Shown here: piece after piece, positions 1 to 64,000 of the stretch
Numbering within the stretch: position 1 is the first letter of the stretch
Layout: every line of letters begins with the position of its first letter
DNA from: Aradus depressus
Taxonomy: Eukaryota > Arthropoda > Insecta > Hemiptera > Aradidae
Reading direction: 5' to 3'
DNA: 64,000 bases
Assembly (NCBI GenBank): GCA_963662175.1
Contig: OY759216.1
Location: 50,423,087 to 50,487,086, forward strand
The notes under the pieces: model-generated
What the model was told of the DNA's origin: nothing
The model's database searches: none
What the model saw: only the letters and a program-made list of their open reading frames with translations
Made by a program: the position numbers and the translations under genes

Positions 1-73
1 GTGAAGCGGAGTGGGGCAAGTTGATGATTTGAGCTATCTGTCAGAGGTGAGTCTCAGTTGTCCCCGATCTACC

Positions 74-202
74 ATGGAGAAAACAGAGAAGTCGAGTCTG
101 ACCGGGCTGGAGGCAGCTTACCCAATGGAGGAGATCAGGAAGCCACGGCCCATCTCCAGCTGTATGATCTTCGTCCTCGCCTCTATCGGCGTTGTTTCAC
201 TT
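74..202 (+). CDS. Gene 1, exon 1 (N-terminus and first half of membrane helix)
   Basis: The ATG at 74 sits in a good Kozak context (accATGG) and opens 43 codons beginning MEKTEKSSLTGLEAAY. The exon ends exactly at a strong donor (CTT|gtaagt at 203) in phase 0. The last residues, SSCMIFVLASIGVVSL, are hydrophobic and are completed by the first codons of exon 2 to make one membrane span of about 24 residues. The roughly 29 residues before the helix are polar with several Lys/Arg, so a type II signal anchor is likely. The reading frame stays open upstream to the window edge, so a longer 5' exon cannot be excluded. I do not recognise the family. Confidence 0.72.
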
Positions 203-224
203 GTAAGTATCAAAACACTTACTT

Positions 225-661
225 CACTAACCACATAGCACATAGGGACACGTATGCTTTAGACTGCACTCTACGTAGGGCGCCTGGGTAGATGAAGACA
301 TACTAACCCTGTCTGCTCACCTCAGAACTCCTCAGGTTGGCACAAATAGGCTGCCTAGTAATATTTCTGCTGCCAATGAATTCTTTGTGGCAACCATATT
401 GCCTTTCCTCTATAGAATGTCAAATTTCTCTTCTACTTTTTTACTAACCACATAGAACATAGGGACACGTATGCTTTAGACTGCACTCTACGTAGGACGC
501 CTGGGTAGATGAACACATACTAACCCTGTCTGGTCACCTCAGAACTCTTCAGGATGACACAAATACGCTGGAATAGTAACATTTCTGTTGCCAATATGAA
601 TTCTTTGTGGCAACCATATTTCATTTTCTCTATAGAACGTCAAACGTCCTCTTCTACTTTT
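225..661. repeat. Tandem duplication, two copies of about 218 bp
   Basis: The stretch from about 225 (ctaaccacatagcacatag) to 442 is repeated from about 443 to 661 with a few substitutions and small indels. Both copies contain the motif gggacacgtatgctttagac and end in a cttctactttttt tract. It lies just inside the donor side of the gene 1 intron. No coding potential was seen. Confidence 0.8.
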
Positions 662-1079
662 TATTTTTATCATGATTAATGTTTTTCTATTGTTTTTTTT
701 TGTCTGGTTGATGGTAAAGTAAAAAAAAAAATCATAATTTTAGAAATTAAGTTTCTCTGTCCAGCTGATGAAAATAAACATTATTTACATAAGCCGGCAG
801 CCATGATTTGTTAATAATTCTTAGTTTTTTAAATATTAATTTTTTTTTTGGCAACTGATGTCATCATCACACAACAACCAGCTACCAAGAGGACGTAATG
901 GATTGATTTCTTGAGCGGCGTCAGAGAGGAAGGCCTTCCAGCCGTAGCACTTCAGGGCGAATAAATATCAATTTTATATAAAAATTTTACTTATAAGAGT
1001 TTCACACTTACAAATAGACATGTAAGACAAGTGGCATTAAACAAGTTCTGTAAAATTTGGTTAGATGGACTTGGTCACT

Positions 1080-1086
<7 letters not shown>

Positions 1087-1139
<53 letters not shown>

Positions 1140-1327
1140 GCCTTATGATCGGTGCATATTAGCCATGTCAATGTGTTTATATATAGTTATTTACGACATC
1201 CATGGCCCCGGGAGGGAGTTCTATCTACGAAATAAAACTCACTCCCGGACGGGATTCGAACCCGCAAACCATGGTGAGACCATGCGACCAAAGCCCTACG
1301 CTCTAGCCCGCACGGCCACCATGGCCC
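1087..1327 (-). mobile_element. SINE-2 copy (tRNA-derived), minus strand, with 11-bp target duplication
   Basis: Read on the minus strand it starts with a tRNA-like head with an A-box-like segment (TGGCCGTGCGGGC) and a B box (GGTTCGAATCC), followed by a short unique body and a long A tail (poly-T at about 1085-1138 on the plus strand). Flanking direct repeats cacttttactt at 1076-1086 and 1328-1338 show retroposition. A nearly identical copy lies at 15083-15302. Confidence 0.85.
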
Positions 1328-1888
1328 CACTTTTACTTCGACGATATATTCAATTTGTTTTTAATTCTTCGTGTACATTACTCTGTTTATATAATTTAAT
1401 TTTTTAGTGTATAGTATAAAATCTGAGTTATAGTTCAAGCATTTAAGTTTCAATGCCTGTAGTGTTATTTACTGTAGTTATGGTGAAGTTGGTTTGTTTA
1501 TTCTCTTGTTTAATAAACAATTAAATTAAAAAAACAAAAAACATAAACTCAATGAGAGTAGTTGGCTATGTTAACGGTCACCTGAAAGGGAGGGAGGCTG
1601 GAAAATTAATGAATTTGGAAAAGAAAGTGGATTTATAACTTATTAGAACACATGTAAGGAAACAAAATAAATTCTAAGGATTACTAGTTCTGGAAATTCT
1701 AGTTCTGGAATTTATTTTCGAAAATACTTCTCAAGAAGTAACTATTAAAAAAAATTACTGGAGTAGTCACCGTTTTTTCCCCAACAGGTGATCTTTTACT
1801 TTTCAGTTGGCCTGATAAAACATGCAATCATGTAGAACATCCGTATTTATTGTTTGATACCATTTGACTTCTTCAATAACTCATTTCA

Positions 1889-2233
1889 GAGGACGCCGGT
1901 AGCTTAGTGGTATGCATGCTTGCCTTCTGAGCTCAAGATCGTGGGTTCGAAACCCGACCGAGGCCTTTTAGTTTATTTTATTTGGGAGGTAAAATAAACT
2001 TAAGCACGCCGTCCTTCGGATGGGACGTTAAGCGATGGTCCCGAGCCTGTACGATGTCAGGTACTCGTTAAAGACCCCTATCCTAGGTGAATAAAAATTT
2101 AGGGTAGGCAAAATTGAGGACTCCACAGTAGAATCGGGCTCATGTCCACCAGAGTGACGAAAGAGCGCTCTGGTAGTAGGCGATATGACCTCGTTGTTAA
2201 AGCCCGGGCATGAGTCATAAAACCTAACCTAAC
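1889..2233 (+). mobile_element. SINE-1 copy, full length, with 11-bp target duplication
   Basis: The tRNA-derived head (acgccggtagcttagtgg; B box gttcgaaac) is followed by the family body: ccttcggatgggacg, tggtcccgagcctg, agagcgctctggtag and the tail gcccgggcatgagtc. It ends in aacctaacctaac. The target duplication aactcatttca is at 1878-1888 and 2234-2244. This is the most abundant element of the window. Confidence 0.9.
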
Positions 2234-2244
2234 AACTCATTTCA

Positions 2245-2412
2245 CCGTTCTTCGGATGGGACGTTAAGCGATGGTCCCGAGCCTGTACGATGTCAGATAC
2301 TCGTTAATAGCCCCTATCCTAGATGAATAAAGCTAAATAGGCAAAATTTAGGGCTCCCATAGTAGAGTCGGGCTCATGTCCACCAGAGTGACGAAAGAGC
2401 GCGCCTTCTCTT
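2245..2412 (+). mobile_element. SINE-1 fragment lacking the head
   Basis: It begins inside the SINE-1 body at ttcttcggatgggacg directly after the previous copy and stops at gagcgcgcc. The head and the telomere-like tail are missing. Confidence 0.75.
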
Positions 2413-2983
2413 ATAGAATCGTGGGTCGTGGTTCTCAACCTGTTCTTTGCCGAATTCTAGTCAAATACTAAAGGAACCCATTGTTATCACCTTTTTAGTA
2501 GATTAAAGTTACGAAATATTGATAACCGCTAATAAGGGATCTTCAAGTTTTTGTAAATTACAGCGAAAGTTGTAATCGCATAGGCAAAAGTTTGAATTGA
2601 CTACGTGTTTATCTCTTGAGACTGCTGTCTGAGATTAGAAACGTTTGCCATAATTTTTTTTCTTTCTTTCATGCACGAATTTAAAGATAAATGTACTTCA
2701 GATTCCGGATTGAATCCTAAAACCGGTCAACACAAACATTCTGCAGGGTGGGACCCTCTTCGGTAGAAAGACTCTTCAAAAACTCGTTACCAAAGGGGAA
2801 ATGTATTCTTCAAATCAAATTGGCTGGAAAATAATCGAACAGATGATAAAAGGTGACGTGTACCTACAGTAAGGACACCTATTCATTCTGCAATGACACG
2901 TAATCTACAGTAAGGATACACGTAGTACGAAATAAAGTTATGACGTAGCTACTTCACAATTTTATTTTTGTTTGTTTGTAACT

Positions 2984-3120
2984 CACCCTGGCTTCAACTA
3001 CGAGGTCACATCGCCTACTACTCTTCAGTCCGACTACTATGCGAGTCAAAAATGTTGGCTTCTCAACATTACCTGACATCGCACAGGCTCGGCACTATCG
3101 CTTAACGTCCCATCCGAAGG
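2984..3120 (-). mobile_element. SINE-1 fragment, diverged, minus strand
   Basis: Reverse-complement SINE-1 body words are present (ggcttcaactacgaggtca, cgcttaacgtcccatcc) with an internal deletion or substitution in the middle. Confidence 0.65.
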
Positions 3121-3179
3121 GCGCTGTTTTGAGTACAGTAAGCAAACACGCTATCTCCTTGCTACCAACGTGCGCTCTT

Positions 3180-6100
3180 ATTTAATTTAGAAATTACTTA
3201 TTTATATTATGCTGACCACCCATCCCCAACTGATTAAGGTTGTCCTCGGTTCTCCAGTGGTGGTAGACCTCCACCTTCATTTACGCAGCTAGTGAGGGAG
3301 TTGTCTAAACTGTACTACTTGTCAGTGACCCAGGATAGAATCTTCGTAACCGGAACTGGAATATTTCTACCGATGTGATTCAAGTCCATTTGTTCTATTG
3401 GTGGCCCCCCTACCATTCTATTTTCCCCCCACTACTCAGGATATTTAACTGGTGGTCTCGACTGTAATTCATAAAATTACTCTTTTTGGGTTCTAGATGT
3501 TGACTTAAGGTACTTTCGCAAAAAATTAAAAATAAATTAGAATATTAGAAAAATATAATAAAACTATACAAAAATATATTTGATGTGGCCATTATAGGAC
3601 TTTCGTATACCAACCACGCTTTTACAAACCACTCTCTCTGCCCCTCCCCCTTTTCAAAGTCATTTCATACTGGTATTACTGGGTATATGGAAGTAATGAG
3701 TTTTTCTTTGTTTCGTTGTACAGTGTAATTCTGAGAGTGGCTTTCTTATACCCAGTAATGCCAATATGAAATAATTTTGAGAAGGGGTGACAGTGTTCTG
3801 TAAACATGAGGTTTTTATATTAAAGCATGTAATGGTCACATCACATATATTTTACTTATTTTTCATACTTTGAAGAGTTATAACTTCAGTCGTGTTGATC
3901 CTATGTTAAATTTGAGGACTTGCTAGCGATTGGAAATTTTATAAGGAACATTTTCGGTGAGAACCAATTTTTTGATAGAACTAACAGTTTTCGTGATAAA
4001 ACAAGGAATCGTCAAAAAATATCTGTTACAAAACGACAATTCAGGACGTTACTTGAAAACATTTTTTATTATGTCATGAAATATAAGCGGTATCTTGAAA
4101 AATGTACTTAGGCTCTGAATAAAAGTGGTTTTAATTTTCATCGGATTACGGCCAAAACCAAGTCATATCAAGTTGGCACATGTGACTTGTTCTTTCCAAG
4201 TTTTTAATATTTTTTATGGTAGAGCGCAGACAGACAACATCAAGGGATCTTGAATTACGAAAATTTGTTGAAATGTTGATCTCGGATTTTTGCACGATTA
4301 CAATACTTTCTTAAACCATAGATATAAGATAGTAAACAAATGTGTGAATGATATGAGAAAACAAGACTAATGGTAGACAACTTTTTAGAAGAGTTTCCCA
4401 GTTTTCCGCTCAACAAAATACTGACCACTCATTTGTTGCCATCCCTGAGACTGAACCGAAATCCGTCTATGTGTGTGTGCTAACACGATAATTCCCAATA
4501 GAATGAATGTATCGACAAGAGATTTTATATGTGTATCCAGAAATCTCTAAGGACGACACCTACAGATTTTCAGCCAAATCGACCAAAGAAAAAGGGGAGA
4601 TTAGGGAAGAGACAACACAAAAACTTTATTAACTGCTGTTGTAATGAATGTATAGACATGAAATTTTATATGTATATTCAACGGCTTGTAAGGACGACAC
4701 CGATTAATTTTCAGCAGAATCAACCGAAGGAGAGGGGGCTAAAACTGAAATATCCCAATAACTGCTGATGTAATTAATGTATCGATAGGAAAATTAGTAC
4801 GAGGATTCAGAAGCCAAATTTTGAGTTTTAGCTCATATGGACGATTGGCTTTAGAAGAAGATTGGTTGGAAATGGATTTTATTTTTTATTTTATTATTAT
4901 TCGCTTAGGATGCATATTATTTATCTTTGTGTATTCATTCACGGATAGACAGACAGCACTATTTCTGTTGGTAAAAAGAAACCCTACATAAAAGTATAGT
5001 TAAAAACAATTTTCTTCTACTTCACAATCTTTGTTCATTATTTATTGATAACGTTTCTCTTGTTTAAACAACAAAAGGAACAAACAAAGACAGTTGTCAT
5101 TCAATGTTATACTAATAAGAAATCTTTTCATTTAGTTTACAAAACAACACGGGTCGTGTCTCGTTGAATCGAACCTGACTATTTGCCCGTGCACAGATCA
5201 AACATCTTTCGGCCTCTTACTGTTTGACACGATCAAGAAAATTTTTATCTTCAATGCGTTTTGTAAAATGAAAGATTGCTTATTGTTTGTTACAATTCAG
5301 ATTTATTTAAATTGTAAAACAAATATTCCTTAAAAATTGTATATTGTTTTTTTTTTTTTTACTTAGGTAGGCAAAATTTAGGACTTCCACTGTAGATTCG
5401 GGCAGAGAGCTCTGGTAGTAGGCGATCAAAATAATTAACTTAACTTTCACATAGGTGGCCCTAATACACCATGACTAACCTCAGGAAATAATAAAATTGA
5501 GAAATGCCAACATACTGACAATACATTTAGAAAACTGCTAATTAAAGAGTTATCTGTAATGTATGCATACCTGTTACTAATCAATACACGATACCACTCC
5601 TTATTTAAATACATTATAATGTGTTCAACTAACATTTATTTATAAACTACAAAATTCGAAATTAATGTTATTTAATAATGCTAAATTATGATTTTCTATT
5701 CAGTAATATGAATTAAAAGTAATGAACATCAAACTATTATTTGGATCATTAATTATTATAGATACTTAGGTAAAGAGTTTATTTACAATACAATGAATAG
5801 TTATGTTAGTTGATTTTAGAGAAAAAATATCAATAATTATTTTATTGTGTATATTTTAAAGAAATGTCTCCAATGTTTATTGTTTCCAATTTTATAAATT
5901 CCGAAAACGTTTTCATAATTAGTTGAACAGTTATGATATGACGGAAGTCCGGGGTGTAATGTTGTTAAACATTTTTGATTGCCCTCCCCAACATAAGTGA
6001 TTGAATTTAAATAACAAATTTCATATCTATACATTCACTCATTACATCGGCAGTTATTGGGATTTTTAAGTTGAGTCTCGCACTGATCCTACAATTGATT

Positions 6101-6210
6101 CCACTGAAAATCATTAGGTGTCGTCCCTTGAGAACTTTAAATTTACATCTGAAATATCGTTACAATACATTCATTACAACGACAGTTGATAGTGATAACC
6201 CACATTATTT
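3180..6210. other. Gene 1 intron part: dispersed AT-rich repeats only
   Basis: This contains a repeat around 3600-3780 (shared with 23820-24100 and 46380-46450) and the very common family built of short words such as gaatgtatcgacac, cgatagaatgaatg and ggcagttat (4490-4790 and, reversed, 6040-6190). A remnant of the SINE-1 body lies at about 5365-5427. Short ORFs here have no recognisable domain. Confidence 0.55.
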
Positions 6211-6736
6211 ATGTGTATAGATTTGTGCCGGATTAGCCACGTAACAAGAGTAGCAAATGCTACGGGCCCCGCGCTCCAACGCCTGTCTGACTGTAAAAAA
6301 ATATCAATTTAGATAGGAGCGTGGAAATATTTTGCATGCCTTAAGCGCGAAGCGCTTAGGCTATGCTTTACTCCCACCTGAAAATCTAAAACTCGATTTC
6401 GTCACGTTAAATCTTATCTGAAATTAATCATTTACATTTATATGGTATAAAAATATATCTATTAGATAGGAAATTAATTAATTAACAGATTTGATACATT
6501 TTTAAGTCTATCAATTAACACGTTGATGTAAAAATAAGTATTTTACTAACTTTTTAACGTTAATGTCCTAATGTTTATGGTGTTGGAAACACTACAACTC
6601 CCGATAAATACTTTTTTTTTTTTTTTTTTTTCGTAATACTCTTGAGCAGATCCCTTTTGAAAATTGCCTCTGCAACTGCAATTTTATAAACTTTTATTAA
6701 ATAATTCTTTAGAATCGTGTTTCCCAAAAGTAGAAA

Positions 6737-6958
6737 TTGCCTTGCGCATTTACTTGTCTCATGATCACTAACTGCCGTGGCGAATGTTCTTTTTCAACAT
6801 TAAAACGTATTAAAAATGTGTTAAGGAACACGATGGGCCAAGAACGTCTTAATCATCTCACTTTGATGAATATAGAGCATGATTTGCTTAAAGAAGTCGA
6901 TATTGAAAGTGTTATCTCTAAATTTGCCCATATTAAATCCAGAAAAGTTTATTTGTAA
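6737..6958 (+). pseudogene. hAT transposase C-terminal dimerisation domain, remnant
   Basis: The frame contains CSFSTLKRIKNVLRNTMG, ERLNHLTLMNIEHDLL and VISKFAHIKSRKVYL, then a stop. This is the pattern of the hAT C-terminal dimerisation region (E/C-x-SFS-L-IK--LR--M-QERL--L-L--IE). The rest of the enzyme, including the DDE core, is absent, so it cannot be active. It ends just before the 75-bp array. Confidence 0.82.
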
Positions 6959-6975
6959 CAGTTTTTATTTATTAA

Positions 6976-7875
6976 ATACCCTAAACTTGAGTACCTAAAG
7001 CAAACCAAGGGCCTCTTGACACAATGTGCTACAGGCCCCTCGCTGGCTTAATACCCTAAACTTGAGTACCTAAAGCAAACCAAGGGCCTCTTGACACAAT
7101 GTGCTACAGGCCCCTCGCTGGCTTAATACCCTAAACTTGAGTACCTAAAGCAAACCAAGGGCCTCTTGACACAATGTGCTACAGGCCCCTCGCTGTCTTA
7201 ATACCCTAAACTTGAGTACCTAAAGCAAACCAAGGGCCTCTTGACACAATGTGCTACAGGCCCCTCGCTGGCTTAATACCCTAAACTTGAGTACCTAAAG
7301 CAAACCAAGGGCCTCTTGACACAATGTGCTACAGGCCCCTCGCTCGCTTAATACCCTAAACTTGAGTACCTAAAGCAAACCAAGGGCCTCTTGACACAAT
7401 GTGCTACAGGCCCCTCGCTGGCTTAATACCCTAAACTTGAGTACCTAAAGCAAACCAAGGGCCTCTTGACACAATGTGCTACAGGCCCCTCGCTGGCTTA
7501 ATACCCTAAACTTGAGTACCTAAAGCAAACCAAGGGCCTCTTGACACAATGTGCTACAGGCCCCTCGCTGGCTTAATACCCTAAACTTGAGTACCTAAAG
7601 CAAACCAAGGGCCTCTTGACACAATGTGCTACAGGCCCCTCGCTGGCTTAATACCCTAAACTTGAGTACCTAAAGCAAACCAAGGGCCTCTTGACACAAT
7701 GTGCTACAGGCCCCTCGCTGGCTTAATACCCTAAACTTGAGTACCTAAAGCAAACCAAGGGCCTCTTGACACAATGTGCTACAGGCCCCTCGCTGGCTTA
7801 ATACCCTAAACTTGAGTACCTAAAGCAAACCAAGGGCCTCTTGACACAATGTGCTACAGGCCCCTCGCTGGCTTA
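6976..7875. repeat. Tandem array of 12 exact-length 75-bp units
   Basis: Twelve consecutive 75-bp units begin with ataccctaaacttgag and end with cccctcgctggctta. They are practically identical; the only differences I see are single bases near unit ends (ctgtctta and ctcgctta). The unit contains part of the hAT right end (caatgtgctacaggcccc and ctcgctggctta), so the array grew by amplifying the subterminal region of the transposon. Confidence 0.95.
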
Positions 7876-8257
7876 ATCCGGCTCTGCTACAGATACAACT
7901 TTTTGTACTATTGATTGCTAGTTGAGTTTTTTTTCGACATTATTGAATTTTGATGGGAGAGAATACTCGAATTTTAATGTTTATTTTTCTGAAATATTAT
8001 TGCAATTTAACATTTTTTCTAATGTTTATGTGGAATGAAATAAGATAGTAGGGAACAATTAAGGTATTGAGGCGGTATACCATGCTGCATGACGAACTTA
8101 ACTTGTAACTTAGTCAAGAGCTATGTCACAGCCCAAATGATGTAACTTACATGATCGAATACACAAAACTAGAATTTAAAAAAAATCCCTATTCTTGCTT
8201 CATAGCTTAAATCAAAATTATTTAATTCACCAATGACAAAGATATGTTTCGTTTCAG

Positions 8258-9394
8258 GGTTTTTTGGCCGCCTATGCAGTGTTGAGTGTGGAATCCACGC
8301 CTCCTACAGTGTCTGAAGAAATAAACTACCAGGAACCTGCGGAGGCCCACTTCCTCCCGAGGAACGGAGGAGGACGCCTGAGACCAGTTAACCAGGACGA
8401 ATATAACAGAATGATGTACCCCATGGAGCAGCCAACTAGTGGGGCATCAAGCCCTCCTTCCTCTCATAGTATTACCATTCACATCAACAAAAAGAATGAT
8501 TCTACAGATATTGACGAAGGACATTCCAAACTTGGAGATATCCTCAGTTCCATGGAGTCAATGATGAGTCATGTTTTATCATCTTTGAGGAGATCAGAAG
8601 GACCTAGAATCCAGGGCAGGCTTGCAGACAGCCCCTTTGTAAGTAATCCATTTTCTGAGAGAATATCCCCGGCATCCTCTGAAACATCTGGTCCCTTTGG
8701 TCCCATTTCAAAAATGTTAAGCGACATGTCCAGCTTGGCTCCCCCCTCACCTTCCAAATCATTCAAAGTATTTTTGTTCAGAAAACCACAGGAGGAGAAT
8801 AGAGAAAGTCCTATTGGTGATCAATTGCGGTCGTTGCTACAAAGGCACGAGATGGAACGAGCTCAGAGCCCGCCTCCAACTATTAGAATGTTCCGTATTC
8901 TGTCTCCTGGGTCTCTGTTTGGACCAGGTTCGACTGAATCAGATTCCAAGTCGGAAGATGATGGTCCGCTTTTCAGAAGCCCCTTTATGAGTGGTTTACC
9001 TAGCATATTCCGTCAGTTCCCTCCCAATTTCTTCCCCTTTTCGTCGCATTCGTCAGAGGAAGAGGAATCACCAGAAGGTTGTGATATCAAGGAGAAACCC
9101 GACACGGGCACATCACCCTCCTCCCCATCATCGCCAGACATGAAACCTAAGGAAAAGCCAACTACTGATGACAATCCCAGAGAGAAAGTTAATGAGAAAC
9201 AAATTCCTGGTCTTACTTCAGAACCCATTGCGGTTAATCCATCAGCTACCGAGAAAATGAAGACAATTGAGGAGGCAGAAAGTGCACTAAAAGGTGAGGA
9301 GATGGCTCCTATCTCTGTGAAGAGAGACACTGACCTAGGTACAGAAGCGCAGTCCAAGGCTCTGCTTCACCTCCCCTCTCTCATCCAGGTTTAA
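8258..9394 (+). CDS. Gene 1, exon 2 (rest of helix, Ser/Pro-rich acidic tail)
   Basis: The acceptor gtttcag ends at 8257 and the exon continues exon 1 in phase 0 with GFLAAYAVLSVES, completing the hydrophobic helix. It encodes 378 residues to the TAA at 9392; the whole protein is 421. After the helix the chain is rich in Ser, Pro, Glu and Lys, with clusters such as SSHSSEEEESPEGCD and SSPSSPDMKPKEKP, and three short alternating hydrophobic strands (HSITIHINKK, KSFKVFLFRK, TIRMFRILSP). Only one Cys follows the helix. No known domain was recognised; a mostly disordered extracellular or lumenal tail is likely. The stop lies six bases into a weak donor-like CAG|gtttaa, so an unspliced last exon is the simpler reading. 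Confidence 0.75.
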   Translation, partial: GFLAAYAVLSVESTPPTVSEEINYQEPAEAHFLPRNGGGRLRPVNQDEYNRMMYPMEQPTSGASSPPSSHSITIHINKKNDSTDIDEGHSKLGDILSSMESMMSHVLSSLRRSEGPRIQGRLADSPFVSNPFSERISPASSETSGPFGPISKMLSDMSSLAPPSPSKSFKVFLFRKPQEENRESPIGDQLRSLLQRHEMERAQSPPPTIRMFRILSPGSLFGPGSTESDSKSEDDGPLFRSPFMSGLPSIFRQFPPNFFPFSSHSSEEEESPEGCDIKEKPDTGTSPSSPSSPDMKPKEKPTTDDNPREKVNEKQIPGLTSEPIAVNPSATEKMKTIEEAESALKGEEMAPISVKRDTDLGTEAQSKALLHLPSLIQV

Positions 9395-9594
9395 TGTCCA
9401 ATATTAAATTGCATATAATTAGTATATAATTGAGTTTTGCAACCACCTAACAGATTCATAAGATGTTAACATTATATTTATTTTATTCGGTTTAATTCTT
9501 TATATTTTGAAAATGAAAAATAATACAACTAGAAATTTTATGAAAAATAATACTTTACTATTATTATGGTTTTATAGTATTTTGGTATACAATT

Positions 9595-9600
9595 AATAAA
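9595..9600 (+). terminator. Possible polyadenylation signal of gene 1
   Basis: AATAAA about 200 bases after the gene 1 stop codon, in AT-rich sequence. Several further AATAAA words occur downstream (about 9820-10100), so the exact 3' end is uncertain. Confidence 0.45.
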
Positions 9601-9609
9601 TAAAATTCT

Positions 9610-11725
9610 GTCAAATACCACTGTCCTCAAAAAATCGAAACTAATATTTATATTGTGGAAATTATTGAATCAAGTAAAATAAATAATTATACCTACCTAA
9701 TATATAGGTGTCTTCTAATCAGTGTTTTACTATTAATATTCTAACTAATAAATCTAATTTTAATTATTCTACATAATAAGAATATAATTAAGTTTCCAGC
9801 CACGTAGAATAAATAATAAAAAATAATTTCAATAATAATGGAATATCTGAACATTTAATACAGGGTTTAATGGTTTTTATTTTGAAAAATAAATACCTAT
9901 CTAAAATTGTTTCCTAAACTGGTGATTTTACAAAAATATAATACGTTATTTCAGTTATAAGTGTATAGTATTGTATTTTGGATTAAAATATTATGTATTC
10001 TGGTTTTTGTGTTATTTTCGATTGTTTCATGTTACCATGAAGAAAAAATTGTTTTTTGTTTGTTATTGTCGAAAAATAAATGTTTGTGAAAATAAACAAC
10101 GTACATTTTTTTCCCAAAAAAAAAAAATCTGATACTTTTAAAAATCAGATTTTTATTCACCTATTTTGCACAAAAATTCAGTATTTTTGTCTATTTGTCT
10201 TTTATTAGTGTTTTTAAGAATATACATAAATTTACCAAAAATTGCTGAAATTAAGGTTTTGATAAACATTATGAATATCATAGAGAAATATAATCTTTAA
10301 ATAGTTAATGGTTGCAATTCCGTCATCCAATGGTGAATGGGCTACGCGTTTAGGCGATCAAACTTACATGAAAATAGCGGATGCTTGTCTATTGAGCTCA
10401 AGATGGCGGGTTCGAAACCCAACCGAGGCCCTTAGCTTTTTTATCTGGAAGGTAAGAAAACAGTGAGCATGCCGGCCTTTGGATGGGACGATAAGCGATG
10501 GTCCAAAGACCTTCTTCTTAAGTAACTGAATTTGGGTAGGCAACATTTAGGACCCCTATAGTATAGTCAACGAAGCAAGAGCGCTCTGGTAGTAGGCAAG
10601 AGTCGGAGGGGATTTAAAAACAGCTAAGAACTGGTGAAGAATATGAAAAAAGCTAAGCACTGTAAAGAGGCCATCGAATGTGGAATCATCCGGTGAGCAG
10701 ACATCACTCAAGAAATATCAATGCTGCTATCAATATTTCCGTTAATTAATAATATAATTTCCTATTTTTTAGTTTTTTAAATTTATTTATTTTTCTTTGC
10801 ATGTACATCGAATCATCTGTTTATTATTATGTTATTAGCGACGGGCCTTCTATTGCTAGGTCACCCTTAGTCTAAACATCGGTTGTCGGAAGGTATATAC
10901 ATTTTATAATATTGCAGATGCAATTGTCAGGATTCGAACGCAGATCTCTTGGCTCTGAAGGCAAGATTGTTACTCACTCGGCCATCCGGACCTCCAACCA
11001 AGCCTTCTTTTTGAAAGAACGTAGTGCACCAAATTCGAATTATTTGTAGTAAACTTTCACTCTACCTTTTATATTTTTTCCTCTTCAAGCTGTATGGCTG
11101 AAAATTGGTAGGTGTTTTCTTTATGAAGTGAACCAATTGCATAACTTATCCTATACCTAGTGTATATAAACTGGGTAAGTAGAAAGTTGAAATACCTTCG
11201 TACCTACAAATATTGTAATACTTACTAGAGAAATTATGTCATCTATAAATTATTAATGCAAATAGAATAGATAACATTAATCTAAAATTAATTCGAAAAA
11301 AACAACAACATACATTTAATCAAGACTGTGTGCACAATTTATTTCAATGGTGTAATAAAAAGTTTAATAAAATATTTTTTTAAAGATTTAAAAAAATTTC
11401 TTTTAACTATTATATTTATTATGTTCACCACTGGGTTTTGGGTTTTTCCCTCTCTTAAGTCATTCATGTAATTTTGTTTTTTCTTTATGTCCGCCCAGCC
11501 GCTGGTTGTGCAATTTTTGTAAAGTGGCTTTAAATAAATAAATACAAATAAATCTTATTTATTATTTGTAATGTATTTATTTTCATTAAAAAACTAAAAA
11601 AAAGAGAAGCAATTAGAAACGGATTGATAAACTAAAAAGGAGCCATTTTCCTTTTTGATGTTTTAATCTTTGCTCGACGAAGTTGTACAATTTGACAGGA
11701 AAAATGTTTGTTCTGTGAAGTCTCG
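9610..11725. other. Intergenic AT-rich stretch with diverged SINE pieces
   Basis: A diverged SINE-1 copy lies at about 10340-10590 (ttgagctcaagatggcggg, gttcgaaacccaaccgagg, agagcgctctggtagtagg). A tRNA-like remnant lies at 10926-10991. Apart from these I see no gene. Confidence 0.6.
10926..10991 (-). pseudogene. tRNA-like remnant (tRNA-derived SINE head or pseudo-tRNA)
   Basis: On the minus strand an A-box-like TGGCCGAGTGAG and a B box GTTCGAATCC are correctly ordered, and the ends GTCCGGA and TCCTGAC could pair with one mismatch. At 66 nt it is too short for a normal class II tRNA, and the anticodon arm is unconvincing. Confidence 0.4.
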
Positions 11726-11738
11726 AGTTAGTGTACAT

Positions 11739-12250
11739 TAGGCGTCTTCAACCAGCGGTCCGCGGGCACGAGTGGCCCGCTGAAGGAATTTTAGTCATGT
11801 CGGACAGACACTTGGAGGAAACTTTACGAATTGCAACAACATAGATTAAACCGGATATTGAAGCTTTAATCAAGAAAAAAAAACAATGTCAATTTCACAT
11901 TAAGACGACTAAAGTAACTACCATCTACCGCCATTAATGTAAGTTTTTTTTATTGTAAATGTATTTTGTAACATCGTTCTGTACAATCACCTTCATTATT
12001 TTCATAATAAAAAAAAATTACAAAGTATTTTAAATCGATTTTCATTTAACTTTTTTGGAACCAATATATATACAAATCTGTAACACCATCTCTTTCCTTA
12101 GAATGAACTGTAGTCTTGTAAAATGTAAAACAAACCTTCCTTTTTTATATACATTTTCTGACTACACTATTTTTTTGACAGACGTGTGGCTCGCGGATCT
12201 TTGTGAATTTATTGATGTGACCCTCGGGTGTGAAAGGTTGAAGACCCCTG
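11739..12250. mobile_element. Non-autonomous hAT element (512 bp)
   Basis: The termini are TAGGCGTCTTCAACC and its inverted partner GGTTGAAGACCCCTG. An exact 8-bp duplication gtgtacat flanks it (11731-11738 and 12251-12258), which is the hAT signature. The inside has ggtccgcgggcacg near the left end and tggctcgcgg near the right end, and no transposase. Confidence 0.85.
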
Positions 12251-12259
12251 GTGTACATT

Positions 12260-13750
12260 ATGGAACTTGTATGGAAATAGGAAGTCTGTAAGGAGGAATA
12301 GTAATCAATATCTAAAAAAATAGATATTTTATTTCGAAGCTGAAAACTATACATAAATAGTTATTTTCCTAATGTGAATATGGCTGATGTGAGAAGAGAT
12401 AAATTTAATAGCTTGCAAAAATAAAAATGTATCCTGACCTCTCACACATTTTATTGTAATATGATAGCCGGCTTTCGAGGATGCCCTCATCATCAAGCAT
12501 TCTCCAAAAAAGACACATAATTTACTAAAAAAATTTTTGAGATCAGACTACATTTTTATTTTGCAACATGTGAGATTAATTTTCATACATAAATCAATAT
12601 TTTCTATTTTTTTAGTTGTAATCACAAAACATTTTTTATTATTAGAAACATTATAATGGCCATATTCTTGTGAAAAAAAAGTGGGGGCACTGATCCCTTT
12701 TGCATTGATTTTGAGAAAATCATCCTTTTCGAATCAATTATTGATACTTTTTCATTTATTAGTAATTTTCTAAATAATATTCGATTCCCTCTGAAATATT
12801 GTAGATTCCTTGACAAATAAGTCTTTCTTTATATAAATATATATATATTTCAATAATTAAGTAATTATCTATCAAATTTTAGAAATGTATGAAATACATA
12901 TAATAATATATGTTGAAGTACCCATTGTTTACCCACTTATTTTCTGAGTACAAAACATAATTAAAACATAGACTTTCGCGTATTTACTCCCATCGTTATA
13001 TAAAATTTTACATACCATTTTTTAATCAGTAATTATCATTTCGGTGTATCTAATTAATTTAATATAGGTAATAAATAACATTTATAAATATAAAATCACA
13101 AAAATACCAAGTTCATTAATTTGTTGTTTTTGTATATATCTTTTTAAAAATATTTATGATGTTCGTCTATTTGTATTATTGTGGGAGACCTGTAAACATT
13201 TGTATTTTTTTAGTGTTAACCTTATATTTTACTTAATATTCTCATAAGTCCAGAGAGGTCGGAGAAGGTAGGTTATATGAATTTAGTTTTTATCTAATAA
13301 ATAATTTAGAAGGCCCATTCAAAATGCTGTACATTACTCCTAAGTCGCCGGTCTAATGTGGGCCTTGTGAGGGTTCCAAGTGAACCTCATGTTGAAAGTT
13401 AGTCATAAAGATTTTACTGAAGAGGATTGAGGCAATGGCTAGTTTTCAGTGAATACTGGGGAGTCGGCAGCATGGCGCAGAAATATGAGAAAAAAATATA
13501 TATATCGTGGGCTTACAAGCGAAAGGCACTAAGTCTGAAAAAATGGTTTTGAGTTATGGACAATTTTAATATTCAAACCTTTTTCTTAATGCTAGAAATT
13601 ATTTTGGTGTGATCAATTATTTAAGGTGAAAATGTATATGCTTTGGAATAGTATGTTTTTTACATGTTTTACTCAATCAAAATAATTTTATTAAAAAAAA
13701 TAATGATAAAAATGTCATGACGTAGTGCTTTCGCATGTAAGCCCAGGATA
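12260..13750. other. Intergenic AT-rich stretch
   Basis: No gene seen. Around 12460-12500 there is a half-site of the ccggctttcgaggatg type common at MITE hairpins. Confidence 0.5.
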
Positions 13751-13759
13751 TATTCGTGA

Positions 13760-13935
13760 TTATTTGCTTCCAAACACTGTGGGGGTTCGGAACCCCGCCG
13801 AGGCTCTCAGGATTTTTTAATCGTTAAAGACTTTATTTAGGTAACTAGACCTGGATAGGAAAAATGTAGGATTCCTAGAGTCGTATGCAGTGTGACCTCT
13901 TAGATAAAGCCCTGGCATGCGTCACAGAAACGAGT
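13760..13935 (+). mobile_element. SINE-1 fragment, diverged
   Basis: Recognisable by ggaaccccgccgaggct, aggattcctagagtcg and gccctggcatgcgtca in SINE-1 order; the middle is deleted. Confidence 0.55.
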
Positions 13936-13975
13936 AAATAAACAAAAAGGGTAAAGCTTTCGTGTAGCTGAACTA

Positions 13976-14847
13976 CAGTCGACTCTCGATCATTTGAAAT
14001 TTTGTCCAGGTCCCTTGAAACACACTCGATAAATTGAAAAAAATTAATGTACATTTGGTCCCCTCGGTAATTTGAAGTTGTAGCAATGGCATCTTACTCG
14101 CCTACACTCTATAATTTGAAGTGAGGGCTCCCCAACTCTCTATAATTTGAAGTGCCCTGACGTCACTTCTGATGTGAGTCATTTGATCCTGCACAGACCT
14201 GTCCTTTGTTTACATGCCCTGGACTAGATTAATTGATTGCAGTTTTCTTTCTTTAGTTAAATTTAAACAGCGTTTTTCTAATTTTTAAAATCAAAATAAA
14301 CAACAGAAAGAATTGTCTTTCAATTGGTGAAAAACTGCGTGTTATATAGAAGCTGTGGAAAATGAAATATTGAAAAAAGATGTTGCAAAGCAGTGCAATA
14401 TTTTACTATTTACATTGTCCACGATAAAATCACCGGAAGTGCCTCATATGAAGGAAGAAAAAGGTCACGTCAGGGTGAATTTCCTCGTCTGGAGGTTTTT
14501 TTCTCAGCTCTCATCACTAAATTAACTCCATGGAGAATGCAAGATGGAAGTCGCTTACTCAAAAGAAAATTACGGACTTCTTTTCAAAATGAACATTTGC
14601 CTATAATATTTTCATTTTTATGTTTTTATACCATATATATGGTACCGATTGTACCATATATGTACATATGTATATTATTTTGTATATTTTAAAATAAATA
14701 TCACTCAAGTATGAACGCACATACATACTTTTAATCACAGTCCTGTTTATTTGAATTTTTTCCTAACTCCGTCTTGGTTATTTGAACTCTCGGTAATTTG
14801 AACTTTTCCTCTGGTCCCTTGAGTTTCAAATTATCGAGAGTCAACTG
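13976..14847 (+). mobile_element. Tigger/pogo-type element remnant (872 bp)
   Basis: The ends are CAGTCGACTCTCGATCATTTGAA and, reversed from the right, CAGTTGACTCTCGATAATTTGAAA, flanked by TA on both sides. This matches the pogo/Tigger group of Tc1/mariner elements. Around 14320-14440 a broken reading frame contains EAVENEILKKDVAKQCNI and TLSTIKS, like the N-terminal helix-turn-helix of CENP-B/Tigger transposases. The catalytic part is gone. Confidence 0.8.
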
Positions 14848-15082
14848 TATATGCATATATATATTGAAAATATCGACAAATACCTGGCTGGCTATTTGGA
14901 AGATGTTCCGGTAGATGTCTCTCAGCAATAGGCACATCTCCACAACTTACTATTAGTTTCAGATGAACAGAAGCTTCATCATATTTATTTATTTGTCCTA
15001 ACAAGCTTGAAGTTAAAAAAAAAAATCTAAAAGACTAATATTATCTGTGGCTTTTTTGAAATTTTAATTTAACCTTTTTATT

Positions 15083-15302
15083 TTTTTTATTTATTATTTA
15101 TTTTTTTTTTTTGGCCTTATGTACGGTGCATATTAGCCATGTCAATGAGTTATTTAGTTATATTTACGACATCCATGGCCCCGGGAGGGAGTTCTATCTA
15201 CGAAATAAAACTCACTCCCGGACGGGATTCGAACCCGCAAACCATGGTGAGACCATGCGACCAAAGCCCTACGCTCTAGCCCGCACGGCCACCATGGCTC
15301 CC
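15083..15302 (-). mobile_element. SINE-2 copy, minus strand, with 11-bp target duplication
   Basis: Nearly identical to the copy at 1087-1327, including the B box word gattcgaacccgc on the plus strand. The target duplication acctttttatt is at 15072-15082 and 15303-15313. Confidence 0.85.
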
Positions 15303-15473
15303 ACCTTTTTATTAATATAAGTATTTTTGTTATCAGTTAATGAATCTATGTATTTATAATTCTGTATCGAACTCCATGCTGTAGAAATTCTTTATAAACA
15401 ATAAAGTTATATATTCATTCATATTGAAAATAGCAAGTAAAATACACTAAAAAATACAAATATGCACAGGTTT

Positions 15474-15819
15474 AGGTTAGGTTAGGTTTTATGACTCATG
15501 CCCGGGCTTTAACTACGAGGTCATATCGCCTACTACCAGAGCGCTCTTTCGTCACTCTGGTGGACATGAGCCCGACTCTACTGTGGGAGTCCTAAATTTT
15601 GCCTACCCTAAATTTTTATTCATCTAGGGTAGGGGTCTTTAACGAGTACCTGACATCGTACAGGCTCGGGACCATCGCTTAACGTCCCATCCGAAGGACG
15701 GCGTGCTTAAGTTTATTTTACCTCCCAGATAAAATAAACTAAGGGCCTCGGTCGGGCTACGAACCCACAATCTTGAGCTCAGAAGTCAAGCACGCATACC
15801 ACTGAGCTACCGGCGCCCT
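15474..15819 (-). mobile_element. SINE-1 copy, full length, minus strand
   Basis: It starts on the plus strand with aggttaggttaggtttta (the 3' tail) and ends with ctaccggcgccct (the tRNA-like head). A direct repeat atatgcacaggttt lies at 15460-15473 and 15820-15833. Confidence 0.9.
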
Positions 15820-15997
15820 ATATGCACAGGTTTTGGTTAATAATAAAAAATAAAGAAGAAAATATGCATATAAATATAAAAACAACAAATTAATGAGGTC
15901 AGTTCAAATTTTTAAAATATAAATATTATTAATTATATTTAATTAATGACGAAAATAGTAATGATGGTTACTGATTGAATATTATAAACAATTTTAG

Positions 15998-16003
15998 TTT
16001 ATT
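15998..16003 (-). terminator. Polyadenylation signal of the micro-exon gene
   Basis: AATAAA on the minus strand about 180 bases after the stop codon at 16180, in non-repetitive sequence. Confidence 0.5.
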
Positions 16004-16179
16004 AATGACGGGAGTATGTATGTTCTGAACCCAGAATAATATTGTTGCCAAATATATTGTTATACATTCAAAATCTCTTTACACAACCTTACAATTAAAA
16101 TTTGTTCTTCCTCAGGAAAATATTACTTATTAGTGAAATATTTCAGATTCATTTTACAATATTCCTTGTGGCGTGCCAA

Positions 16180-16439
16180 CTATTTTAAAGAATCGCCGCC
16201 TTGGTAAACCTCATTGAATTGACTCTGGGGCTCAAGCACTGTTACGAAACGTTGCATCTCTGGCCAGTCCTCACACTTCAAGTCCACACTGAACACCTGC
16301 TCCTCCTTCAACTCACTGATGATGGTGAGTGCAACACACCAGACTCGACCCTCCGGTCGCACCAGTTCAGCATTGTACACCTGAATGCATCCAACCATTG
16401 CATTGTCCTTGTTCTGACGGGGGACGCATGTGGACAATT
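16180..16439 (-). CDS. Micro-exon gene, last exon: second half of Cys-rich domain
   Basis: The acceptor tttcttcag is followed by 86 codons and a stop at 16180. Entry is in phase 1 (AA completes a codon begun in the previous exon). It contains four Cys in TCVPRQ, GCIQVYNAEL, VWCVALTI and VFSVDLKCEDW. The order CVP, C-x-x-(F/V)YN, C-(I/V)-x-L and a last Cys after an alternating strand fits the second half of DUF4773, an insect family of secreted Cys-rich proteins of unknown function. The end, QFNEVYQGGDSLK, is polar. The upstream Cys are in exons 20579-20457 and 20379-20284. Confidence 0.7.
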
Positions 16440-16449
16440 CTGAAGAAAA

Positions 16450-18148
16450 AAATATTAAACTTAAACTCCTAGCGGATTCTGGATAAACATATAAAAGTTC
16501 CTGTCGATACATTAATTCTATCGGGAATTATCATTTTCACAGTCATACATACAAATTTCTTCAGGTCAAAACTCAGCATCGAATTTTTGACCGATTATAA
16601 CTTCCCCTATATTTTGAATAGCTGTGGAAATAAGACGATTTTTTTTATAATGACAACCTTGTTAGCGTAAAGTCAAGTGTGAGCAGTATAATGTCTTAGG
16701 TTATGCGATGACGTTATTTTAGTGCAAAGTGCACTCTACTCCCGGTGTACATATGAGTACGGATACCACGGATAAAGCAAATTCACAGTTAACCCAAAGA
16801 CTAAAGTAAATATGGGTTTTTTATTTTTTAGAATTATATAATATATTTAACACATCATTTCTCGCATTTCGTTTTTGATTTTTTTAAAAATTAGCGATAA
16901 CAAACGTTTTTGGAAGTACTACTCCCATCATCGGTATCTATAATTTATATGTTATTCATGTTAATATTATGATGAGAATATTATGATAGACAGAAGGAAT
17001 GTTAACATAAAGAACATAGAAATAATAGATATTGATATTTTAGGTGAGTGCCCTCATATCCAGTCTACAATGAGGCTTAAACCAATACAGCCATTTTATA
17101 CAGACGGCTCTTCGCTTAGTGTATTATGTGTAGGTCTATTTTACTGTATAACTATTTTTATATTTATTTTAGAAATATAAAATGTATATAAAAAGGTAAG
17201 AAAAGTATTAGGATAATCAGTCTTTCTTTAAAAATTAGGCTTCCTTTATAATCGACCTTTAAGCAGATGCCCTTCTGTTTGCCGAAAACACCTCTACTAA
17301 ACGCACGATATATTCTGACCCGAACAAGAAATGTGGATGTGTTCTGAAATATTGTCAAAAGCAAGTTGAAAACACCTTTGGATGAAATGCTAGAAAAAAG
17401 AAACGAACAATCATCCCAGAGAAGTCTAAGAAACACAAATATTTTACTGTCCAAATACATTTTTTGCGTTCTGTGTAGATATAGTGGAAATACTAATGAA
17501 TAAAATAAAATGATAGATAAAACACTTTTTTTGAACACTTATATTGTCTAATTCCACAAGCATATACTTAAATGTGTACCGGTTTCGGTTTACGCCATCG
17601 TCAGCACAATCTTCAACAATAATGAATGTTCAACATTATTGTTGAACCTTGTGCTGACGATGGCGTAAGCCGAAACCGGTACACATTTAAGTATATGTTT
17701 CTGGAATTAGACAATATAAGTGTTCAAAAAAAGTGTTTTATCTATAATTTTATTTATTTCTACTTTTAAGACAATACATAGAAATGTTTTCGCCAGAGAT
17801 CTTGTGGAAGTTCATTGTAAATACTACTGAATAAAAACACTTAGAACAAGTCAAAATGTAATATTACCACCTGTCATAAGTCTGTATCCTGTACACTTGA
17901 CAATGCTCTAACCAGCAAAATATATTGTGTATTTTATATAAATATAGTGGCATTTTTTTGACTTGTTCTAAGCGTTTTTATTCAGTAGTATTTACAATAC
18001 TTAGAATTCTATCCTGTCGTACTATCGTACTCCTCCCTATATTTGTTGTTGTATGTATTTATAATATAGAAAGATGAAGGTTTTCAATGAAGTTTTTTCT
18101 ATGAATTTATGAATAAATCAATTATTACATTATTGTCGTTTTAAATAC

Positions 18149-18195
<47 letters not shown>

Positions 18196-18260
18196 AGTTG
18201 GATAAGGGATAAGATCCAATACACATTTTTTAATATTCATTTACTTCTAATATACCTCAC
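16450..18260. other. Intron with dispersed repeats and a large palindrome
   Basis: This holds the palindromic MITE at 17519-17740 and a pair of inverted words from about 17820 to 18000 (ttgacttgttctaagcgttt and its partner), plus an (AT)n run at 18150-18190. No further exon seen. Confidence 0.5.
17519..17740. mobile_element. Palindromic MITE (two arms of about 105 bp)
   Basis: The left arm (gaacacttatattgtctaat ... gtgtaccggtttcgg ... gatggcgt-like core) is followed by an almost perfect inverted copy ending in agacaatataagtgttc. The loop is only a few bases near 17630. No coding capacity. Confidence 0.85.
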
Positions 18261-18410
18261 TTAATCTCATCCAGAATTATTTCAACAAATTTCTGGAGAA
18301 GGGCTTCCTTCCAAGGAGTGCCTGAGTTCCCACAAAATTGTAGATCTCGCCACCGTCTCCAATAATAAAATGGACATAGCCACGCATTCTGGTGCCATTC
18401 GCTGGGACTA
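18261..18410 (-). CDS. Micro-exon gene, Cys-domain exon with an in-frame TAA
   Basis: The acceptor acaaaacag precedes a 150-nt exon that ends at gtgagg; both borders fit phase 1. The phase-1 frame reads VPANGTRMRGYVHFIIGDGG, then EIYNFVGTQALLGRKPFSRN and LLK, then TAA at 18279-18277, five codons before the donor. The strand pattern (FIIGDGGEIYN ... GRKPF just before the next exon's CVP) suits the middle of a DUF4773-like domain. So this allele is either truncated here, or skips this exon (the flanking junctions remain in frame), or the TAA is an assembly error. Another frame of the same stretch is also open but would need phase-2 borders that no neighbour has. Confidence 0.5.
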
Positions 18411-18590
18411 CTGTTTTGTATATAATCGAGGTGAGTGTCCATATGCAATGTATCATACAGTTTAAAATACCGATATTTTTGCACCATTTTTTTATTTTAA
18501 CAGTCAATAAATGCAATCAATAAATTTAAATGTATTATACTCTCATAACATTCTCCTTATTGCCTACTAAAATTAACTCCCACTTTCCAG

Positions 18591-18685
18591 GAATACTAAG
18601 ACGAGTCAGAAGACAAGATTTCGCAGTTCGATATATTGACAAAAAGTTAGCCCATCATGTAAATAATGTGTTTTCCATTCCCTAA
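18591..18685 (+). other. Coding-like open stretch on the plus strand, unknown
   Basis: After a good acceptor (aactcccactttccag) the frame entering in phase 1 reads ILRRVRRQDFAVRYIDKK and LAHHVNNVFSIP, then TAA. It lies antisense inside an intron of the micro-exon gene. No domain is recognised; it could be a chance ORF or a transposon piece. Confidence 0.22.
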
Positions 18686-18899
18686 TTTTTCACCCAACCA
18701 TTAACTATTTTTATATTTTACTTTGAATTTTGCTTACTCCACTAAATGTTTAAATTTTTCACCGATAATACATTTTTTTAATAAAAAATAAATGTGAAGT
18801 AGACGAAAGATATCCTTCTTTTGAGAAAAGTTTAAAATTAACTTGATAATGATAGTTATGTAAACAGACACTTTCTCAGCCTTTATTTATGTCTCCTAA

Positions 18900-20280
18900 A
18901 ATGCATTTTTTTAATAATATTTACATTTTGATCTAACTGACGTTTCGCCACATTCGGGCATTTTCAAAACGTTATTCCGTGTTTGAAACAACTACATCAC
19001 TGTCACATAATACATTACACTACAGCTTATTTATTTAGTTCAATTTATTAAACACTATTTGTATAATCAGTCAACAACAGGTGACCCATTGATAACTTCC
19101 AATTGAAGCTTTACATACATGTGGACAGCGCCGGTAGTTCAAAGGTAGCTGAGCCCAAGATCGCGGGTTAGAAACCCAGCCGAGGCACTTCGGTTTTTTT
19201 ATTTAGGAAGTGAAGATACCTTGAGCATGTCGTCCTTCGGATGGGACGTCAAGCGATGATTGAGCTTGAGCTTATCTTAATATTATATATGTGTCATTCT
19301 CGTTTTTTGTAGGCGTGACCCCCCCTCCCCCCCCAAAGTTGTGTTTTTGACACCGTTTAATCGATTTGTGTAACATTTTTGTGAAAGTAGCTAAAATTAT
19401 CAGGCAAAATGTTGTTCTACTTTGAAATTTCACTCTTTGATATTTTTTTTTGTAATTGTAAATTTATTTAGGGGGCAACTAAAAGGGCCCCACTCACTCC
19501 AATATTAGTCAATGCAATCATGGGGCAACCACTTTTCATATTTGAGGGCGCCGGTAGCTTAGTGGTATGCGTACTTGCCTTCTGAGCTCAAGATCGTGGG
19601 TTCGAAACCCGGCCGAGGCCCTTAGTTTATTTTATCTGGGAGGTAAAATAAACTTGAGCACGCCGTCCTTCGGATGGGACGTTAAGCGATGGTCCCGAGC
19701 CTATACGATGTTAGGTACTCTTCAAAGACCCCTACCCTATCCAAGGCGAATAAAAATTTAGCGTAGGCAAAATTTAGGACTTCCATTGGGCTCAGGTCCA
19801 CCAGAGCGACAAAAGATCCCTCTGTTAGCAAACGATATGACCTCATAGTTATAGTCCGGGCATGTCACAATAACTAACTGTAATGAAATTATCAAGTGTC
19901 ACCTGTTATAGACTGATTACACAAATAATTTTAAAACATTGAATTATATTGGAGAATATTACAATGATAGAGTTGTGTTAAACATGACAGCAAGTTTCGA
20001 TAATGCTCATACTAAATTTATTCTCGATAAATTCATTATATCGATATTTATTAGGGTACTTAAGTAGAGCCGCTCTTCTCTGGTCCCCACGTTAATGGGT
20101 GCCGTCCTTATGGGGTTTTGAATTTAAATATAAAATTACCTGTCTATACATTCATTACAACGACAGTATTAGACTTAATCGATTTTGTCGAAATTACAAA
20201 TATTTAAAAAAATCTAAAATTTGTTAAAACTGTAGATTAGCCTATACAAACTAATATTGTAAAAATATATAATCATAGCA
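18900..20280. other. Intron with SINE-1 pieces
   Basis: A shortened SINE-1 copy lies at about 19121-19268 and a nearly complete one at 19546-19875. The rest is AT-rich, with a short C-run at 19321-19340. Confidence 0.55.
19546..19875 (+). mobile_element. SINE-1 copy, nearly complete
   Basis: The head gcgccggtagcttagtgg, B box gttcgaaac, body ccttcggatgggacgttaag and tail tagtccgggcatgtcac are present. The telomere-like end is lost. Clear target duplications were not identified. Confidence 0.85.
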
Positions 20281-20283
20281 TAC

Positions 20284-20379
20284 TTAGCCACAGGGTTGGA
20301 TCCATTATTTCTTCAGCATCGATAAGTACAACATCATTGAGGTTATTTTGTTTACTATCGAGCGGCAAGTAGACACAAT
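20284..20379 (-). CDS. Micro-exon gene, 96-nt exon (Cys domain)
   Basis: Acceptor ttgttacag, donor gtatgc, phase 1 at both ends, 32 codons. After the split Asp codon it reads CVYLPLDSKQNNLND, then VVLIDAEEIMDPTLWL. It supplies the fourth Cys in the CV-x-L context of DUF4773. Reading through the donor hits TGA after four more codons, which supports splicing here. Its exit base A joins in frame both to the exon at 18410 (ATA) and directly to the one at 16439 (AAA). Confidence 0.72.
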
Positions 20380-20456
20380 CTGTAACAATAATCCATACAA
20401 TACAAAAAAATAACAATATATACGACAAAAATATATATTTTGTTTATTTATCCTAC

Positions 20457-20579
20457 CTCTCTCCCAATTTTTAGTTTTAATTGGAAGACAAAGTCCGCAA
20501 TGTCCAAATTTACAAGACACGTAGGGTAATCCGAATGGATAAGAATCTTCAATATTTTCCACCGTATACTCTTCTACTT
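20457..20579 (-). CDS. Micro-exon gene, 123-nt exon (start of Cys domain)
   Basis: Acceptor tcctttttag, donor gtagga, phase 1 to phase 1, 41 codons. It reads VEEYTVENIEDSYPFGLP, then YVSCKFGHCGLCLPIKT and KNWERG. The C-x-F-G-x-C-G-x-C cluster followed by a Trp and then a CV in the next exon is the N-terminal signature I associate with DUF4773. Only a 77-bp intron separates it from the next exon, an ordinary insect intron size. Confidence 0.75.
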
Positions 20580-20885
20580 CTAAAAAGGAAAAAATATATA
20601 CATATACTGTAATAAATACATATTTAAAGTACTTATTGGGTTTTAATTTTGTTTTTAAATTTTCAAACTTTAATTGGATACGTCATACAATTTCGTACAT
20701 CGAAATAGCTTATAAATAATATAAAAATACACATAAGTTAAATAAATACTAATAGTTTTTTTTTAAAGAAAAGAAAATAAATGATCATAAAATATCAAAT
20801 TCCTAAATACAAAATGTACAATTTATATCTTTAATTATAAATATTTTATTTTTATGTGAGAGATAAATAATAAATCTTCTTTCAG

Positions 20886-21001
20886 AACGATATTTCGGTG
20901 CGATGAGGGGCCCTCAGATTTCAAAGACCGACGTAAAGAAGAAACAAATAAAAATAATTAATGAAAATAACAAAAGTACTAAACAAAATTCATTACGATA
21001 G
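20886..21001 (+). other. Coding-like open stretch on the plus strand, unknown
   Basis: Acceptor-like aaatcttctttcag leads, in phase 1, to RYFGAMRGPQISKTD and then VKKKQIKIINENNKSTKQ before TAG. A donor-like gtaaag follows the first 47 nt. No family recognised. Confidence 0.22.
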
Positions 21002-21649
21002 AAATTATGGGATATTTGTGGAGGAGCTCTACCAAGAAAATAAATAGGAAAAAAAAACAGCTTTTATTTACAAAACACGACTTTTAAATAATAAAAGTAT
21101 CTAAACAAAGCATTAATATAAACATTTTTAATTTAATTTTAATTTTTTTATTATCTATTGCTTTCAAGTGGGGAAATGGTAATGAGGATGGTAACGGATT
21201 TTTGATTTTAGGGGAGGGGGGGGGGGGGGGATGAATATAATATTTCTGATTTATAGAAAACGTAAAAAAAAAAGTTGGTGAATCATTGGCAATGTACTTC
21301 CTCAGCACGGATTAATCAATTACATTTTCGCTCTCCATCCAAAACGAATCGGCAGTTTGAGCTAAAAATCACATCGGCAGTTATTGGGGTCGTTGAATTG
21401 AGCCTCTCCCCTCCCCTTTGGCTGAAAATGAATAGGTGTCGACCGATAGGTGTCATTCTATCGGCAGTTATCGTGTTCACAGACCCATACACACAGCCAG
21501 AAAACATTTTTTTTTTTTTTTTCATTTTTGAAATTTGTGTTTCAGAAAATTGTTAGGAATTTGTGACCGATTACATAACTTCCCCTATACTTCATATAGC
21601 TGAATTAGTAAAAAATCACTCGTAAATACTGTGACTCCCGGTTATTCAG

Positions 21650-21827
21650 CATAAAAATACCTATTATTTTAATTTCCAATAATCCTCCACCGGACGATTC
21701 TGCATTTTTAAATAGACTTCATGTAATTCAGGCTAAGACTAGTATTAAGTATGATAATAGTGTTCCTATATTAAATGTTCCAATGTTTCATGTGTATGAA
21801 CCAATAGGTACTGATGAGAGTGATTAA
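21650..21827 (+). other. Possible terminal exon or coding fragment, unknown family
   Basis: An open frame ends at TAA 21825 and reads NNPPPDDSAFLNRLHVIQAK, then TSIKYDNSVPILNVP and MFHVYEPIGTDESD. Composition and codon use look protein-like (acidic end, no low complexity). The upstream border is unclear (ggttattcag at 21649 is a weak acceptor). It could be a host exon, a transposon piece or an endogenous viral fragment. Confidence 0.35.
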
Positions 21828-22247
21828 TATTTTTCTTCATATTATTTTGTATATTGTAAGCATAAATACTATATCTACATTACTGTTATAATTGTTTATT
21901 TCACCAAATATAATTCATGACATACCATATCTCAAATTGGCCGTAGGCCCTCAACGCATTGCAAATGCGGATTTCTTTATTATTAACCTGCTTTCCCACT
22001 AACCTGCCTGGCATAATGGTTTAAACGACGGGAGGGTCAAATTATCGTGCCCTTTTCTTAGTATTTTATTTATTTATTATAGTTTTATTTTATTCAATCA
22101 GTTTATTTTTTTAAATATTAAAAAAAAAATGTTTTATAAGAGAGCTTGATGGTGAGGGAAACCTCGAAACCGGCTAGCACAAATAATAAAACTGTGAGAG
22201 ATCAGATTCACTTCACGCAACATCAGTCATTTTCACATTCGATTCCA

Positions 22248-22340
22248 CATCGCCAGGTAGCTCAGAAATAGTGTGTTGAGCTCAAGATCGCAAAAAATGG
22301 TCCCGAATATATGATGTCAGATGCTAGCTAGAGAATCTAG
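22248..22340 (+). mobile_element. SINE-1 deletion remnant
   Basis: Fragments of the head (tagctcagaaatag, gagctcaagatcgc) are fused directly to body words (atggtcccgaat, gatgtcagatgctagc). Confidence 0.5.
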
Positions 22341-22738
22341 AGGTCGAAAATAATTATATTCGCATCGAATTACGTAACTTCCCCTATACTTCTAGGAGAA
22401 GTAAAAAGAAAATTAGGCTCACAAAAAACAGAAAATTAAAAAAACAAAATAAATAAAAATCCCCACCCTACTTAATAGTCTTTTTAAAGTTTATAAACAA
22501 AGATGTTGAACTTAAAGCAATTTAACAGATGCAGGGAACATTGCTTTGAGAATGTGAGGCATGTATGTTAAGTATAATTTGGTTAGAAGTACCACAGTCT
22601 CTGCAACTGACAGGAAAATAAGAAAACCTCTCTTTTAATTATAATCAACTTTCACTACAGAGTTAACTTCAACATTTCATGTTAACATTTTCTTATGCTA
22701 AAAGAGAAAAAAATTAGTAAAATTTTGTTTTTATATAG

Positions 22739-22908
22739 GATCAGAAATTAGCCCATATAACTTAAATAGCGGAATTATCCGTGGGACTTTGACTTCTTCT
22801 CATGATATCTCTCCTGCGGTTGCTAGGCAATTCTTCGACAGTACAATATTCAATGATTCATATGGAAATGAGCCATATTGTCCTTCAAATCCCGGAAAAA
22901 GGCAATAA
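22739..22908 (+). other. Possible terminal exon on the plus strand, unknown family
   Basis: After a good acceptor (gtttttatatag) a frame entering in phase 1 runs 55 codons to TAA at 22906: SEISPYNLNSGIIRGTLTSS, HDISPAVARQFFDST, IFNDSYGNEPYCPSNPGKRQ. It is not low complexity. It lies about 900 bases after the similar fragment at 21650-21827 and could share an origin with it. I do not recognise the family. Confidence 0.4.
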
Positions 22909-24204
22909 TGTTTTTTGTTTTGGTATAAAAATATATTTTAAGCCGAGCAGCGGTGGACATCGTAGCTAGTAATTGTGAAGCAACACGGACTCCATCTATT
23001 GTGTGATCAGTTTCCCAAGCACTCTAGTTATGTAATCGGTCAGAAATTCGACGTTAAGTTTTCACCGAAATTTCATGTGACTATGATTATAGACCTACAA
23101 ACACACAGCCACATTTGGATTATAGCTTCCCCAGCTATACAGACTATAAGTCCAAGTTATGTAATCGGTCAGAAATTCGACGTTAAGTTTTCACCGAAAT
23201 TTGATGTTTTCCAACCCCCTAATTCCATGAATACACGATAACTCCCGATAGAATGAATGTTTCGGCACGAAATTTTATATGTGATATGAATCCAGAACCA
23301 TCTAACAACAACACCTATTGTTTTTCAGTCAAATCGGCTAAAGGGAAGGGGAAAATTAAGGAGGCTTAACAAAAAAAACCTTATAACTGTCGATGTAATG
23401 AAGGTATGAACACAAAATTTAGTATGAGGATTCAGAAGCCTCTATGTAAGTCCAACTATTTTTTGCACAATCGATTGTTTTTCGACGGAGACCGATTGAT
23501 TAACTCATTCTGGGGAAATACAATGCCGTTGATTCACCCATTTTTTTTTTTTTGTTTTTAACAAACAAAACCGTAAAAATTAATTATCACAATTGTTAAG
23601 ATTTCATTGTATTAAAACCGTATTGAGCCCTGTTTCAAGCCAGCGAGGACAAGTGGACTTATTAAAAATGTAGATCATTATAATTTTTTTCATGAACTTC
23701 GAGTATAAATAAAACTTGAACTTTCAAGGTATCTTGAAAAAAAAAACTTGGTTCATGAGACCTTTGAAAAGTAAATTTATAGCTTCTATCTTCCTTTTTC
23801 TGTCTGCAAGAATAAGAAAAAGATTTGTGATGTAGCCTTTACAGAACTTTCTTATACCAAACACGCTTTCAGATCATTCTCTCCCTCCCCCTCCCTTCAA
23901 AAAATCATTTCATACTAACATTACTGGTTATATGAAAGTATTGAGTTAGTGTCAGTATTTTTTTGTTTCATTGTACACCGTATTTTTGAGAGTGGCTTTC
24001 TTATACACAGTAATGTCAATATGAAATAATTTTGAGAAGGAGTAGGGGGAGAGAGAATGATATGTAAGCTTGGTTGGTAAAATAAAGTCCTGTAATGACC
24101 ACCTCACATATATTTCATTTTTTTTTAATTTTTCATGAAAAGTACCAATAATAAAATAATATAGGGTCTCTGATGTCGAAGCGTCTAATAAGAAGAAAAT
24201 AAAA

Positions 24205-24414
24205 GGTTAGGTTAGGTTTTATGACTCATGCCCGGGCTTTAACTATGAGGTCATATCGCCTACTACCAGAGCGCTCTTTCGTCACTCTGGTGGACATGAG
24301 CCCGACTCTACTGTGGGAGTCCTGAAGTTTTAATTCACCTAGGGCAGGGGTCTTTAACGAGTACCTGACATCATACAGGCTCGGAACCATCGCTTAACGT
24401 CCCATCCGAAGGAC
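24205..24414 (-). mobile_element. SINE-1 copy, 5'-truncated, minus strand
   Basis: It starts with the tail ggttaggttaggttttatg and stops at cccatccgaaggac, so the tRNA-like head is missing. Similar taataa-containing words flank it. Confidence 0.8.
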
Positions 24415-24588
24415 TAATAAATAACTGGAAAATAAAAGAATATTTTATAATTCGTTGCTACGGGATACAATTTAAACATATAGTGAAATATTTCCTACGA
24501 AAATTTATTTATCATTGAGGCGCCATAACTTTGTCCTATTGTTCCTATCTCAAATCTGATATGAGGACATATTAGCGACTAGAAAATT

Positions 24589-24760
24589 TTTTTTTTTTTT
24601 TTTTCTTTAGTCTACAATATGTACAAAATTTACAATAGGTGGAAGTGAACAGGAAATAAATATGCTGGCACTCCCTTAGACAGTCTCGTTATCTATTCAA
24701 AGAAGATCGCGAGGACAGCGTCGTTTCAGGCGGCGTGGAGGGTTGTCGGGATGGGACTGA
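24589..24760 (-). mobile_element. Small retroposed fragment (3' end of an unidentified retroelement)
   Basis: A poly-T (A tail on the minus strand) at 24589-24604 starts about 170 bases absent from the related repeat near 3925. The repeated word agaaaattt on both sides looks like the target duplication. Probably a 5'-truncated non-LTR 3' end; no coding sequence. Confidence 0.5.
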
Positions 24761-25433
24761 GAGAGAAAATTTAATAAGGAACATTTATGGTGGGAACCAT
24801 TTTTTCATTAGGACTAACCGTTTCTGGGTAAAGCAAGGAAATGTGTAAAATAATGTGTTTTAAAACTACATTTAAATATCAATCATGGAACCTGCGAAAA
24901 ATTATATTTTATATAAAATATGTATTCTAGTTTTTTGTATAACTCCATTACTCGAAAATATTTTTGATTAGGTCATAAACATATTTTAAAATGTACTGAG
25001 GCCCCAAGAGTGAACTAGTCTCAATTTTCGGCCGATTTCGGCCAAAATCTAATCAGATCAACTTAGGTTGTATAGTACTCGGTATGTGTCGTATTCATTC
25101 GAAATTTCTAGTTCATAGCTAGAATAATATATATATATAATGCAGCGAGGTGAGAGGATCTTTGGCGGTGTAGGTGAGGTGAGTGACGTCACCGTGGAGG
25201 GTGAAAAGGGTGTGTAAGGGCTGGGGTAGTTTCTGAATGGACTGTATATGTCTGCCCATAGTGATTCTCCCTCTATATATTCTGTCTAATGTCTAATCCT
25301 ATTGAAAAAATATTTTAAGCCATTGTCTTGTTATGATCTATTTATTTATATTAATTTCATTAATTATGTATAGAGTGTAATAACAATATGATGCTTTTTT
25401 TTATCTAGGTACTTATTTCAACGGATTATTTAC

Positions 25434-27806
25434 CCTGGATTCGAAGTAAGTTATTATTCTTGTAGTCTTCATAATAGAGAATAGGGAATTTTTCATCACT
25501 CTGTTGTATGTTTGACTGATTGTCTCCACACTGATCAGGTGGAGTTCCAACCCCCAACGTAGCGCCGTCATGGATAATATTGTTTACAAAATTTGGTATC
25601 TCAGCTCCATACATAATAAAAACATTGTTGGCTTGTATGTTGTTCACTACGGGTGGATTTGGACAGGGGGGCGGTAGGGGTTCTGAAGTGGTAGTTGGTT
25701 TTGTAGTGCAAGTTGGTGGTTCTACAGTGGTAATTGTTGGTTCTGTAGTGCAAGTTGGTGGTTCTATAGTGGTAATTGTTGGTTCTGTAGTGCAAATTGG
25801 TGGTTCTACAGTGGTAATTGTTGGTTCTGTAGTTGGGTCGTATGTGGTCGTTGGTTCTGTAGTGCTAGTTGGGTCGTATGTGGTCATTGGTTCTGTAGTG
25901 CCAGTTGGGTGGTATGTGGTCGTTGGTTCTGTAGTGCCAGTTGGGTCGTATGTAGTCGATGGTCCTGTAGTCCTAGTTGGGTCGTATGTGGTCGTTGGTT
26001 CTGTAGTCCTAGTTGGGTCGTATGTGGTCGTTGGTGCTGTAGTGCCAGTTGGGTCGTATGTGGTCGTTGGTTCTATAGTGCCAGTTGGGTCGTATGTGGT
26101 CGTTGGTTCTGTAGTGCCAGTTGGGTCGTATGTGGTCGTTGGTTCTGTAGTGCCAGTTGGGTCGTATGTGGTCGTTGGTTCTGTAGTGCTAGTTGGGTCG
26201 TATGTGATCGTTGGTTCTGTAGTGCCAGTTGGGTTGTATGTGGTCGTTGGTTCTGTAGTGCTAGTTGGGTCGTATGTGGTCGTTGGTTCTGTAGTGCTAG
26301 TTGAGTCGTATGTGGTCGTTGGTTCTGTAGTGCCAGTTGGGTCGTATGTGGTCGTTGGTTCTGTAGAGCCAGTTGGGTCGTATGTGGTCGTTGGTTCTGT
26401 AGTCCTAGTTGGTTCTGTAATGCCAGTTGGATCGTATGTGGTCGTTGTTTCTGTAGTGCCAGTTGGGTCGTATGTGGTCGTTGGTTCTGTTGTGCTAGTT
26501 AGGTCGTATATGGTCGTTGGTTCTGTAGTGCCAGTTGGGTCGTATGTGGTCGTTGGTTCTGTAGTGCCAGTTGGGTCGTATGTGGTCGATGGTTCTGTAG
26601 TCCTAGTTGGGTCGTATGTGGTCGTTGGTTCTGTAGTGCTAGTTGGGTCGTATGTGATCGTTGGTTCTGTAGTGCCAGTTGGGTTGTATGTGGTCGTTGG
26701 TTCTGTAGTGCTAGTTGGGTCGTATGTGGTCGTTGGTTCTGTAGTGCTAGTTGAGTCGTATGTGGTCGTTGGTTCTGTAGTGCCAGTTGGGTCGTATGTG
26801 GTCGTTGGTTCTGTAGAGCCAGTTGGGTCGTATGTGGTCGTTGGTTCTGTAGTCCTAGTTGGTTCTGTAATGCCAGTTGGATCGTATGTGGTCGTTGTTT
26901 CTGTAGTGCCAGTTGGGTCGTATGTGGTCGTTGGTTCTGTTGTGCTAGTTAGGTCGTATATGGTCGTTGGTTCTGTAGTGCCAGTTGGGTCGTATGTGGT
27001 CGTTGGTTCTGTAGTGCCAGTTGGGTCGTATGTGGTCGTTGGTTCTGTAGTGCCAGTTGGGTCGTATGTGGTCGTTGGTTCTGTAGTGCCAGTTGGGTCG
27101 TATGTGGTCGATGGTTCTGTAGTGCCAGTTGGGTCGTATGTGGTCGTTGGTTCTGTAGTGCCAGTTGGGTCGTATGTGGTCGATGGTTCTGTAGTCCTAG
27201 TTGGGTCGTATGTGGTCGTTGGTTCTGTAGTGCCAGTTGGGTCGTATGTGGTCGTTGGTTCTGTAGAGCCAGTTGGGTCGTATGTGGTCGTTGGTTCTGT
27301 AGAGCCAGATGGGTCGTATGTGGTCGTTGGTTCTGTAGTGCCAGTGGGGTCGTATGTGGTCGTTGGTTCTGTAGTGCTAGTTGGGTCGTATGTGGTCGTT
27401 GGTTCTGTAGTGCCAGTTGGGTCGTATGTGGTCGTTGGTTCTGTGGTGGAGGGCAGAATGACCTCTGGCGGCGTTGTGCAGACTGGACAAACTGGGCATC
27501 CAAGTGGAAGAATGAGAGTGGTGGAGGGCAGATTGACCTCTGGCGGCGTTGTGCAGACTGGACAAGCTGGGCATGCGAGTGGAGGAAGGGGAGTGGTATT
27601 CGGCAAATCCGTTGTCTCCTCAGATCCAGAGTAACTTTCTAAGGGATCGATGTCTGCAAATAGCAGGATCAGGAATACACACAATATGTCCTCCAAGTCT
27701 GTGATGTCAACAAACTCAGCGTCTGGAAGGAAACCGTAGTAAGCGTTGCTACTGTCTTCATCATCGTACAAATCTCTCTTAAGCCTTTTCGATTCTTTGG
27801 AATCCC
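25434..27806 (-). CDS. Micro-exon gene, 2,373-nt mucin-like repeat exon
   Basis: Acceptor ctatttttcag, donor CAGG|gtaaat, phase 1 at both ends, 791 codons. It starts DSKESKRLKRDLYDDEDS with a furin-type RLKR site, then a short hydrophobic run (ILCVFLILLF), two copies of a Cys/Pro block with CPVCTTPPEV, about 45 units of a 12-residue repeat of the type TTEPTTTYDPTG, four Cys-spaced units (TITTVEPPTCTTEP) and a non-repeat end with DQCGDNQSNIQQS and YYEDYKNNNLLRIQ. Dense Thr and Pro predict heavy O-glycosylation, as in mucins and insect peritrophic or salivary proteins. Reading past the donor would add only Gly-Lys before a stop. The repeat number is probably variable. Confidence 0.8.
25836..27450. 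repeat. Coding minisatellite, 36-bp unit, about 45 copies, with a 450-bp higher-order duplication
   Basis: The plus-strand unit is gttggttctgtagtgccag followed by ttgggtcgtatgtggtc. Rare variants recur exactly 450 bp apart: ttgtgctagttaggtcgtat at about 26489 and 26939, and gtcctagttggttctgtaat at about 26401 and 26851, so a block of about 12.5 units was duplicated recently. Because 36 is a multiple of three, all six frames stay open; only the minus frame matches the flanking exons. Confidence 0.92.
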
Positions 27807-27851
27807 CTGAAAAATAGAAAATGTAAAAATGAATAATTTTATATCAAAGCT

Positions 27852-28155
27852 CGGACATTATGGAGATGTAAGCATGCTAGCCTACTGAGCAGAAGACCTT
27901 GGGTTCGAAACCCAGTCGAGACCGTTAGGTTTTATAACTGGGAGCTGAAAAAACGCACGCAGTTCTTCGAATGGGACTTAAAGCGATGGTCCCGAGCCTG
28001 TACGATGCCAGGTACTCGTTAAACACCTCTACTCTAGGTGAATAAAAATGTAGGGCAGACGAAACTTAAGACTCCCATTATACAGTCGGGTTCATGTCCA
28101 CCGGAGTGACGAGAGATTTCTCTGGCAGTAAGCGCTATGACCTCATAGTCGTACA
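27852..28155 (+). mobile_element. SINE-1 copy, diverged
   Basis: Head remnant gagcagaagaccttgggttc, B box gttcgaaacc, body cgatggtcccgagcctgtac and tail tgacctcatagt are in order, with many substitutions. Confidence 0.65.
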
Positions 28156-28984
28156 AAAGATTTTGTCCTGTTGCTCGATGTACGCACATTCAAACTTTTC
28201 GATCACACAGTAACGACAAAAAAAGTGTTTAGACAATTGGTCGATTGTGTACACATAGGATATTCTCCCTTGAAGAAACCAGGTAAACAGAGTCGATACT
28301 ACAAGATAATATTCAGAATATAGTAAGATTTTTCTCAGAGAAGAGCCTTGTTACCAACTTTTGAATTTCTCCTTTTCGTATTGATATTCACAAATATCCG
28401 ATATATATATATATATATATGAGCAGTTCCATTACTTTTCGGAAAAACCGTGCGCACAAGGTTTTTCAATTATGCTGCCGATTTTTTGTGTGAAAGTACG
28501 TGCGAAAAAATGACGATCTACAAAGTTTCAGCACGATTGAGATCAACTCATTGGAGTTAAGATTTTTTATTGTCTAAAAAAAACCGCTATTTAGGCGAAG
28601 TTTAATAGTTATTTCCTTGCCATGTTTCGACTAAAAAAATGTCTACTATAGGGTTTTTTTTTATCGTCAGGATGTCAGCTTTTCAAAAAAAAAAAAAAAC
28701 CGACTAATTTTTTCACATCCTCATGCATTAGAGCTAATATTAGCTACGCGTGATATTACAAAAATCGCTCGAAATCGAACAGCTTTAAAAAGCTATTGAA
28801 ACAATTGTTTCAAGCTGGGATTTTTTTTCAAGTATTTATACAGGTTGGGGAAGTTGGAAAAACTACACAAAAAACGAAATTTCTATGTTCTAATCGAATT
28901 AATTCACCTAGGAATTTTGCTATTTTTGAAAAAAGAGATTCTTTCTATTAACGATAACTTTTTTCTATGTGAACGAAATCGACG

Positions 28985-29066
28985 ACCACATATGACCCAA
29001 CTAGGACTACAGAACCAACGACCACATACGACCCAACTGGCACTACAGAACCAACGACCACAATAT
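28985..29066 (+). repeat. Inverted fragment of the mucin minisatellite
   Basis: Just over two 36-bp units (accacatatgacccaactag, gactacagaaccaacgacc, acatacgacccaactggcac) lie on the plus strand 1.2 kb from the mucin exon, opposite in orientation to the exon copies. They are embedded in unrelated AT-rich sequence. Confidence 0.9.
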
Positions 29067-29302
29067 AGAAAGAGAGAGTGAGAGAACAAAAATTTAGTTG
29101 AATAACTTGTGCTGGGGAAGTATAATATCGGATATGCTGAGTACCTGACCGCTTCTATTTAATGGTCATAGAAGTGCAGCAGGTTTGAGGTCACTTCAGC
29201 CATTGCACAGTAGGTCTAAATTTGTATCTTTTTAACTAATTTTCCACTATTTTCACAATAAATGTTAATTGAAATTTTCCAGTAAACAACATTAACAAAA
29301 AT

Positions 29303-30230
29303 TTCATATCATAATGAACTGGGACATTTTGGAGGACCCTGTACTAAACATGGGCTCAGACAAGATGACACCAGTTTTCAACTTTAATAAGAAAATTAAA
29401 GTATCAATACCAGACAGAAGTCTGGATCTTGAGACCCAAGATCGGGATAAGCTGGTCTGGTTCACAGACGGCTCAAAAACCGAGAGAGGAATTGGAGCTG
29501 GAATACATGGGAGGACAGTCAAGGGAGATACTAGTATATCACTAGGTGTTCCAAGCTGAAGTATATGCCATCCTCGGGTGTGCCTGGCTCATGAAGAGAC
29601 GGAACATCAGGGGAGGGTGGATCTTAATACTGTCTGACAGCCAAGCAGCGCTGCAAGCTGTCATCATAGATTCCAAAATCGTCCTGGAATGGCTTCAAGC
29701 ACTGGAGTCCCTGACGGACCAAAATAGAGTGGAGTTGAGATGAGTTGCAGGGCATCAGGGGTTAGAGGGCAACGAAAGGGCTGATCAACTAGTCCGGTCA
29801 GGAGCTGACAGAGAACCTATAGGACCGGAACTCTTCTGCGGGATGTCTAAGAGAACCGTAAGGGGGGCAATAAATGGTTGGATAGCTCCTGAATATGAGC
29901 AGAATGGATCTAAGAGCTATGACAGCGCTGATTACACCTACAAAATATGGGCATCGCTAGATGCCCTCTATGCAGGAAATGTAGCAAGGAAAATGAGACT
30001 CCGGTTCATATTCTAAGCCGGTGCGGGGCACTAGAAAGCAGAAGATTTTACTGCTTCGGGTCTGCCATAACGGAACCGAAGCAGTTAATGGAAGGAACCT
30101 GCAGAAGAATCCTGGACTTTATTAAAGATACAGAGCTGCTGCACGGACAAACACCCACAGGGCACACAATAGGCCTACTCTAGCAGCGGTGACAATCAGC
30201 ACTCGGGTAAAAAAAAAAATCATAATAAAA
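29303..30230 (+). pseudogene. Non-LTR retrotransposon fragment: RNase H domain and Cys-rich tail
   Basis: Split frames give LVWFTDGSKTERGIGAG, FQAEVYAILGCAW, ILSDSQAALQAV and VAGHQGLEGNERADQLV, the four conserved blocks of a retroelement RNase H. Downstream, CPLCRKCSKENETPVHILSR and RCGAL form the zinc-knuckle-like tail of such elements. A frameshift near 29550 and stops near 29742 and 29947 inactivate it. An A-rich run at 30210-30220 probably marks the 3' end. Confidence 0.85.
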
Positions 30231-30369
30231 CTAAAAAATCCTAATAACTGCCAATGTATTAAATGGATCAACACGAGATTTTATATGAAAATATAAAACC
30301 CGATAAGAAGGTACTACACATTTGCAGTAATATCAGTTTTTACTGGTAATGGATAATTATTTTTTTAAA

Positions 30370-30930
30370 ATCAAATATGACGTCGCAAATATACCTGCCC
30401 TCCAGTTTACCTCAACAATAATCCCATCCCTTAAAAAAAAAAAAAACAATGCCCGCTATCTAGGCCATCTACTTGACAACTGGAATCCTCACTCGAGACT
30501 GAAAAGACAAGAAATGAACAGATGTTACAAACTACTACTGAGACTACTAGACAAAAGATCTAAATTAACTTGGAGAATAAAACGACTTGTGTACAAGGCA
30601 GTGTTGAAACCGATGTGGACTTACGGACTTGAACTCTGGGGTTCTGCCAAAGATTCCAATCAACAGATCATCCAATCCAAAATCCATCATACAATAGCCA
30701 ATGCTCCTTACTATGTTTCCAACCAGACCCTTCATACTGACCTCCCTACGTCAATGAAGTAGCTAAATCCAGATACAAAAAGTTATTTTGCTCCCCGAGT
30801 GCCCATAGTAATTCTTTAGTCCGTGACCTCCATTCTGCCACACTTCCCTAGACACGATTTAAGCGCCAATGGCCAAGAGACTTCCTTAGTAGCAGCAGTG
30901 ACTGACAATGAGTTATAAATGAGCGCAACT
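30370..30930 (+). pseudogene. Jockey-clade reverse transcriptase C-terminus, fragment
   Basis: Motifs NARYLGHLLDNWN, LVYKAVLKPMWTYGLELWGS and TIANAPYYVSNQTLHTD match the end of the intact Jockey frame at 52467-54196. A poly-A stretch replaces the centre near 30430, and a stop follows LPTSMK. The 3' part resembles the copy at 34995-35490. Confidence 0.82.
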
Positions 30931-32133
30931 CAGTGCCTAGGGAGTGTCACCGCTGGGTGATTTCTCCCCTCTTCACATTTTGACAATGCAATATTTAACT
31001 CTTTTAGCATATTTGCTTGTTGTATATATTATTTATATAGTTATGAGAAGTACCTATTAGTAAATTTAAAAAAAATACTTTAACTATGTGCATTAAAGCT
31101 TGACCAAGGACAATAATATGTTTACAAACGTGTATATACAACATATAAATTAAAAAGATATGAACTTACAGTAAAATATTGAATACTATACAATATAAAG
31201 AAGAACATATTATTTTAAAAAATAATTTCTTGCAAACAAAAAAAATTAAAATATTATATTTAAAAAAAAATTAAACACACTTGACCTTCATTTATATTGT
31301 CTTCACTGAGGAGAAACAAGAAATTAATTAAGAAATTGAAAAAAACATGAAAATAATAACCGAAATACATTTAAAACGCTAGAAAATACAAGTGAACATA
31401 ATTTACGTAGCTTACAACACTTTGGTTACAATAAATAAAAATGGACTGTAATATCAGATTGTATTATTTTGTAGGTTATTTTATTTTACCTTATTTTATG
31501 TGTATGTTTTTTTTTTTTTTTTTTTTTTTTTATACTCACTGTCATCAAATTTACTTATAGTTTTATTTTAACTGATTGTAAATATACCAAATAAAAAAAA
31601 ATATCAATTTTGTAATATGATGTTTAACCCTTTTCAAATATGGCTGCAGTAAGCTTCACTTTTGAACTGTTAGTCGGGTATTGAGAAAGTATATACACAT
31701 GCATGTGCGGATACAAGGAAGGTAATTAGCCACCGACGCTTGGGAAATAATAAAACGTAACATAAGATTTTGTAAATAGACCTAAAATGCGTTTATAACT
31801 GAAATAATGAGAGCCTTTGGACCAGGGGAGGAGAGGATCTGAAGAGGGGTAATGAGTATAACCCACCCCAAAGCATAGGTGAAGAAAAAGGGACTCAAGA
31901 GGTTTTGTAAATAAGTTTTTAATACATTTATAACAAAAATAATGAGGGAGGTTTGATCGGGGGAGGATTTAAGGGGTAATGAGAACAATCCCTCCCCCAA
32001 GGCTTTCTTGTCTATACATACATTACACTGACAGTTATTAGAGTTTTTGAGTTGAACCCCACTCCTCTGGTCCGCATCCGTTCCCATTGGCCGTTTCGAC
32101 TAAAAATTGATAGTGATAATGGGGTTGTGTATA

Positions 32134-33154
32134 TGTTACGGATAATGTCCAAAATTGGGTAATGTGTACATTACCCGGGTATTGTATACATTACCCACCA
32201 AGGACGGGTAAAGCCCGATGAAAACTACGTTACCCGGGTAGTGTGCACTTTACTCAAGGCCTGTTGGGTAAAGTGAGTGAAAGTGGGTAATGTGACAAAA
32301 ACAAAATTTCAATTCTCAAAATTTTAATATAACGACTTATTTTTGCAAGGGTTGCTGCCGTGACACTTGGAGTTGCACAACATACCTGCGGCTCTGCATT
32401 TACACTTTTTGGTTGAACACTTAAGCTTGCAATGACATTTAGTAAATCCTTGTCCGCCACAGAACGATTGTGCAGTAGCCATCAGACGTGAAGACATCGT
32501 TTCATGACATACTGAAGATAATTCGATTAGTGGTTCTGGGCAAACTGTAAACTGGTTTCTAGTAAATAGGTCTTTACAGGTCCCATTTTCATTTGCTAGT
32601 TTGTATAAGCCCTTGCTGGAGTCAAAATCCACAATTGTAGCAATGAGATTACGAAAATCGCCCTTTGCTTTGTCTACCTCGGGGATATGAATGCGAACAG
32701 TTTGTCCTTGTATAGCAGGAGGGAATTTGGTGATGGAAGTTGTTAGCATTTTTTTTGCTTGATTTTGCAAACAGTCCACAGCTTTTCTACGATTACCCGC
32801 AATATCTTGAGACTTGCGACATAGTTCGCATTGTCCGCCATCATCACATAAATGACATTGATCTATTGGTTCGTGGTCTTCAATTTCGCTAAGATCTTGT
32901 TCATCTTTCTCATTGTCATTAGTTTCAGTTCCCCCCCCCCCCCCCCCCCCCCCTACAGAAGCTTCACGAATAGCAAGCTCTAAGTCATCCTCTGACTGTA
33001 GATTAGCAATTACATGTTTAGGTAGTGATGACTATCTCACATTACCCAAACACCCCTGGCTAATGTACACACTACACAATTTTAGTGTGTTGTTATTCAG
33101 TTTTTGCACATTACCCACATCGATATAACCCAATTTTGGTCATTACCCTTAACA
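32134..33154 (-). mobile_element. Ginger-type DNA transposon derivative (1,021 bp)
   Basis: The ends are TGTTACGGATAATG and, inverted, TGTTAAGGGTAATG, followed on both sides by related sequence (CCAAAATTGGGT). TATA flanks both ends (32130-32133 and 33155-33158), a 4-bp target duplication. A TGT start, 4-bp duplication and KRBA2-like C-terminus fit Ginger elements, which carry retrovirus-type integrases. The integrase core is missing. A poly-C run of about 20 at 32931-32953 interrupts the frame. The site is a dispersed repeat whose empty copy lies at about 33260-33330. Confidence 0.8.
32324..32920 (-). pseudogene. Ginger transposase C-terminal part (zinc-binding tail)
   Basis: The frame includes CHLCDDGGQCELCRKSQD, then TVRIHIPEVDKAKGDF, and finally CHCKLKCSTKKCKCRAAG with MLCNSKCHGSNPCKN. 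The closely spaced Cys tail and the CxxC pair are the pattern of the KRBA2/SCAND3-like end of Ginger-type integrases. The catalytic D,D,E region lies upstream in intact elements and is absent here. Confidence 0.7.
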
Positions 33155-33164
33155 TATACATATG

Positions 33165-33370
33165 TGATAATTCGTGCTGATACGTTCATTACATTGGCAG
33201 TTATTAGAGTTTTTGAGTTGAAGCCCCACTCCTCTGGTCTCCATCCGTTCCCATTGGTCGATTCGACTAAAAATTGATAGTGATAATTGGGTTGTGTATA
33301 CATATGTGATAATTCGTGGTGATACGTTCATTACATTGGCAGTTATTAGAGTTTTTGAGTTAATTAAGCA
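33165..33370. repeat. Local direct repeat of the gaatgtatcgacac-type family
   Basis: The segment tgataattcgtgctgatacg ... ggcagttattagagtttttg occurs twice in a row (about 33170 and 33310) and again at 31980-32130. It belongs to the most widely dispersed short repeat of the window. Confidence 0.65.
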
Positions 33371-33371
33371 T

Positions 33372-33880
33372 AGTGGTAGAGCAGCGCAGTAGATTAAGTT
33401 CCATAAGAGGATGAAGGATATGAGGAGCTTCTCTTTCCCAAAAGTTGAAAACTTGAGGTACCTCGAGTTCACAGTAACTAGCAACTCGATATTGGAAGAA
33501 GTGAGTAGAAGACTTTTGCAAGCCCAAAGAGCGAACTTCGCTGCCATCAAGCTACTACGCTCCAAACCCCTATCGAAGAACCTGAACCACACGATATACA
33601 GCTAGCTCCATGATAAAACCAGTCCTGATCTATAAAACCTGGACCCAGACCGCACATATGGAAAAGCGCTTCCAGACGTTTGAAAATAATGTAACCATAG
33701 TAGCCGACATGAAATGAGGGGGTTTGCGGTGGGCTGGGCATGTGGAAAGAAGCGAATCACAGACAGCTATAGAACGCATCATGGACGTTCAGGTCCAAGA
33801 AGCCAGATCACGGCAGAGATGGACTCAAGAATGCTGCGGAACACGGCGACCGGTGGCGCACGACATGTATAAATATTTGT
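33372..33880 (+). pseudogene. RTE-clade reverse transcriptase C-terminal fragment
   Basis: The frame reads KVENLRYLEFTVTSNSILEE, VSRRLLQAQRANFAAIKLLR and SKPLSKNLNHTIYS, and after frameshifts GLRWAGHVERSE. These blocks (ENLRYLG-V, the EISRRI--A-RA--S--KLL-SK-LS pattern and RWAGHV-R) are typical of RTE/CR1-type elements after the catalytic centre. At least two frameshifts break it. Confidence 0.75.
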
Positions 33881-34152
33881 ATGAATAACATCAGTGATTA
33901 TCTTTCAACAATATTATTTTGTTTAATAACAGAAAAAGTTCATCATAATAGTTTCAAATATGATAAAAAAAACAGTAACTAATCTATAGGTCTATAGGTA
34001 ATGACAAGAGTATAGTGGTGAGCAATATAAATACATAGAAACGTTAAATATATCTGCGTGGAACTTCAAATTAATGTTTATAGTGAAGTATATTCTTAAC
34101 AATTTATTTATTTTATCTCAAGAGCAAGTTACTGCGATTTTTGTCTTTACTT

Positions 34153-34420
34153 CGTTTGAACTTGAAAGAAATAAAACTTGTTTATTTATGGTATTGTCTA
34201 ATTTCACCAAATATATTTACATGGGAGTACTTTCGGTATTTCTACCATCTTCAGCCAAAAACATAAGAGATAAGACTAAAGACTAAAGATTTAGTCTTAT
34301 CTCTTATGCTTTTGGCTGAGGATGGTAGAAATACCGAAAGTACTCCCATGTAAATATATTTGGTGAAATTAGACAATACCATAAACAAACAAGTTTTATT
34401 TCTTTCAAGTTCATTTGAAT
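34153..34420. mobile_element. Palindromic MITE
   Basis: Left arm ttcgtttgaacttgaaagaa ... gggagtactttcggtatttc; right arm is its inverted copy ending tctttcaagttcatttgaa. The loop is near 34285. It shares the core word gagtactttcggtat with the elements at 38704, 47812 and 57012, so this is one family. Confidence 0.88.
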
Positions 34421-34644
34421 TATTTCACAATATCTCTACAATAATGTCAGTTTTCATTTACTTCGTTTATTTATTTTTTTCTGATAGGTAATATTGTTAA
34501 AATTAGTTATTTCTTAGACATCCATGAATGGAGAAGCATGTTCTAATGTGAAATAATTAAAAATAAATACTCCGAAATTTTGTTTAGCTATGAGATCCTC
34601 TGTTTTAAAATATTAGAGATTTTTTTTTTAAATTTACAAAGATA

Positions 34645-34993
34645 GGTTAGGTTAGGTTTTATGACTCATGCCCGGGCTTTAACTATGAGGTCATATCGCC
34701 TAATACCAGAGCGCTCTTTCGTCACTCTGGTGGATCTGACCCCGACTCTATCGTGGAGTCCTAAATTTTGCCTACCCTAAATTTGTATTCATCTAGGGTA
34801 GGGGTCTTAGAGTTTAACGAGTACCTGACATCATACAGGCTCGGGACAATCGCTTAACGTCCCATCCGAAGGACGGCGTGCTTAAGTTTATTTTACCTCC
34901 TCAAGATAAAATAATTTAAGGGCCTCGGTCGGGTTCCGAACCCAAGTTCTTAAACTCAGAAGGCAAGCATACCACTGAGCTACCAGCGCCCTT
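34645..34993 (-). mobile_element. SINE-1 copy, full length, minus strand
   Basis: Tail ggttaggttaggttttatg on the left, head ctaccagcgcccttt on the right, flanked by tttacaaagata and tttacaaagagata. It is inserted at the 3' end of the Jockey fragment that follows. Confidence 0.88.
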
Positions 34994-34994
34994 T

Positions 34995-35490
34995 TTACAA
35001 AGAGATATTTACAACTGTATAAAAAATATATACAAGCAAATGTGCTAAGGGAGAAAAAATGGCAATGTCAAAATGTCAGGAGAGGAGAAATTATCGAGTG
35101 GTAACACATTTATGGTTAATCACTGTCACTACCTGACCTGAGAAGGTCTCTAGGCCATTGGCGCTTAAGACGTAGTTTAGGAAGTGTGGCAGAACGGACT
35201 GGAGGATTAATGTGGGTATTATGGGAGGAAAATAATTTTTTGTAACTTGGTTTAGCTAATTCGGTGACAAAGGGAATATTGAAATCAGTGTGAAGGGTTT
35301 TGTTGGAGATGTAATAGGGAGCATTGACTATTGTACGAAGGATTTTGGATTGCAAGGATTGAAGATTAGAAGCTTTGACAGCACCACACAGTTCAAGTCC
35401 ATATGTCCACATAAGTATTGCGTTATATACAGTCGTTTCGTTCTTCTTATATCTCAGGTGTTTGGGCAAAAGGGCTTGAGTAAGAACATT
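34995..35490 (-). pseudogene. Jockey-clade reverse transcriptase C-terminus, fragment, minus strand
   Basis: The minus-strand frame (stop at 35116) contains YNAILMWTYGLELCGAVKAS, TIVNAPYYISNKTLHTDFNI and RLKRQWPRDLL, colinear with the last part of the Jockey frame at 52467-54196. It is severely 5'-truncated. Confidence 0.82.
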
Positions 35491-35954
35491 TGAATTTTAG
35501 GAGGGGAATTTCTGGTTTGAAAAATTCCTGCAAATCAGGTAAAACACATTTATGTTACTTGCAATATTATTTCAATTAAAGTATTAAATATAAACGAAGT
35601 AAAATATTGCAACATTCAGTTGCATTTGGTAAAAATATTTAATTGCACTTAGTCCTTTGGATCAAAAGACTTATTCTGACTTAAGCCCTTTTGCCCAGAG
35701 ATATATTAGTCGCCGTCGTCGTTCGTTCGACGATGTGAACAGACTTCTTATCATTCACTCTCCACTTTTTGTATCAGGACTGAAGGGATATCATGTGTTC
35801 TTGGAGGTGTCTGGATCAGCGAACTTCGTTTTTTGAAGGAATGGCTTAAAGATTAAAAACGAATATACATACAAAAGTTTTGTCAAGTGGGGGTCTTCGA
35901 TTACTGACCCTATGTATTTTCTTTTTTTAGAATTTCAACTAAAATATTACTTAC

Positions 35955-35999
35955 CGGACAGTTCTTCAGTCATCTGTTTTATTAACAAATCCCTGTCCC
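35955..35999 (-). CDS. Micro-exon gene, 45-nt exon
   Basis: The acceptor ttctgtttag and the strong donor gtaagt bound 45 nt in phase 1. It encodes DRDLLIKQMTEELS, with split codons on both sides: Arg (C|GG) with the previous exon and Gly (G|GG) with the mucin exon. Together with KR from the previous junction it forms RNKR|D, a furin-type site, so the peptide between this site and RLKR in the mucin exon could be released. Confidence 0.72.
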
Positions 36000-37047
36000 C
36001 TAAACAGAACAAAAAAAAAAAAATAGAATTACATTCTGATCCATAGATTTGTTTAATGTAAGTCACCAGATATGTACTTCCCCAGCACGAATTAATCAAT
36101 TAAGTTTTCGCTCTCCCTCTCAAGTCAATCGACCGATCGGGCTAAAACACAATATTTGACTTACATAGTGGCTTCTGAATCCTCATATTATCGATTTTGT
36201 GTCAATGCATTTATTACAACGGCAGTTATTAAGATAATTAAATCGGACCCCCCCCCCCCCCCTCTCTTCAAAAGAAAACTTTAATAGCCACGCATTAAGT
36301 TTAAATATAAAATTTCATGTCGATACATTCATTATATCGGCAGTCATCCTAGTTTTTGTGTTAAACCTCCTCTCTGAATTGAGTGTAAAGTGTACCGTTA
36401 TACAAGGCTCTATACAGTGTTATGAACAACTTTTAAGTATTTTAGAGGGCGCCGGTAGCTCAGTGGTATGCATGCTTGCATTCTGAGCTCAAGATCGTGG
36501 GTTCGATACCCGGACGGGGCCCATAGTTTATTTTATCTCTCAGATAAACTTAAATATGCCATCTTTCAGACGGGACGTTAAGCAATGGTCCCGAGCCTGT
36601 ACGATGTCAGGTACTCGTTAAAGACCCCATAGGTGAATAAAAATTAAGGATAACAATTTAGGACCCCAATAGTAAAGTCGAGCTCATGTCCACCAGAGTG
36701 ACAAAAGAGCGCTCTGGTAGTAGGCGATATGACCTTGTAGTTAAATCCCGGGTATGAGTCGTAATAAGTAACTTTTCAGTATTACTACGGGGAATAAAGC
36801 TCTTCCCACTGCAGGGAGGGCTGGTGTGTACACCTAGTGATTTAAGCATTTTTGCCTTCCCACGTTTAGTTAGTTATCTTACGGTCTTTATAGAGTATCT
36901 GACATGGCACAGGCTCAGGACCATCCCTTAATAACACCCCTTAGGTTTTTTATCTCCCGCTCAGTAGGCTAGAATACTACTTCTCAGCTACCGGCACCCT
37001 GACCTTACATTATAGATATTTAGTGAATTGGAGATTAGATAACTTAC
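36000..37047. other. Intron: dispersed repeats and a SINE-1
   Basis: This contains the gaatgtatcgacac-type repeat with a C-run (36060-36370), the SINE-1 at 36446-36766 and a minus-strand SINE-1 remnant at about 36896-37005. Confidence 0.55.
36446..36766 (+). mobile_element. SINE-1 copy
   Basis: Head gcgccggtagctcagtgg, B box gttcgatacc, body ggtcccgagcctgtacgatg and tail atcccgggtatgagtcg. The telomere-like end is lost. Confidence 0.85.
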
Positions 37048-37074
37048 GTTTATTTCTCATTCTATAAGTGATCT
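37048..37074 (-). CDS. Micro-exon gene, 27-nt exon
   Basis: The acceptor atgtttctag and strong donor gtaagt bound 27 nt. In phase 1 it encodes ITYRMRNK between split codons (Glu GAG on the left, Arg CGG on the right). Basic; contributes RNK to the furin-type site completed in the next exon. A second AG two bases inside is a less likely acceptor because it breaks the frame. Confidence 0.65.
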
Positions 37075-37720
37075 CTAGAAACATATAAGAATAAATTACT
37101 TTAAAAAAAAAAGTTATTTAGTATTATTTATTAAAAAAATAAAGAAGTTCAAACAACTCTTCGTTGTAAATCAATGAGTGTTGTTCATAGAGGGCTTTGC
37201 ATTTAAATATGAAATTTCGTGTCAATACATTCTTTACAACGGCAGTTATTAGTGTTTTTGTATTAAGCCTTCCCGCTAACCCCCCCCCCCCCCCCCCCCC
37301 CCTTTAGCAGATTCGGCTGAAAATGATTAGGTGCAGTCCTTAGACGGTTCTTGACAAAACCTGAACTTATAAATTGCCTACGCAATATTTTTTACGCTGG
37401 GGGCTGGGTATGTGATACACCATTCTACAAGATTTAAATTAAATTATATTTATTCCAAGGGGGTGGTTCATCGCCTCAAAATCAGTTTATTGATAAATGC
37501 AAACTACAATTATAAATGATCAATCTAGGGCATGTGAATTCAAATTATTATTTATGCCAGAGGGGTTGGGCGCTGGGGCAACGGGAAAGTGACACACACA
37601 CATTCCCTTTTAGCAACTTTATCTTAGGGCTGAGTACACGTCTTGGACTTGACTATAGTTTTGTGAACCCTGGGTACTATATATATTTTCGATAAGCATA
37701 AAAGATAGTGTAAAACATAC

Positions 37721-37759
37721 CATGGTTTCCGTGTAATTCCTGATTAAGAAGCTGATCTT
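37721..37759 (-). CDS. Micro-exon gene, 39-nt exon
   Basis: Acceptor atatatttttag, donor gtatgt, phase 1 at both ends. It encodes DQLLNQELHGNH between split Glu codons. Both splice sites are strong and the length is a multiple of three. Confidence 0.7.
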
Positions 37760-37859
37760 CTAAAAATATATAAACATATATAGTAGTAGTATTTGGGTTT
37801 TTGTTTGGCACGCAACAGCCAGGGTCATAGCGCCAGTCTAGCGTATTTTGCAGTATCGC

Positions 37860-38660
37860 TCACTATATCTATATATATATAGGTATATATATATATGTGT
37901 ATTTTTTATTTTTTTTTTTTTTCCCCTATTTTAAAGAAAATAATAACAAAAAATAAGAAAAATAGGTAGTCATAATATGCAGTCATATAATTGGAGGCAG
38001 ATCAGAGCGGACCAGAGAGACAACATGATGACGGACCGACTATCCCGGGGCCCAGCTAAGAGACTCTAGGAGAACGGCACATTCCCGCTGCGATCCGGGA
38101 GCAGTCACAGTGAGATCTACGTAAGGAGGCCAAACACACAGCTATTACAGTGTAGTTGAATTTTTACGACAGAGCTGCAAAGCATATCTTATAAGTCTAT
38201 AGTCCTATGTACTAGCTGACAATGCATGATAGATGATAAGGAATAAAATTACACACACCTACTTTTTTTTTTTTTTTTCATTACCATTCTTTTTACTGAT
38301 TTTTTGTATATATATTCTTCCTTGCTGTTTTGTAACTTTTTTTTTTTTTTATTTTTTTTTTTATTGTTATTTTTTTTATTGTTATTTTTTTTTATCTTTT
38401 TTTTTTTTTTTTTTTTTCATTATATATTTTGATATTTTTTTTTCTATTTTCATAATTTAAATGATATTTGTTATCATATGCATACATATATACACATTCA
38501 CTACCCATACAAGCACACACATAAGTTATCCATATATATATATACATATATATATACACATATATATGCACATACATTCACATACACACATACTTAGCTA
38601 CACATATATATATATGTTTTTTAAAAAGTATATGTATATATAATCAGGCTAGATGAATCA
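37860..38660. repeat. Low-complexity intron segment (poly-T, TA-rich, ACATAT-rich)
   Basis: A poly-T-dominated block at about 38264-38430 is followed by acatata/tatatg repeats to 38640. Between 38000 and 38110 a more GC-rich stretch shows no recognised gene. Confidence 0.7.
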
Positions 38661-38703
38661 TAGCAATTAACAAAAACTGATTGAAAAACGAAAGAAAACT
38701 AAA

Positions 38704-38908
38704 AGAAAAACGAATGTTTTTTTAAATATTGTCTATTTCACAAAATATTTATAATATATAGGAATACTTTCGGTAATGCTACCTTCTTAAGCCACAACTT
38801 AACGAATACTCAATATTGAAGATGGTAGCAAAGTACTCCCATATATTACATAAAATATTATATTTTGTGAAATAGACAATATTTTTTAAAAAAACATACG
38901 TTTTTCTT
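38704..38908. mobile_element. Palindromic MITE, same family as 34153-34420
   Basis: Arms aaatattgtctatttcacaa and ttgtgaaatagacaatattt with the core words tactttcggtaatgctacc and gaagatggtagcaaagtac. Confidence 0.82.
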
Positions 38909-39025
38909 TATTTTTTATTAAGAGTTTCACAATATCTCTCCATAAAATGTTAAATATAAAAAACTAGAAATATTAGTGTTTTGTAGCCAACTTCGGATTT
39001 ATCTGTTTTAGTTAATAGCAATGGC

Positions 39026-39201
39026 CTACCTACAAGTGCCAGTCTGTTCCACAGGACTGTAAGTAGTCGGAACAAATGTTAAATTTAAACTTACATTGAT
39101 GTCAATGGCACTCGGATGCTCGAGCTTCCAATTGGTACCCGGAAATGTCTTATAACCCACTACCGAGAGATCCCCACAGGCGTGTTGTGAAAATGGTTGT
39201 G
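39026..39201 (-). CDS. Candidate alternative terminal exon of the micro-exon gene
   Basis: The strong acceptor cttttatcttag is followed by a frame open only when entered in phase 1, like all neighbours. It reads QPFSQHACGDLSVVGYKTF, PGTNWKLEHPSAIDIN, VSLNLTFVPTTYSPVEQTG and TCR, then TAG at 39028-39026. A perfect gtaagt after DIN would give phase 0, and a gtaggt near the end would give phase 1 but create a stop with either following exon. So if used it most likely ends the protein, producing a short isoform without the mucin region. It could also belong to an unrelated gene. Confidence 0.45.
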
Positions 39202-39333
39202 CTAAGATAAAAGCGAAAAAAATAGTCCCTCACAGTAAAGAAACTTACAGTTGTTTCAAAACTACATCTGTACAATTTTAAAATATTATAGTACTCAATG
39301 CCCACACCTTAACCTAAACATCATCTTTAAATA

Positions 39334-39669
39334 ATGGAGGGCGCCGGTAGCTCAGTGGTATGCGTGCTTGTCTTCTGAGCTCAAGATTGTGGGTTCGAAA
39401 CCCGACCGAGGCCATTAGTTTATTTTATCTGGGAGGTAAAATAAACTTAAGCACGCCGTCCTTCGGGTGGGACGTTAAGCGATGGTCCCGAGCCTGTACA
39501 ATGTCAGGTACTTGTACTACAAGACCCCTGCCCTAGGTTAATAAAAATTTAGGGTAGGCAAAATTTAGGAATCCCACCGTCGAGTCGGGCTCATGTCCAC
39601 CAGAGGGTAGTAGGCGATATGACCTCATAGTTAAAGCCCGGGCATGAGTCATAAAACCTAACCTAACCT
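39334..39669 (+). mobile_element. SINE-1 copy, full length, with 12-bp target duplication
   Basis: Flanked by catctttaaata at 39322-39333 and 39670-39681. It ends in aaacctaacctaac. A small deletion removes gtgacgaaagagcgctct from the body. Confidence 0.9.
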
Positions 39670-40111
39670 CATCTTTAAATAAATAAATTAGGTTATGTGC
39701 TCTATCATGAAAACTATTGGGTTATGCTCAAGTCTCCTTTCATACCGATCCTTCATTTTCTAATCGCCATTACAGGGGTTAGAATTACTTGTAAATAAGT
39801 AAGTTTTCATATTATACTCTCAAAATCCCTTAAACTGATATACCACTTGACTATGTACATATATGAGTTTCATTTCATTATTTTTCGGAGATGATTCCAA
39901 ATGTACAATTTCGCTCTAATTAATTTCTTTTAACTCTTCATTGCGATAATGAAAATAGAAAATTCTTTAATAAAATTAATAATGATTGTTAACAAAAGTA
40001 AAGTTAATTAAAAATAAAATGTAAATGCTAATAATACAAATTGATGTTAATTAAATATAAAATGAATTTACTTAAATATGAAATAAATATAAATATTGAA
40101 AAGATATATTT

Positions 40112-40491
40112 CGTCGCTTAAGCAGCAACACCGCATAACTCAATTTTTGCCCAAATTGAGTTATGCATATCGTTGGATTCGTATTTTCGCGGGAAACAAG
40201 CTCAGATTACTAGTTTCATTCTACCGGCCACTAGGAGCGTGAAAAACGTAAAAAAGACAACACCACACATCTCAACCCTACATGCAAACAGCGCATAACT
40301 CAACACCATAAATACCAGCCTTTTTAATTAAATTACTTTTGGTTCAAACAAATAATAAATATTTGATCAAATAAACATTGGATCACTCGTTGATAAAGTA
40401 AAATTACTACAATAATCATTTAAAATAAGTTTTTCCTCTTTCCTGTAAACCTCTCAAAATTGAGATATGCCGCGGTGCTGCTTAAGCGACG
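40112..40491. mobile_element. MITE with terminal inverted repeats (380 bp)
   Basis: The ends CGTCGCTTAAGCAGCA and, inverted, CGTCGCTTAAGCAGCACC are flanked by attt on both sides (40108-40111, 40492-40495). Words such as aattgagttatgc occur as inner inverted repeats. Non-coding. Confidence 0.75.
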
Positions 40492-40550
40492 ATTTACTGA
40501 ATCTAAAAAAAAAATGTTAATAATAAAAAAAAAAAAAAAAATTGATAAAC

Positions 40551-40813
40551 ATTATTTGAGTTAAGCTCCCAGAAATTGTCATAAATAAATAATACTCTGG
40601 ACATAAACGACGCGACATTAGACTGTACCAATTAATAAAAAATTAATAAAAAAATGGATACCGATTTAAATAAAATTATTTAATAGAAAAATGAACTATA
40701 TTATATTATTATCTATAACTATCAATAAAAATTAACTTGGTAACTTTATTTGAGTTAAGCTCCAAGAAATTGTCAAAAATAAATAATACTCTGGACATAA
40801 ACGACGCGACGTT
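40551..40813. repeat. Direct repeat, two copies of about 67 bp
   Basis: tttgagttaagctcc ... actctggacataaacgacg occurs at 40551-40617 and 40746-40813, separated by AT-rich sequence. Confidence 0.8.
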
Positions 40814-42128
40814 ACAATACGTTTCATCCTCTTTCATATTATTCATGACAGTTTTTGCCGAGATGTCAAAAAAGGTCGCCTGTCGCCTTTACGGACCCAA
40901 TTTGTCTTAAAATTCCCCCCAAAAAAACTTCGAACTTTACCGAGTAAGGCTTAGTCCAGTCATATTAGATCAAAAAGAGGGTAAATCTCGGAATGAAAGG
41001 TAATAAACTATAAATTTATTTGTAATAATGATAATAATAATAGTAATAAATATAATGTTTTAAATAATTAGTTAATAATGAAGTTTTTTTTCATAATTAT
41101 ATTTTTTTTAATGAATAATTAACTTTATAAACCTAGCTATTTATTGGGATTCGCGGTTGACCTTACATTATGACGTATATGACTGAGCGCTCTGCACTCT
41201 TCGCGCTCTACCTCAAAAACTGTTAATCGTATAAAAAAATGCACAAGAGCTACTTTGTAGAGAATTTTATGCTCTACAACTTTTATAATAAATGCTAATA
41301 TCATTTAAAGCATAGGAAACGAGATATTTCCAAAAAACCGGTTTTCGCGACCTTTGACCTTGAATATCTCAAGACGCGGATACGAGATCTTATGAGACTT
41401 TTGAGCCAACTTTTATAATGTCAAATCAAAGGTTTATACAAATTTATAGCTTATTAGCTTTCATTCCGAGGTGAAATACCTATTTGACTGGTCTAGCTCC
41501 TTTTATCAGCAGTAGCAGGGGGTGGGTGAAGGGTGGGGAGGACAAATTTGGTCCTTCTTTCGGATGTCATGAACATTTCAAAAAAATATTCTTGACTTTT
41601 ACTCTAAGGACCCTTCAATTTAATAACCGACTCAACTAAGTACAAAAATATTAGTTTTCACAACAGCAATTTTTTGAATATCTAACGGCGCGGAAATTCA
41701 TCTGGGACAGGTCATGATGCTGTGTTTACAGTTGACTATGAGTTTTTTTTTTCGTTTTTGACATAAAAAACAGTAAAAATTGTTATGAAAGTCCTAATTT
41801 TGTGCACTAGAAACTAAAGCAGTAAGCGTAATACAGTAAAAACAAGGACTTCATATTTATTCATTGATTATTTTGCAAAAATTATAATTCTTTATAGCCT
41901 CTACTAAAAGTGTATGTCAATTATCGAATGAAAAACATGTTATATACAACTTTTTTTTTTGAAAAATCATAACTTTTACAAAATTCAACTTACTTTTAGA
42001 GTTCATTCGTTGTTGAAACTTTGAAATCATTTTCTTTCCTAGAAGAAAAAAAAAAAAAAAACAATCAAAAACAAACATCTTAAAACTTTGTTCAGTTAAT
42101 TTATTAAATAATGTATATATTTCTTCAC

Positions 42129-42257
42129 CAGTTACATAATGAAGTATCTCTTGGGATGAGTCTATCTTTGCTATGGCGGGCATGTTCGGCACTTGGGCAA
42201 GTATTTGTTTCTCTGGTAAATACTGGTTCCATTTTGTATTAGGTGTTTCAGTCGGTT
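42129..42257 (-). CDS. Micro-exon gene, 129-nt exon
   Basis: An acceptor with a long pyrimidine tract (ttttttttttcag) and the donor ACTG|gtgaag; phase 1 at both ends, 43 codons. It reads PTETPNTKWNQYLPEKQI, then LAQVPNMPAIAKIDSSQ and EILHYVT. The sequence is polar and Pro-rich, without Cys. Reading past the donor adds only sequence that soon becomes poly-Phe from an intron T-tract, supporting the splice site. Confidence 0.72.
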
Positions 42258-42502
42258 CTGAAAAAAAAAATAACAGATGGCACCAATATTACTTTTTCAA
42301 ATGTTCCAAGTTATTTACTTTTACAATTTCATTGAAAGTAATTATATTCATTAAATGTTTTATAAGTGCCTGGCTAATACTTTCTAATGTTACTGTATTA
42401 ATGTTATTTCTCAACCCTTAAACAGAACAAAATGGATTAGAACAGGCAAAATTATGTATTATTTAAAAATAAATATTTATTTAGCTTATAGAGGTAGTTA
42501 TT

Positions 42503-42736
42503 AGGACTCATGCCCGGGCTTTAACTACAAGGTCATATCGCGCTCTTGTGGACAACTACCCAACTCTACTGTGGGAGTCCTAAATTCTAGGTTTATTCAC
42601 CTAGGAGTCTGAGTATCTGACATCGCACAACGTCACATCCGATGGACGGAGTGCCCAAGGTTTTTTCACCTCCCAGATAAAAAACCTAAAGGCCTCTGCC
42701 GGGTTTCGAACCCACAAGCACGCATACCGGCGCCCT
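42503..42736 (-). mobile_element. SINE-1 copy, internally deleted, minus strand
   Basis: Tail catgcccgggctttaacta on the left and head ataccggcgccctc on the right; the central body is shortened. Confidence 0.75.
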
Positions 42737-42840
42737 CTTTTAGATATTATATGTACTCTACCATTCGTATATTATTATTTTTTATACAATTTTACCTCAA
42801 TGCAGACTTTATTATTTCAAAAATACAAAAGTAAGCTTAC

Positions 42841-42864
42841 TGGCCAACGAATCATAAGGTGCTT
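42841..42864 (-). CDS. Micro-exon gene, 24-nt exon
   Basis: Acceptor ttttctttttcag, donor gtaagc; in phase 1 it encodes APYDSLA between split Glu (G|AA) and Lys (A|AA) codons. Both sites are strong; the short length is the only reason for doubt. Confidence 0.68.
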
Positions 42865-42923
42865 CTGAAAAAGAAAATAAAGTTAATAAAATTCTAAGGA
42901 ATTTTTGATTTATAGTTACTAAC

Positions 42924-42941
42924 CAAGCAACGCCGGCTGAA
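42924..42941 (-). CDS. Micro-exon gene, probable 18-nt exon
   Basis: The choice that keeps phase 1 on both sides uses the acceptor aacagcgag and donor gttagt and encodes QPALL between split Val and Glu codons. The more canonical acceptor four bases upstream (ttttttaacag) would give 22 nt and break the frame. Skipping this exon also keeps the frame. Confidence 0.4.
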
Positions 42942-42983
42942 CTCGCTGTTAAAAAAATAAAAATAAAATAAATAATAGATTAC

Positions 42984-43046
42984 CATGGACTCTTCCTTCA
43001 GGATATCTATTGATTCCAATATTATTTTCTGTATATGTTGCATAGC
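42984..43046 (-). CDS. Micro-exon gene, 63-nt exon
   Basis: Acceptor atttttttag, donor CATG|gtaatc, phase 1 to phase 1. It encodes YATYTENNIGINRYPEGRVH. The reading is open only in this phase combination with both neighbours. Confidence 0.7.
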
Positions 43047-43814
43047 CTAAAAAAATATATAAAATTTTATAGGAAATAAAAATATGCAAGTTCTATAAAC
43101 ATGGTCTGCAAATGCTAGCGTAAAAAGTTATGATCAAAGAACTAAAAAAAACGTTTTTAGCAGAATTGTGTATTATAACTTTTAACATTTTTATTTTGGA
43201 CAAAAAATAGTTCTAAGTGAATGTTGTAGAGGTCAAGATTTTAACTTAAATGGGTGTTCAAACGTTATGTCTAACAAACCTGAGGAATTAAGTATAACAT
43301 TTTGTCATTGTTTTTGAGTTCATAAAATTCAACTTTTCTTTGATAAGAAAAAACAAAACATTATTTTTAGCGATTGAAATAGACGAAAACATTCAAAATT
43401 AATCAGTAAACTAAAAATACTTTTCTTCCTTTTGGACAGTTTGACATCGTGGACGCAGAGTGTTTATCGCTAATAAACTCCTTCCTGTTCTAACTTCAGG
43501 TTGAAAAACGCGGACATTTGTGGAATCTTACAATAAATAAATAATACAATCTTTTCTTGGAATATTGTCTCTTCCAGAAAAAATATATACACGGAGGGAA
43601 GGGGTTGGAATTTCAAGTAGAAAATCCCTGTGGCTCTACAGTTAGGAATTTGTTGGCTCTGAAATATTTTCTTCTCTTTTTTCAATAATAGTTGAAAACT
43701 AAAAGGAAAGATTAAATTATTTCCTTCTAACAAGATACAACTATGAATAAAGGATATAAATATATAAGAACATCCCATGCAATCTCATTGGTCAGAATTA
43801 AACAAACTATTTAC

Positions 43815-43844
43815 TTCTGGAATGTCTCCATGTGATAACTTGAT
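43815..43844 (-). CDS. Micro-exon gene, 30-nt exon
   Basis: Acceptor gatgttttag, donor AGAA|gtaaat; encodes QVITWRHSR in phase 1. The pyrimidine tract is short, so this one is less certain than the 39- or 63-nt exons. Confidence 0.58.
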
Positions 43845-43849
43845 CTAAA

Positions 43850-44633
43850 ACATCATCCTAGATGAATAACAAAATTACAAATAACTTAAAAACATAAATA
43901 ACTCCATTTAAATACAAGACTAACGAAGCAGGTCAACCCGATCAAAAGAAACAGATCATATACCTAAAAGTAAACAAATGAATAAACTCAATAAATCGAT
44001 GGAAGTTAACAAGGGTGTTCGAATATTGTAAAGATGTAACCTGTCCCGGGTCATCCAACGATCAATGGACACATGAATTGACTTAGCAATAATCGTAAAT
44101 CATTAGTTTGCATTAATATATTTTATTTAAAAAAAAACAAAAACATAATACTGTTATTTCTATAAACCGAAAATATTACAAGCTTTTCTCACCAAACAAG
44201 TAAAATTAAAGGTCGAAAAAGCAAAATGAGGACTTAAAGATCAATAATTTTCATAGATTTGTTTCTTTTGTTTCCGAAAGAATACAATTTTGAGGTACAG
44301 GTTTTCTCGTTAAGTGAAATGAGCCTTCACATGTATGTATGTATATGCGACAACGGAACTTGTACTAGGTAGTACTGAAGACACTGACGAGAGGGTTAAC
44401 ATTTAATTTTTTCACATAAATCCTAGCCTTAAACGAAAAATATAATATATTATGAGGAATGCACATTCAAAACGTTGCAGATGTCACAATATATGTACAT
44501 TTTTCAGGGGGAAAAAAAAAAAAAATTTCTACTAAACAAATGATATTGTAGGCATAAAGTAAGAAATTAAGAGAATGTTTAAAAGTTATTATTATTTAGT
44601 ATTATTATATTTTAAAAGAAATTTAAACTTCAC
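43850..44633. other. Intron, AT-rich, nothing recognised
   Basis: No SINE, transposon end or exon was recognised here. Confidence 0.5.
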
Positions 44634-44669
44634 TTGAGTTCCACCAAATCGTTGTAAATGCCAACAGAG
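44634..44669 (-). CDS. Micro-exon gene, 36-nt exon (hydrophobic)
   Basis: A good acceptor (cagttttgtcttgcag) and a fair donor (TCAA|gtgaag). In phase 1 it encodes LLAFTTIWWNS, a hydrophobic stretch that could be the end of a signal peptide or a short buried segment. It joins the 30-nt exon with an Asn codon. Confidence 0.52.
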
Positions 44670-44949
44670 CTGCAAGACAAAACTGCTACATTGTATACAT
44701 ACATGTATAAAAGCAGAAACTTATTTTCTTAAAGAAAATTAATTCATATTCTTATAAAAACCTGATAAAAATGTCAATAACAATACAAGAAATAAATTAT
44801 ACTACACCATAATAATTAATAAAGGATGAAAAAAAAATAATAATTTTCTTTAAGAAAATATGTAAACATGTCATATTATTATAAAAAATCACTCGTTATA
44901 AAAATAAAATTTGTCATAATATTTTGATACTATAAGAATATAACATTGT

Positions 44950-45400
44950 TTCCTTTGATTTTAACCATTAGTTCCTTCGGTTCAATTTTGTTCTGAATTT
45001 GCCAACATCTGGTTTCAGATAGGCAATCCATTCTGATATCGGCTTACTTATTTTCTGGAATTCCAAAATGTGTTGGAGCTGTAGCTAAATGAATATCCTT
45101 CATGTCTTCTAATTTAACACCCTCTTTCAGCACATTAATGTTAATCCGCAATGTTGCCAGTTCCTTTCGCCTTTCATTACTCTACCCAAGTTTTCAGCTG
45201 TAAGACGGAGCTGTGAACTTGCTGAGATTCCCAGCTTGTGTTGATTAGCATGAGCAAAAAAGGAGTACATTTTAAAATCATCTGATGACATTACCGGAGA
45301 ATCATCACTAATCACAAACCATTTTATCAACAGAACTCCCAATTGCATTATCAAACTGCACCTACGAAATGGGAAACGATCTTATACATCCAATGTTGTT
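44950..45400 (-). pseudogene. Degenerate coding stretch of unknown family
   Basis: Minus-strand frames read LLIKWFVISDDSPVMSSDDF, KMYSFFAHANQHKLGIS, SSQLRLTAENLGRVMKGE and, after a frame change, LEDMKDIHLATAPTHFGIPE. It is protein-like over 130 or more codons but has a frameshift and stops. Possibly part of a DNA transposon or an old gene copy; I could not place it. Confidence 0.4.
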
Positions 45401-45526
45401 TTGGTTCACGAGGGTCCTCAATAGCTGCCTAACACATTAATGTTGAAAACTTTGTGTCCCGACATTTCTGTGTACATGTTAGTTAGTTATTATGACTCAT
45501 GCCAGGGCTTTAACTACAAGGTCATA

Positions 45527-46031
45527 CATGGGCGTAGCCAGGGGGAAAAAAAACAATATAAAAATTAAATAAACTAAAAAAATAGTTTTTATTAAAAATG
45601 CATTGCATTAGAATGTACATGTACAAAACAAGATATATTAAATTTTTTAAAATATACATGAATTCGATCATTTCATTTCCTCGCTCAGAATCTTCATGTA
45701 TGTTATACTTTATACTCTTAAAGCTGATTTTACATGAGCAGTAAAAATGCAAATCGCAGCAGCAGCAAATGCACGTTATTGGTCATTTAATTCTAGAAGA
45801 ACAGAAAACACAGGGTGCATTTGCTGCGCTTTGCATTTTTGCTGCTCACGTAAAGTCAGCTTAAGTATTACAGTCAGTGGTTACCTCAGGGGGAGCTTCT
45901 AGAGGTCCGAGTCTCCCAAATTAATAACAAAAAGTCTGCAGCGCTCGGAAGTCTATACCCCCCCCCCCCCCCCCCCCCTCCTGTAACCTATCTTTGCCTC
46001 CCCCCTGCTCAAAATCCCGGCTACGCCCCTG
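45527..46031. mobile_element. hAT-like MITE inserted in the SINE
   Basis: Ends CATGGGCGTAGCCAGG and, inverted, CAGGGGCGTAGCCGG. The word gtcata is repeated at 45521-45526 and 46032-46037. It contains a poly-C run (45957-45978) and a second element inside it. Confidence 0.8.
45717..45864. mobile_element. Short MITE nested inside the MITE
   Basis: Long imperfect inverted arms: taaagctgattttacatgag ... aaatgcaaatcgcagc on the left; gctgcgctttgcattttt ... cgtaaagtcagctta on the right. This gives three levels of nesting (SINE, MITE, MITE). Confidence 0.78.
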
Positions 46032-46329
46032 GTCATATACTACCAGAGCGCTCTTTCTTCACTCCGGTGAACATGAGCCCGACTCTACTATGGGAGTTCT
46101 AAATTTTGCATACTCAATATTTTTATTCATCTAGGGTAGTCTTTAACGAGTACCTGACATCGAACAAGCTCGGAACCATCGCTTAACGTCCCATCCGAGG
46201 GACGGCGTGCTTAAGTTTATTTTACCCCCCAGATCAAATAAAATAAGTGCCTCGGCCGGGTTTCGAACACGCAATCTTGAGCTCAGTAAGCAAGCCGGCA
46301 TACCACTGAGCTACCGGCGCTCTCATTTA

Positions 46330-47050
46330 TGTGTATTAATATCATGACCATGATTTTTGATTAAAGAAAATGTGACGTGGCCATTACGAAAGGGGGAAGA
46401 GGGAGGAATAATCTATAAGCGTGGTTGGTATAAGAAAGTTCTGTAATGGCTACGTCACATGTACTTTAATTTTTTCTCCATCCTCCACTCGATGCGGAGT
46501 TTTCAACAAAACTTCATAGTTTCTATCCTCCTAATAAAAAAATTAAAAAAAAAACTCCCGATAGAATGAATCTACCAACACAATATTCTACAAGACTTTT
46601 TTAGTAGGTACCTATTTACTGACAATTTTATCAATAATTACGTCATTTCCCAGTACCTTGTGTGTACGAGATGAGCAGAATGCTAATAAGTATCTTGTCT
46701 GTCATACCGGATCCCACTGAAATATATCTTGAAACATCACCAACTGATACCAAAGCCATTTTGATATGCTTCGTTAATTACATCCTAAAGTGTTAAGAAA
46801 AAATATATATATTTTTATATATTTCTTAAGCGTTAAACCTGTCATAAAAAAGTGATACTTGACTCTATTTTATGAGGTGGAAAAGAGATATAAACAATGA
46901 AATGTCCTCTACTCTGTCAATATGGACTCTTAAATAGGTTCATCATTATATCTTTTATGGATTGATAAGCAGTTTCATTTTACATTAAACATCAAAGCCA
47001 TAAACTTCTTCAAGGAGTGAAGTTTATTAAGATCCCATAAGTAGTAGACA
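46330..47050. other. Intron, dispersed repeats
   Basis: Contains the repeat of 3600-3780 in the other orientation (46370-46460) and AT-rich sequence. A 9-nt AG/GT-bounded candidate near 46712 was not accepted. Confidence 0.45.
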
Positions 47051-47053
47051 GTA

Positions 47054-47258
47054 TGAGGTTTTGTGACTTATGTCCGTGCTTTAACAATGAGGTCATATTG
47101 CCTACAACCAGAGCGCTCTTTTGTCACTCACTAGACATGAGTAGGACTCTACTGTCGAAGATTTTACCTACCCAGGTTTGGTTACCTAAGCTTAGGGTAT
47201 TTATCCGAAAGACGGAGTGCTCAAAAAATCAAAGGGCCTCGACCGGGTTTCGGTCCAG
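47054..47258 (-). mobile_element. SINE-1 fragment, diverged, minus strand
   Basis: Words acaatgaggtcatattgcct, agagcgctcttttgtcact and ctcgaccgggtttcgg are in minus-strand SINE-1 order; the middle is deleted. Confidence 0.6.
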
Positions 47259-47282
47259 CGATTAAAAAAGAAAAACAGAAGA

Positions 47283-47650
47283 AAAAAGTGGGGTTTACTA
47301 TCTAAAATTTAGTTTTTGTAATTTTGTTTATATAAGTTAAACTGGGAGACAATTTAAAAATGGGGTAAAAGAACACGTTTTAACACAACACACACCTCAC
47401 TGAAATAAAATCGTAAAAAAATTTAATTTTTACAATTTTTTAATTAGGATTTTCAGATTCTCCACAAGAAAACTAGGTTTTTCGGTATTTACAGTTTTCT
47501 TGTACGAGCAAAAGTTTTCGAGATATTGGTCTTTGAAAGTTGCGTTGTATGTAAAATCAATTGGGAGCGGGCGGATTCATAGAGATCTCAGCCCGCAAAC
47601 CGGACGAAAGTGGGGGCGACCCACCCTGTTCAATATTCTGGCTACGCCCT
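47283..47650 (+). pseudogene. Penelope-like element 3' fragment, copy 1
   Basis: Nearly the same sequence as 47960-48290 (aagtggggtttactatctaa, actgggagacaatttaaaa), but with a deletion after the gaacacgttt word and more damage. See copy 2 for the domain call. Confidence 0.6.
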
Positions 47651-47811
47651 TCTCAATTTCACATGTATCTTTTCATATTGAACCAATTATGTACTTTTAT
47701 ACTTCCCCAGTTATACTCCTTACTTTAACTTTCTAAGGGAACTTAACATTTTTAGCCGAGATATTTTGAAACACTTAATAGAAAATAAAGAAAAACTGTT
47801 TAAAAAAAAAA

Positions 47812-48592
47812 AAAAATATTGTCTATTTCACAAAATATATATAATATGGGAGTACTTTCGGTATTGCTACCATCTTCAGAGGCGATGTACTTAAAAAAGA
47901 GGACTGTTGGGTAGGTTCCAGAACAAATAATACATTATACGAACATCTCAACAGCACTAAAGAAAAAAGTGGGGTTTATTATCTAAAATGTAGTTTTTCT
48001 AATTTTGTTTATGTAAGTCAAACTGGGAGACAATTTAAAAATAGGGTAAAAGAACACGTTTCAGAAATAGGCCAAAACATCGACACAACACACACCTCAC
48101 TGAAATAAAATCGTAAAAAAATTTAATTTTTACAAAATAGATTCTTCACAAAGAAACTAGGTTTTCCGGTACTTTTAGTTTTCTTGTACGAGCAATAGTT
48201 CTCGAGATATTGGTTTTTGAAAGTTGCGTTTATGTAAAATCAATTGGGAGTGGATTCATAGAGATCTCAGCCGCAGGGCGACGATAGCACTCTACCTATC
48301 TCTGTGCTATCTCTGTGCTATCGTCGCTTCTTCTGGGCCTAAGCACATTTTACAAGAAACCGCTTTTATTTATGACCTAATCAAAAATCTTTGTAGAGAA
48401 AACTAAACCTCCTACCTTTAACTCCTGCCTGAGGAGGACCCCTGAGGAGGCGGTGGTGTTCACCAGCCGTCTCATCAAGTGACTCAAGTGGTGGTTCTGT
48501 TTTTCTTTGTGATTATATTTCCTAGTTGTGATGTACTTCATAGTTGGAAATTATGTAATAAAGGTGAAAAAAAAAAAAAAAAAAAAAAATGA
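47812..48592 (+). mobile_element. Penelope-like element fragment (GIY-YIG endonuclease end) with MITE arm and poly-A tail
   Basis: A half-copy of the palindromic MITE (gggagtactttcggtattgc) opens the block. From about 47930 the frame reads TNNTLYEHLNSTKEKSGVYY, LKCSFSNFVYVSQTGRQF and KNRVKEHVSEIGQN. GVYYLKC, YVSQTGR and the basic KNRVKEH fit the GIY-YIG endonuclease of Penelope-like elements (canonical Y-I-G here V-S). It ends in a long A-run at about 48568-48590. The upstream reverse transcriptase is absent. Confidence 0.68.
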
Positions 48593-48599
48593 CACATTC

Positions 48600-49125
48600 T
48601 GTATTAAATACGATTTTTGATATATTTTCTTGTTTTCGAGACACAAGAAAAACCTTCCTGATTTTTTTTTTTTTTTTTTTTTTTAACAATATTTTTAGAT
48701 GATTCCTTGATTAACCCGAAAATGGTTACTATTAGCGAAATGGTGGTTCTTGCCAACCACGTTTTTACACATCACTTGCTCACCCCCTCGAGGAAGGGCC
48801 GACATATTTTGAATGAGCTGCCTTGTACATTTTCGGTTCTACACACAAATCACTCATTTTATGTTATTAAATTCTATAAAATTTCGCGTCGATATATTCA
48901 CAAATTCACATTTTTTCTTTTTTTATTTGTGTTATGGGTTTGGGATACGTGTAATTCCGGTCCAACAACAAATTCCTGTCTGATTACGTAACTTCTCATT
49001 GTGAAGGATCACTTCACTCTTCATTAATGTTAGTTTTACAATTATGTAGATTTTTTATTGAAGTGAAAACTTCTTTAGCACCGTTGTGATCTGAAACTCG
49101 ATGAAACGAAAAAGCGACACTATTG

Positions 49126-49175
<50 letters not shown>

Positions 49176-49201
49176 GTTGTTTTATTTAGTCATCTGTTTA
49201 C
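48600..49201. other. Intron, repeats and (TA)n microsatellite
   Basis: A poly-T at 48662-48684, the dispersed repeat family at 48760-49010 and a (TA)n tract at 49132-49172. Confidence 0.6.
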
Positions 49202-49222
49202 TAACATAAGGACTTCTTGTAA
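49202..49222 (-). CDS. Micro-exon gene, 21-nt exon (most upstream one found)
   Basis: A very good acceptor (ttctcttcactttcag) and donor gtaaac bound 21 nt; in phase 1 it encodes TRSPYV and exits with A, giving Thr with the 36-nt exon. Its incoming base is unknown, so at least one more exon, presumably with the signal peptide, lies further right. Confidence 0.58.
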
Positions 49223-49229
49223 CTGAAAG

Positions 49230-50027
49230 TGAAGAGAAAAAAAGTTGCCGATAATGCTTCTTCTCTAGTCTTGCGACACAAAAAAGATAATCATGAAAAA
49301 TTCCATCGCCTCCTCCTCTCCCTCCAAAAAGTTTGGAATTGTGAATTTTTTTAGACTTTTAAGCACTTATTAAGGAAACATTTATTTCATACTTTAGTTA
49401 CCATAACCACTCGTGTCATTTGTTGAAATTAAAAACATGGAATTTGAATAATAAAATATAAAATCATTTTTAAACTTGGTACCAATATTATAATAAATAA
49501 ACCCTATAATTATACTCCTGATACTGCATTCGTCTCATTCTCTCGCAGTTTCGTTTTTTGAAGGTTTCACTTCTACCGCGTGCGAACTGCACACATGTTT
49601 CTTTATGTATATTATTAGTTTTAATTCATTATATACTTGTTTGTTTCAAGGATCTATTTTTTTATATATATATTTTCTTTAGTATATTTATTATGTATAT
49701 AATTTTGAATAGACATAATTAATTTATATTATTGCTAGATATAATAAAAATAGTATTAGTTTATTTAGATATTGTGTGTAATATTTTGTTTTTTAAGAAA
49801 TATGACCAACGAAGCGAGTGGATGCGATCTTGCAGTAGGTTAACTCTGATGAAGCAAGATGGAGGTGTATTAGTTGTATTGCTTAGTGTTTGGTGTTACA
49901 ACTATTGGAGGTTCATATGGATGAACTAAGTTTTATAAAATTGCAGTATTGTTTTATTTTATTCAATATATTGTTTGGCGCCTGAATAGATTAACTAACT
50001 ATGTGGTTCATTGCATCATATACATCG
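49230..50027. other. AT-rich stretch without a recognised gene
   Basis: A plus-strand ORF of about 65 codons at 49732-49929 (SEWMRSCSRLTLMKQDGG) is not recognisable. Nothing else was seen. Confidence 0.4.
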
Positions 50028-50960
50028 TTAGTTATTATTACTCATGCCCGGGCTTTAACTACGAGGTCATATCGCCTACTACCAGAGCGCTCTTTTGTCA
50101 CACTGGTGGACATGAGCCCCACTACTGTGTTAGTCCTAAATTTTGCCTATCCTAAATTTTTATTCACCTAGGGTAGGCGTCTTTAAAGAGTACATGACAT
50201 CTTACAGGCTCGTATCATCGTACACCGTAACGCCCCATCCGAAGGATGGCATGCTTAAGTTTATTTTACTTCCCAGATAAAATAAACTAAGGCGCCGTTC
50301 ATACTAAAGCGATATAAGATAAGCGATATATCGTAAGCGATAAACGATACGCAGACAGATACTTGAAATCTAAAGGGAGGCGATAAAAAAGTTTCACATC
50401 CACGCGATCGCACAACATATCGTAAGTGACATATCTCTCGAAGTACCACTTGCCAGTCTCGTCAGCGATTAGTCTCGTACGATATTTCAAGCTGTGAACA
50501 TGACGGGAAGAAGAGAAGACAATTCTGCAATTCCTTTTCAACACTGGGCTTTTCAGAAAATGAAAGTTTTCAGGATTCATTCGGTAAAACTCATGACAGC
50601 TCTCGAGAAACAACAGCCGAGCTATGGTGCACGTTGTTCAGATTGTAGGGATGTACCCAGTATTTCCTTTTTCTTCTCATCCTACGCCTGAACCAATAAG
50701 CCACTACAACGTCTTCCTCACTTGAGCTCATATTTGTAACTCAAGTAGTGAGAATTGTGATTCCATCACATCGCGCCGATTTATCGCCCGCTGTCATGAA
50801 CCTTCCGAGCAATATATCGTCGCAATATATTCGTTACGATATATCACTTATCTTATATCGCCTTAGTATGGACGGCGCCTAAGGGCCTCGGCCGGGTTTC
50901 GAACCCACGATCTTGAGCTCAGAAGGCAAGCACGCATACCACTGAGCTATGGGGGCCCTC
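50028..50960 (-). mobile_element. SINE-1 copy interrupted by a Harbinger element
   Basis: Tail and body at 50028-50290 and the head at 50880-50960 (gtttcgaacccacgatc, ctgagctatgggggccc) are colinear; removing 50291-50879 and one TAA restores the normal word actaagggcctcgg. Confidence 0.88.
50291..50879 (-). mobile_element. PIF/Harbinger-type element (589 bp) with a transposase N-terminal relic
   Basis: Inverted ends GGCGCCGTTCATACTAAAGC and GGCGCCGTCCATACTAAGGC, flanked by the 3-bp duplication TAA on both sides. On the minus strand a start-like frame reads MSSSEEDVVVAYWFRRRM, RRKRKYWVHPYNLNNVHHSS and VVSRELS, then, after a frameshift, FYRMNPENFHFL. The RKYWVHPYN and FYRMNPENF blocks are typical of the start of PIF/Harbinger transposases. 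The catalytic part is missing, so it is non-autonomous. Confidence 0.85.
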
Positions 50961-50969
50961 ATCATATAC

Positions 50970-52325
50970 TTCGTAAAGCTGGGGATGTAAATAATTGTTA
51001 GTTTAAGATAACTGCGTATTTTCTTTTTCCAAATTTAATAATTAACTAGATTTGTTGGGACCACGTTTTCGATAGGCTGTTTTGATGAAATGTCTAAAAA
51101 AAATGTGCCCTTGGTTTTGTTTTCGTACAAAACTGTTTGTTAATGGTTCTGACGGAGCTTCTATGTAAACAGACTGCATTACCCTCAGAATCAAATATTC
51201 CAAGAATTTCAATGGCCAACCTTAATTAAAATAAGACCGAGTTTTTAATTAAACCATTTTACTATTTACTTGTAATTAAAACAATTTAAACAGTCGGTTT
51301 AATTAAAATAATCCTACCTCTAATGGGTGTCATTATTGTTATTTTAATTTTATTTTTGTTTTTGAAGTTTATTAATCTATCTGCTATTAATTTATTGTTT
51401 TATTTATATATATATATTCAAATTATTTGTTGGATTAATTCTCAAAATATATATAATTAAAAATGTAGAAGGAAATCGAGGTTCTGTCGTGTAAAAAAAA
51501 ATGCAAAATTTGGCTACACAGAGCACTCACTACACTGGACACAAACTCACAACACCTTCACCACACACATCCACTCAAGTCGTTATAAGGCCCTGAAGAA
51601 GAAAATGAATAGCTTTCGAAATGTTGGCCAAATTTTGCATTTTCTTCTACACGACAGAATCTAGATTTCCTTCTACATTGAAAAGATACTGTCGACTCTA
51701 TTAATCATTATAATTAAAAATTTTAAAACCATCCGACACAATAAAAAAAAAAATTTGCCTGGGGGGGGGGGGGGTTGAAGGGTTAGGGAGGAGGCTTGGG
51801 GGGAGGGGCTTATAAACATTTGAGCTCAAAAACTCCAAGTCTATAATAGAGGCCGAGATCCCTACACAGGCTCTGATGAAATCGGAATATCTTGGAGACG
51901 GCATAACCGTTTTCCACCAAACATAGCTAAAAACCATCTCGCGAATAACAGCTTTTGAAAAAAAAAAAAAAAAACGCTTTGAAATCGGATCAGCCATCTT
52001 GGAGCTTCGATGCCACAGACAGACACACACACAAAGGCTTCAAATTTATACCACCTCTCCTTTTGGGTCGGGGGTTGTTTGCCAACCCTATATTTTCATT
52101 CACCTAGGGTCTTTAACGAGTACCTGACATCGAAGTTAGAGTTGTGTTGATTCTTTGGAATCATATCAAAATTAGAAATTTAGAAAACAAAAAAAAAAAA
52201 AAATTAAATTGTATAAAAGAAAATACGACATTTGAAAAGAGAGAAATTGTAAAATGGTACCCAGTAGAGGAAGCCATACCAAAATAACAAATAAAATAAA
52301 ACAGTTTTTGAGCTAAAGAATTTGT
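50970..52325. other. AT-rich stretch with one palindromic MITE
   Basis: MITE at 51460-51690, a G-run at 51761-51774 and a SINE-1 body scrap at about 52081-52135. No gene seen. Confidence 0.5.
51460..51690. mobile_element. Palindromic MITE
   Basis: Arms atgtagaaggaaatcgaggt ... tgcaaaatttggc and gccaaattttgcat ... tagatttccttctacat, about 50 bp each, with an unrelated centre. Confidence 0.8.
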
Positions 52326-52339
52326 TAAAATTACAAATA

Positions 52340-54197
52340 TATATTTATTTATTTACATTTATTTACATATTCACAACGACAACATTTGTCACTAGTGATC
52401 GTGATGATGTGCTGTGGCAAGTGTGTCGCTGTACTGCTGAGGTACGTGACCGAAGAGGAGTCCAGGCTAGTCCTGGAGTAGGTCCCTCTGCCATGCCCGC
52501 TTTAGACGTCTTGGTGGGTTTGTGGGGAGAGTGTTCGTGGATAATTGGAGAATAAGTGGATTGGCGTGATGATGGAGTTTGTCGTGAAAATTTTGATATC
52601 GTGTCTTGATAACAGAAGGTATAAATGGGATGTTGAGGTCATTATGTAATGTGAGGTTGGAAACGTAAAATGGGGCATTGGCAATGTGGCGTAGTATGAT
52701 GGATTGTAATGACTGAAGGCGTTGTATGTTTGATTTTTTGGCTGATCCCCATATCTCGATTCCGTAAGTCCAGATGGGTTTTAGTATAGTGTTGTAAATG
52801 TGAAGTTTGTTTTCAAGCGATAATGTCGATCGTCGTCCGATGATTGATTTCAGTTGTCCAAATCGCCTTTTGAGGTCTGTGCGTTTCAGTCTGATATGAG
52901 TTGTCCAAGTTAAACGTCTGTCTAAATGAAGTCCTAGATATCGGACAGTGTCTGATGCAGGAATGGGCTGGTTGTTAATGTATACTGGTGGACAAGTGTT
53001 GTGTCTGAGGGTAAATGTGGTTTGCAGAGATTTGTCTCTATTAATTTTTAGTCTCCATTTGTTGGCCCAATCTGTTAGTTGGTGTAAATGTTCCTGTAAG
53101 TGTGAGCTTGCTTGTGTTGGGTCTGAGTGTGTTGAGAGAATGGCTGTGTCGTCTGCGTATGTAGCGAGTAGTGTGTTGTCGTGTTGTGGAATGTGTGCTG
53201 TGTAGATTGAGAAGAGTAGGGGACTGAGGGAACTTCCTTGGGGGACTCCAGCTTTGACCTCCAAAAAATGTGATGAGGAAGATCCCTCAGATACCCTAAA
53301 GTTTCTGTTTTCTAGGAATGACTTAAGTATTAAATAATATGTGTGAGGAAGGTGAGATTTAAGTGTGTAGAGCAGGCCTGGGTGCCAGACACGATCAAAC
53401 GCTTTTTCAATGTCCAGAAATACGCCTGTGCAAAACTCTTTTCTTTCAAAGCTGGTGGCTATGTAATCGACCAAACGATGGCACTGGTGTATTGTCGAAT
53501 GTCTTTGTCGAAAGCCAAATTGATGGTCTGGGAGAAGGTTGTCTTGTGCAGTGATGTAGGTTAGTCTGTCCAGTAGAAGTCTCTCTAGTGGTTTGGATAT
53601 CACAGGAAGCAGGCTTATAGGACGGTATGACGAGGCCTGGTCTGGGGTTTTCCCTGGCTTAAGAATCATCCTGACTACTGATATCTTCCAGACAAGGGGA
53701 TAGTAACATAGTCGTAGTACTGTGTTGTATAAATTCGTCAAGTAAATTAGTCCTTTTCTCGGTAGCTGTCGTAGTATCTCAGCGGTTATCAGATCATGAC
53801 CTGGAGATTTCCGTAAGGGGAGTTTTTTAATTGTCAGTTCAACTTCATTAGGACTGAATGCCTTTGGGGGGAGAGTTAGTTGGAGGGGGGTAGTAAGTGC
53901 TGTCAGTACTTGGCCTGTATGTTGGTCGTCTCCTATGTCCTCGTGGGGAGTGAATACTTTGGAAAGATAATCAGCGTAGAGGTCTGCCTTCTCCTGGTCT
54001 GACCTAGTCCAGGCCCCATCATTCCGCCGAAGGGGGTGTGATACCCGTGCATTGCCAAGAAGCCGTTTCGTCGCTGTCCAAAGTGAGTTATCTCGAGCCG
54101 CCAGAGTCGAGATATATGTCTCATGTCTGTCTTGTTTCAGGTTGGAAAGTTCTGTAGAGAGGGTTCGCCGGAGTTGATTGTATGTCTGTCTGTCGGA
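52340..54197 (-). mobile_element. Jockey-clade non-LTR retrotransposon, 5'-truncated, 14-bp target duplication
   Basis: The exact duplication taaaattacaaata at 52326-52339 and 54198-54211 delimits an insertion of 1,858 bp. On the minus strand it starts inside the region before the reverse transcriptase and ends after a 3' UTR in short AAATAAATGT-like A-rich repeats. The endonuclease is missing by 5' truncation, so it is dead on arrival, yet the remaining frame is intact, which suggests a recent insertion. Confidence 0.92.
52467..54196 (-). pseudogene. Jockey reverse transcriptase, intact partial frame
   Basis: About 575 codons without a stop. In order: WTATKRLLGN, LPLRKSPGHDLITAEILRQL, SSYRPISLLPVISKPLERLL, DHQFGFRQRHST, GVFLDIEKAFDRVWH, GVPQGSSLSPLLFSIYTAHI, the catalytic ATYADDTAILS, VRYLGLHLDRRLTW and the end RLKRAWQRDLLQD. 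These are the reverse transcriptase blocks of the Jockey clade, with YADD. The open frame starts at the truncation point, so there is no proper start codon. Confidence 0.9.
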
Positions 54198-54214
54198 TAA
54201 AATTACAAATAAAA

Positions 54215-54765
54215 TGAAAAATAAACTTTTCTAGGGAGCTTAATTTTTCATCAATTGATCAAAGTTTTCGTTCTTACTCCAAAACCAAACGACAGGTGTA
54301 AAAGTCAATAGTTGATTTTCTTAGGGACTAAATACTCAAACTAAATTTTGTGTTGAGACATTCATTACATGGCCAGGTTTTTTGAGTGGGCTCTCCCTCC
54401 TCATATCCCCCTTCCCATTTCGCAGAAAATTCATGGGTGGCGTCCTTATGGGGTTTTAAATTTAAGTAGGCAATTTCATGTCGATACATTCATTACATTA
54501 GCAGTTACAGACGTTTTGGTTGTTGACGCCTCCCATCCTTTCGTTCGAATTGACTTTTTTTCATTTTGAATCCAGGGGGGTCGAAAAAAAAATTACATTT
54601 CTGTGATAACTCAACTTCGAATTTCATGCCGATTACAATTAGTTCCTCTGTACTTTTTATGGCAATTTAGAATTTTCCCTTTTTAATATTCATTATATAC
54701 AATCAACACTTATATGAAACATTTCGTAGTTTCTGTAGTATATTAGTGAAATATTTTCCAAAATT
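54215..54765. other. Dispersed repeat family, no gene
   Basis: Copies of the gaatgtatcgacac-type family (54350-54640), with no coding sequence recognised. Confidence 0.5.
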
Positions 54766-55094
54766 GCGGCGTGCTTGACTTCTGAGCTCAAGGTCGTGGG
54801 TTCGTAACCCGACCGAGGCCCTTAGTTTATTTTATCTGGGAGGTAAAATAAACTTAAGCACGCCGTCCTTCGGATGGGACGTTAAGCGATGGTCCCGAGC
54901 CTGTACGATGTCAGGTACTCGTTAAAGACCCCTACCCTAGATGAATAAAAATTTAGGGTTGGCAAAATTTAGGACTCCCACAGTAGAGTCGGGCTCATGT
55001 CCACCAGAGTGACGAAAGAGCGCTCTGGTAGTAGGCCATATGACCTCGTTGTTAAAGCCCTGGCATGAGTCGTAAAACCTAACCTAACCTAACC
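54766..55094 (+). mobile_element. SINE-1 copy, slightly 5'-truncated, with 14-bp target duplication
   Basis: Starts at gcggcgtgcttgacttctg within the head and ends in cctaacctaacctaacc. The duplication tattttccaaaatt is at 54752-54765 and 55095-55108. Confidence 0.9.
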
Positions 55095-55495
55095 TATTTT
55101 CCAAAATTATCTCCTTTATTGACTCTCATGAATGTGATCCCGAGGCAGTTACCTCTGAGGATAATTTTGGTCATCTCACATCCCCTATACCTCAAATAGG
55201 GGCTCACATCGATCACCCATTCTCGATCTTCCTAAACCCCCCCCCCATTGCAATTCTAATGATTATTTATTTACTAAATCCGCTTATGAGGACAGAGGAG
55301 GGTTGGAGAAAATAAATACTTATCAGACCCAGAATTACTTTACAAATCTCCAGATGTAATCATGTTTTCCCCTCCAACTGATTCTTCAATTTATACCTTC
55401 CCTTATTCCTATATTTCTTTGATCTTACATTTTAATTTTTTTTTTTTTTCCAATGCCATAATTTTTTTTTCATAAATGCTTCCTGGAGAAATATT

Positions 55496-55990
55496 TTAAG
55501 AAAGTAAATTGAACAGATATTGAAATTGAACGATATCAGCGTGCACCGTGACCACTAGGTCGTCAACATAGGCTATTGCCTTATGTCCACGAGTCTCGAG
55601 GTCACGAAGCAGTCCGTCAAAGAGTATGTTCCAGAGTGTTGGTCCGAGGACCAAGCCCTGGGGACACCCTCTGGTGACGTTCACTGTAGTGCTGGTGAAT
55701 TCCTGCCTCACCGTCGCAGAGCACTCGCTGAGGAAGCTGGAGATGAGCCCGAATAGGTTCCTAGGTATTCCCACAGACCGTAGTCGCAAAAGGACGGCAG
55801 GCCACCAGGCGCATTCGAAGGCCGCGGCTATGTCGAAGAAGATGCAGAGAGAGTATTTCCCTCTGCCCTCTCCGACATCCGCCCTCAGCATCCTCAACGC
55901 ATCCTCAGTGGATCTGCCTCTCATGCATCCGAATTGTCTGTGCGACACGAAGGCCTGTACTCGGGCCCGAATTCCGGCCGCCGTCTCCAG
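55496..55990 (-). pseudogene. R1-clade reverse transcriptase fragment
   Basis: FVSHRQFGCMRGRSTEDALR, IFFDIAAAFECAWWPAVLLR, VTRGCPQGLVLGPTLWNILF and the catalytic AIAYVDDLVVTVHAD are the palm blocks of an R1-type reverse transcriptase (YVDD). The 5' side runs into a minisatellite and a poly-T; the 3' side ends after DIVQFQYLFNLLS. Both ends are truncated. Confidence 0.85.
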
Positions 55991-56160
55991 CCATCTTCTA
56001 CTAGGTCGTCCCACTGTCTCCAGCCATCTTCTTTTGGGTCGTCCCACTGTCTCCAGTCATCTTCTTCTGGGTCGTCCCACTGTCCCCAGCCAGCTTCTTC
56101 TGGGTCGTCCCACTGTCTCCAGCCATCTTCTTCTGGGTCGTCCCACTGTCTCCAGCCTTT
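55984..56160. repeat. 33-bp minisatellite, about five copies
   Basis: Units of the type ggtcgtcccactgtctccag followed by ccatcttcttctg, ending at a poly-T (56157-56173). It extends the R1 frame with GRPRRRWLETV-like repeats, so it probably arose by slippage in the element. Confidence 0.88.
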
Positions 56161-56339
56161 TTTTTTTTTTTTTAACGGTACATACAACTCCTGTACGGTG
56201 CGTACAACTCCTGCTTGTGTCGGATGCGCCAAACGCCCTCCTCCTGGGTGGGGCCATAGATCCTGCGGAGTATTCTCCTCTCGAAGATATCAAGACGCCT
56301 ATCTTCCGCCACGTTGAGGGTCATGTAAAGATAAGTTAT

Positions 56340-57000
56340 GTAATTAGCCAAAATTCGATGTGGAGTTATTAACGAAAATTCATGTTTTTCGACCTCCAGA
56401 TTCCAAATATGAAAATTAAAAAATGTCTGCTTGTCAGTGTGTGTGTGTGTCTGTGAACACGATCACTCCCGATAGAATGAATGTATCGACACGAAATTTT
56501 ATATGTGGATCCAGAATTCTCTAACAACGACACCTATTGTTTTTCAGCCAAAAGACCTAAAAGAAGGGGGATTAGAGGAGAGAATTCTTCTTGTCCTAAG
56601 AATTCAGATAAATCGTCCCGAGGACCTACCACTGGGTGGCCTTCCTCTCACATGCCATTCACGCCAACATGTCAATACCTACCATCATAGATGCTAGTTG
56701 TTGCTTTTTTATAAGTAAAATACAAAAAAAAAAAAAAAAAGTAATTAATGTAACGACACAAGATTAAATATGTGTATTCAAAACCCTTTAAGAACAACAT
56801 CCAATAATTTTCAGCGGGAAGGGGCGCATGAGAGGAGCGGAATTCAATTCAGAAACCATAATAACTGCAGTATGAGGATTTAGGAGCCTCTATGCAAGTC
56901 AACTATTGAATATTAGTGTAATGGGTCGACTGGTTTTGGAGGGGGAGCGAAAAGTTAATTGATTAATTCTTTCTGGGGAAGTACATAACCGGTGAGTCAA
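56340..57000. repeat. Copies of the dispersed gaatgtatcgacac family
   Basis: Shows the family's full set of words: cgatagaatgaatgtatcg, cacgaaattttatatgtg, acgacacctattgtttttc and attaattctttctggggaag. The same words occur at 4470-4800, 23020-23480 and 58840-59320. Confidence 0.7.
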
Positions 57001-57144
57001 CTACGATGTTTTTAAATGATATCCATTTCACAAAAAATATGGGAGTACTTTCGGTATTGCTACCATTTTCAGCCCCAACTTAACAAATACTCTACGTATT
57101 GAAGATGGTAGCAATACCGAAAATACTCCCATATATTATATATA

Positions 57145-57845
57145 CAGGGTGGCCCAGATAAGCGGGCCACAAGTGAAATAACTCTTAAACGGTTGTGCAT
57201 GGTGCAAATTGTGCATGGGACTAAAGTTGTAGCACTCGCCGAGAGCTATAGTATGGCGTCCTCGAAAAGACAAAAAAACACCCTTTTAATGGCTCAAACA
57301 GCCCTTCGAAGGGCGGGGTTACCTTTTGACCCCCAAGTTTCATTACATTTTATTAAAGTACTAAAGAAACAAGGAAGAGCTGTGCAAACAGATTTTTGAT
57401 ACGTCAAGTAGTTCTCGAAAAAAAAAAGTTTAAAGTTGCACGTTTTTCTTATTCTGAAGTTATTAAATTCGCAGAAAAGTATCCTCGGAGACGTCACCCG
57501 AGCAGGAAAGTTTTCAAGAGGATTGTGGTCAATCTCCGGAAAGGTGAATTTGCGGCTAGACGCCAAAGAACAGAATAAGGGAAACGTGCAACTTTAAACG
57601 TTTTTTTTCCGAGAACTACTTGACGTATCAAAAATCTGTTTGCACAGTTCTTCCTTATTTCTTTAGTACTTTAATAAAATGTCGAAGGGCTGTTTGAGCC
57701 ATTAAAAGGGCTATTTTTTGTCTTTTCAAGGACGCCATACTATAGCTCTCGGCGAGTGCAACAACTTTAGTCCTATGCACAATTTTGATATCTCTAACCG
57801 TTTAGGAGTTATTTCACTTGTGGCCCGCTTATCTGGGCCACCCTG
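57145..57845. mobile_element. Foldback element (701 bp) with long inverted arms
   Basis: CAGGGTGGCCCAGATAAGCG at the left and its inverted copy at the right; the arms stay complementary for about 280 bp each, with TATA outside both ends. The centre holds a coding fragment on the plus strand. The outer word CAGGGTG is common to several insect cut-and-paste families; I cannot assign the superfamily. Confidence 0.85.
57430..57578 (+). pseudogene. DUF4817-like helix-turn-helix fragment captured in the foldback element
   Basis: The frame reads ARFSYSEVIKFAEKYPRRRH and PSRKVFKRIVVNLRKGEF. Y-S--E-----F-E-YP-RRHPSR--F-RI---LR--G is the pattern of the DUF4817 domain found with insect transposons. No start codon of its own and no catalytic domain follow. 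Confidence 0.65.
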
Positions 57846-57889
57846 TATATTTTGTGAAATAGACAAAATGTTTTATAAAACATTTGTTA

Positions 57890-58840
57890 TTCTCTTAGAA
57901 ATGGTTTAAAATTTAACCTTCTAGAAACATCGGATCAACAGCCCAATACTTCAAGAAAAAGCCAATGAATCCCAGTTACCTTTGAGGCCGCCCTGCCTCC
58001 TACGACTCTAGCAAACCTTTGAAGATTCATGATTCATTTAATTTTAATTGAAAGTTAAAGAACACGAATACATACTTGAGTGTATCATTACCAGCGTATA
58101 TAGTAGGCCATTCGAGACTTGCTCGCCTCCTTACTTTTCAAGCACACGTCTGGCAGTTTATGGCAATCGTTGTGAGAGGTTCCGCTGGGGACGTAGTAAA
58201 GAGAGAGAGAGGAGTATAATGACGTCCATAGTGGATTATACAGGATGTGAAGGTAGCTAATCCACAAGAGGTAGAGCAGGGGGGACTGCTCTACTGCTCT
58301 AATCCTGTACTCACCCCCTTCTATTTCATCCAGAAACCTTTCAGACAAATTACAGAATAACTGGCTATTTTATGATACCAACGGCGCCCTCTGTCGCTCT
58401 GTTGCACAACGTGTCCTGCTTCTCTCGTATTCCTCCGTTATTGCGGATTTATGAAAATGAAATGTGAGTATGGCTTTTATTTAAAGAGCCCTCCCATTCT
58501 TTGGTTCACTGAAGTGAGTAGCGGCCACATGACACAAAGCCTTTAGCAACACAATCTCCAAATTCCCATGAGAAAATACTCTGATGAGACAGGTGAACCA
58601 ATTGAGGTCTAAAACTATCAATAATTAATTAATCAATTACTGTAGACAAGCAGGTAACCCGGTATCGCCCGCGACTAACTTTGCCTTGTACTACTTTACT
58701 TGATTATATGCGATATCCGATCAGAATTGCTCCAACTTTTAAGTAATAGTATACTCCAAAAAGGCCATTGGTAGTGTCTTTTCAAGTACACAGCGTAGCT
58801 TAGTACACCCAACTAATAAAAAAAAAAAGAAGGAAAGAAG
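57890..58840. other. No gene recognised
   Basis: A small inverted repeat around 58260-58310 (gtagagcagggggg / ctgctctactgc) and short ORFs only. Confidence 0.4.
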
Positions 58841-58844
58841 TCGG

Positions 58845-59325
58845 TGAATCACCGGCAATGTACTTCCCCAGGACGAATTAATCAATCAAAATTTTGCTCC
58901 CCCTCAACAACTAGTCTATCCTTTTCGCTAATATCCAGTAGTTGACTTACATATGGGCTCCTAAATCTTAAATCCTAATTCCATACTAAATTTTGTGTCG
59001 TTAAATTCATAATATCGGCAGTTATTTGGGTTTTTGAGTCGGGCCCCCCCTCTCATCCCCCTCTTCCCTTCTACCGATTTCGCTGAGAATTAATAAGTGA
59101 GGTCCTTGAAGAGTTTTGAATTAACATATGAAATTTTGTGTCGATAAATTCATTCTATCGGCAGGTATTAGAGTTTTTGTGTTAAGGCTTCCGCCTAATC
59201 CCCTTTTGCTTTTAATCGATTTGACTGAAAATCGATAGGTGTCGTCGTTAGAGGATTCTGGAATCATATATAAAATTTCCTGTTGATACATTCATTCTAT
59301 CGGGAGTTACAGTGTTCACAGACAG
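58845..59325. repeat. Copies of the dispersed gaatgtatcgacac family, reversed
   Basis: Two or more successive units with ggcagttatttggg, gtgtcgataaattcattc and aatcgataggtgtcgtcg. Confidence 0.65.
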
Positions 59326-59329
59326 ATTT

Positions 59330-59745
59330 TTTTTTCAAATTTAGGTGTCTCTTTGCCCCATTCTGCATGTTCCTTTTCTTCTAGGGCGATCATTAGGCCA
59401 GTCTTTATACTTTGGTTCCTCCTCTCGGTGGGGTTAGTTCTAGGGTGATAGAAGCCGGTACTTCTCCAGAGTGACAACAATGGCTGGAACTGGAATTCTT
59501 CCGCAACCTCAGCATTTTGTCGTTCTCCATGTAACATGAAATGAGCTGGGCGGGGTTTAGACATCGGGTTCCCCATATTTGGCTAACATTCGTTGAATAA
59601 ATATTGTGCGGTTCTGGAAGTACCATTGTGCAACTGCTCCGTTCATCCAATCCTGTGCAACTGTACTACAATTGAAGTATTTCTTCACAGTTGGTGAGGA
59701 ACTCTCAAGGACACCCAAAAATATGCCCGGAGAAGACATGAGTGG
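59330..59745 (-). pseudogene. LTR-retrotransposon fragment with integrase motif
   Basis: A minus-strand frame contains STGFYHPRTNPTERRNQSIK, the typical environment of the catalytic Glu in retroelement integrases (YHP--NP-ERRN--IK), then ALEEKEHAEWGKETPKF. A second upstream frame (VAQDWMNGAVAQWYFQNRTI) is unassigned. No LTRs, protease or reverse transcriptase are visible, so this is a relic. Confidence 0.65.
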
Positions 59746-59760
59746 TTGGCTCTGTCTGTT

Positions 59761-60103
59761 AGGTTAGGTTTTATGACTCATGCCCGGGCTTTAACTACGA
59801 GGTCATGTCGCCTACTACCAGAGCGCTCTTTCGTCACTCTGGTAGACATGAGCCTGACTCTACTGTGGGAGTCCTAAATTTTGCCTACCCTAAATTTTTA
59901 TTCACCTAGGGTAAGGGTCTTTAACGAATACCTGACATCGTACAGGCTCGGGACCATCGCTTAACGTCCCATCCGAAGGACGGGGAGCTTAAGTTTATTT
60001 TACTTGCCAGATAAAATAACATAAGGACCTCTGTCGGGTTTTGAACCCATGATCTTGAGCACAGAAGTCAAGCACGCATACCACTGAGCTACCGGCGCCC
60101 TCA
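59761..60103 (-). mobile_element. SINE-1 copy, full length, minus strand, with 11-bp target duplication
   Basis: aggttaggttttatgactc on the left, ctaccggcgccctca on the right; ctctgtctgtt at 59750-59760 and 60104-60114. It is inserted in the LTR-element relic. Confidence 0.92.
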
Positions 60104-60287
60104 CTCTGTCTGTTGCTGGAGAAACGACAATAATGTTTTATGACCATGTAATCCTTAAATGTAAATGATTGTGACCCACGAAATTAAGTACTTATCAAAT
60201 GTGTATTAGTTAGTACATCAAAGTATTTTTTTTCCGGCTGTTTAGCTACAGCATTTTTTGTGTTAACAAATCTGTCGTATCATTAGA

Positions 60288-60600
60288 GTTAGTTATTTTG
60301 ACTCACGCCCAGCGAGGTCATATCGCCTACTTCCAGAGCGCTTTTTAGTCACTCTGGTGGTCATGAGCCTGACACAACAGTGGGACCCCTAAATTTTACC
60401 TACCTAGGTTTGTGTACTTAGGGTAGGGTAGGGTAGGGGTCTTTAACGAGTACTTGACATAGCACAAGCTCATCTGAAGGACGGCGTGCTCTTGGTATTT
60501 TCACATCCTAGACGAAAAACTTAAGAGACCCGATCAGGTTTCGAATCCGTGATCTTGAGCTCAGTAAGCTAGCACTCTACCTCTGATCTATCGGCTCCCC
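60288..60600 (-). mobile_element. SINE-1 copy, old and diverged, minus strand
   Basis: Words gaggtcatatcgcctact, gggtaggggtctttaacgag and gatcttgagctcagtaag are in order with many changes. A small aggtt-free gggta repeat (agggtagggtagggtag) occurs inside. Confidence 0.75.
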
Positions 60601-60780
60601 TTCATTAGATCTTTAGACTCCCAACTCAACTGTTAATTATGGCTAGAGAAATACATATATCCAAAAATTAGGCACGCCATTTTAAAAATGACTTAATATG
60701 CTTCAAAACTCGCAAATTTATAACTTCATTCCATCAAACAGTCTTGCTGAAGAGCAAGATAAATTAAGTTCGAGAAGAGA

Positions 60781-61070
60781 GGGCGCCGGTAGCTCAGATG
60801 TAGTATGCTACCCTACTGAGCTCAAAATCGCAGGTTGGAAATTCGACAGAGGCCGTTAAGTTTTTTGTTTTCAGAAGCTAGTGCACACCGTCCTTCGGGT
60901 GGTCCCGCGCCTGTGCGATGTCAGGTGCTCGTTAAATACCCCCTACTCTAGGTGAATAAAAATTTAGGGTAGCAGAGTCGGTCTTATGTCCACCAGAGTG
61001 ACGAAAGAGCGCTCTGGTAGTAGGCGATAAGACTTCGTAGTTATAGCTGGGGCATGAGTCATAATAACGT
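60781..61070 (+). mobile_element. SINE-1 copy, diverged
   Basis: Head gcgccggtagctcagatg, degenerate B box, body agagcgctctggtagtagg and tail ggggcatgagtcataat. Confidence 0.78.
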
Positions 61071-61340
61071 AGTTCGAAAAACGCAAATGCTCCTGTTTTG
61101 GAACGACTAACGATATCCCGACCGTTAGAGCATTGTACGCAGCAATGTCAGGATTTTTCTCATCATTTAATAACAATTTATAAATATTAATTTCAAATTT
61201 TATTTTTCTGTTCTCAATTTACTAAATCACCTTGGTTTTTGCTTGTTAGACCAGGTGATATGACGCTAATAATTACGCAAATAACTCTGTTACATTTTAG
61301 GTGAAAATTAAAATTTAGTTAAGAAAATATATTTTGTCAG

Positions 61341-61519
61341 GGCCACGTGGCCGTGCGGTCTAATGCGTAGGTTTTTAGTCGCATGGTCTCAACATGGTTG
61401 CGGGATCGAATCCTGTCAGGGAATGAGTTTTATTTCGTAGATAGAACTCCCTTCCGGGACCTTGGATGTTGTAAATAACTAGATCAAACCATCATAGAGA
61501 CATGGCCTCAGATATACTT
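61341..61519 (+). mobile_element. SINE-2 copy, older, plus strand
   Basis: Head ggccacgtggccgtgcgg, B box gatcgaatcc and body gagttttatttcgtagatag with more substitutions than the other two copies. Confidence 0.75.
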
Positions 61520-62860
61520 TTTTTTTTCGGGTGTACCGGCCCCTGAAGGAGGCTCAAAAACATCCGTCCTCCGCGTAGGGGGGAATAAGGGCACAATATT
61601 GTTCTCTTTTATTTTATTGCTGCTACGGCAGCCTGTAGAAACCGCCAATCACCGGGCGTCTGGCCGGGTCCCCCAACCTACCTTATCGGCGTTTCCCGAG
61701 AAAACTCGGAACCAGGCATCCATGCTCTTAGCTGTGTTGCGCCGAGGATGGTCGCAGATGGGCTGTGTTAGTAGCAACCCGCGGTCATCCCCGGAACCAC
61801 GCTAAACTGCCATCTTTACCTTATACCAGGAGGCGACGAATCGACGGAACTCTGAGTAGTCAGCCTCACTCATCAGCTTCCGCGGGTTCAGTCCCAGGTA
61901 CGATCCTGTCCGGCGTATCAACTCCACCCTAGGCCCGTCGTACAGCGGGCATTCGAGAACTACGTGTTCTGCAGTCTCGACGCCGCCACACGAGCAGTTC
62001 GGGCTGTCCTTCTTCTTGAAAAAGAAGAGCTTGGAGTTGAAATCCCCGTGACCCGATAGTATCTAGAACGTCCAGTGATCCTGCTTTACCCAAACAGATT
62101 CAAGTCTTGCCCGGACGTTTGGAAAGTAAGCCTAGATCGATCGGCCGTCTGATGACCGTGACCATCGCTGCAGCCATTTATCTACTATCCACTCTTGGAC
62201 TATGTCCTTACAACGCTCTGGTCTGGACTGTCCGTGTAGTTCCTCCTCCAGGGCTAGTCGCAAAGGCTCGTCGGTATCCCCTCTAAGTGGCAGATTGCGT
62301 CTGCAGTGGTACGAGGCGACGGCCCCGTCCAAGACCAAGTCAATGGGTGGGGCTCCCGCCAGTACTTGCAGCGCGGCAGTAGAGATAGTCCGATAGGCCT
62401 TTGTGACCCTTAACAGGGTTGTTCTCTGTGCATGGACGAGAATAACCCGTTGCCGTTTCGTAGGGCGATGCCACCATCCCGCAGCCGCGTACCTCGCAAC
62501 AGCCTCGAACACCCTGGTGTAGATTGCTCTACACGGGGAGTAGCCGAGGCCCCATGCTGCTCGGGCTAGGCAGCTCACAGCGTTTAAAATGGCTATAGTC
62601 CTCTCTTTAATGGCAACAGCGTGGAGTGTGACGTTCAGACCCGGCCCGATACGCACTCCTGGGTACGTAACAGTTGCCGGGTACTCAACGCGCAGCCCAT
62701 GGTATCTTATGACCAAAGGATCGTCAGTCTTCCTCTCATTAGCATGGCCAACGTCTTGCCGGGTGAGAGGGCGAGTTTGTTGGCGCAGCACCAGCTGTCA
62801 ATGTGCCCAATGGCGATTTTTGAAGAGGAATTGGAATAGTGAGGATTTGAAGGAAGCCAC
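61519..62860 (-). pseudogene. R1-clade retrotransposon 3' part (post-RT region and zinc knuckle)
   Basis: On the minus strand a frame from about 62791 reads VTYPGVRIGPGLNVTLHAVA, KERTIAILNAVSCLARAAWG, TLLRVTKAYRTISTAALQVL and AGAPPIDLVLDGAVASYH, the conserved C-terminal region of R1-type ORF2. After a stop at 62132 and another near 62067 the same frame gives NCSCGGVETAEHVVLECPLY, the terminal zinc knuckle. It is more GC-rich than its surroundings. A short A tail lies at about 61519-61528. Confidence 0.88.
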
Positions 62861-62869
62861 GGAAGGAGA

Positions 62870-63149
62870 GTGACTCCTTTTAAACATAAAGTGCTAATAT
62901 CGCTTACTCGACACGCGTTTTTACGTTAACTATCTATCGTCTAATATCATATTTTTAGAAAAAATATTTCAATTTAAGAAGACAATAGTTATCTGAATTG
63001 AAGACAGAATATTTGCCAAAAATAAAAATAGAACAATTAATATTTGTACAAGTATTTGACGTAAGTATCCCGATTCGAACAGTTTCCCACGTCAGGTTAA
63101 GAATTCATTTCTATACTAGACATTGGATCCCTAACATACCTATTTCATA
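62870..63149. other. Possible promoter region of gene 3
   Basis: AT-rich, not recognisably repetitive, directly upstream of the signal-peptide exon. No TATA box or initiator is convincing. Confidence 0.3.
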
Positions 63150-63210
63150 ATGATTCCCTTATTCTTTATGTTGTCCCTATTGATCCAGTTCAATGGCGGA
63201 GCAGAAAATG
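63150..63210 (+). CDS. Gene 3, exon 1: signal-peptide exon
   Basis: ATG followed by IPLFFMLSLLIQFNGGAEN and a split codon, then a strong donor (AATG|gtaagg). The hydrophobic core of about 10 residues and the small residues GGA before Glu form a typical signal peptide with a likely cut after GGA. Exit is in phase 1, the same as all exons of the micro-exon gene. The rest of the gene lies beyond the right edge. Too short for ORF finders, so it is easily missed. Confidence 0.68.
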
Positions 63211-63299
63211 GTAAGGAACACCAATATATTTTCATAGTCATGTAAATTGAATAGTAAATTTCGTATATTTCATGATATAATATATTATATTGTTTGATT

Positions 63300-64000
63300 T
63301 ATATTTTAAAGTGAAATTCCATGACAATACGACCAACCGTTATTGAGCTAGCACCATATTTATACTTAGGCCCCCCCGCCACTACCCCCCCTCCCGTACA
63401 AAATGTTGAGCCGTCACACCGCCTATTTTTTTCTTTGGTCTTCAGGAATACTACATGTGAAACTTTGTGACAATGCGACCAACCGTTAATGAGCTAGCTC
63501 TATATTTATACTTAGGCCCCCCCACAACCCCCCCTCCCGTTCAAAACTTTGGGACGCCACACACCTTTTTTTCCTATTTGGCTTTTAAAATTACTACATG
63601 TGAAATTTCATGACGATTCGCCCATTAGTTAATGAGTTAGCTCTATATTTATACTTACGCCCCCCCACCCCACAACCCCCCCTCCCGTTCAAAACTTTGG
63701 GACGCCACACACATTTTTTTCCTATTTGGCTTTTAAAAATACTACCTACGTGTGAAATTTCATGACAATTCGACCATTAGTTAATGAGTTAGCACTATTT
63801 ATATACTTAGGCCCCCCTTACAACCCCCCCTGGGGACGCCACATAGCCTATTATTCAATCGGGCTCAAAAGAATGCTACATGGGAAGTTTCATAAAAATC
63901 CGTCCAGCCGTTTGGGCGTGATGCTGGAACAAACATACAAACAAACCCCGTTTCAGCTTTATTAATATAGACTAGCAGTAATACCCGAAGTTGCCCGGGG
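63300..64000. repeat. Tandem array, four units of about 145 bp, with transposon-like end
   Basis: Units start tgaaatttcatgacaattcg, contain taatgagttagctctatat and a C-rich block (cccccccaccccacaacccc). The array ends in ttattaatatagactagc and acccgaagttgcccgggg, a form commonly seen at ends of insect repeat elements. It fills the first intron of gene 3. Confidence 0.75.

Follow-up and report, generated by a model that had tools for sequence, protein, structure and literature searches.

Many short symmetric internal exons behind a secreted-type start are found in the bicycle effectors of aphids, phylloxerids and scale insects, for which the exon-phase convention was taken from Stern & Han 2022 (PMC9168663), a paper in which the word "mucin" is absent; some bicycle proteins also lack the C-Y-C-like (CYC) motif (PMC13041983, excerpt). 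Symmetric short exons in secreted-type proteins likewise occur in the schistosome MEGs, in which ~80% of the coding sequence resides in exons of 6–36 bp and for several products heavy O-glycosylation and a mucin-like character are predicted (PMC5825161, excerpt). Class 1-1 symmetry is dominant among exon-shuffled extracellular animal proteins, with phase-1 introns flanking the internal exons and another close to the signal-peptide end (PMC8001218, excerpt). Among hemipteran mucin-like salivary proteins, SFMLP from Sogatella furcifera comprises 719 residues, 22.8% of which are Ser (PMC9332473, excerpt). Proteins with the Pfam domain DUF4773 include the product of a highly abundant transcript in secreting locust pleuropodia (PMC6966819, excerpt) and a component of octopus skin mucus (PMC11431876, excerpt), both of which fit a secreted role. 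Among the literature records listed, no insect micro-exon mucin stood out, which does not establish absence from print.

The window analysed here is the whole 64,000-nucleotide stretch from Aradus depressus. On its minus strand, 12 exons with GT–AG borders, several of them so tiny that simple gene finders would hardly see the gene, span ~30 kb (46759–16180) and join into one open frame of 1108 residues. All 11 introns are of the GT–AG type and interrupt a codon between its first and second bases (phase 1), and each of the ten internal exons is a multiple of three and entered in phase 1. The coding total is 3327 nt, with no stop before the final TAG (16182–16180). The mucin exon accounts for 2373 nt of this total, the nine other internal exons for 591 nt (17.8%) and exons of ≤36 nt for 51 nt (1.5%). 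We read the locus as a single gene, the product of which would be secreted and mucin-like and end in a DUF4773 domain, a reading to which we assign a probability of roughly 0.57 on sequence evidence.

The chain starts with exon 1 (46657–46784; phase-1 donor 4.4), which carries the start codon and a signal-peptide-like N terminus. It continues through exon a (42984–43046, 63 nt; acceptor 8.5, donor 5.0), which is also supported by frame, micro-exon b (42841–42864, 24 nt; 11.8 and 6.1), exon c (42129–42257, 129 nt; 13.8 and 5.3) and micro-exons d (41994–42038, 45 nt; 17.0 and 8.7), f (37721–37759, 39 nt; 5.4 and 8.5), g (37048–37074, 27 nt; 8.8 and 7.9) and h (35955–35999, 45 nt; 12.6 and 11.7, the highest donor in the chain), of which c, d, g and h are open only in phase 1. 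The mucin exon (25434–27806, 2373 nt; 13.0 and 6.5), lying within an ORF at 25426–27843, is followed by three DUF4773 exons at 20457–20579 (123 nt, three Cys; 9.5 and 8.6), 20284–20379 (96 nt, one Cys; 5.1 and 2.8, both weak) and 16180–16439 (260 nt, four Cys; acceptor 12.4). All acceptor and donor scores rest on approximate splice-site matrices. Exon GC exceeds that of the exon's own flanks in 10 of 12 cases, with exon f equal to its flanks and exon g lower, and AATAAA/ATTAAA-type signals lie near the last exon at 16003 and 15943.

The first-pass annotation had described a minus-strand, in-frame chain of short exons running into Thr/Pro and Cys exons, and this was borne out: short GT–AG exons continue in one frame into 27806–25434 and then into three Cys-containing exons up to the TAG at 16180, with symmetry and phase 1 as claimed in 10/10 internal exons. 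Its exon count and outer limit had to be revised. Instead of at least ten short symmetric exons of 18–129 nt, nine of 24–129 nt are supported; one 18-nt phase-1 candidate passed loose site scores and sits inside the last exon. The limit at 49222 corresponds to a 21-nt stretch (acceptor 13.2), which was rejected as a coding exon because the start exon, taken from the acceptor at 46784, contains stops in all three frames. This stretch could be 5′ UTR, and use of the acceptor at 46784 would mean that a 5′ UTR exon precedes exon 1. A further exon-like stretch of 107 nt (39095–39201; acceptor 10.4, donor 8.6; open only in phase 1) was left unplaced: it is entered in phase 1 and left in phase 0, breaking the all-symmetric rule, and no phase 0-to-1 successor was found before 37730.

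At the N terminus, translation may begin at the ATG at 46759 or, more likely, at 46705. Among the nine minus-strand start candidates listed, exon 1 scored highest for hydrophobicity (KD mean 3.57 over eight residues), and the same scan listed none on the plus strand; by this hydrophobicity scan the N terminus is a candidate signal peptide. A rival start exon at 44054–43964, also upstream of the chain, is weaker (KD mean 3.02, donor 4.0). That the most hydrophobic start with a phase-1 donor heads the chain, and that no listed candidate separates the mucin exon from the first two DUF4773 exons, argues for a single gene. Next follows a Cys-free, net basic stretch of ~133 residues, encoded by the seven short symmetric phase-1 exons a–h and by the very start of the mucin exon. 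The joined protein contains two furin-type sites, RNKR and RLKR. The former (joined residues 141–144) is formed across the g/h junction, which likewise favours the one-gene reading.

The RLKR site lies within the mucin exon, which further encodes an acidic stretch, a hydrophobic segment (ILCVFLILLFA), two CPxCPxC units preceding the repeat core, the repeats themselves and a Cys-Thr linker. The core consists of 538 residues of TTEPTTTYDPTG-type units, reflecting a 36-nt repeat present 45 times (a 12-residue Thr/Pro unit). Thr, Ser and Pro together make up 66.7% of these residues, so that the core is a long Pro/Thr/Ser tandem repeat of the kind by which mucins are defined. The ILCVFLILLFA segment is odd for a secreted mucin. 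A further in-frame acceptor lies at 27653.

The Cys-rich end, which the first-pass annotation had not identified as DUF4773, belongs narrowly to this family (PF15998), as the last three exons joined (159 aa) reach 27.4 bits (E 5.2e-6), clearing the gathering cut-off of 27 bits by only 0.4. The match is near-complete (profile positions 3–111 of 118) and includes eight Cys. The score fell to 13.9 bits for the last exon alone and to 12.6 bits when the middle, 96-nt exon was omitted; a 245-aa query including the upstream linker scored 25.9 bits, below the cut-off. The match thus needs all three exons, which supports the joined model, and the 96-nt exon, the sites of which were too weak for the exon scan, is placed by this match. 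The published DUF4773 proteins are consistent with a secreted product. Pfam matches below cut-off, among them BREX_BrxC_helical, BppL_N and DUF6248, were rejected. No NCBIfam family was found for the DUF4773 part, and no Pfam family reached its cut-off for three reading-frame guesses near 18.2–18.4 kb and one piece near 20.3 kb.

Protein searches returned no match at E up to 10 for either the joined C part (67 candidates) or the joined N part (121 candidates). For a retroelement ORF used as a control, 2641 of 7961 scored candidates matched at E up to 1e-10, and hemipteran proteins among the 120 matches listed indicate that insects are present in the database searched. A PDB sequence search gave one row, a CHCHD5 chain at E 0.27, which was not accepted as real. 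Rfam and tRNA scans yielded no hits, and a SINE 30-mer occurs in 11 copies in the window (≤3 mismatches) and had no match in the genome and viral contig collections searched.

The main alternative, which we regard as unlikely, is that two neighbouring genes have been joined, namely one for a short micro-exon secreted protein (46.8–35.9 kb) and a separate mucin–DUF4773 gene (27.8–16.2 kb) with a missed first exon. The 8148-nt intron between them (35955 to 27806) might contain overlooked exons or a boundary between genes. It holds transposon-like ORFs, as judged by eye, and ten further phase-1 symmetric candidate rows, several of them within such ORFs and none taken into the chain; the search for additional exons covered four other gaps. 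Homology lends no support to the junctions 5′ of the mucin exon, and typical DUF4773 proteins are shorter than the 1108-residue product. A short form is also conceivable, in that the frame beyond the 39201 stretch reaches a stop after 57 residues in all. Against two genes, the donor of micro-exon h and the acceptor of the mucin exon score highly and are both in phase 1, and the weak start candidate inside the gap (31144–31054) is less hydrophobic than exon 1 (KD mean 2.77), with a similar donor (4.6).

It is improbable that the mucin and DUF4773 exons are the sole genuine ones and that the micro-exons upstream of them are open stretches which have splice-like borders by chance. The first-pass annotation had taken agreement in frame as strong evidence, arguing that one wrong phase would break the chain; this overstated the case, as the exons were chosen to fit the phase. 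Chance would also accommodate the modest acceptor of exon f and donor of exon 1, as well as the low GC of exon g. Independent tests of the chain are the DUF4773 match and dinucleotide shuffling. On the minus strand at 33.6–46.7 kb, nine phase-1 symmetric open candidates were counted without overlap, compared with four in phase 0, three in phase 2 and one on the plus strand, whereas 100 shuffles of this region averaged 1.21 and never exceeded 4. At 15–50 kb, 13 such candidates contrasted with a shuffle average of 3.71 and no more than 10 in any shuffle. Seven of the nine are exons of the proposed chain, the other two being a form of the 39201 stretch and 39056–39030.

A decayed gene appears still less probable: repeats within the introns, the absence of a transcript and the weak sites of the 96-nt exon would suit a pseudogene, but the coding sequence is free of premature stops and all introns retain GT–AG borders. 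Least probable of all is a diverged bicycle effector (aphid/scale) or MEG-type micro-exon effector, for which the secreted-type start, a possibly identical exon phase and a nearby retroelement, the named eukaryotic relatives of which are all Hemiptera among the 120 matches listed, would speak, and against which stand the comparisons given below.

The preferred reading of a single gene thus derives from one frame across 12 exons and 11 phase-1 introns, the excess of phase-1 candidates over shuffles and the other strand, the three-exon DUF4773 match, the junction-spanning RNKR, the position of the start exon and the exon GC. Counted against it were the lack of any transcript or relative, with no matches for the joined N and C parts, the upstream junctions unsupported by homology, the marginal DUF4773 score, the weak 96-nt exon sites, the 8148-nt intron, the rival start at 44054–43964, the ill-fitting 39201–39095 stretch, the GC of exons f and g, ILCVFLILLFA and the approximate nature of the splice-site matrices. 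If one gene is present, signal peptidase would remove the N terminus and a furin-like protease would cut off the propeptide. The repeat Thr residues may be O-glycosylated to give a stiff, hydrated chain, cross-linked or anchored by the CPxC units and DUF4773, and the product might form an extracellular gel or coat, such as in saliva, the gut lining, or an egg or embryo secretion. As every internal exon is frame-neutral, the protein can tolerate skipped or added micro-exons and a longer repeat without being broken, and such changes may be used for variation. We tentatively propose, as a doubtful extension, a new type of insect secreted precursor, in which the micro-exons encode a variable furin-released propeptide, followed by a length-variable mucin and a DUF4773 anchor, with splicing and repeat expansion each diversifying a different part. 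The end of a secreted mucin would provide a plausible setting for the unexplained DUF4773 domain.

The earlier interpretation of one gene that opens with a secreted-type start and has a mucin core ahead of a Cys-rich end agrees with our best reading, but its phase-based contrasts do not hold, nor does the claim that most of the gene is invisible to ORF-based annotation: the mucin exon, the bulk of the coding sequence, is a long ORF, and the case instead illustrates how parts of such genes escape. Phase 1 had been taken to set the locus apart from bicycle genes, which is probably a matter of notation: if "phase 2" in PMC9168663 is a GFF phase and codon positions are counted from 1, it denotes the junction described here as entry in phase 1. 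With this numbering, all ten internal exons start at codon position 2, as in bicycle genes. This suggests that uniform exon phase alone is no marker of a bicycle-type effector, and phase labels have to be put on a common footing before two families are declared alike or distinct. The locus shares with bicycle genes the short symmetric exons and secreted-type start but differs in its large mucin exon and DUF4773 domain and in having no CYC-like motif in the joined protein. The published gene-structure classifier (cut-off 0.72; coefficients from PMC9168663; exons counted as phase 2) returned 6e-31 for the gene as a whole, 0.0012 once the mucin exon was left out and 0.33 for the N module only, and still lower scores with exons counted as phase 1. 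MEGs are similar in their symmetric short exons, and differ in the share of coding sequence in such exons, ~80% in the excerpt cited above versus 1.5% here. Nor does phase 1 mark an unrelated case, given the dominance of class 1-1 symmetry in exon-shuffled extracellular proteins; the phase-1 introns flanking internal exons and near the signal-peptide end are shared with these proteins, whereas the units here do not correspond to known folded modules and two introns interrupt the DUF4773 match. SFMLP, likened by description rather than by sequence, is also of the secreted type and rich in hydroxy amino acids, but Ser-rich where the present protein has a 12-residue Thr/Pro repeat. The DUF4773 proteins are matched, marginally, by the eight-Cys C-terminal part across three exons, which here follows a long mucin repeat and a basic stretch encoded by micro-exons.

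Inspection by eye and a splice-site scan of the minus strand of the region revealed short exons, which were joined into one chain. Exon 1 (46759–46657, 103 coding nt) is followed by internal exons at 43046–42984 (63 nt), 42864–42841 (24 nt), 42257–42129 (129 nt), 42038–41994 (45 nt), 37759–37721 (39 nt), 37074–37048 (27 nt) and 35999–35955 (45 nt), then by the mucin exon (27806–25434, 2373 nt) and three exons for a putative DUF4773 domain (20579–20457, 123 nt; 20379–20284, 96 nt; and the last exon, 16439–16180, 260 nt with TAG at its end), all on the minus strand. The joined chain comprises 3327 nt and encodes 1108 residues without an internal stop. Each of the ten internal exons has a length divisible by three and is entered after one codon base; exon 1 is left and the last exon entered in that same phase, so that 11 of 11 introns are in phase 1. 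The continuous frame that the first-pass annotation had proposed, from the short exons through the mucin exon into the Cys exons, was thus recovered. Intron lengths range from 77 to 8148 nt, acceptor scores from 5.1 to 17.0 and donor scores from 2.8 to 11.7 (n = 11 each), with the weakest acceptor and donor both belonging to the 96-nt exon.

Because the chain exons had been picked to fit, candidates were counted against shuffled sequence. Candidates were non-overlapping, 12–200 nt long, with an acceptor score of at least 5, a donor score of at least 3.5 and a sum of at least 13, as scored with approximate matrices; 100 block-wise dinucleotide shuffles, which do not preserve long pyrimidine tracts, served as the control. 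The minus strand at 33.6–46.7 kb yielded nine phase-1 symmetric candidates, versus four for phase 0, three for phase 2 and a single candidate on the plus strand, with a shuffle mean of 1.21 and maximum of 4. Only this class was reached by 0/100 shuffles, the next being phase 2 to 0 (1/100). Seven of the nine lie in the chain, and the others are 39056–39030 and a form of an exon-like stretch at 39201–39095. Over 15–50 kb, 13 phase-1 symmetric candidates were counted (shuffle mean 3.71, maximum 10); this number is probably inflated by other open frames, since three further phase classes also exceeded all shuffles (0 to 1, 8; 1 to 2, 9; 2 to 0, 9; each 0/100).

The stretch at 39201–39095 (minus, 107 nt) has good borders and is open in phase 1 only, but its exit is in phase 0. 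Between it and 37730, the search gave no following exon that would take up phase 0 and restore phase 1, and reading through its donor meets a stop once a total of 57 residues is reached. A cassette, an alternative end and a relic are the possible readings of this stretch; as an alternative terminal exon, it could give a short, mucin-less form.

When joined, the last three exons matched Pfam DUF4773 with 27.4 bits at an E of 5.2e-6 (profile positions 3–111 of 118), the family cut-off being 27. By itself, the final exon scored 13.9 bits, the first and last without the middle one 12.6 bits, and inclusion of the upstream linker lowered the match to 25.9 bits, under the cut-off; the Pfam search gave no DUF4773 match for the first two joined. 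As the cut-off is passed only with all three exons, homology backs the last two junctions, narrowly, and is confined to them, the junctions further upstream being without such backing. The 159-residue piece contains eight cysteines (positions 23, 28, 31, 43, 78, 91, 108 and 129).

The mucin exon encodes an acidic part, the hydrophobic run ILCVFLILLFA, CPxCPxC units and a Thr/Pro repeat of 538 residues with a 12-residue unit (Thr+Ser+Pro, 66.7%). Internally, 434 nt are duplicated exactly with a shift of 450, which points to a recent expansion or to an effect of the assembly. Use of an in-frame phase-1 acceptor at 27653 (minus, score 8.3) would drop 51 residues, among them RLKR and those of the hydrophobic run; the tract upstream of this acceptor is what is translated as ILCVFLILLFA, which may represent a former intron end absorbed into the exon. 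About two units of the 36-nt repeat lie in opposite orientation at 28982–29062, within the intron some 1.2 kb upstream. Antisense to the exon, 25535–27634 (plus) is open for 699 codons, probably as a by-product of the stop-free repeat.

The start of exon 1 was the most hydrophobic of nine minus-strand listings in a hydrophobic-start scan (8-residue Kyte-Doolittle mean 3.57), which listed none on the plus strand. Another, weaker start exon that may be used lies upstream of the chain at 44054–43964 (3.02 vs 3.57; donor 4.0 vs 4.4). Since none of the three frames stays open when exon 1 is read from its acceptor at 46784, translation must begin inside this exon, and the stretch at 49222, the outer limit given in the first-pass annotation, can be at most untranslated. 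Downstream of exon 1, the micro-exons together with the beginning of the mucin exon encode 133 Cys-free residues with a net charge of +6 and RLKR at the end; an RNKR site arises where the 27-nt exon is joined to the 45-nt exon after it.

Searches with the N and C parts of the joined protein gave no relatives in a protein database that includes hemipteran proteins, consistent with fast evolution but also with a wrong join. The gap search covered gaps other than the 8148-nt intron, in which the splice-site scan lists ten phase-1 symmetric rows, several of them, by eye, in transposon-like ORFs; additional exons may therefore lie there. Overall, we assign a probability of roughly 0.57 to a real, well-formed gene for a secreted mucin-like DUF4773 precursor whose propeptide is largely micro-exon-encoded, confidence being slightly lowered because the 96-nt exon has poor splice sites and a competing start exon exists; two separate genes and a pseudogene became marginally more probable as alternatives. 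The product would be secreted and its precursor cleaved, the mucin part is predicted to be glycosylated, a gel could form, and splicing may yield variants.

Elsewhere in the window, ORFs at 52467–54230 and 55496–56056 (both minus) encode reverse transcriptases (Pfam RVT_1). The former showed 53–56% identity in the best 20 of 2641 matches; among the 120 of 2641 listed, named eukaryotic entries were all Hemiptera (Ranatra, Uroleucon, Sipha and Schizaphis; 48–56%), and one match was named after a Pantoea assembly. The DNA is thus likely to come from a hemipteran. A SINE-like repeat occurs at 11 places across the window, some copies carrying a tRNA-like stretch by eye, with no tRNA call by ARAGORN, and some ending in units of AACCT, which is complementary to TTAGG, the telomere repeat of arthropods. 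Twelve 75-nt tandem copies (99%) at 6975–7877 (plus) are followed at 8237–9394 (plus) by a 385-codon open stretch, Ser/Pro/Glu-rich by eye, that begins near a hydrophobic run and is possibly another secreted protein; Pfam returned only a sub-cut-off ATG14 match. The big intron also contains an open stretch of 235 codons that ends in a Cys-rich part (32324–33031, minus); Pfam gave no family for it with E values of up to 1, and it resembles Cys-rich parts of transposon proteins.

In the literature, a DUF4773 transcript ranks with the most abundant of those upregulated in locust pleuropodia that secrete (PMC6966819); the domain is also recorded from the skin mucus of octopus (PMC11431876) and in a table of markers for haemocyte clusters of the oyster (PMC12064177). 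The phase contrast previously drawn with aphid bicycle genes is probably one of notation: their exons are described as starting with codon position 2, termed "exon phase 2" (Stern & Han 2022, PMC9168663), which, read as GFF with positions numbered from 1, gives the same junction as here. The bicycle classifier with published coefficients gave 6e-31 for the whole gene and 0.33 for the N module (cut-off 0.72), and the joined protein contains no CYC-like motif. In schistosome MEGs, as summarized in one source, symmetric 6–36 bp exons hold ~80% of coding sequence (PMC5825161), compared with 1.5% for such small exons here. In the accounts cited, exon-shuffled or secreted animal proteins show, as a general feature, class 1-1 symmetry and a phase-1 intron close to where the signal peptide ends (PMC8001218, PMC1626468). 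The parts of this gene are of known kinds; their combination is unusual.
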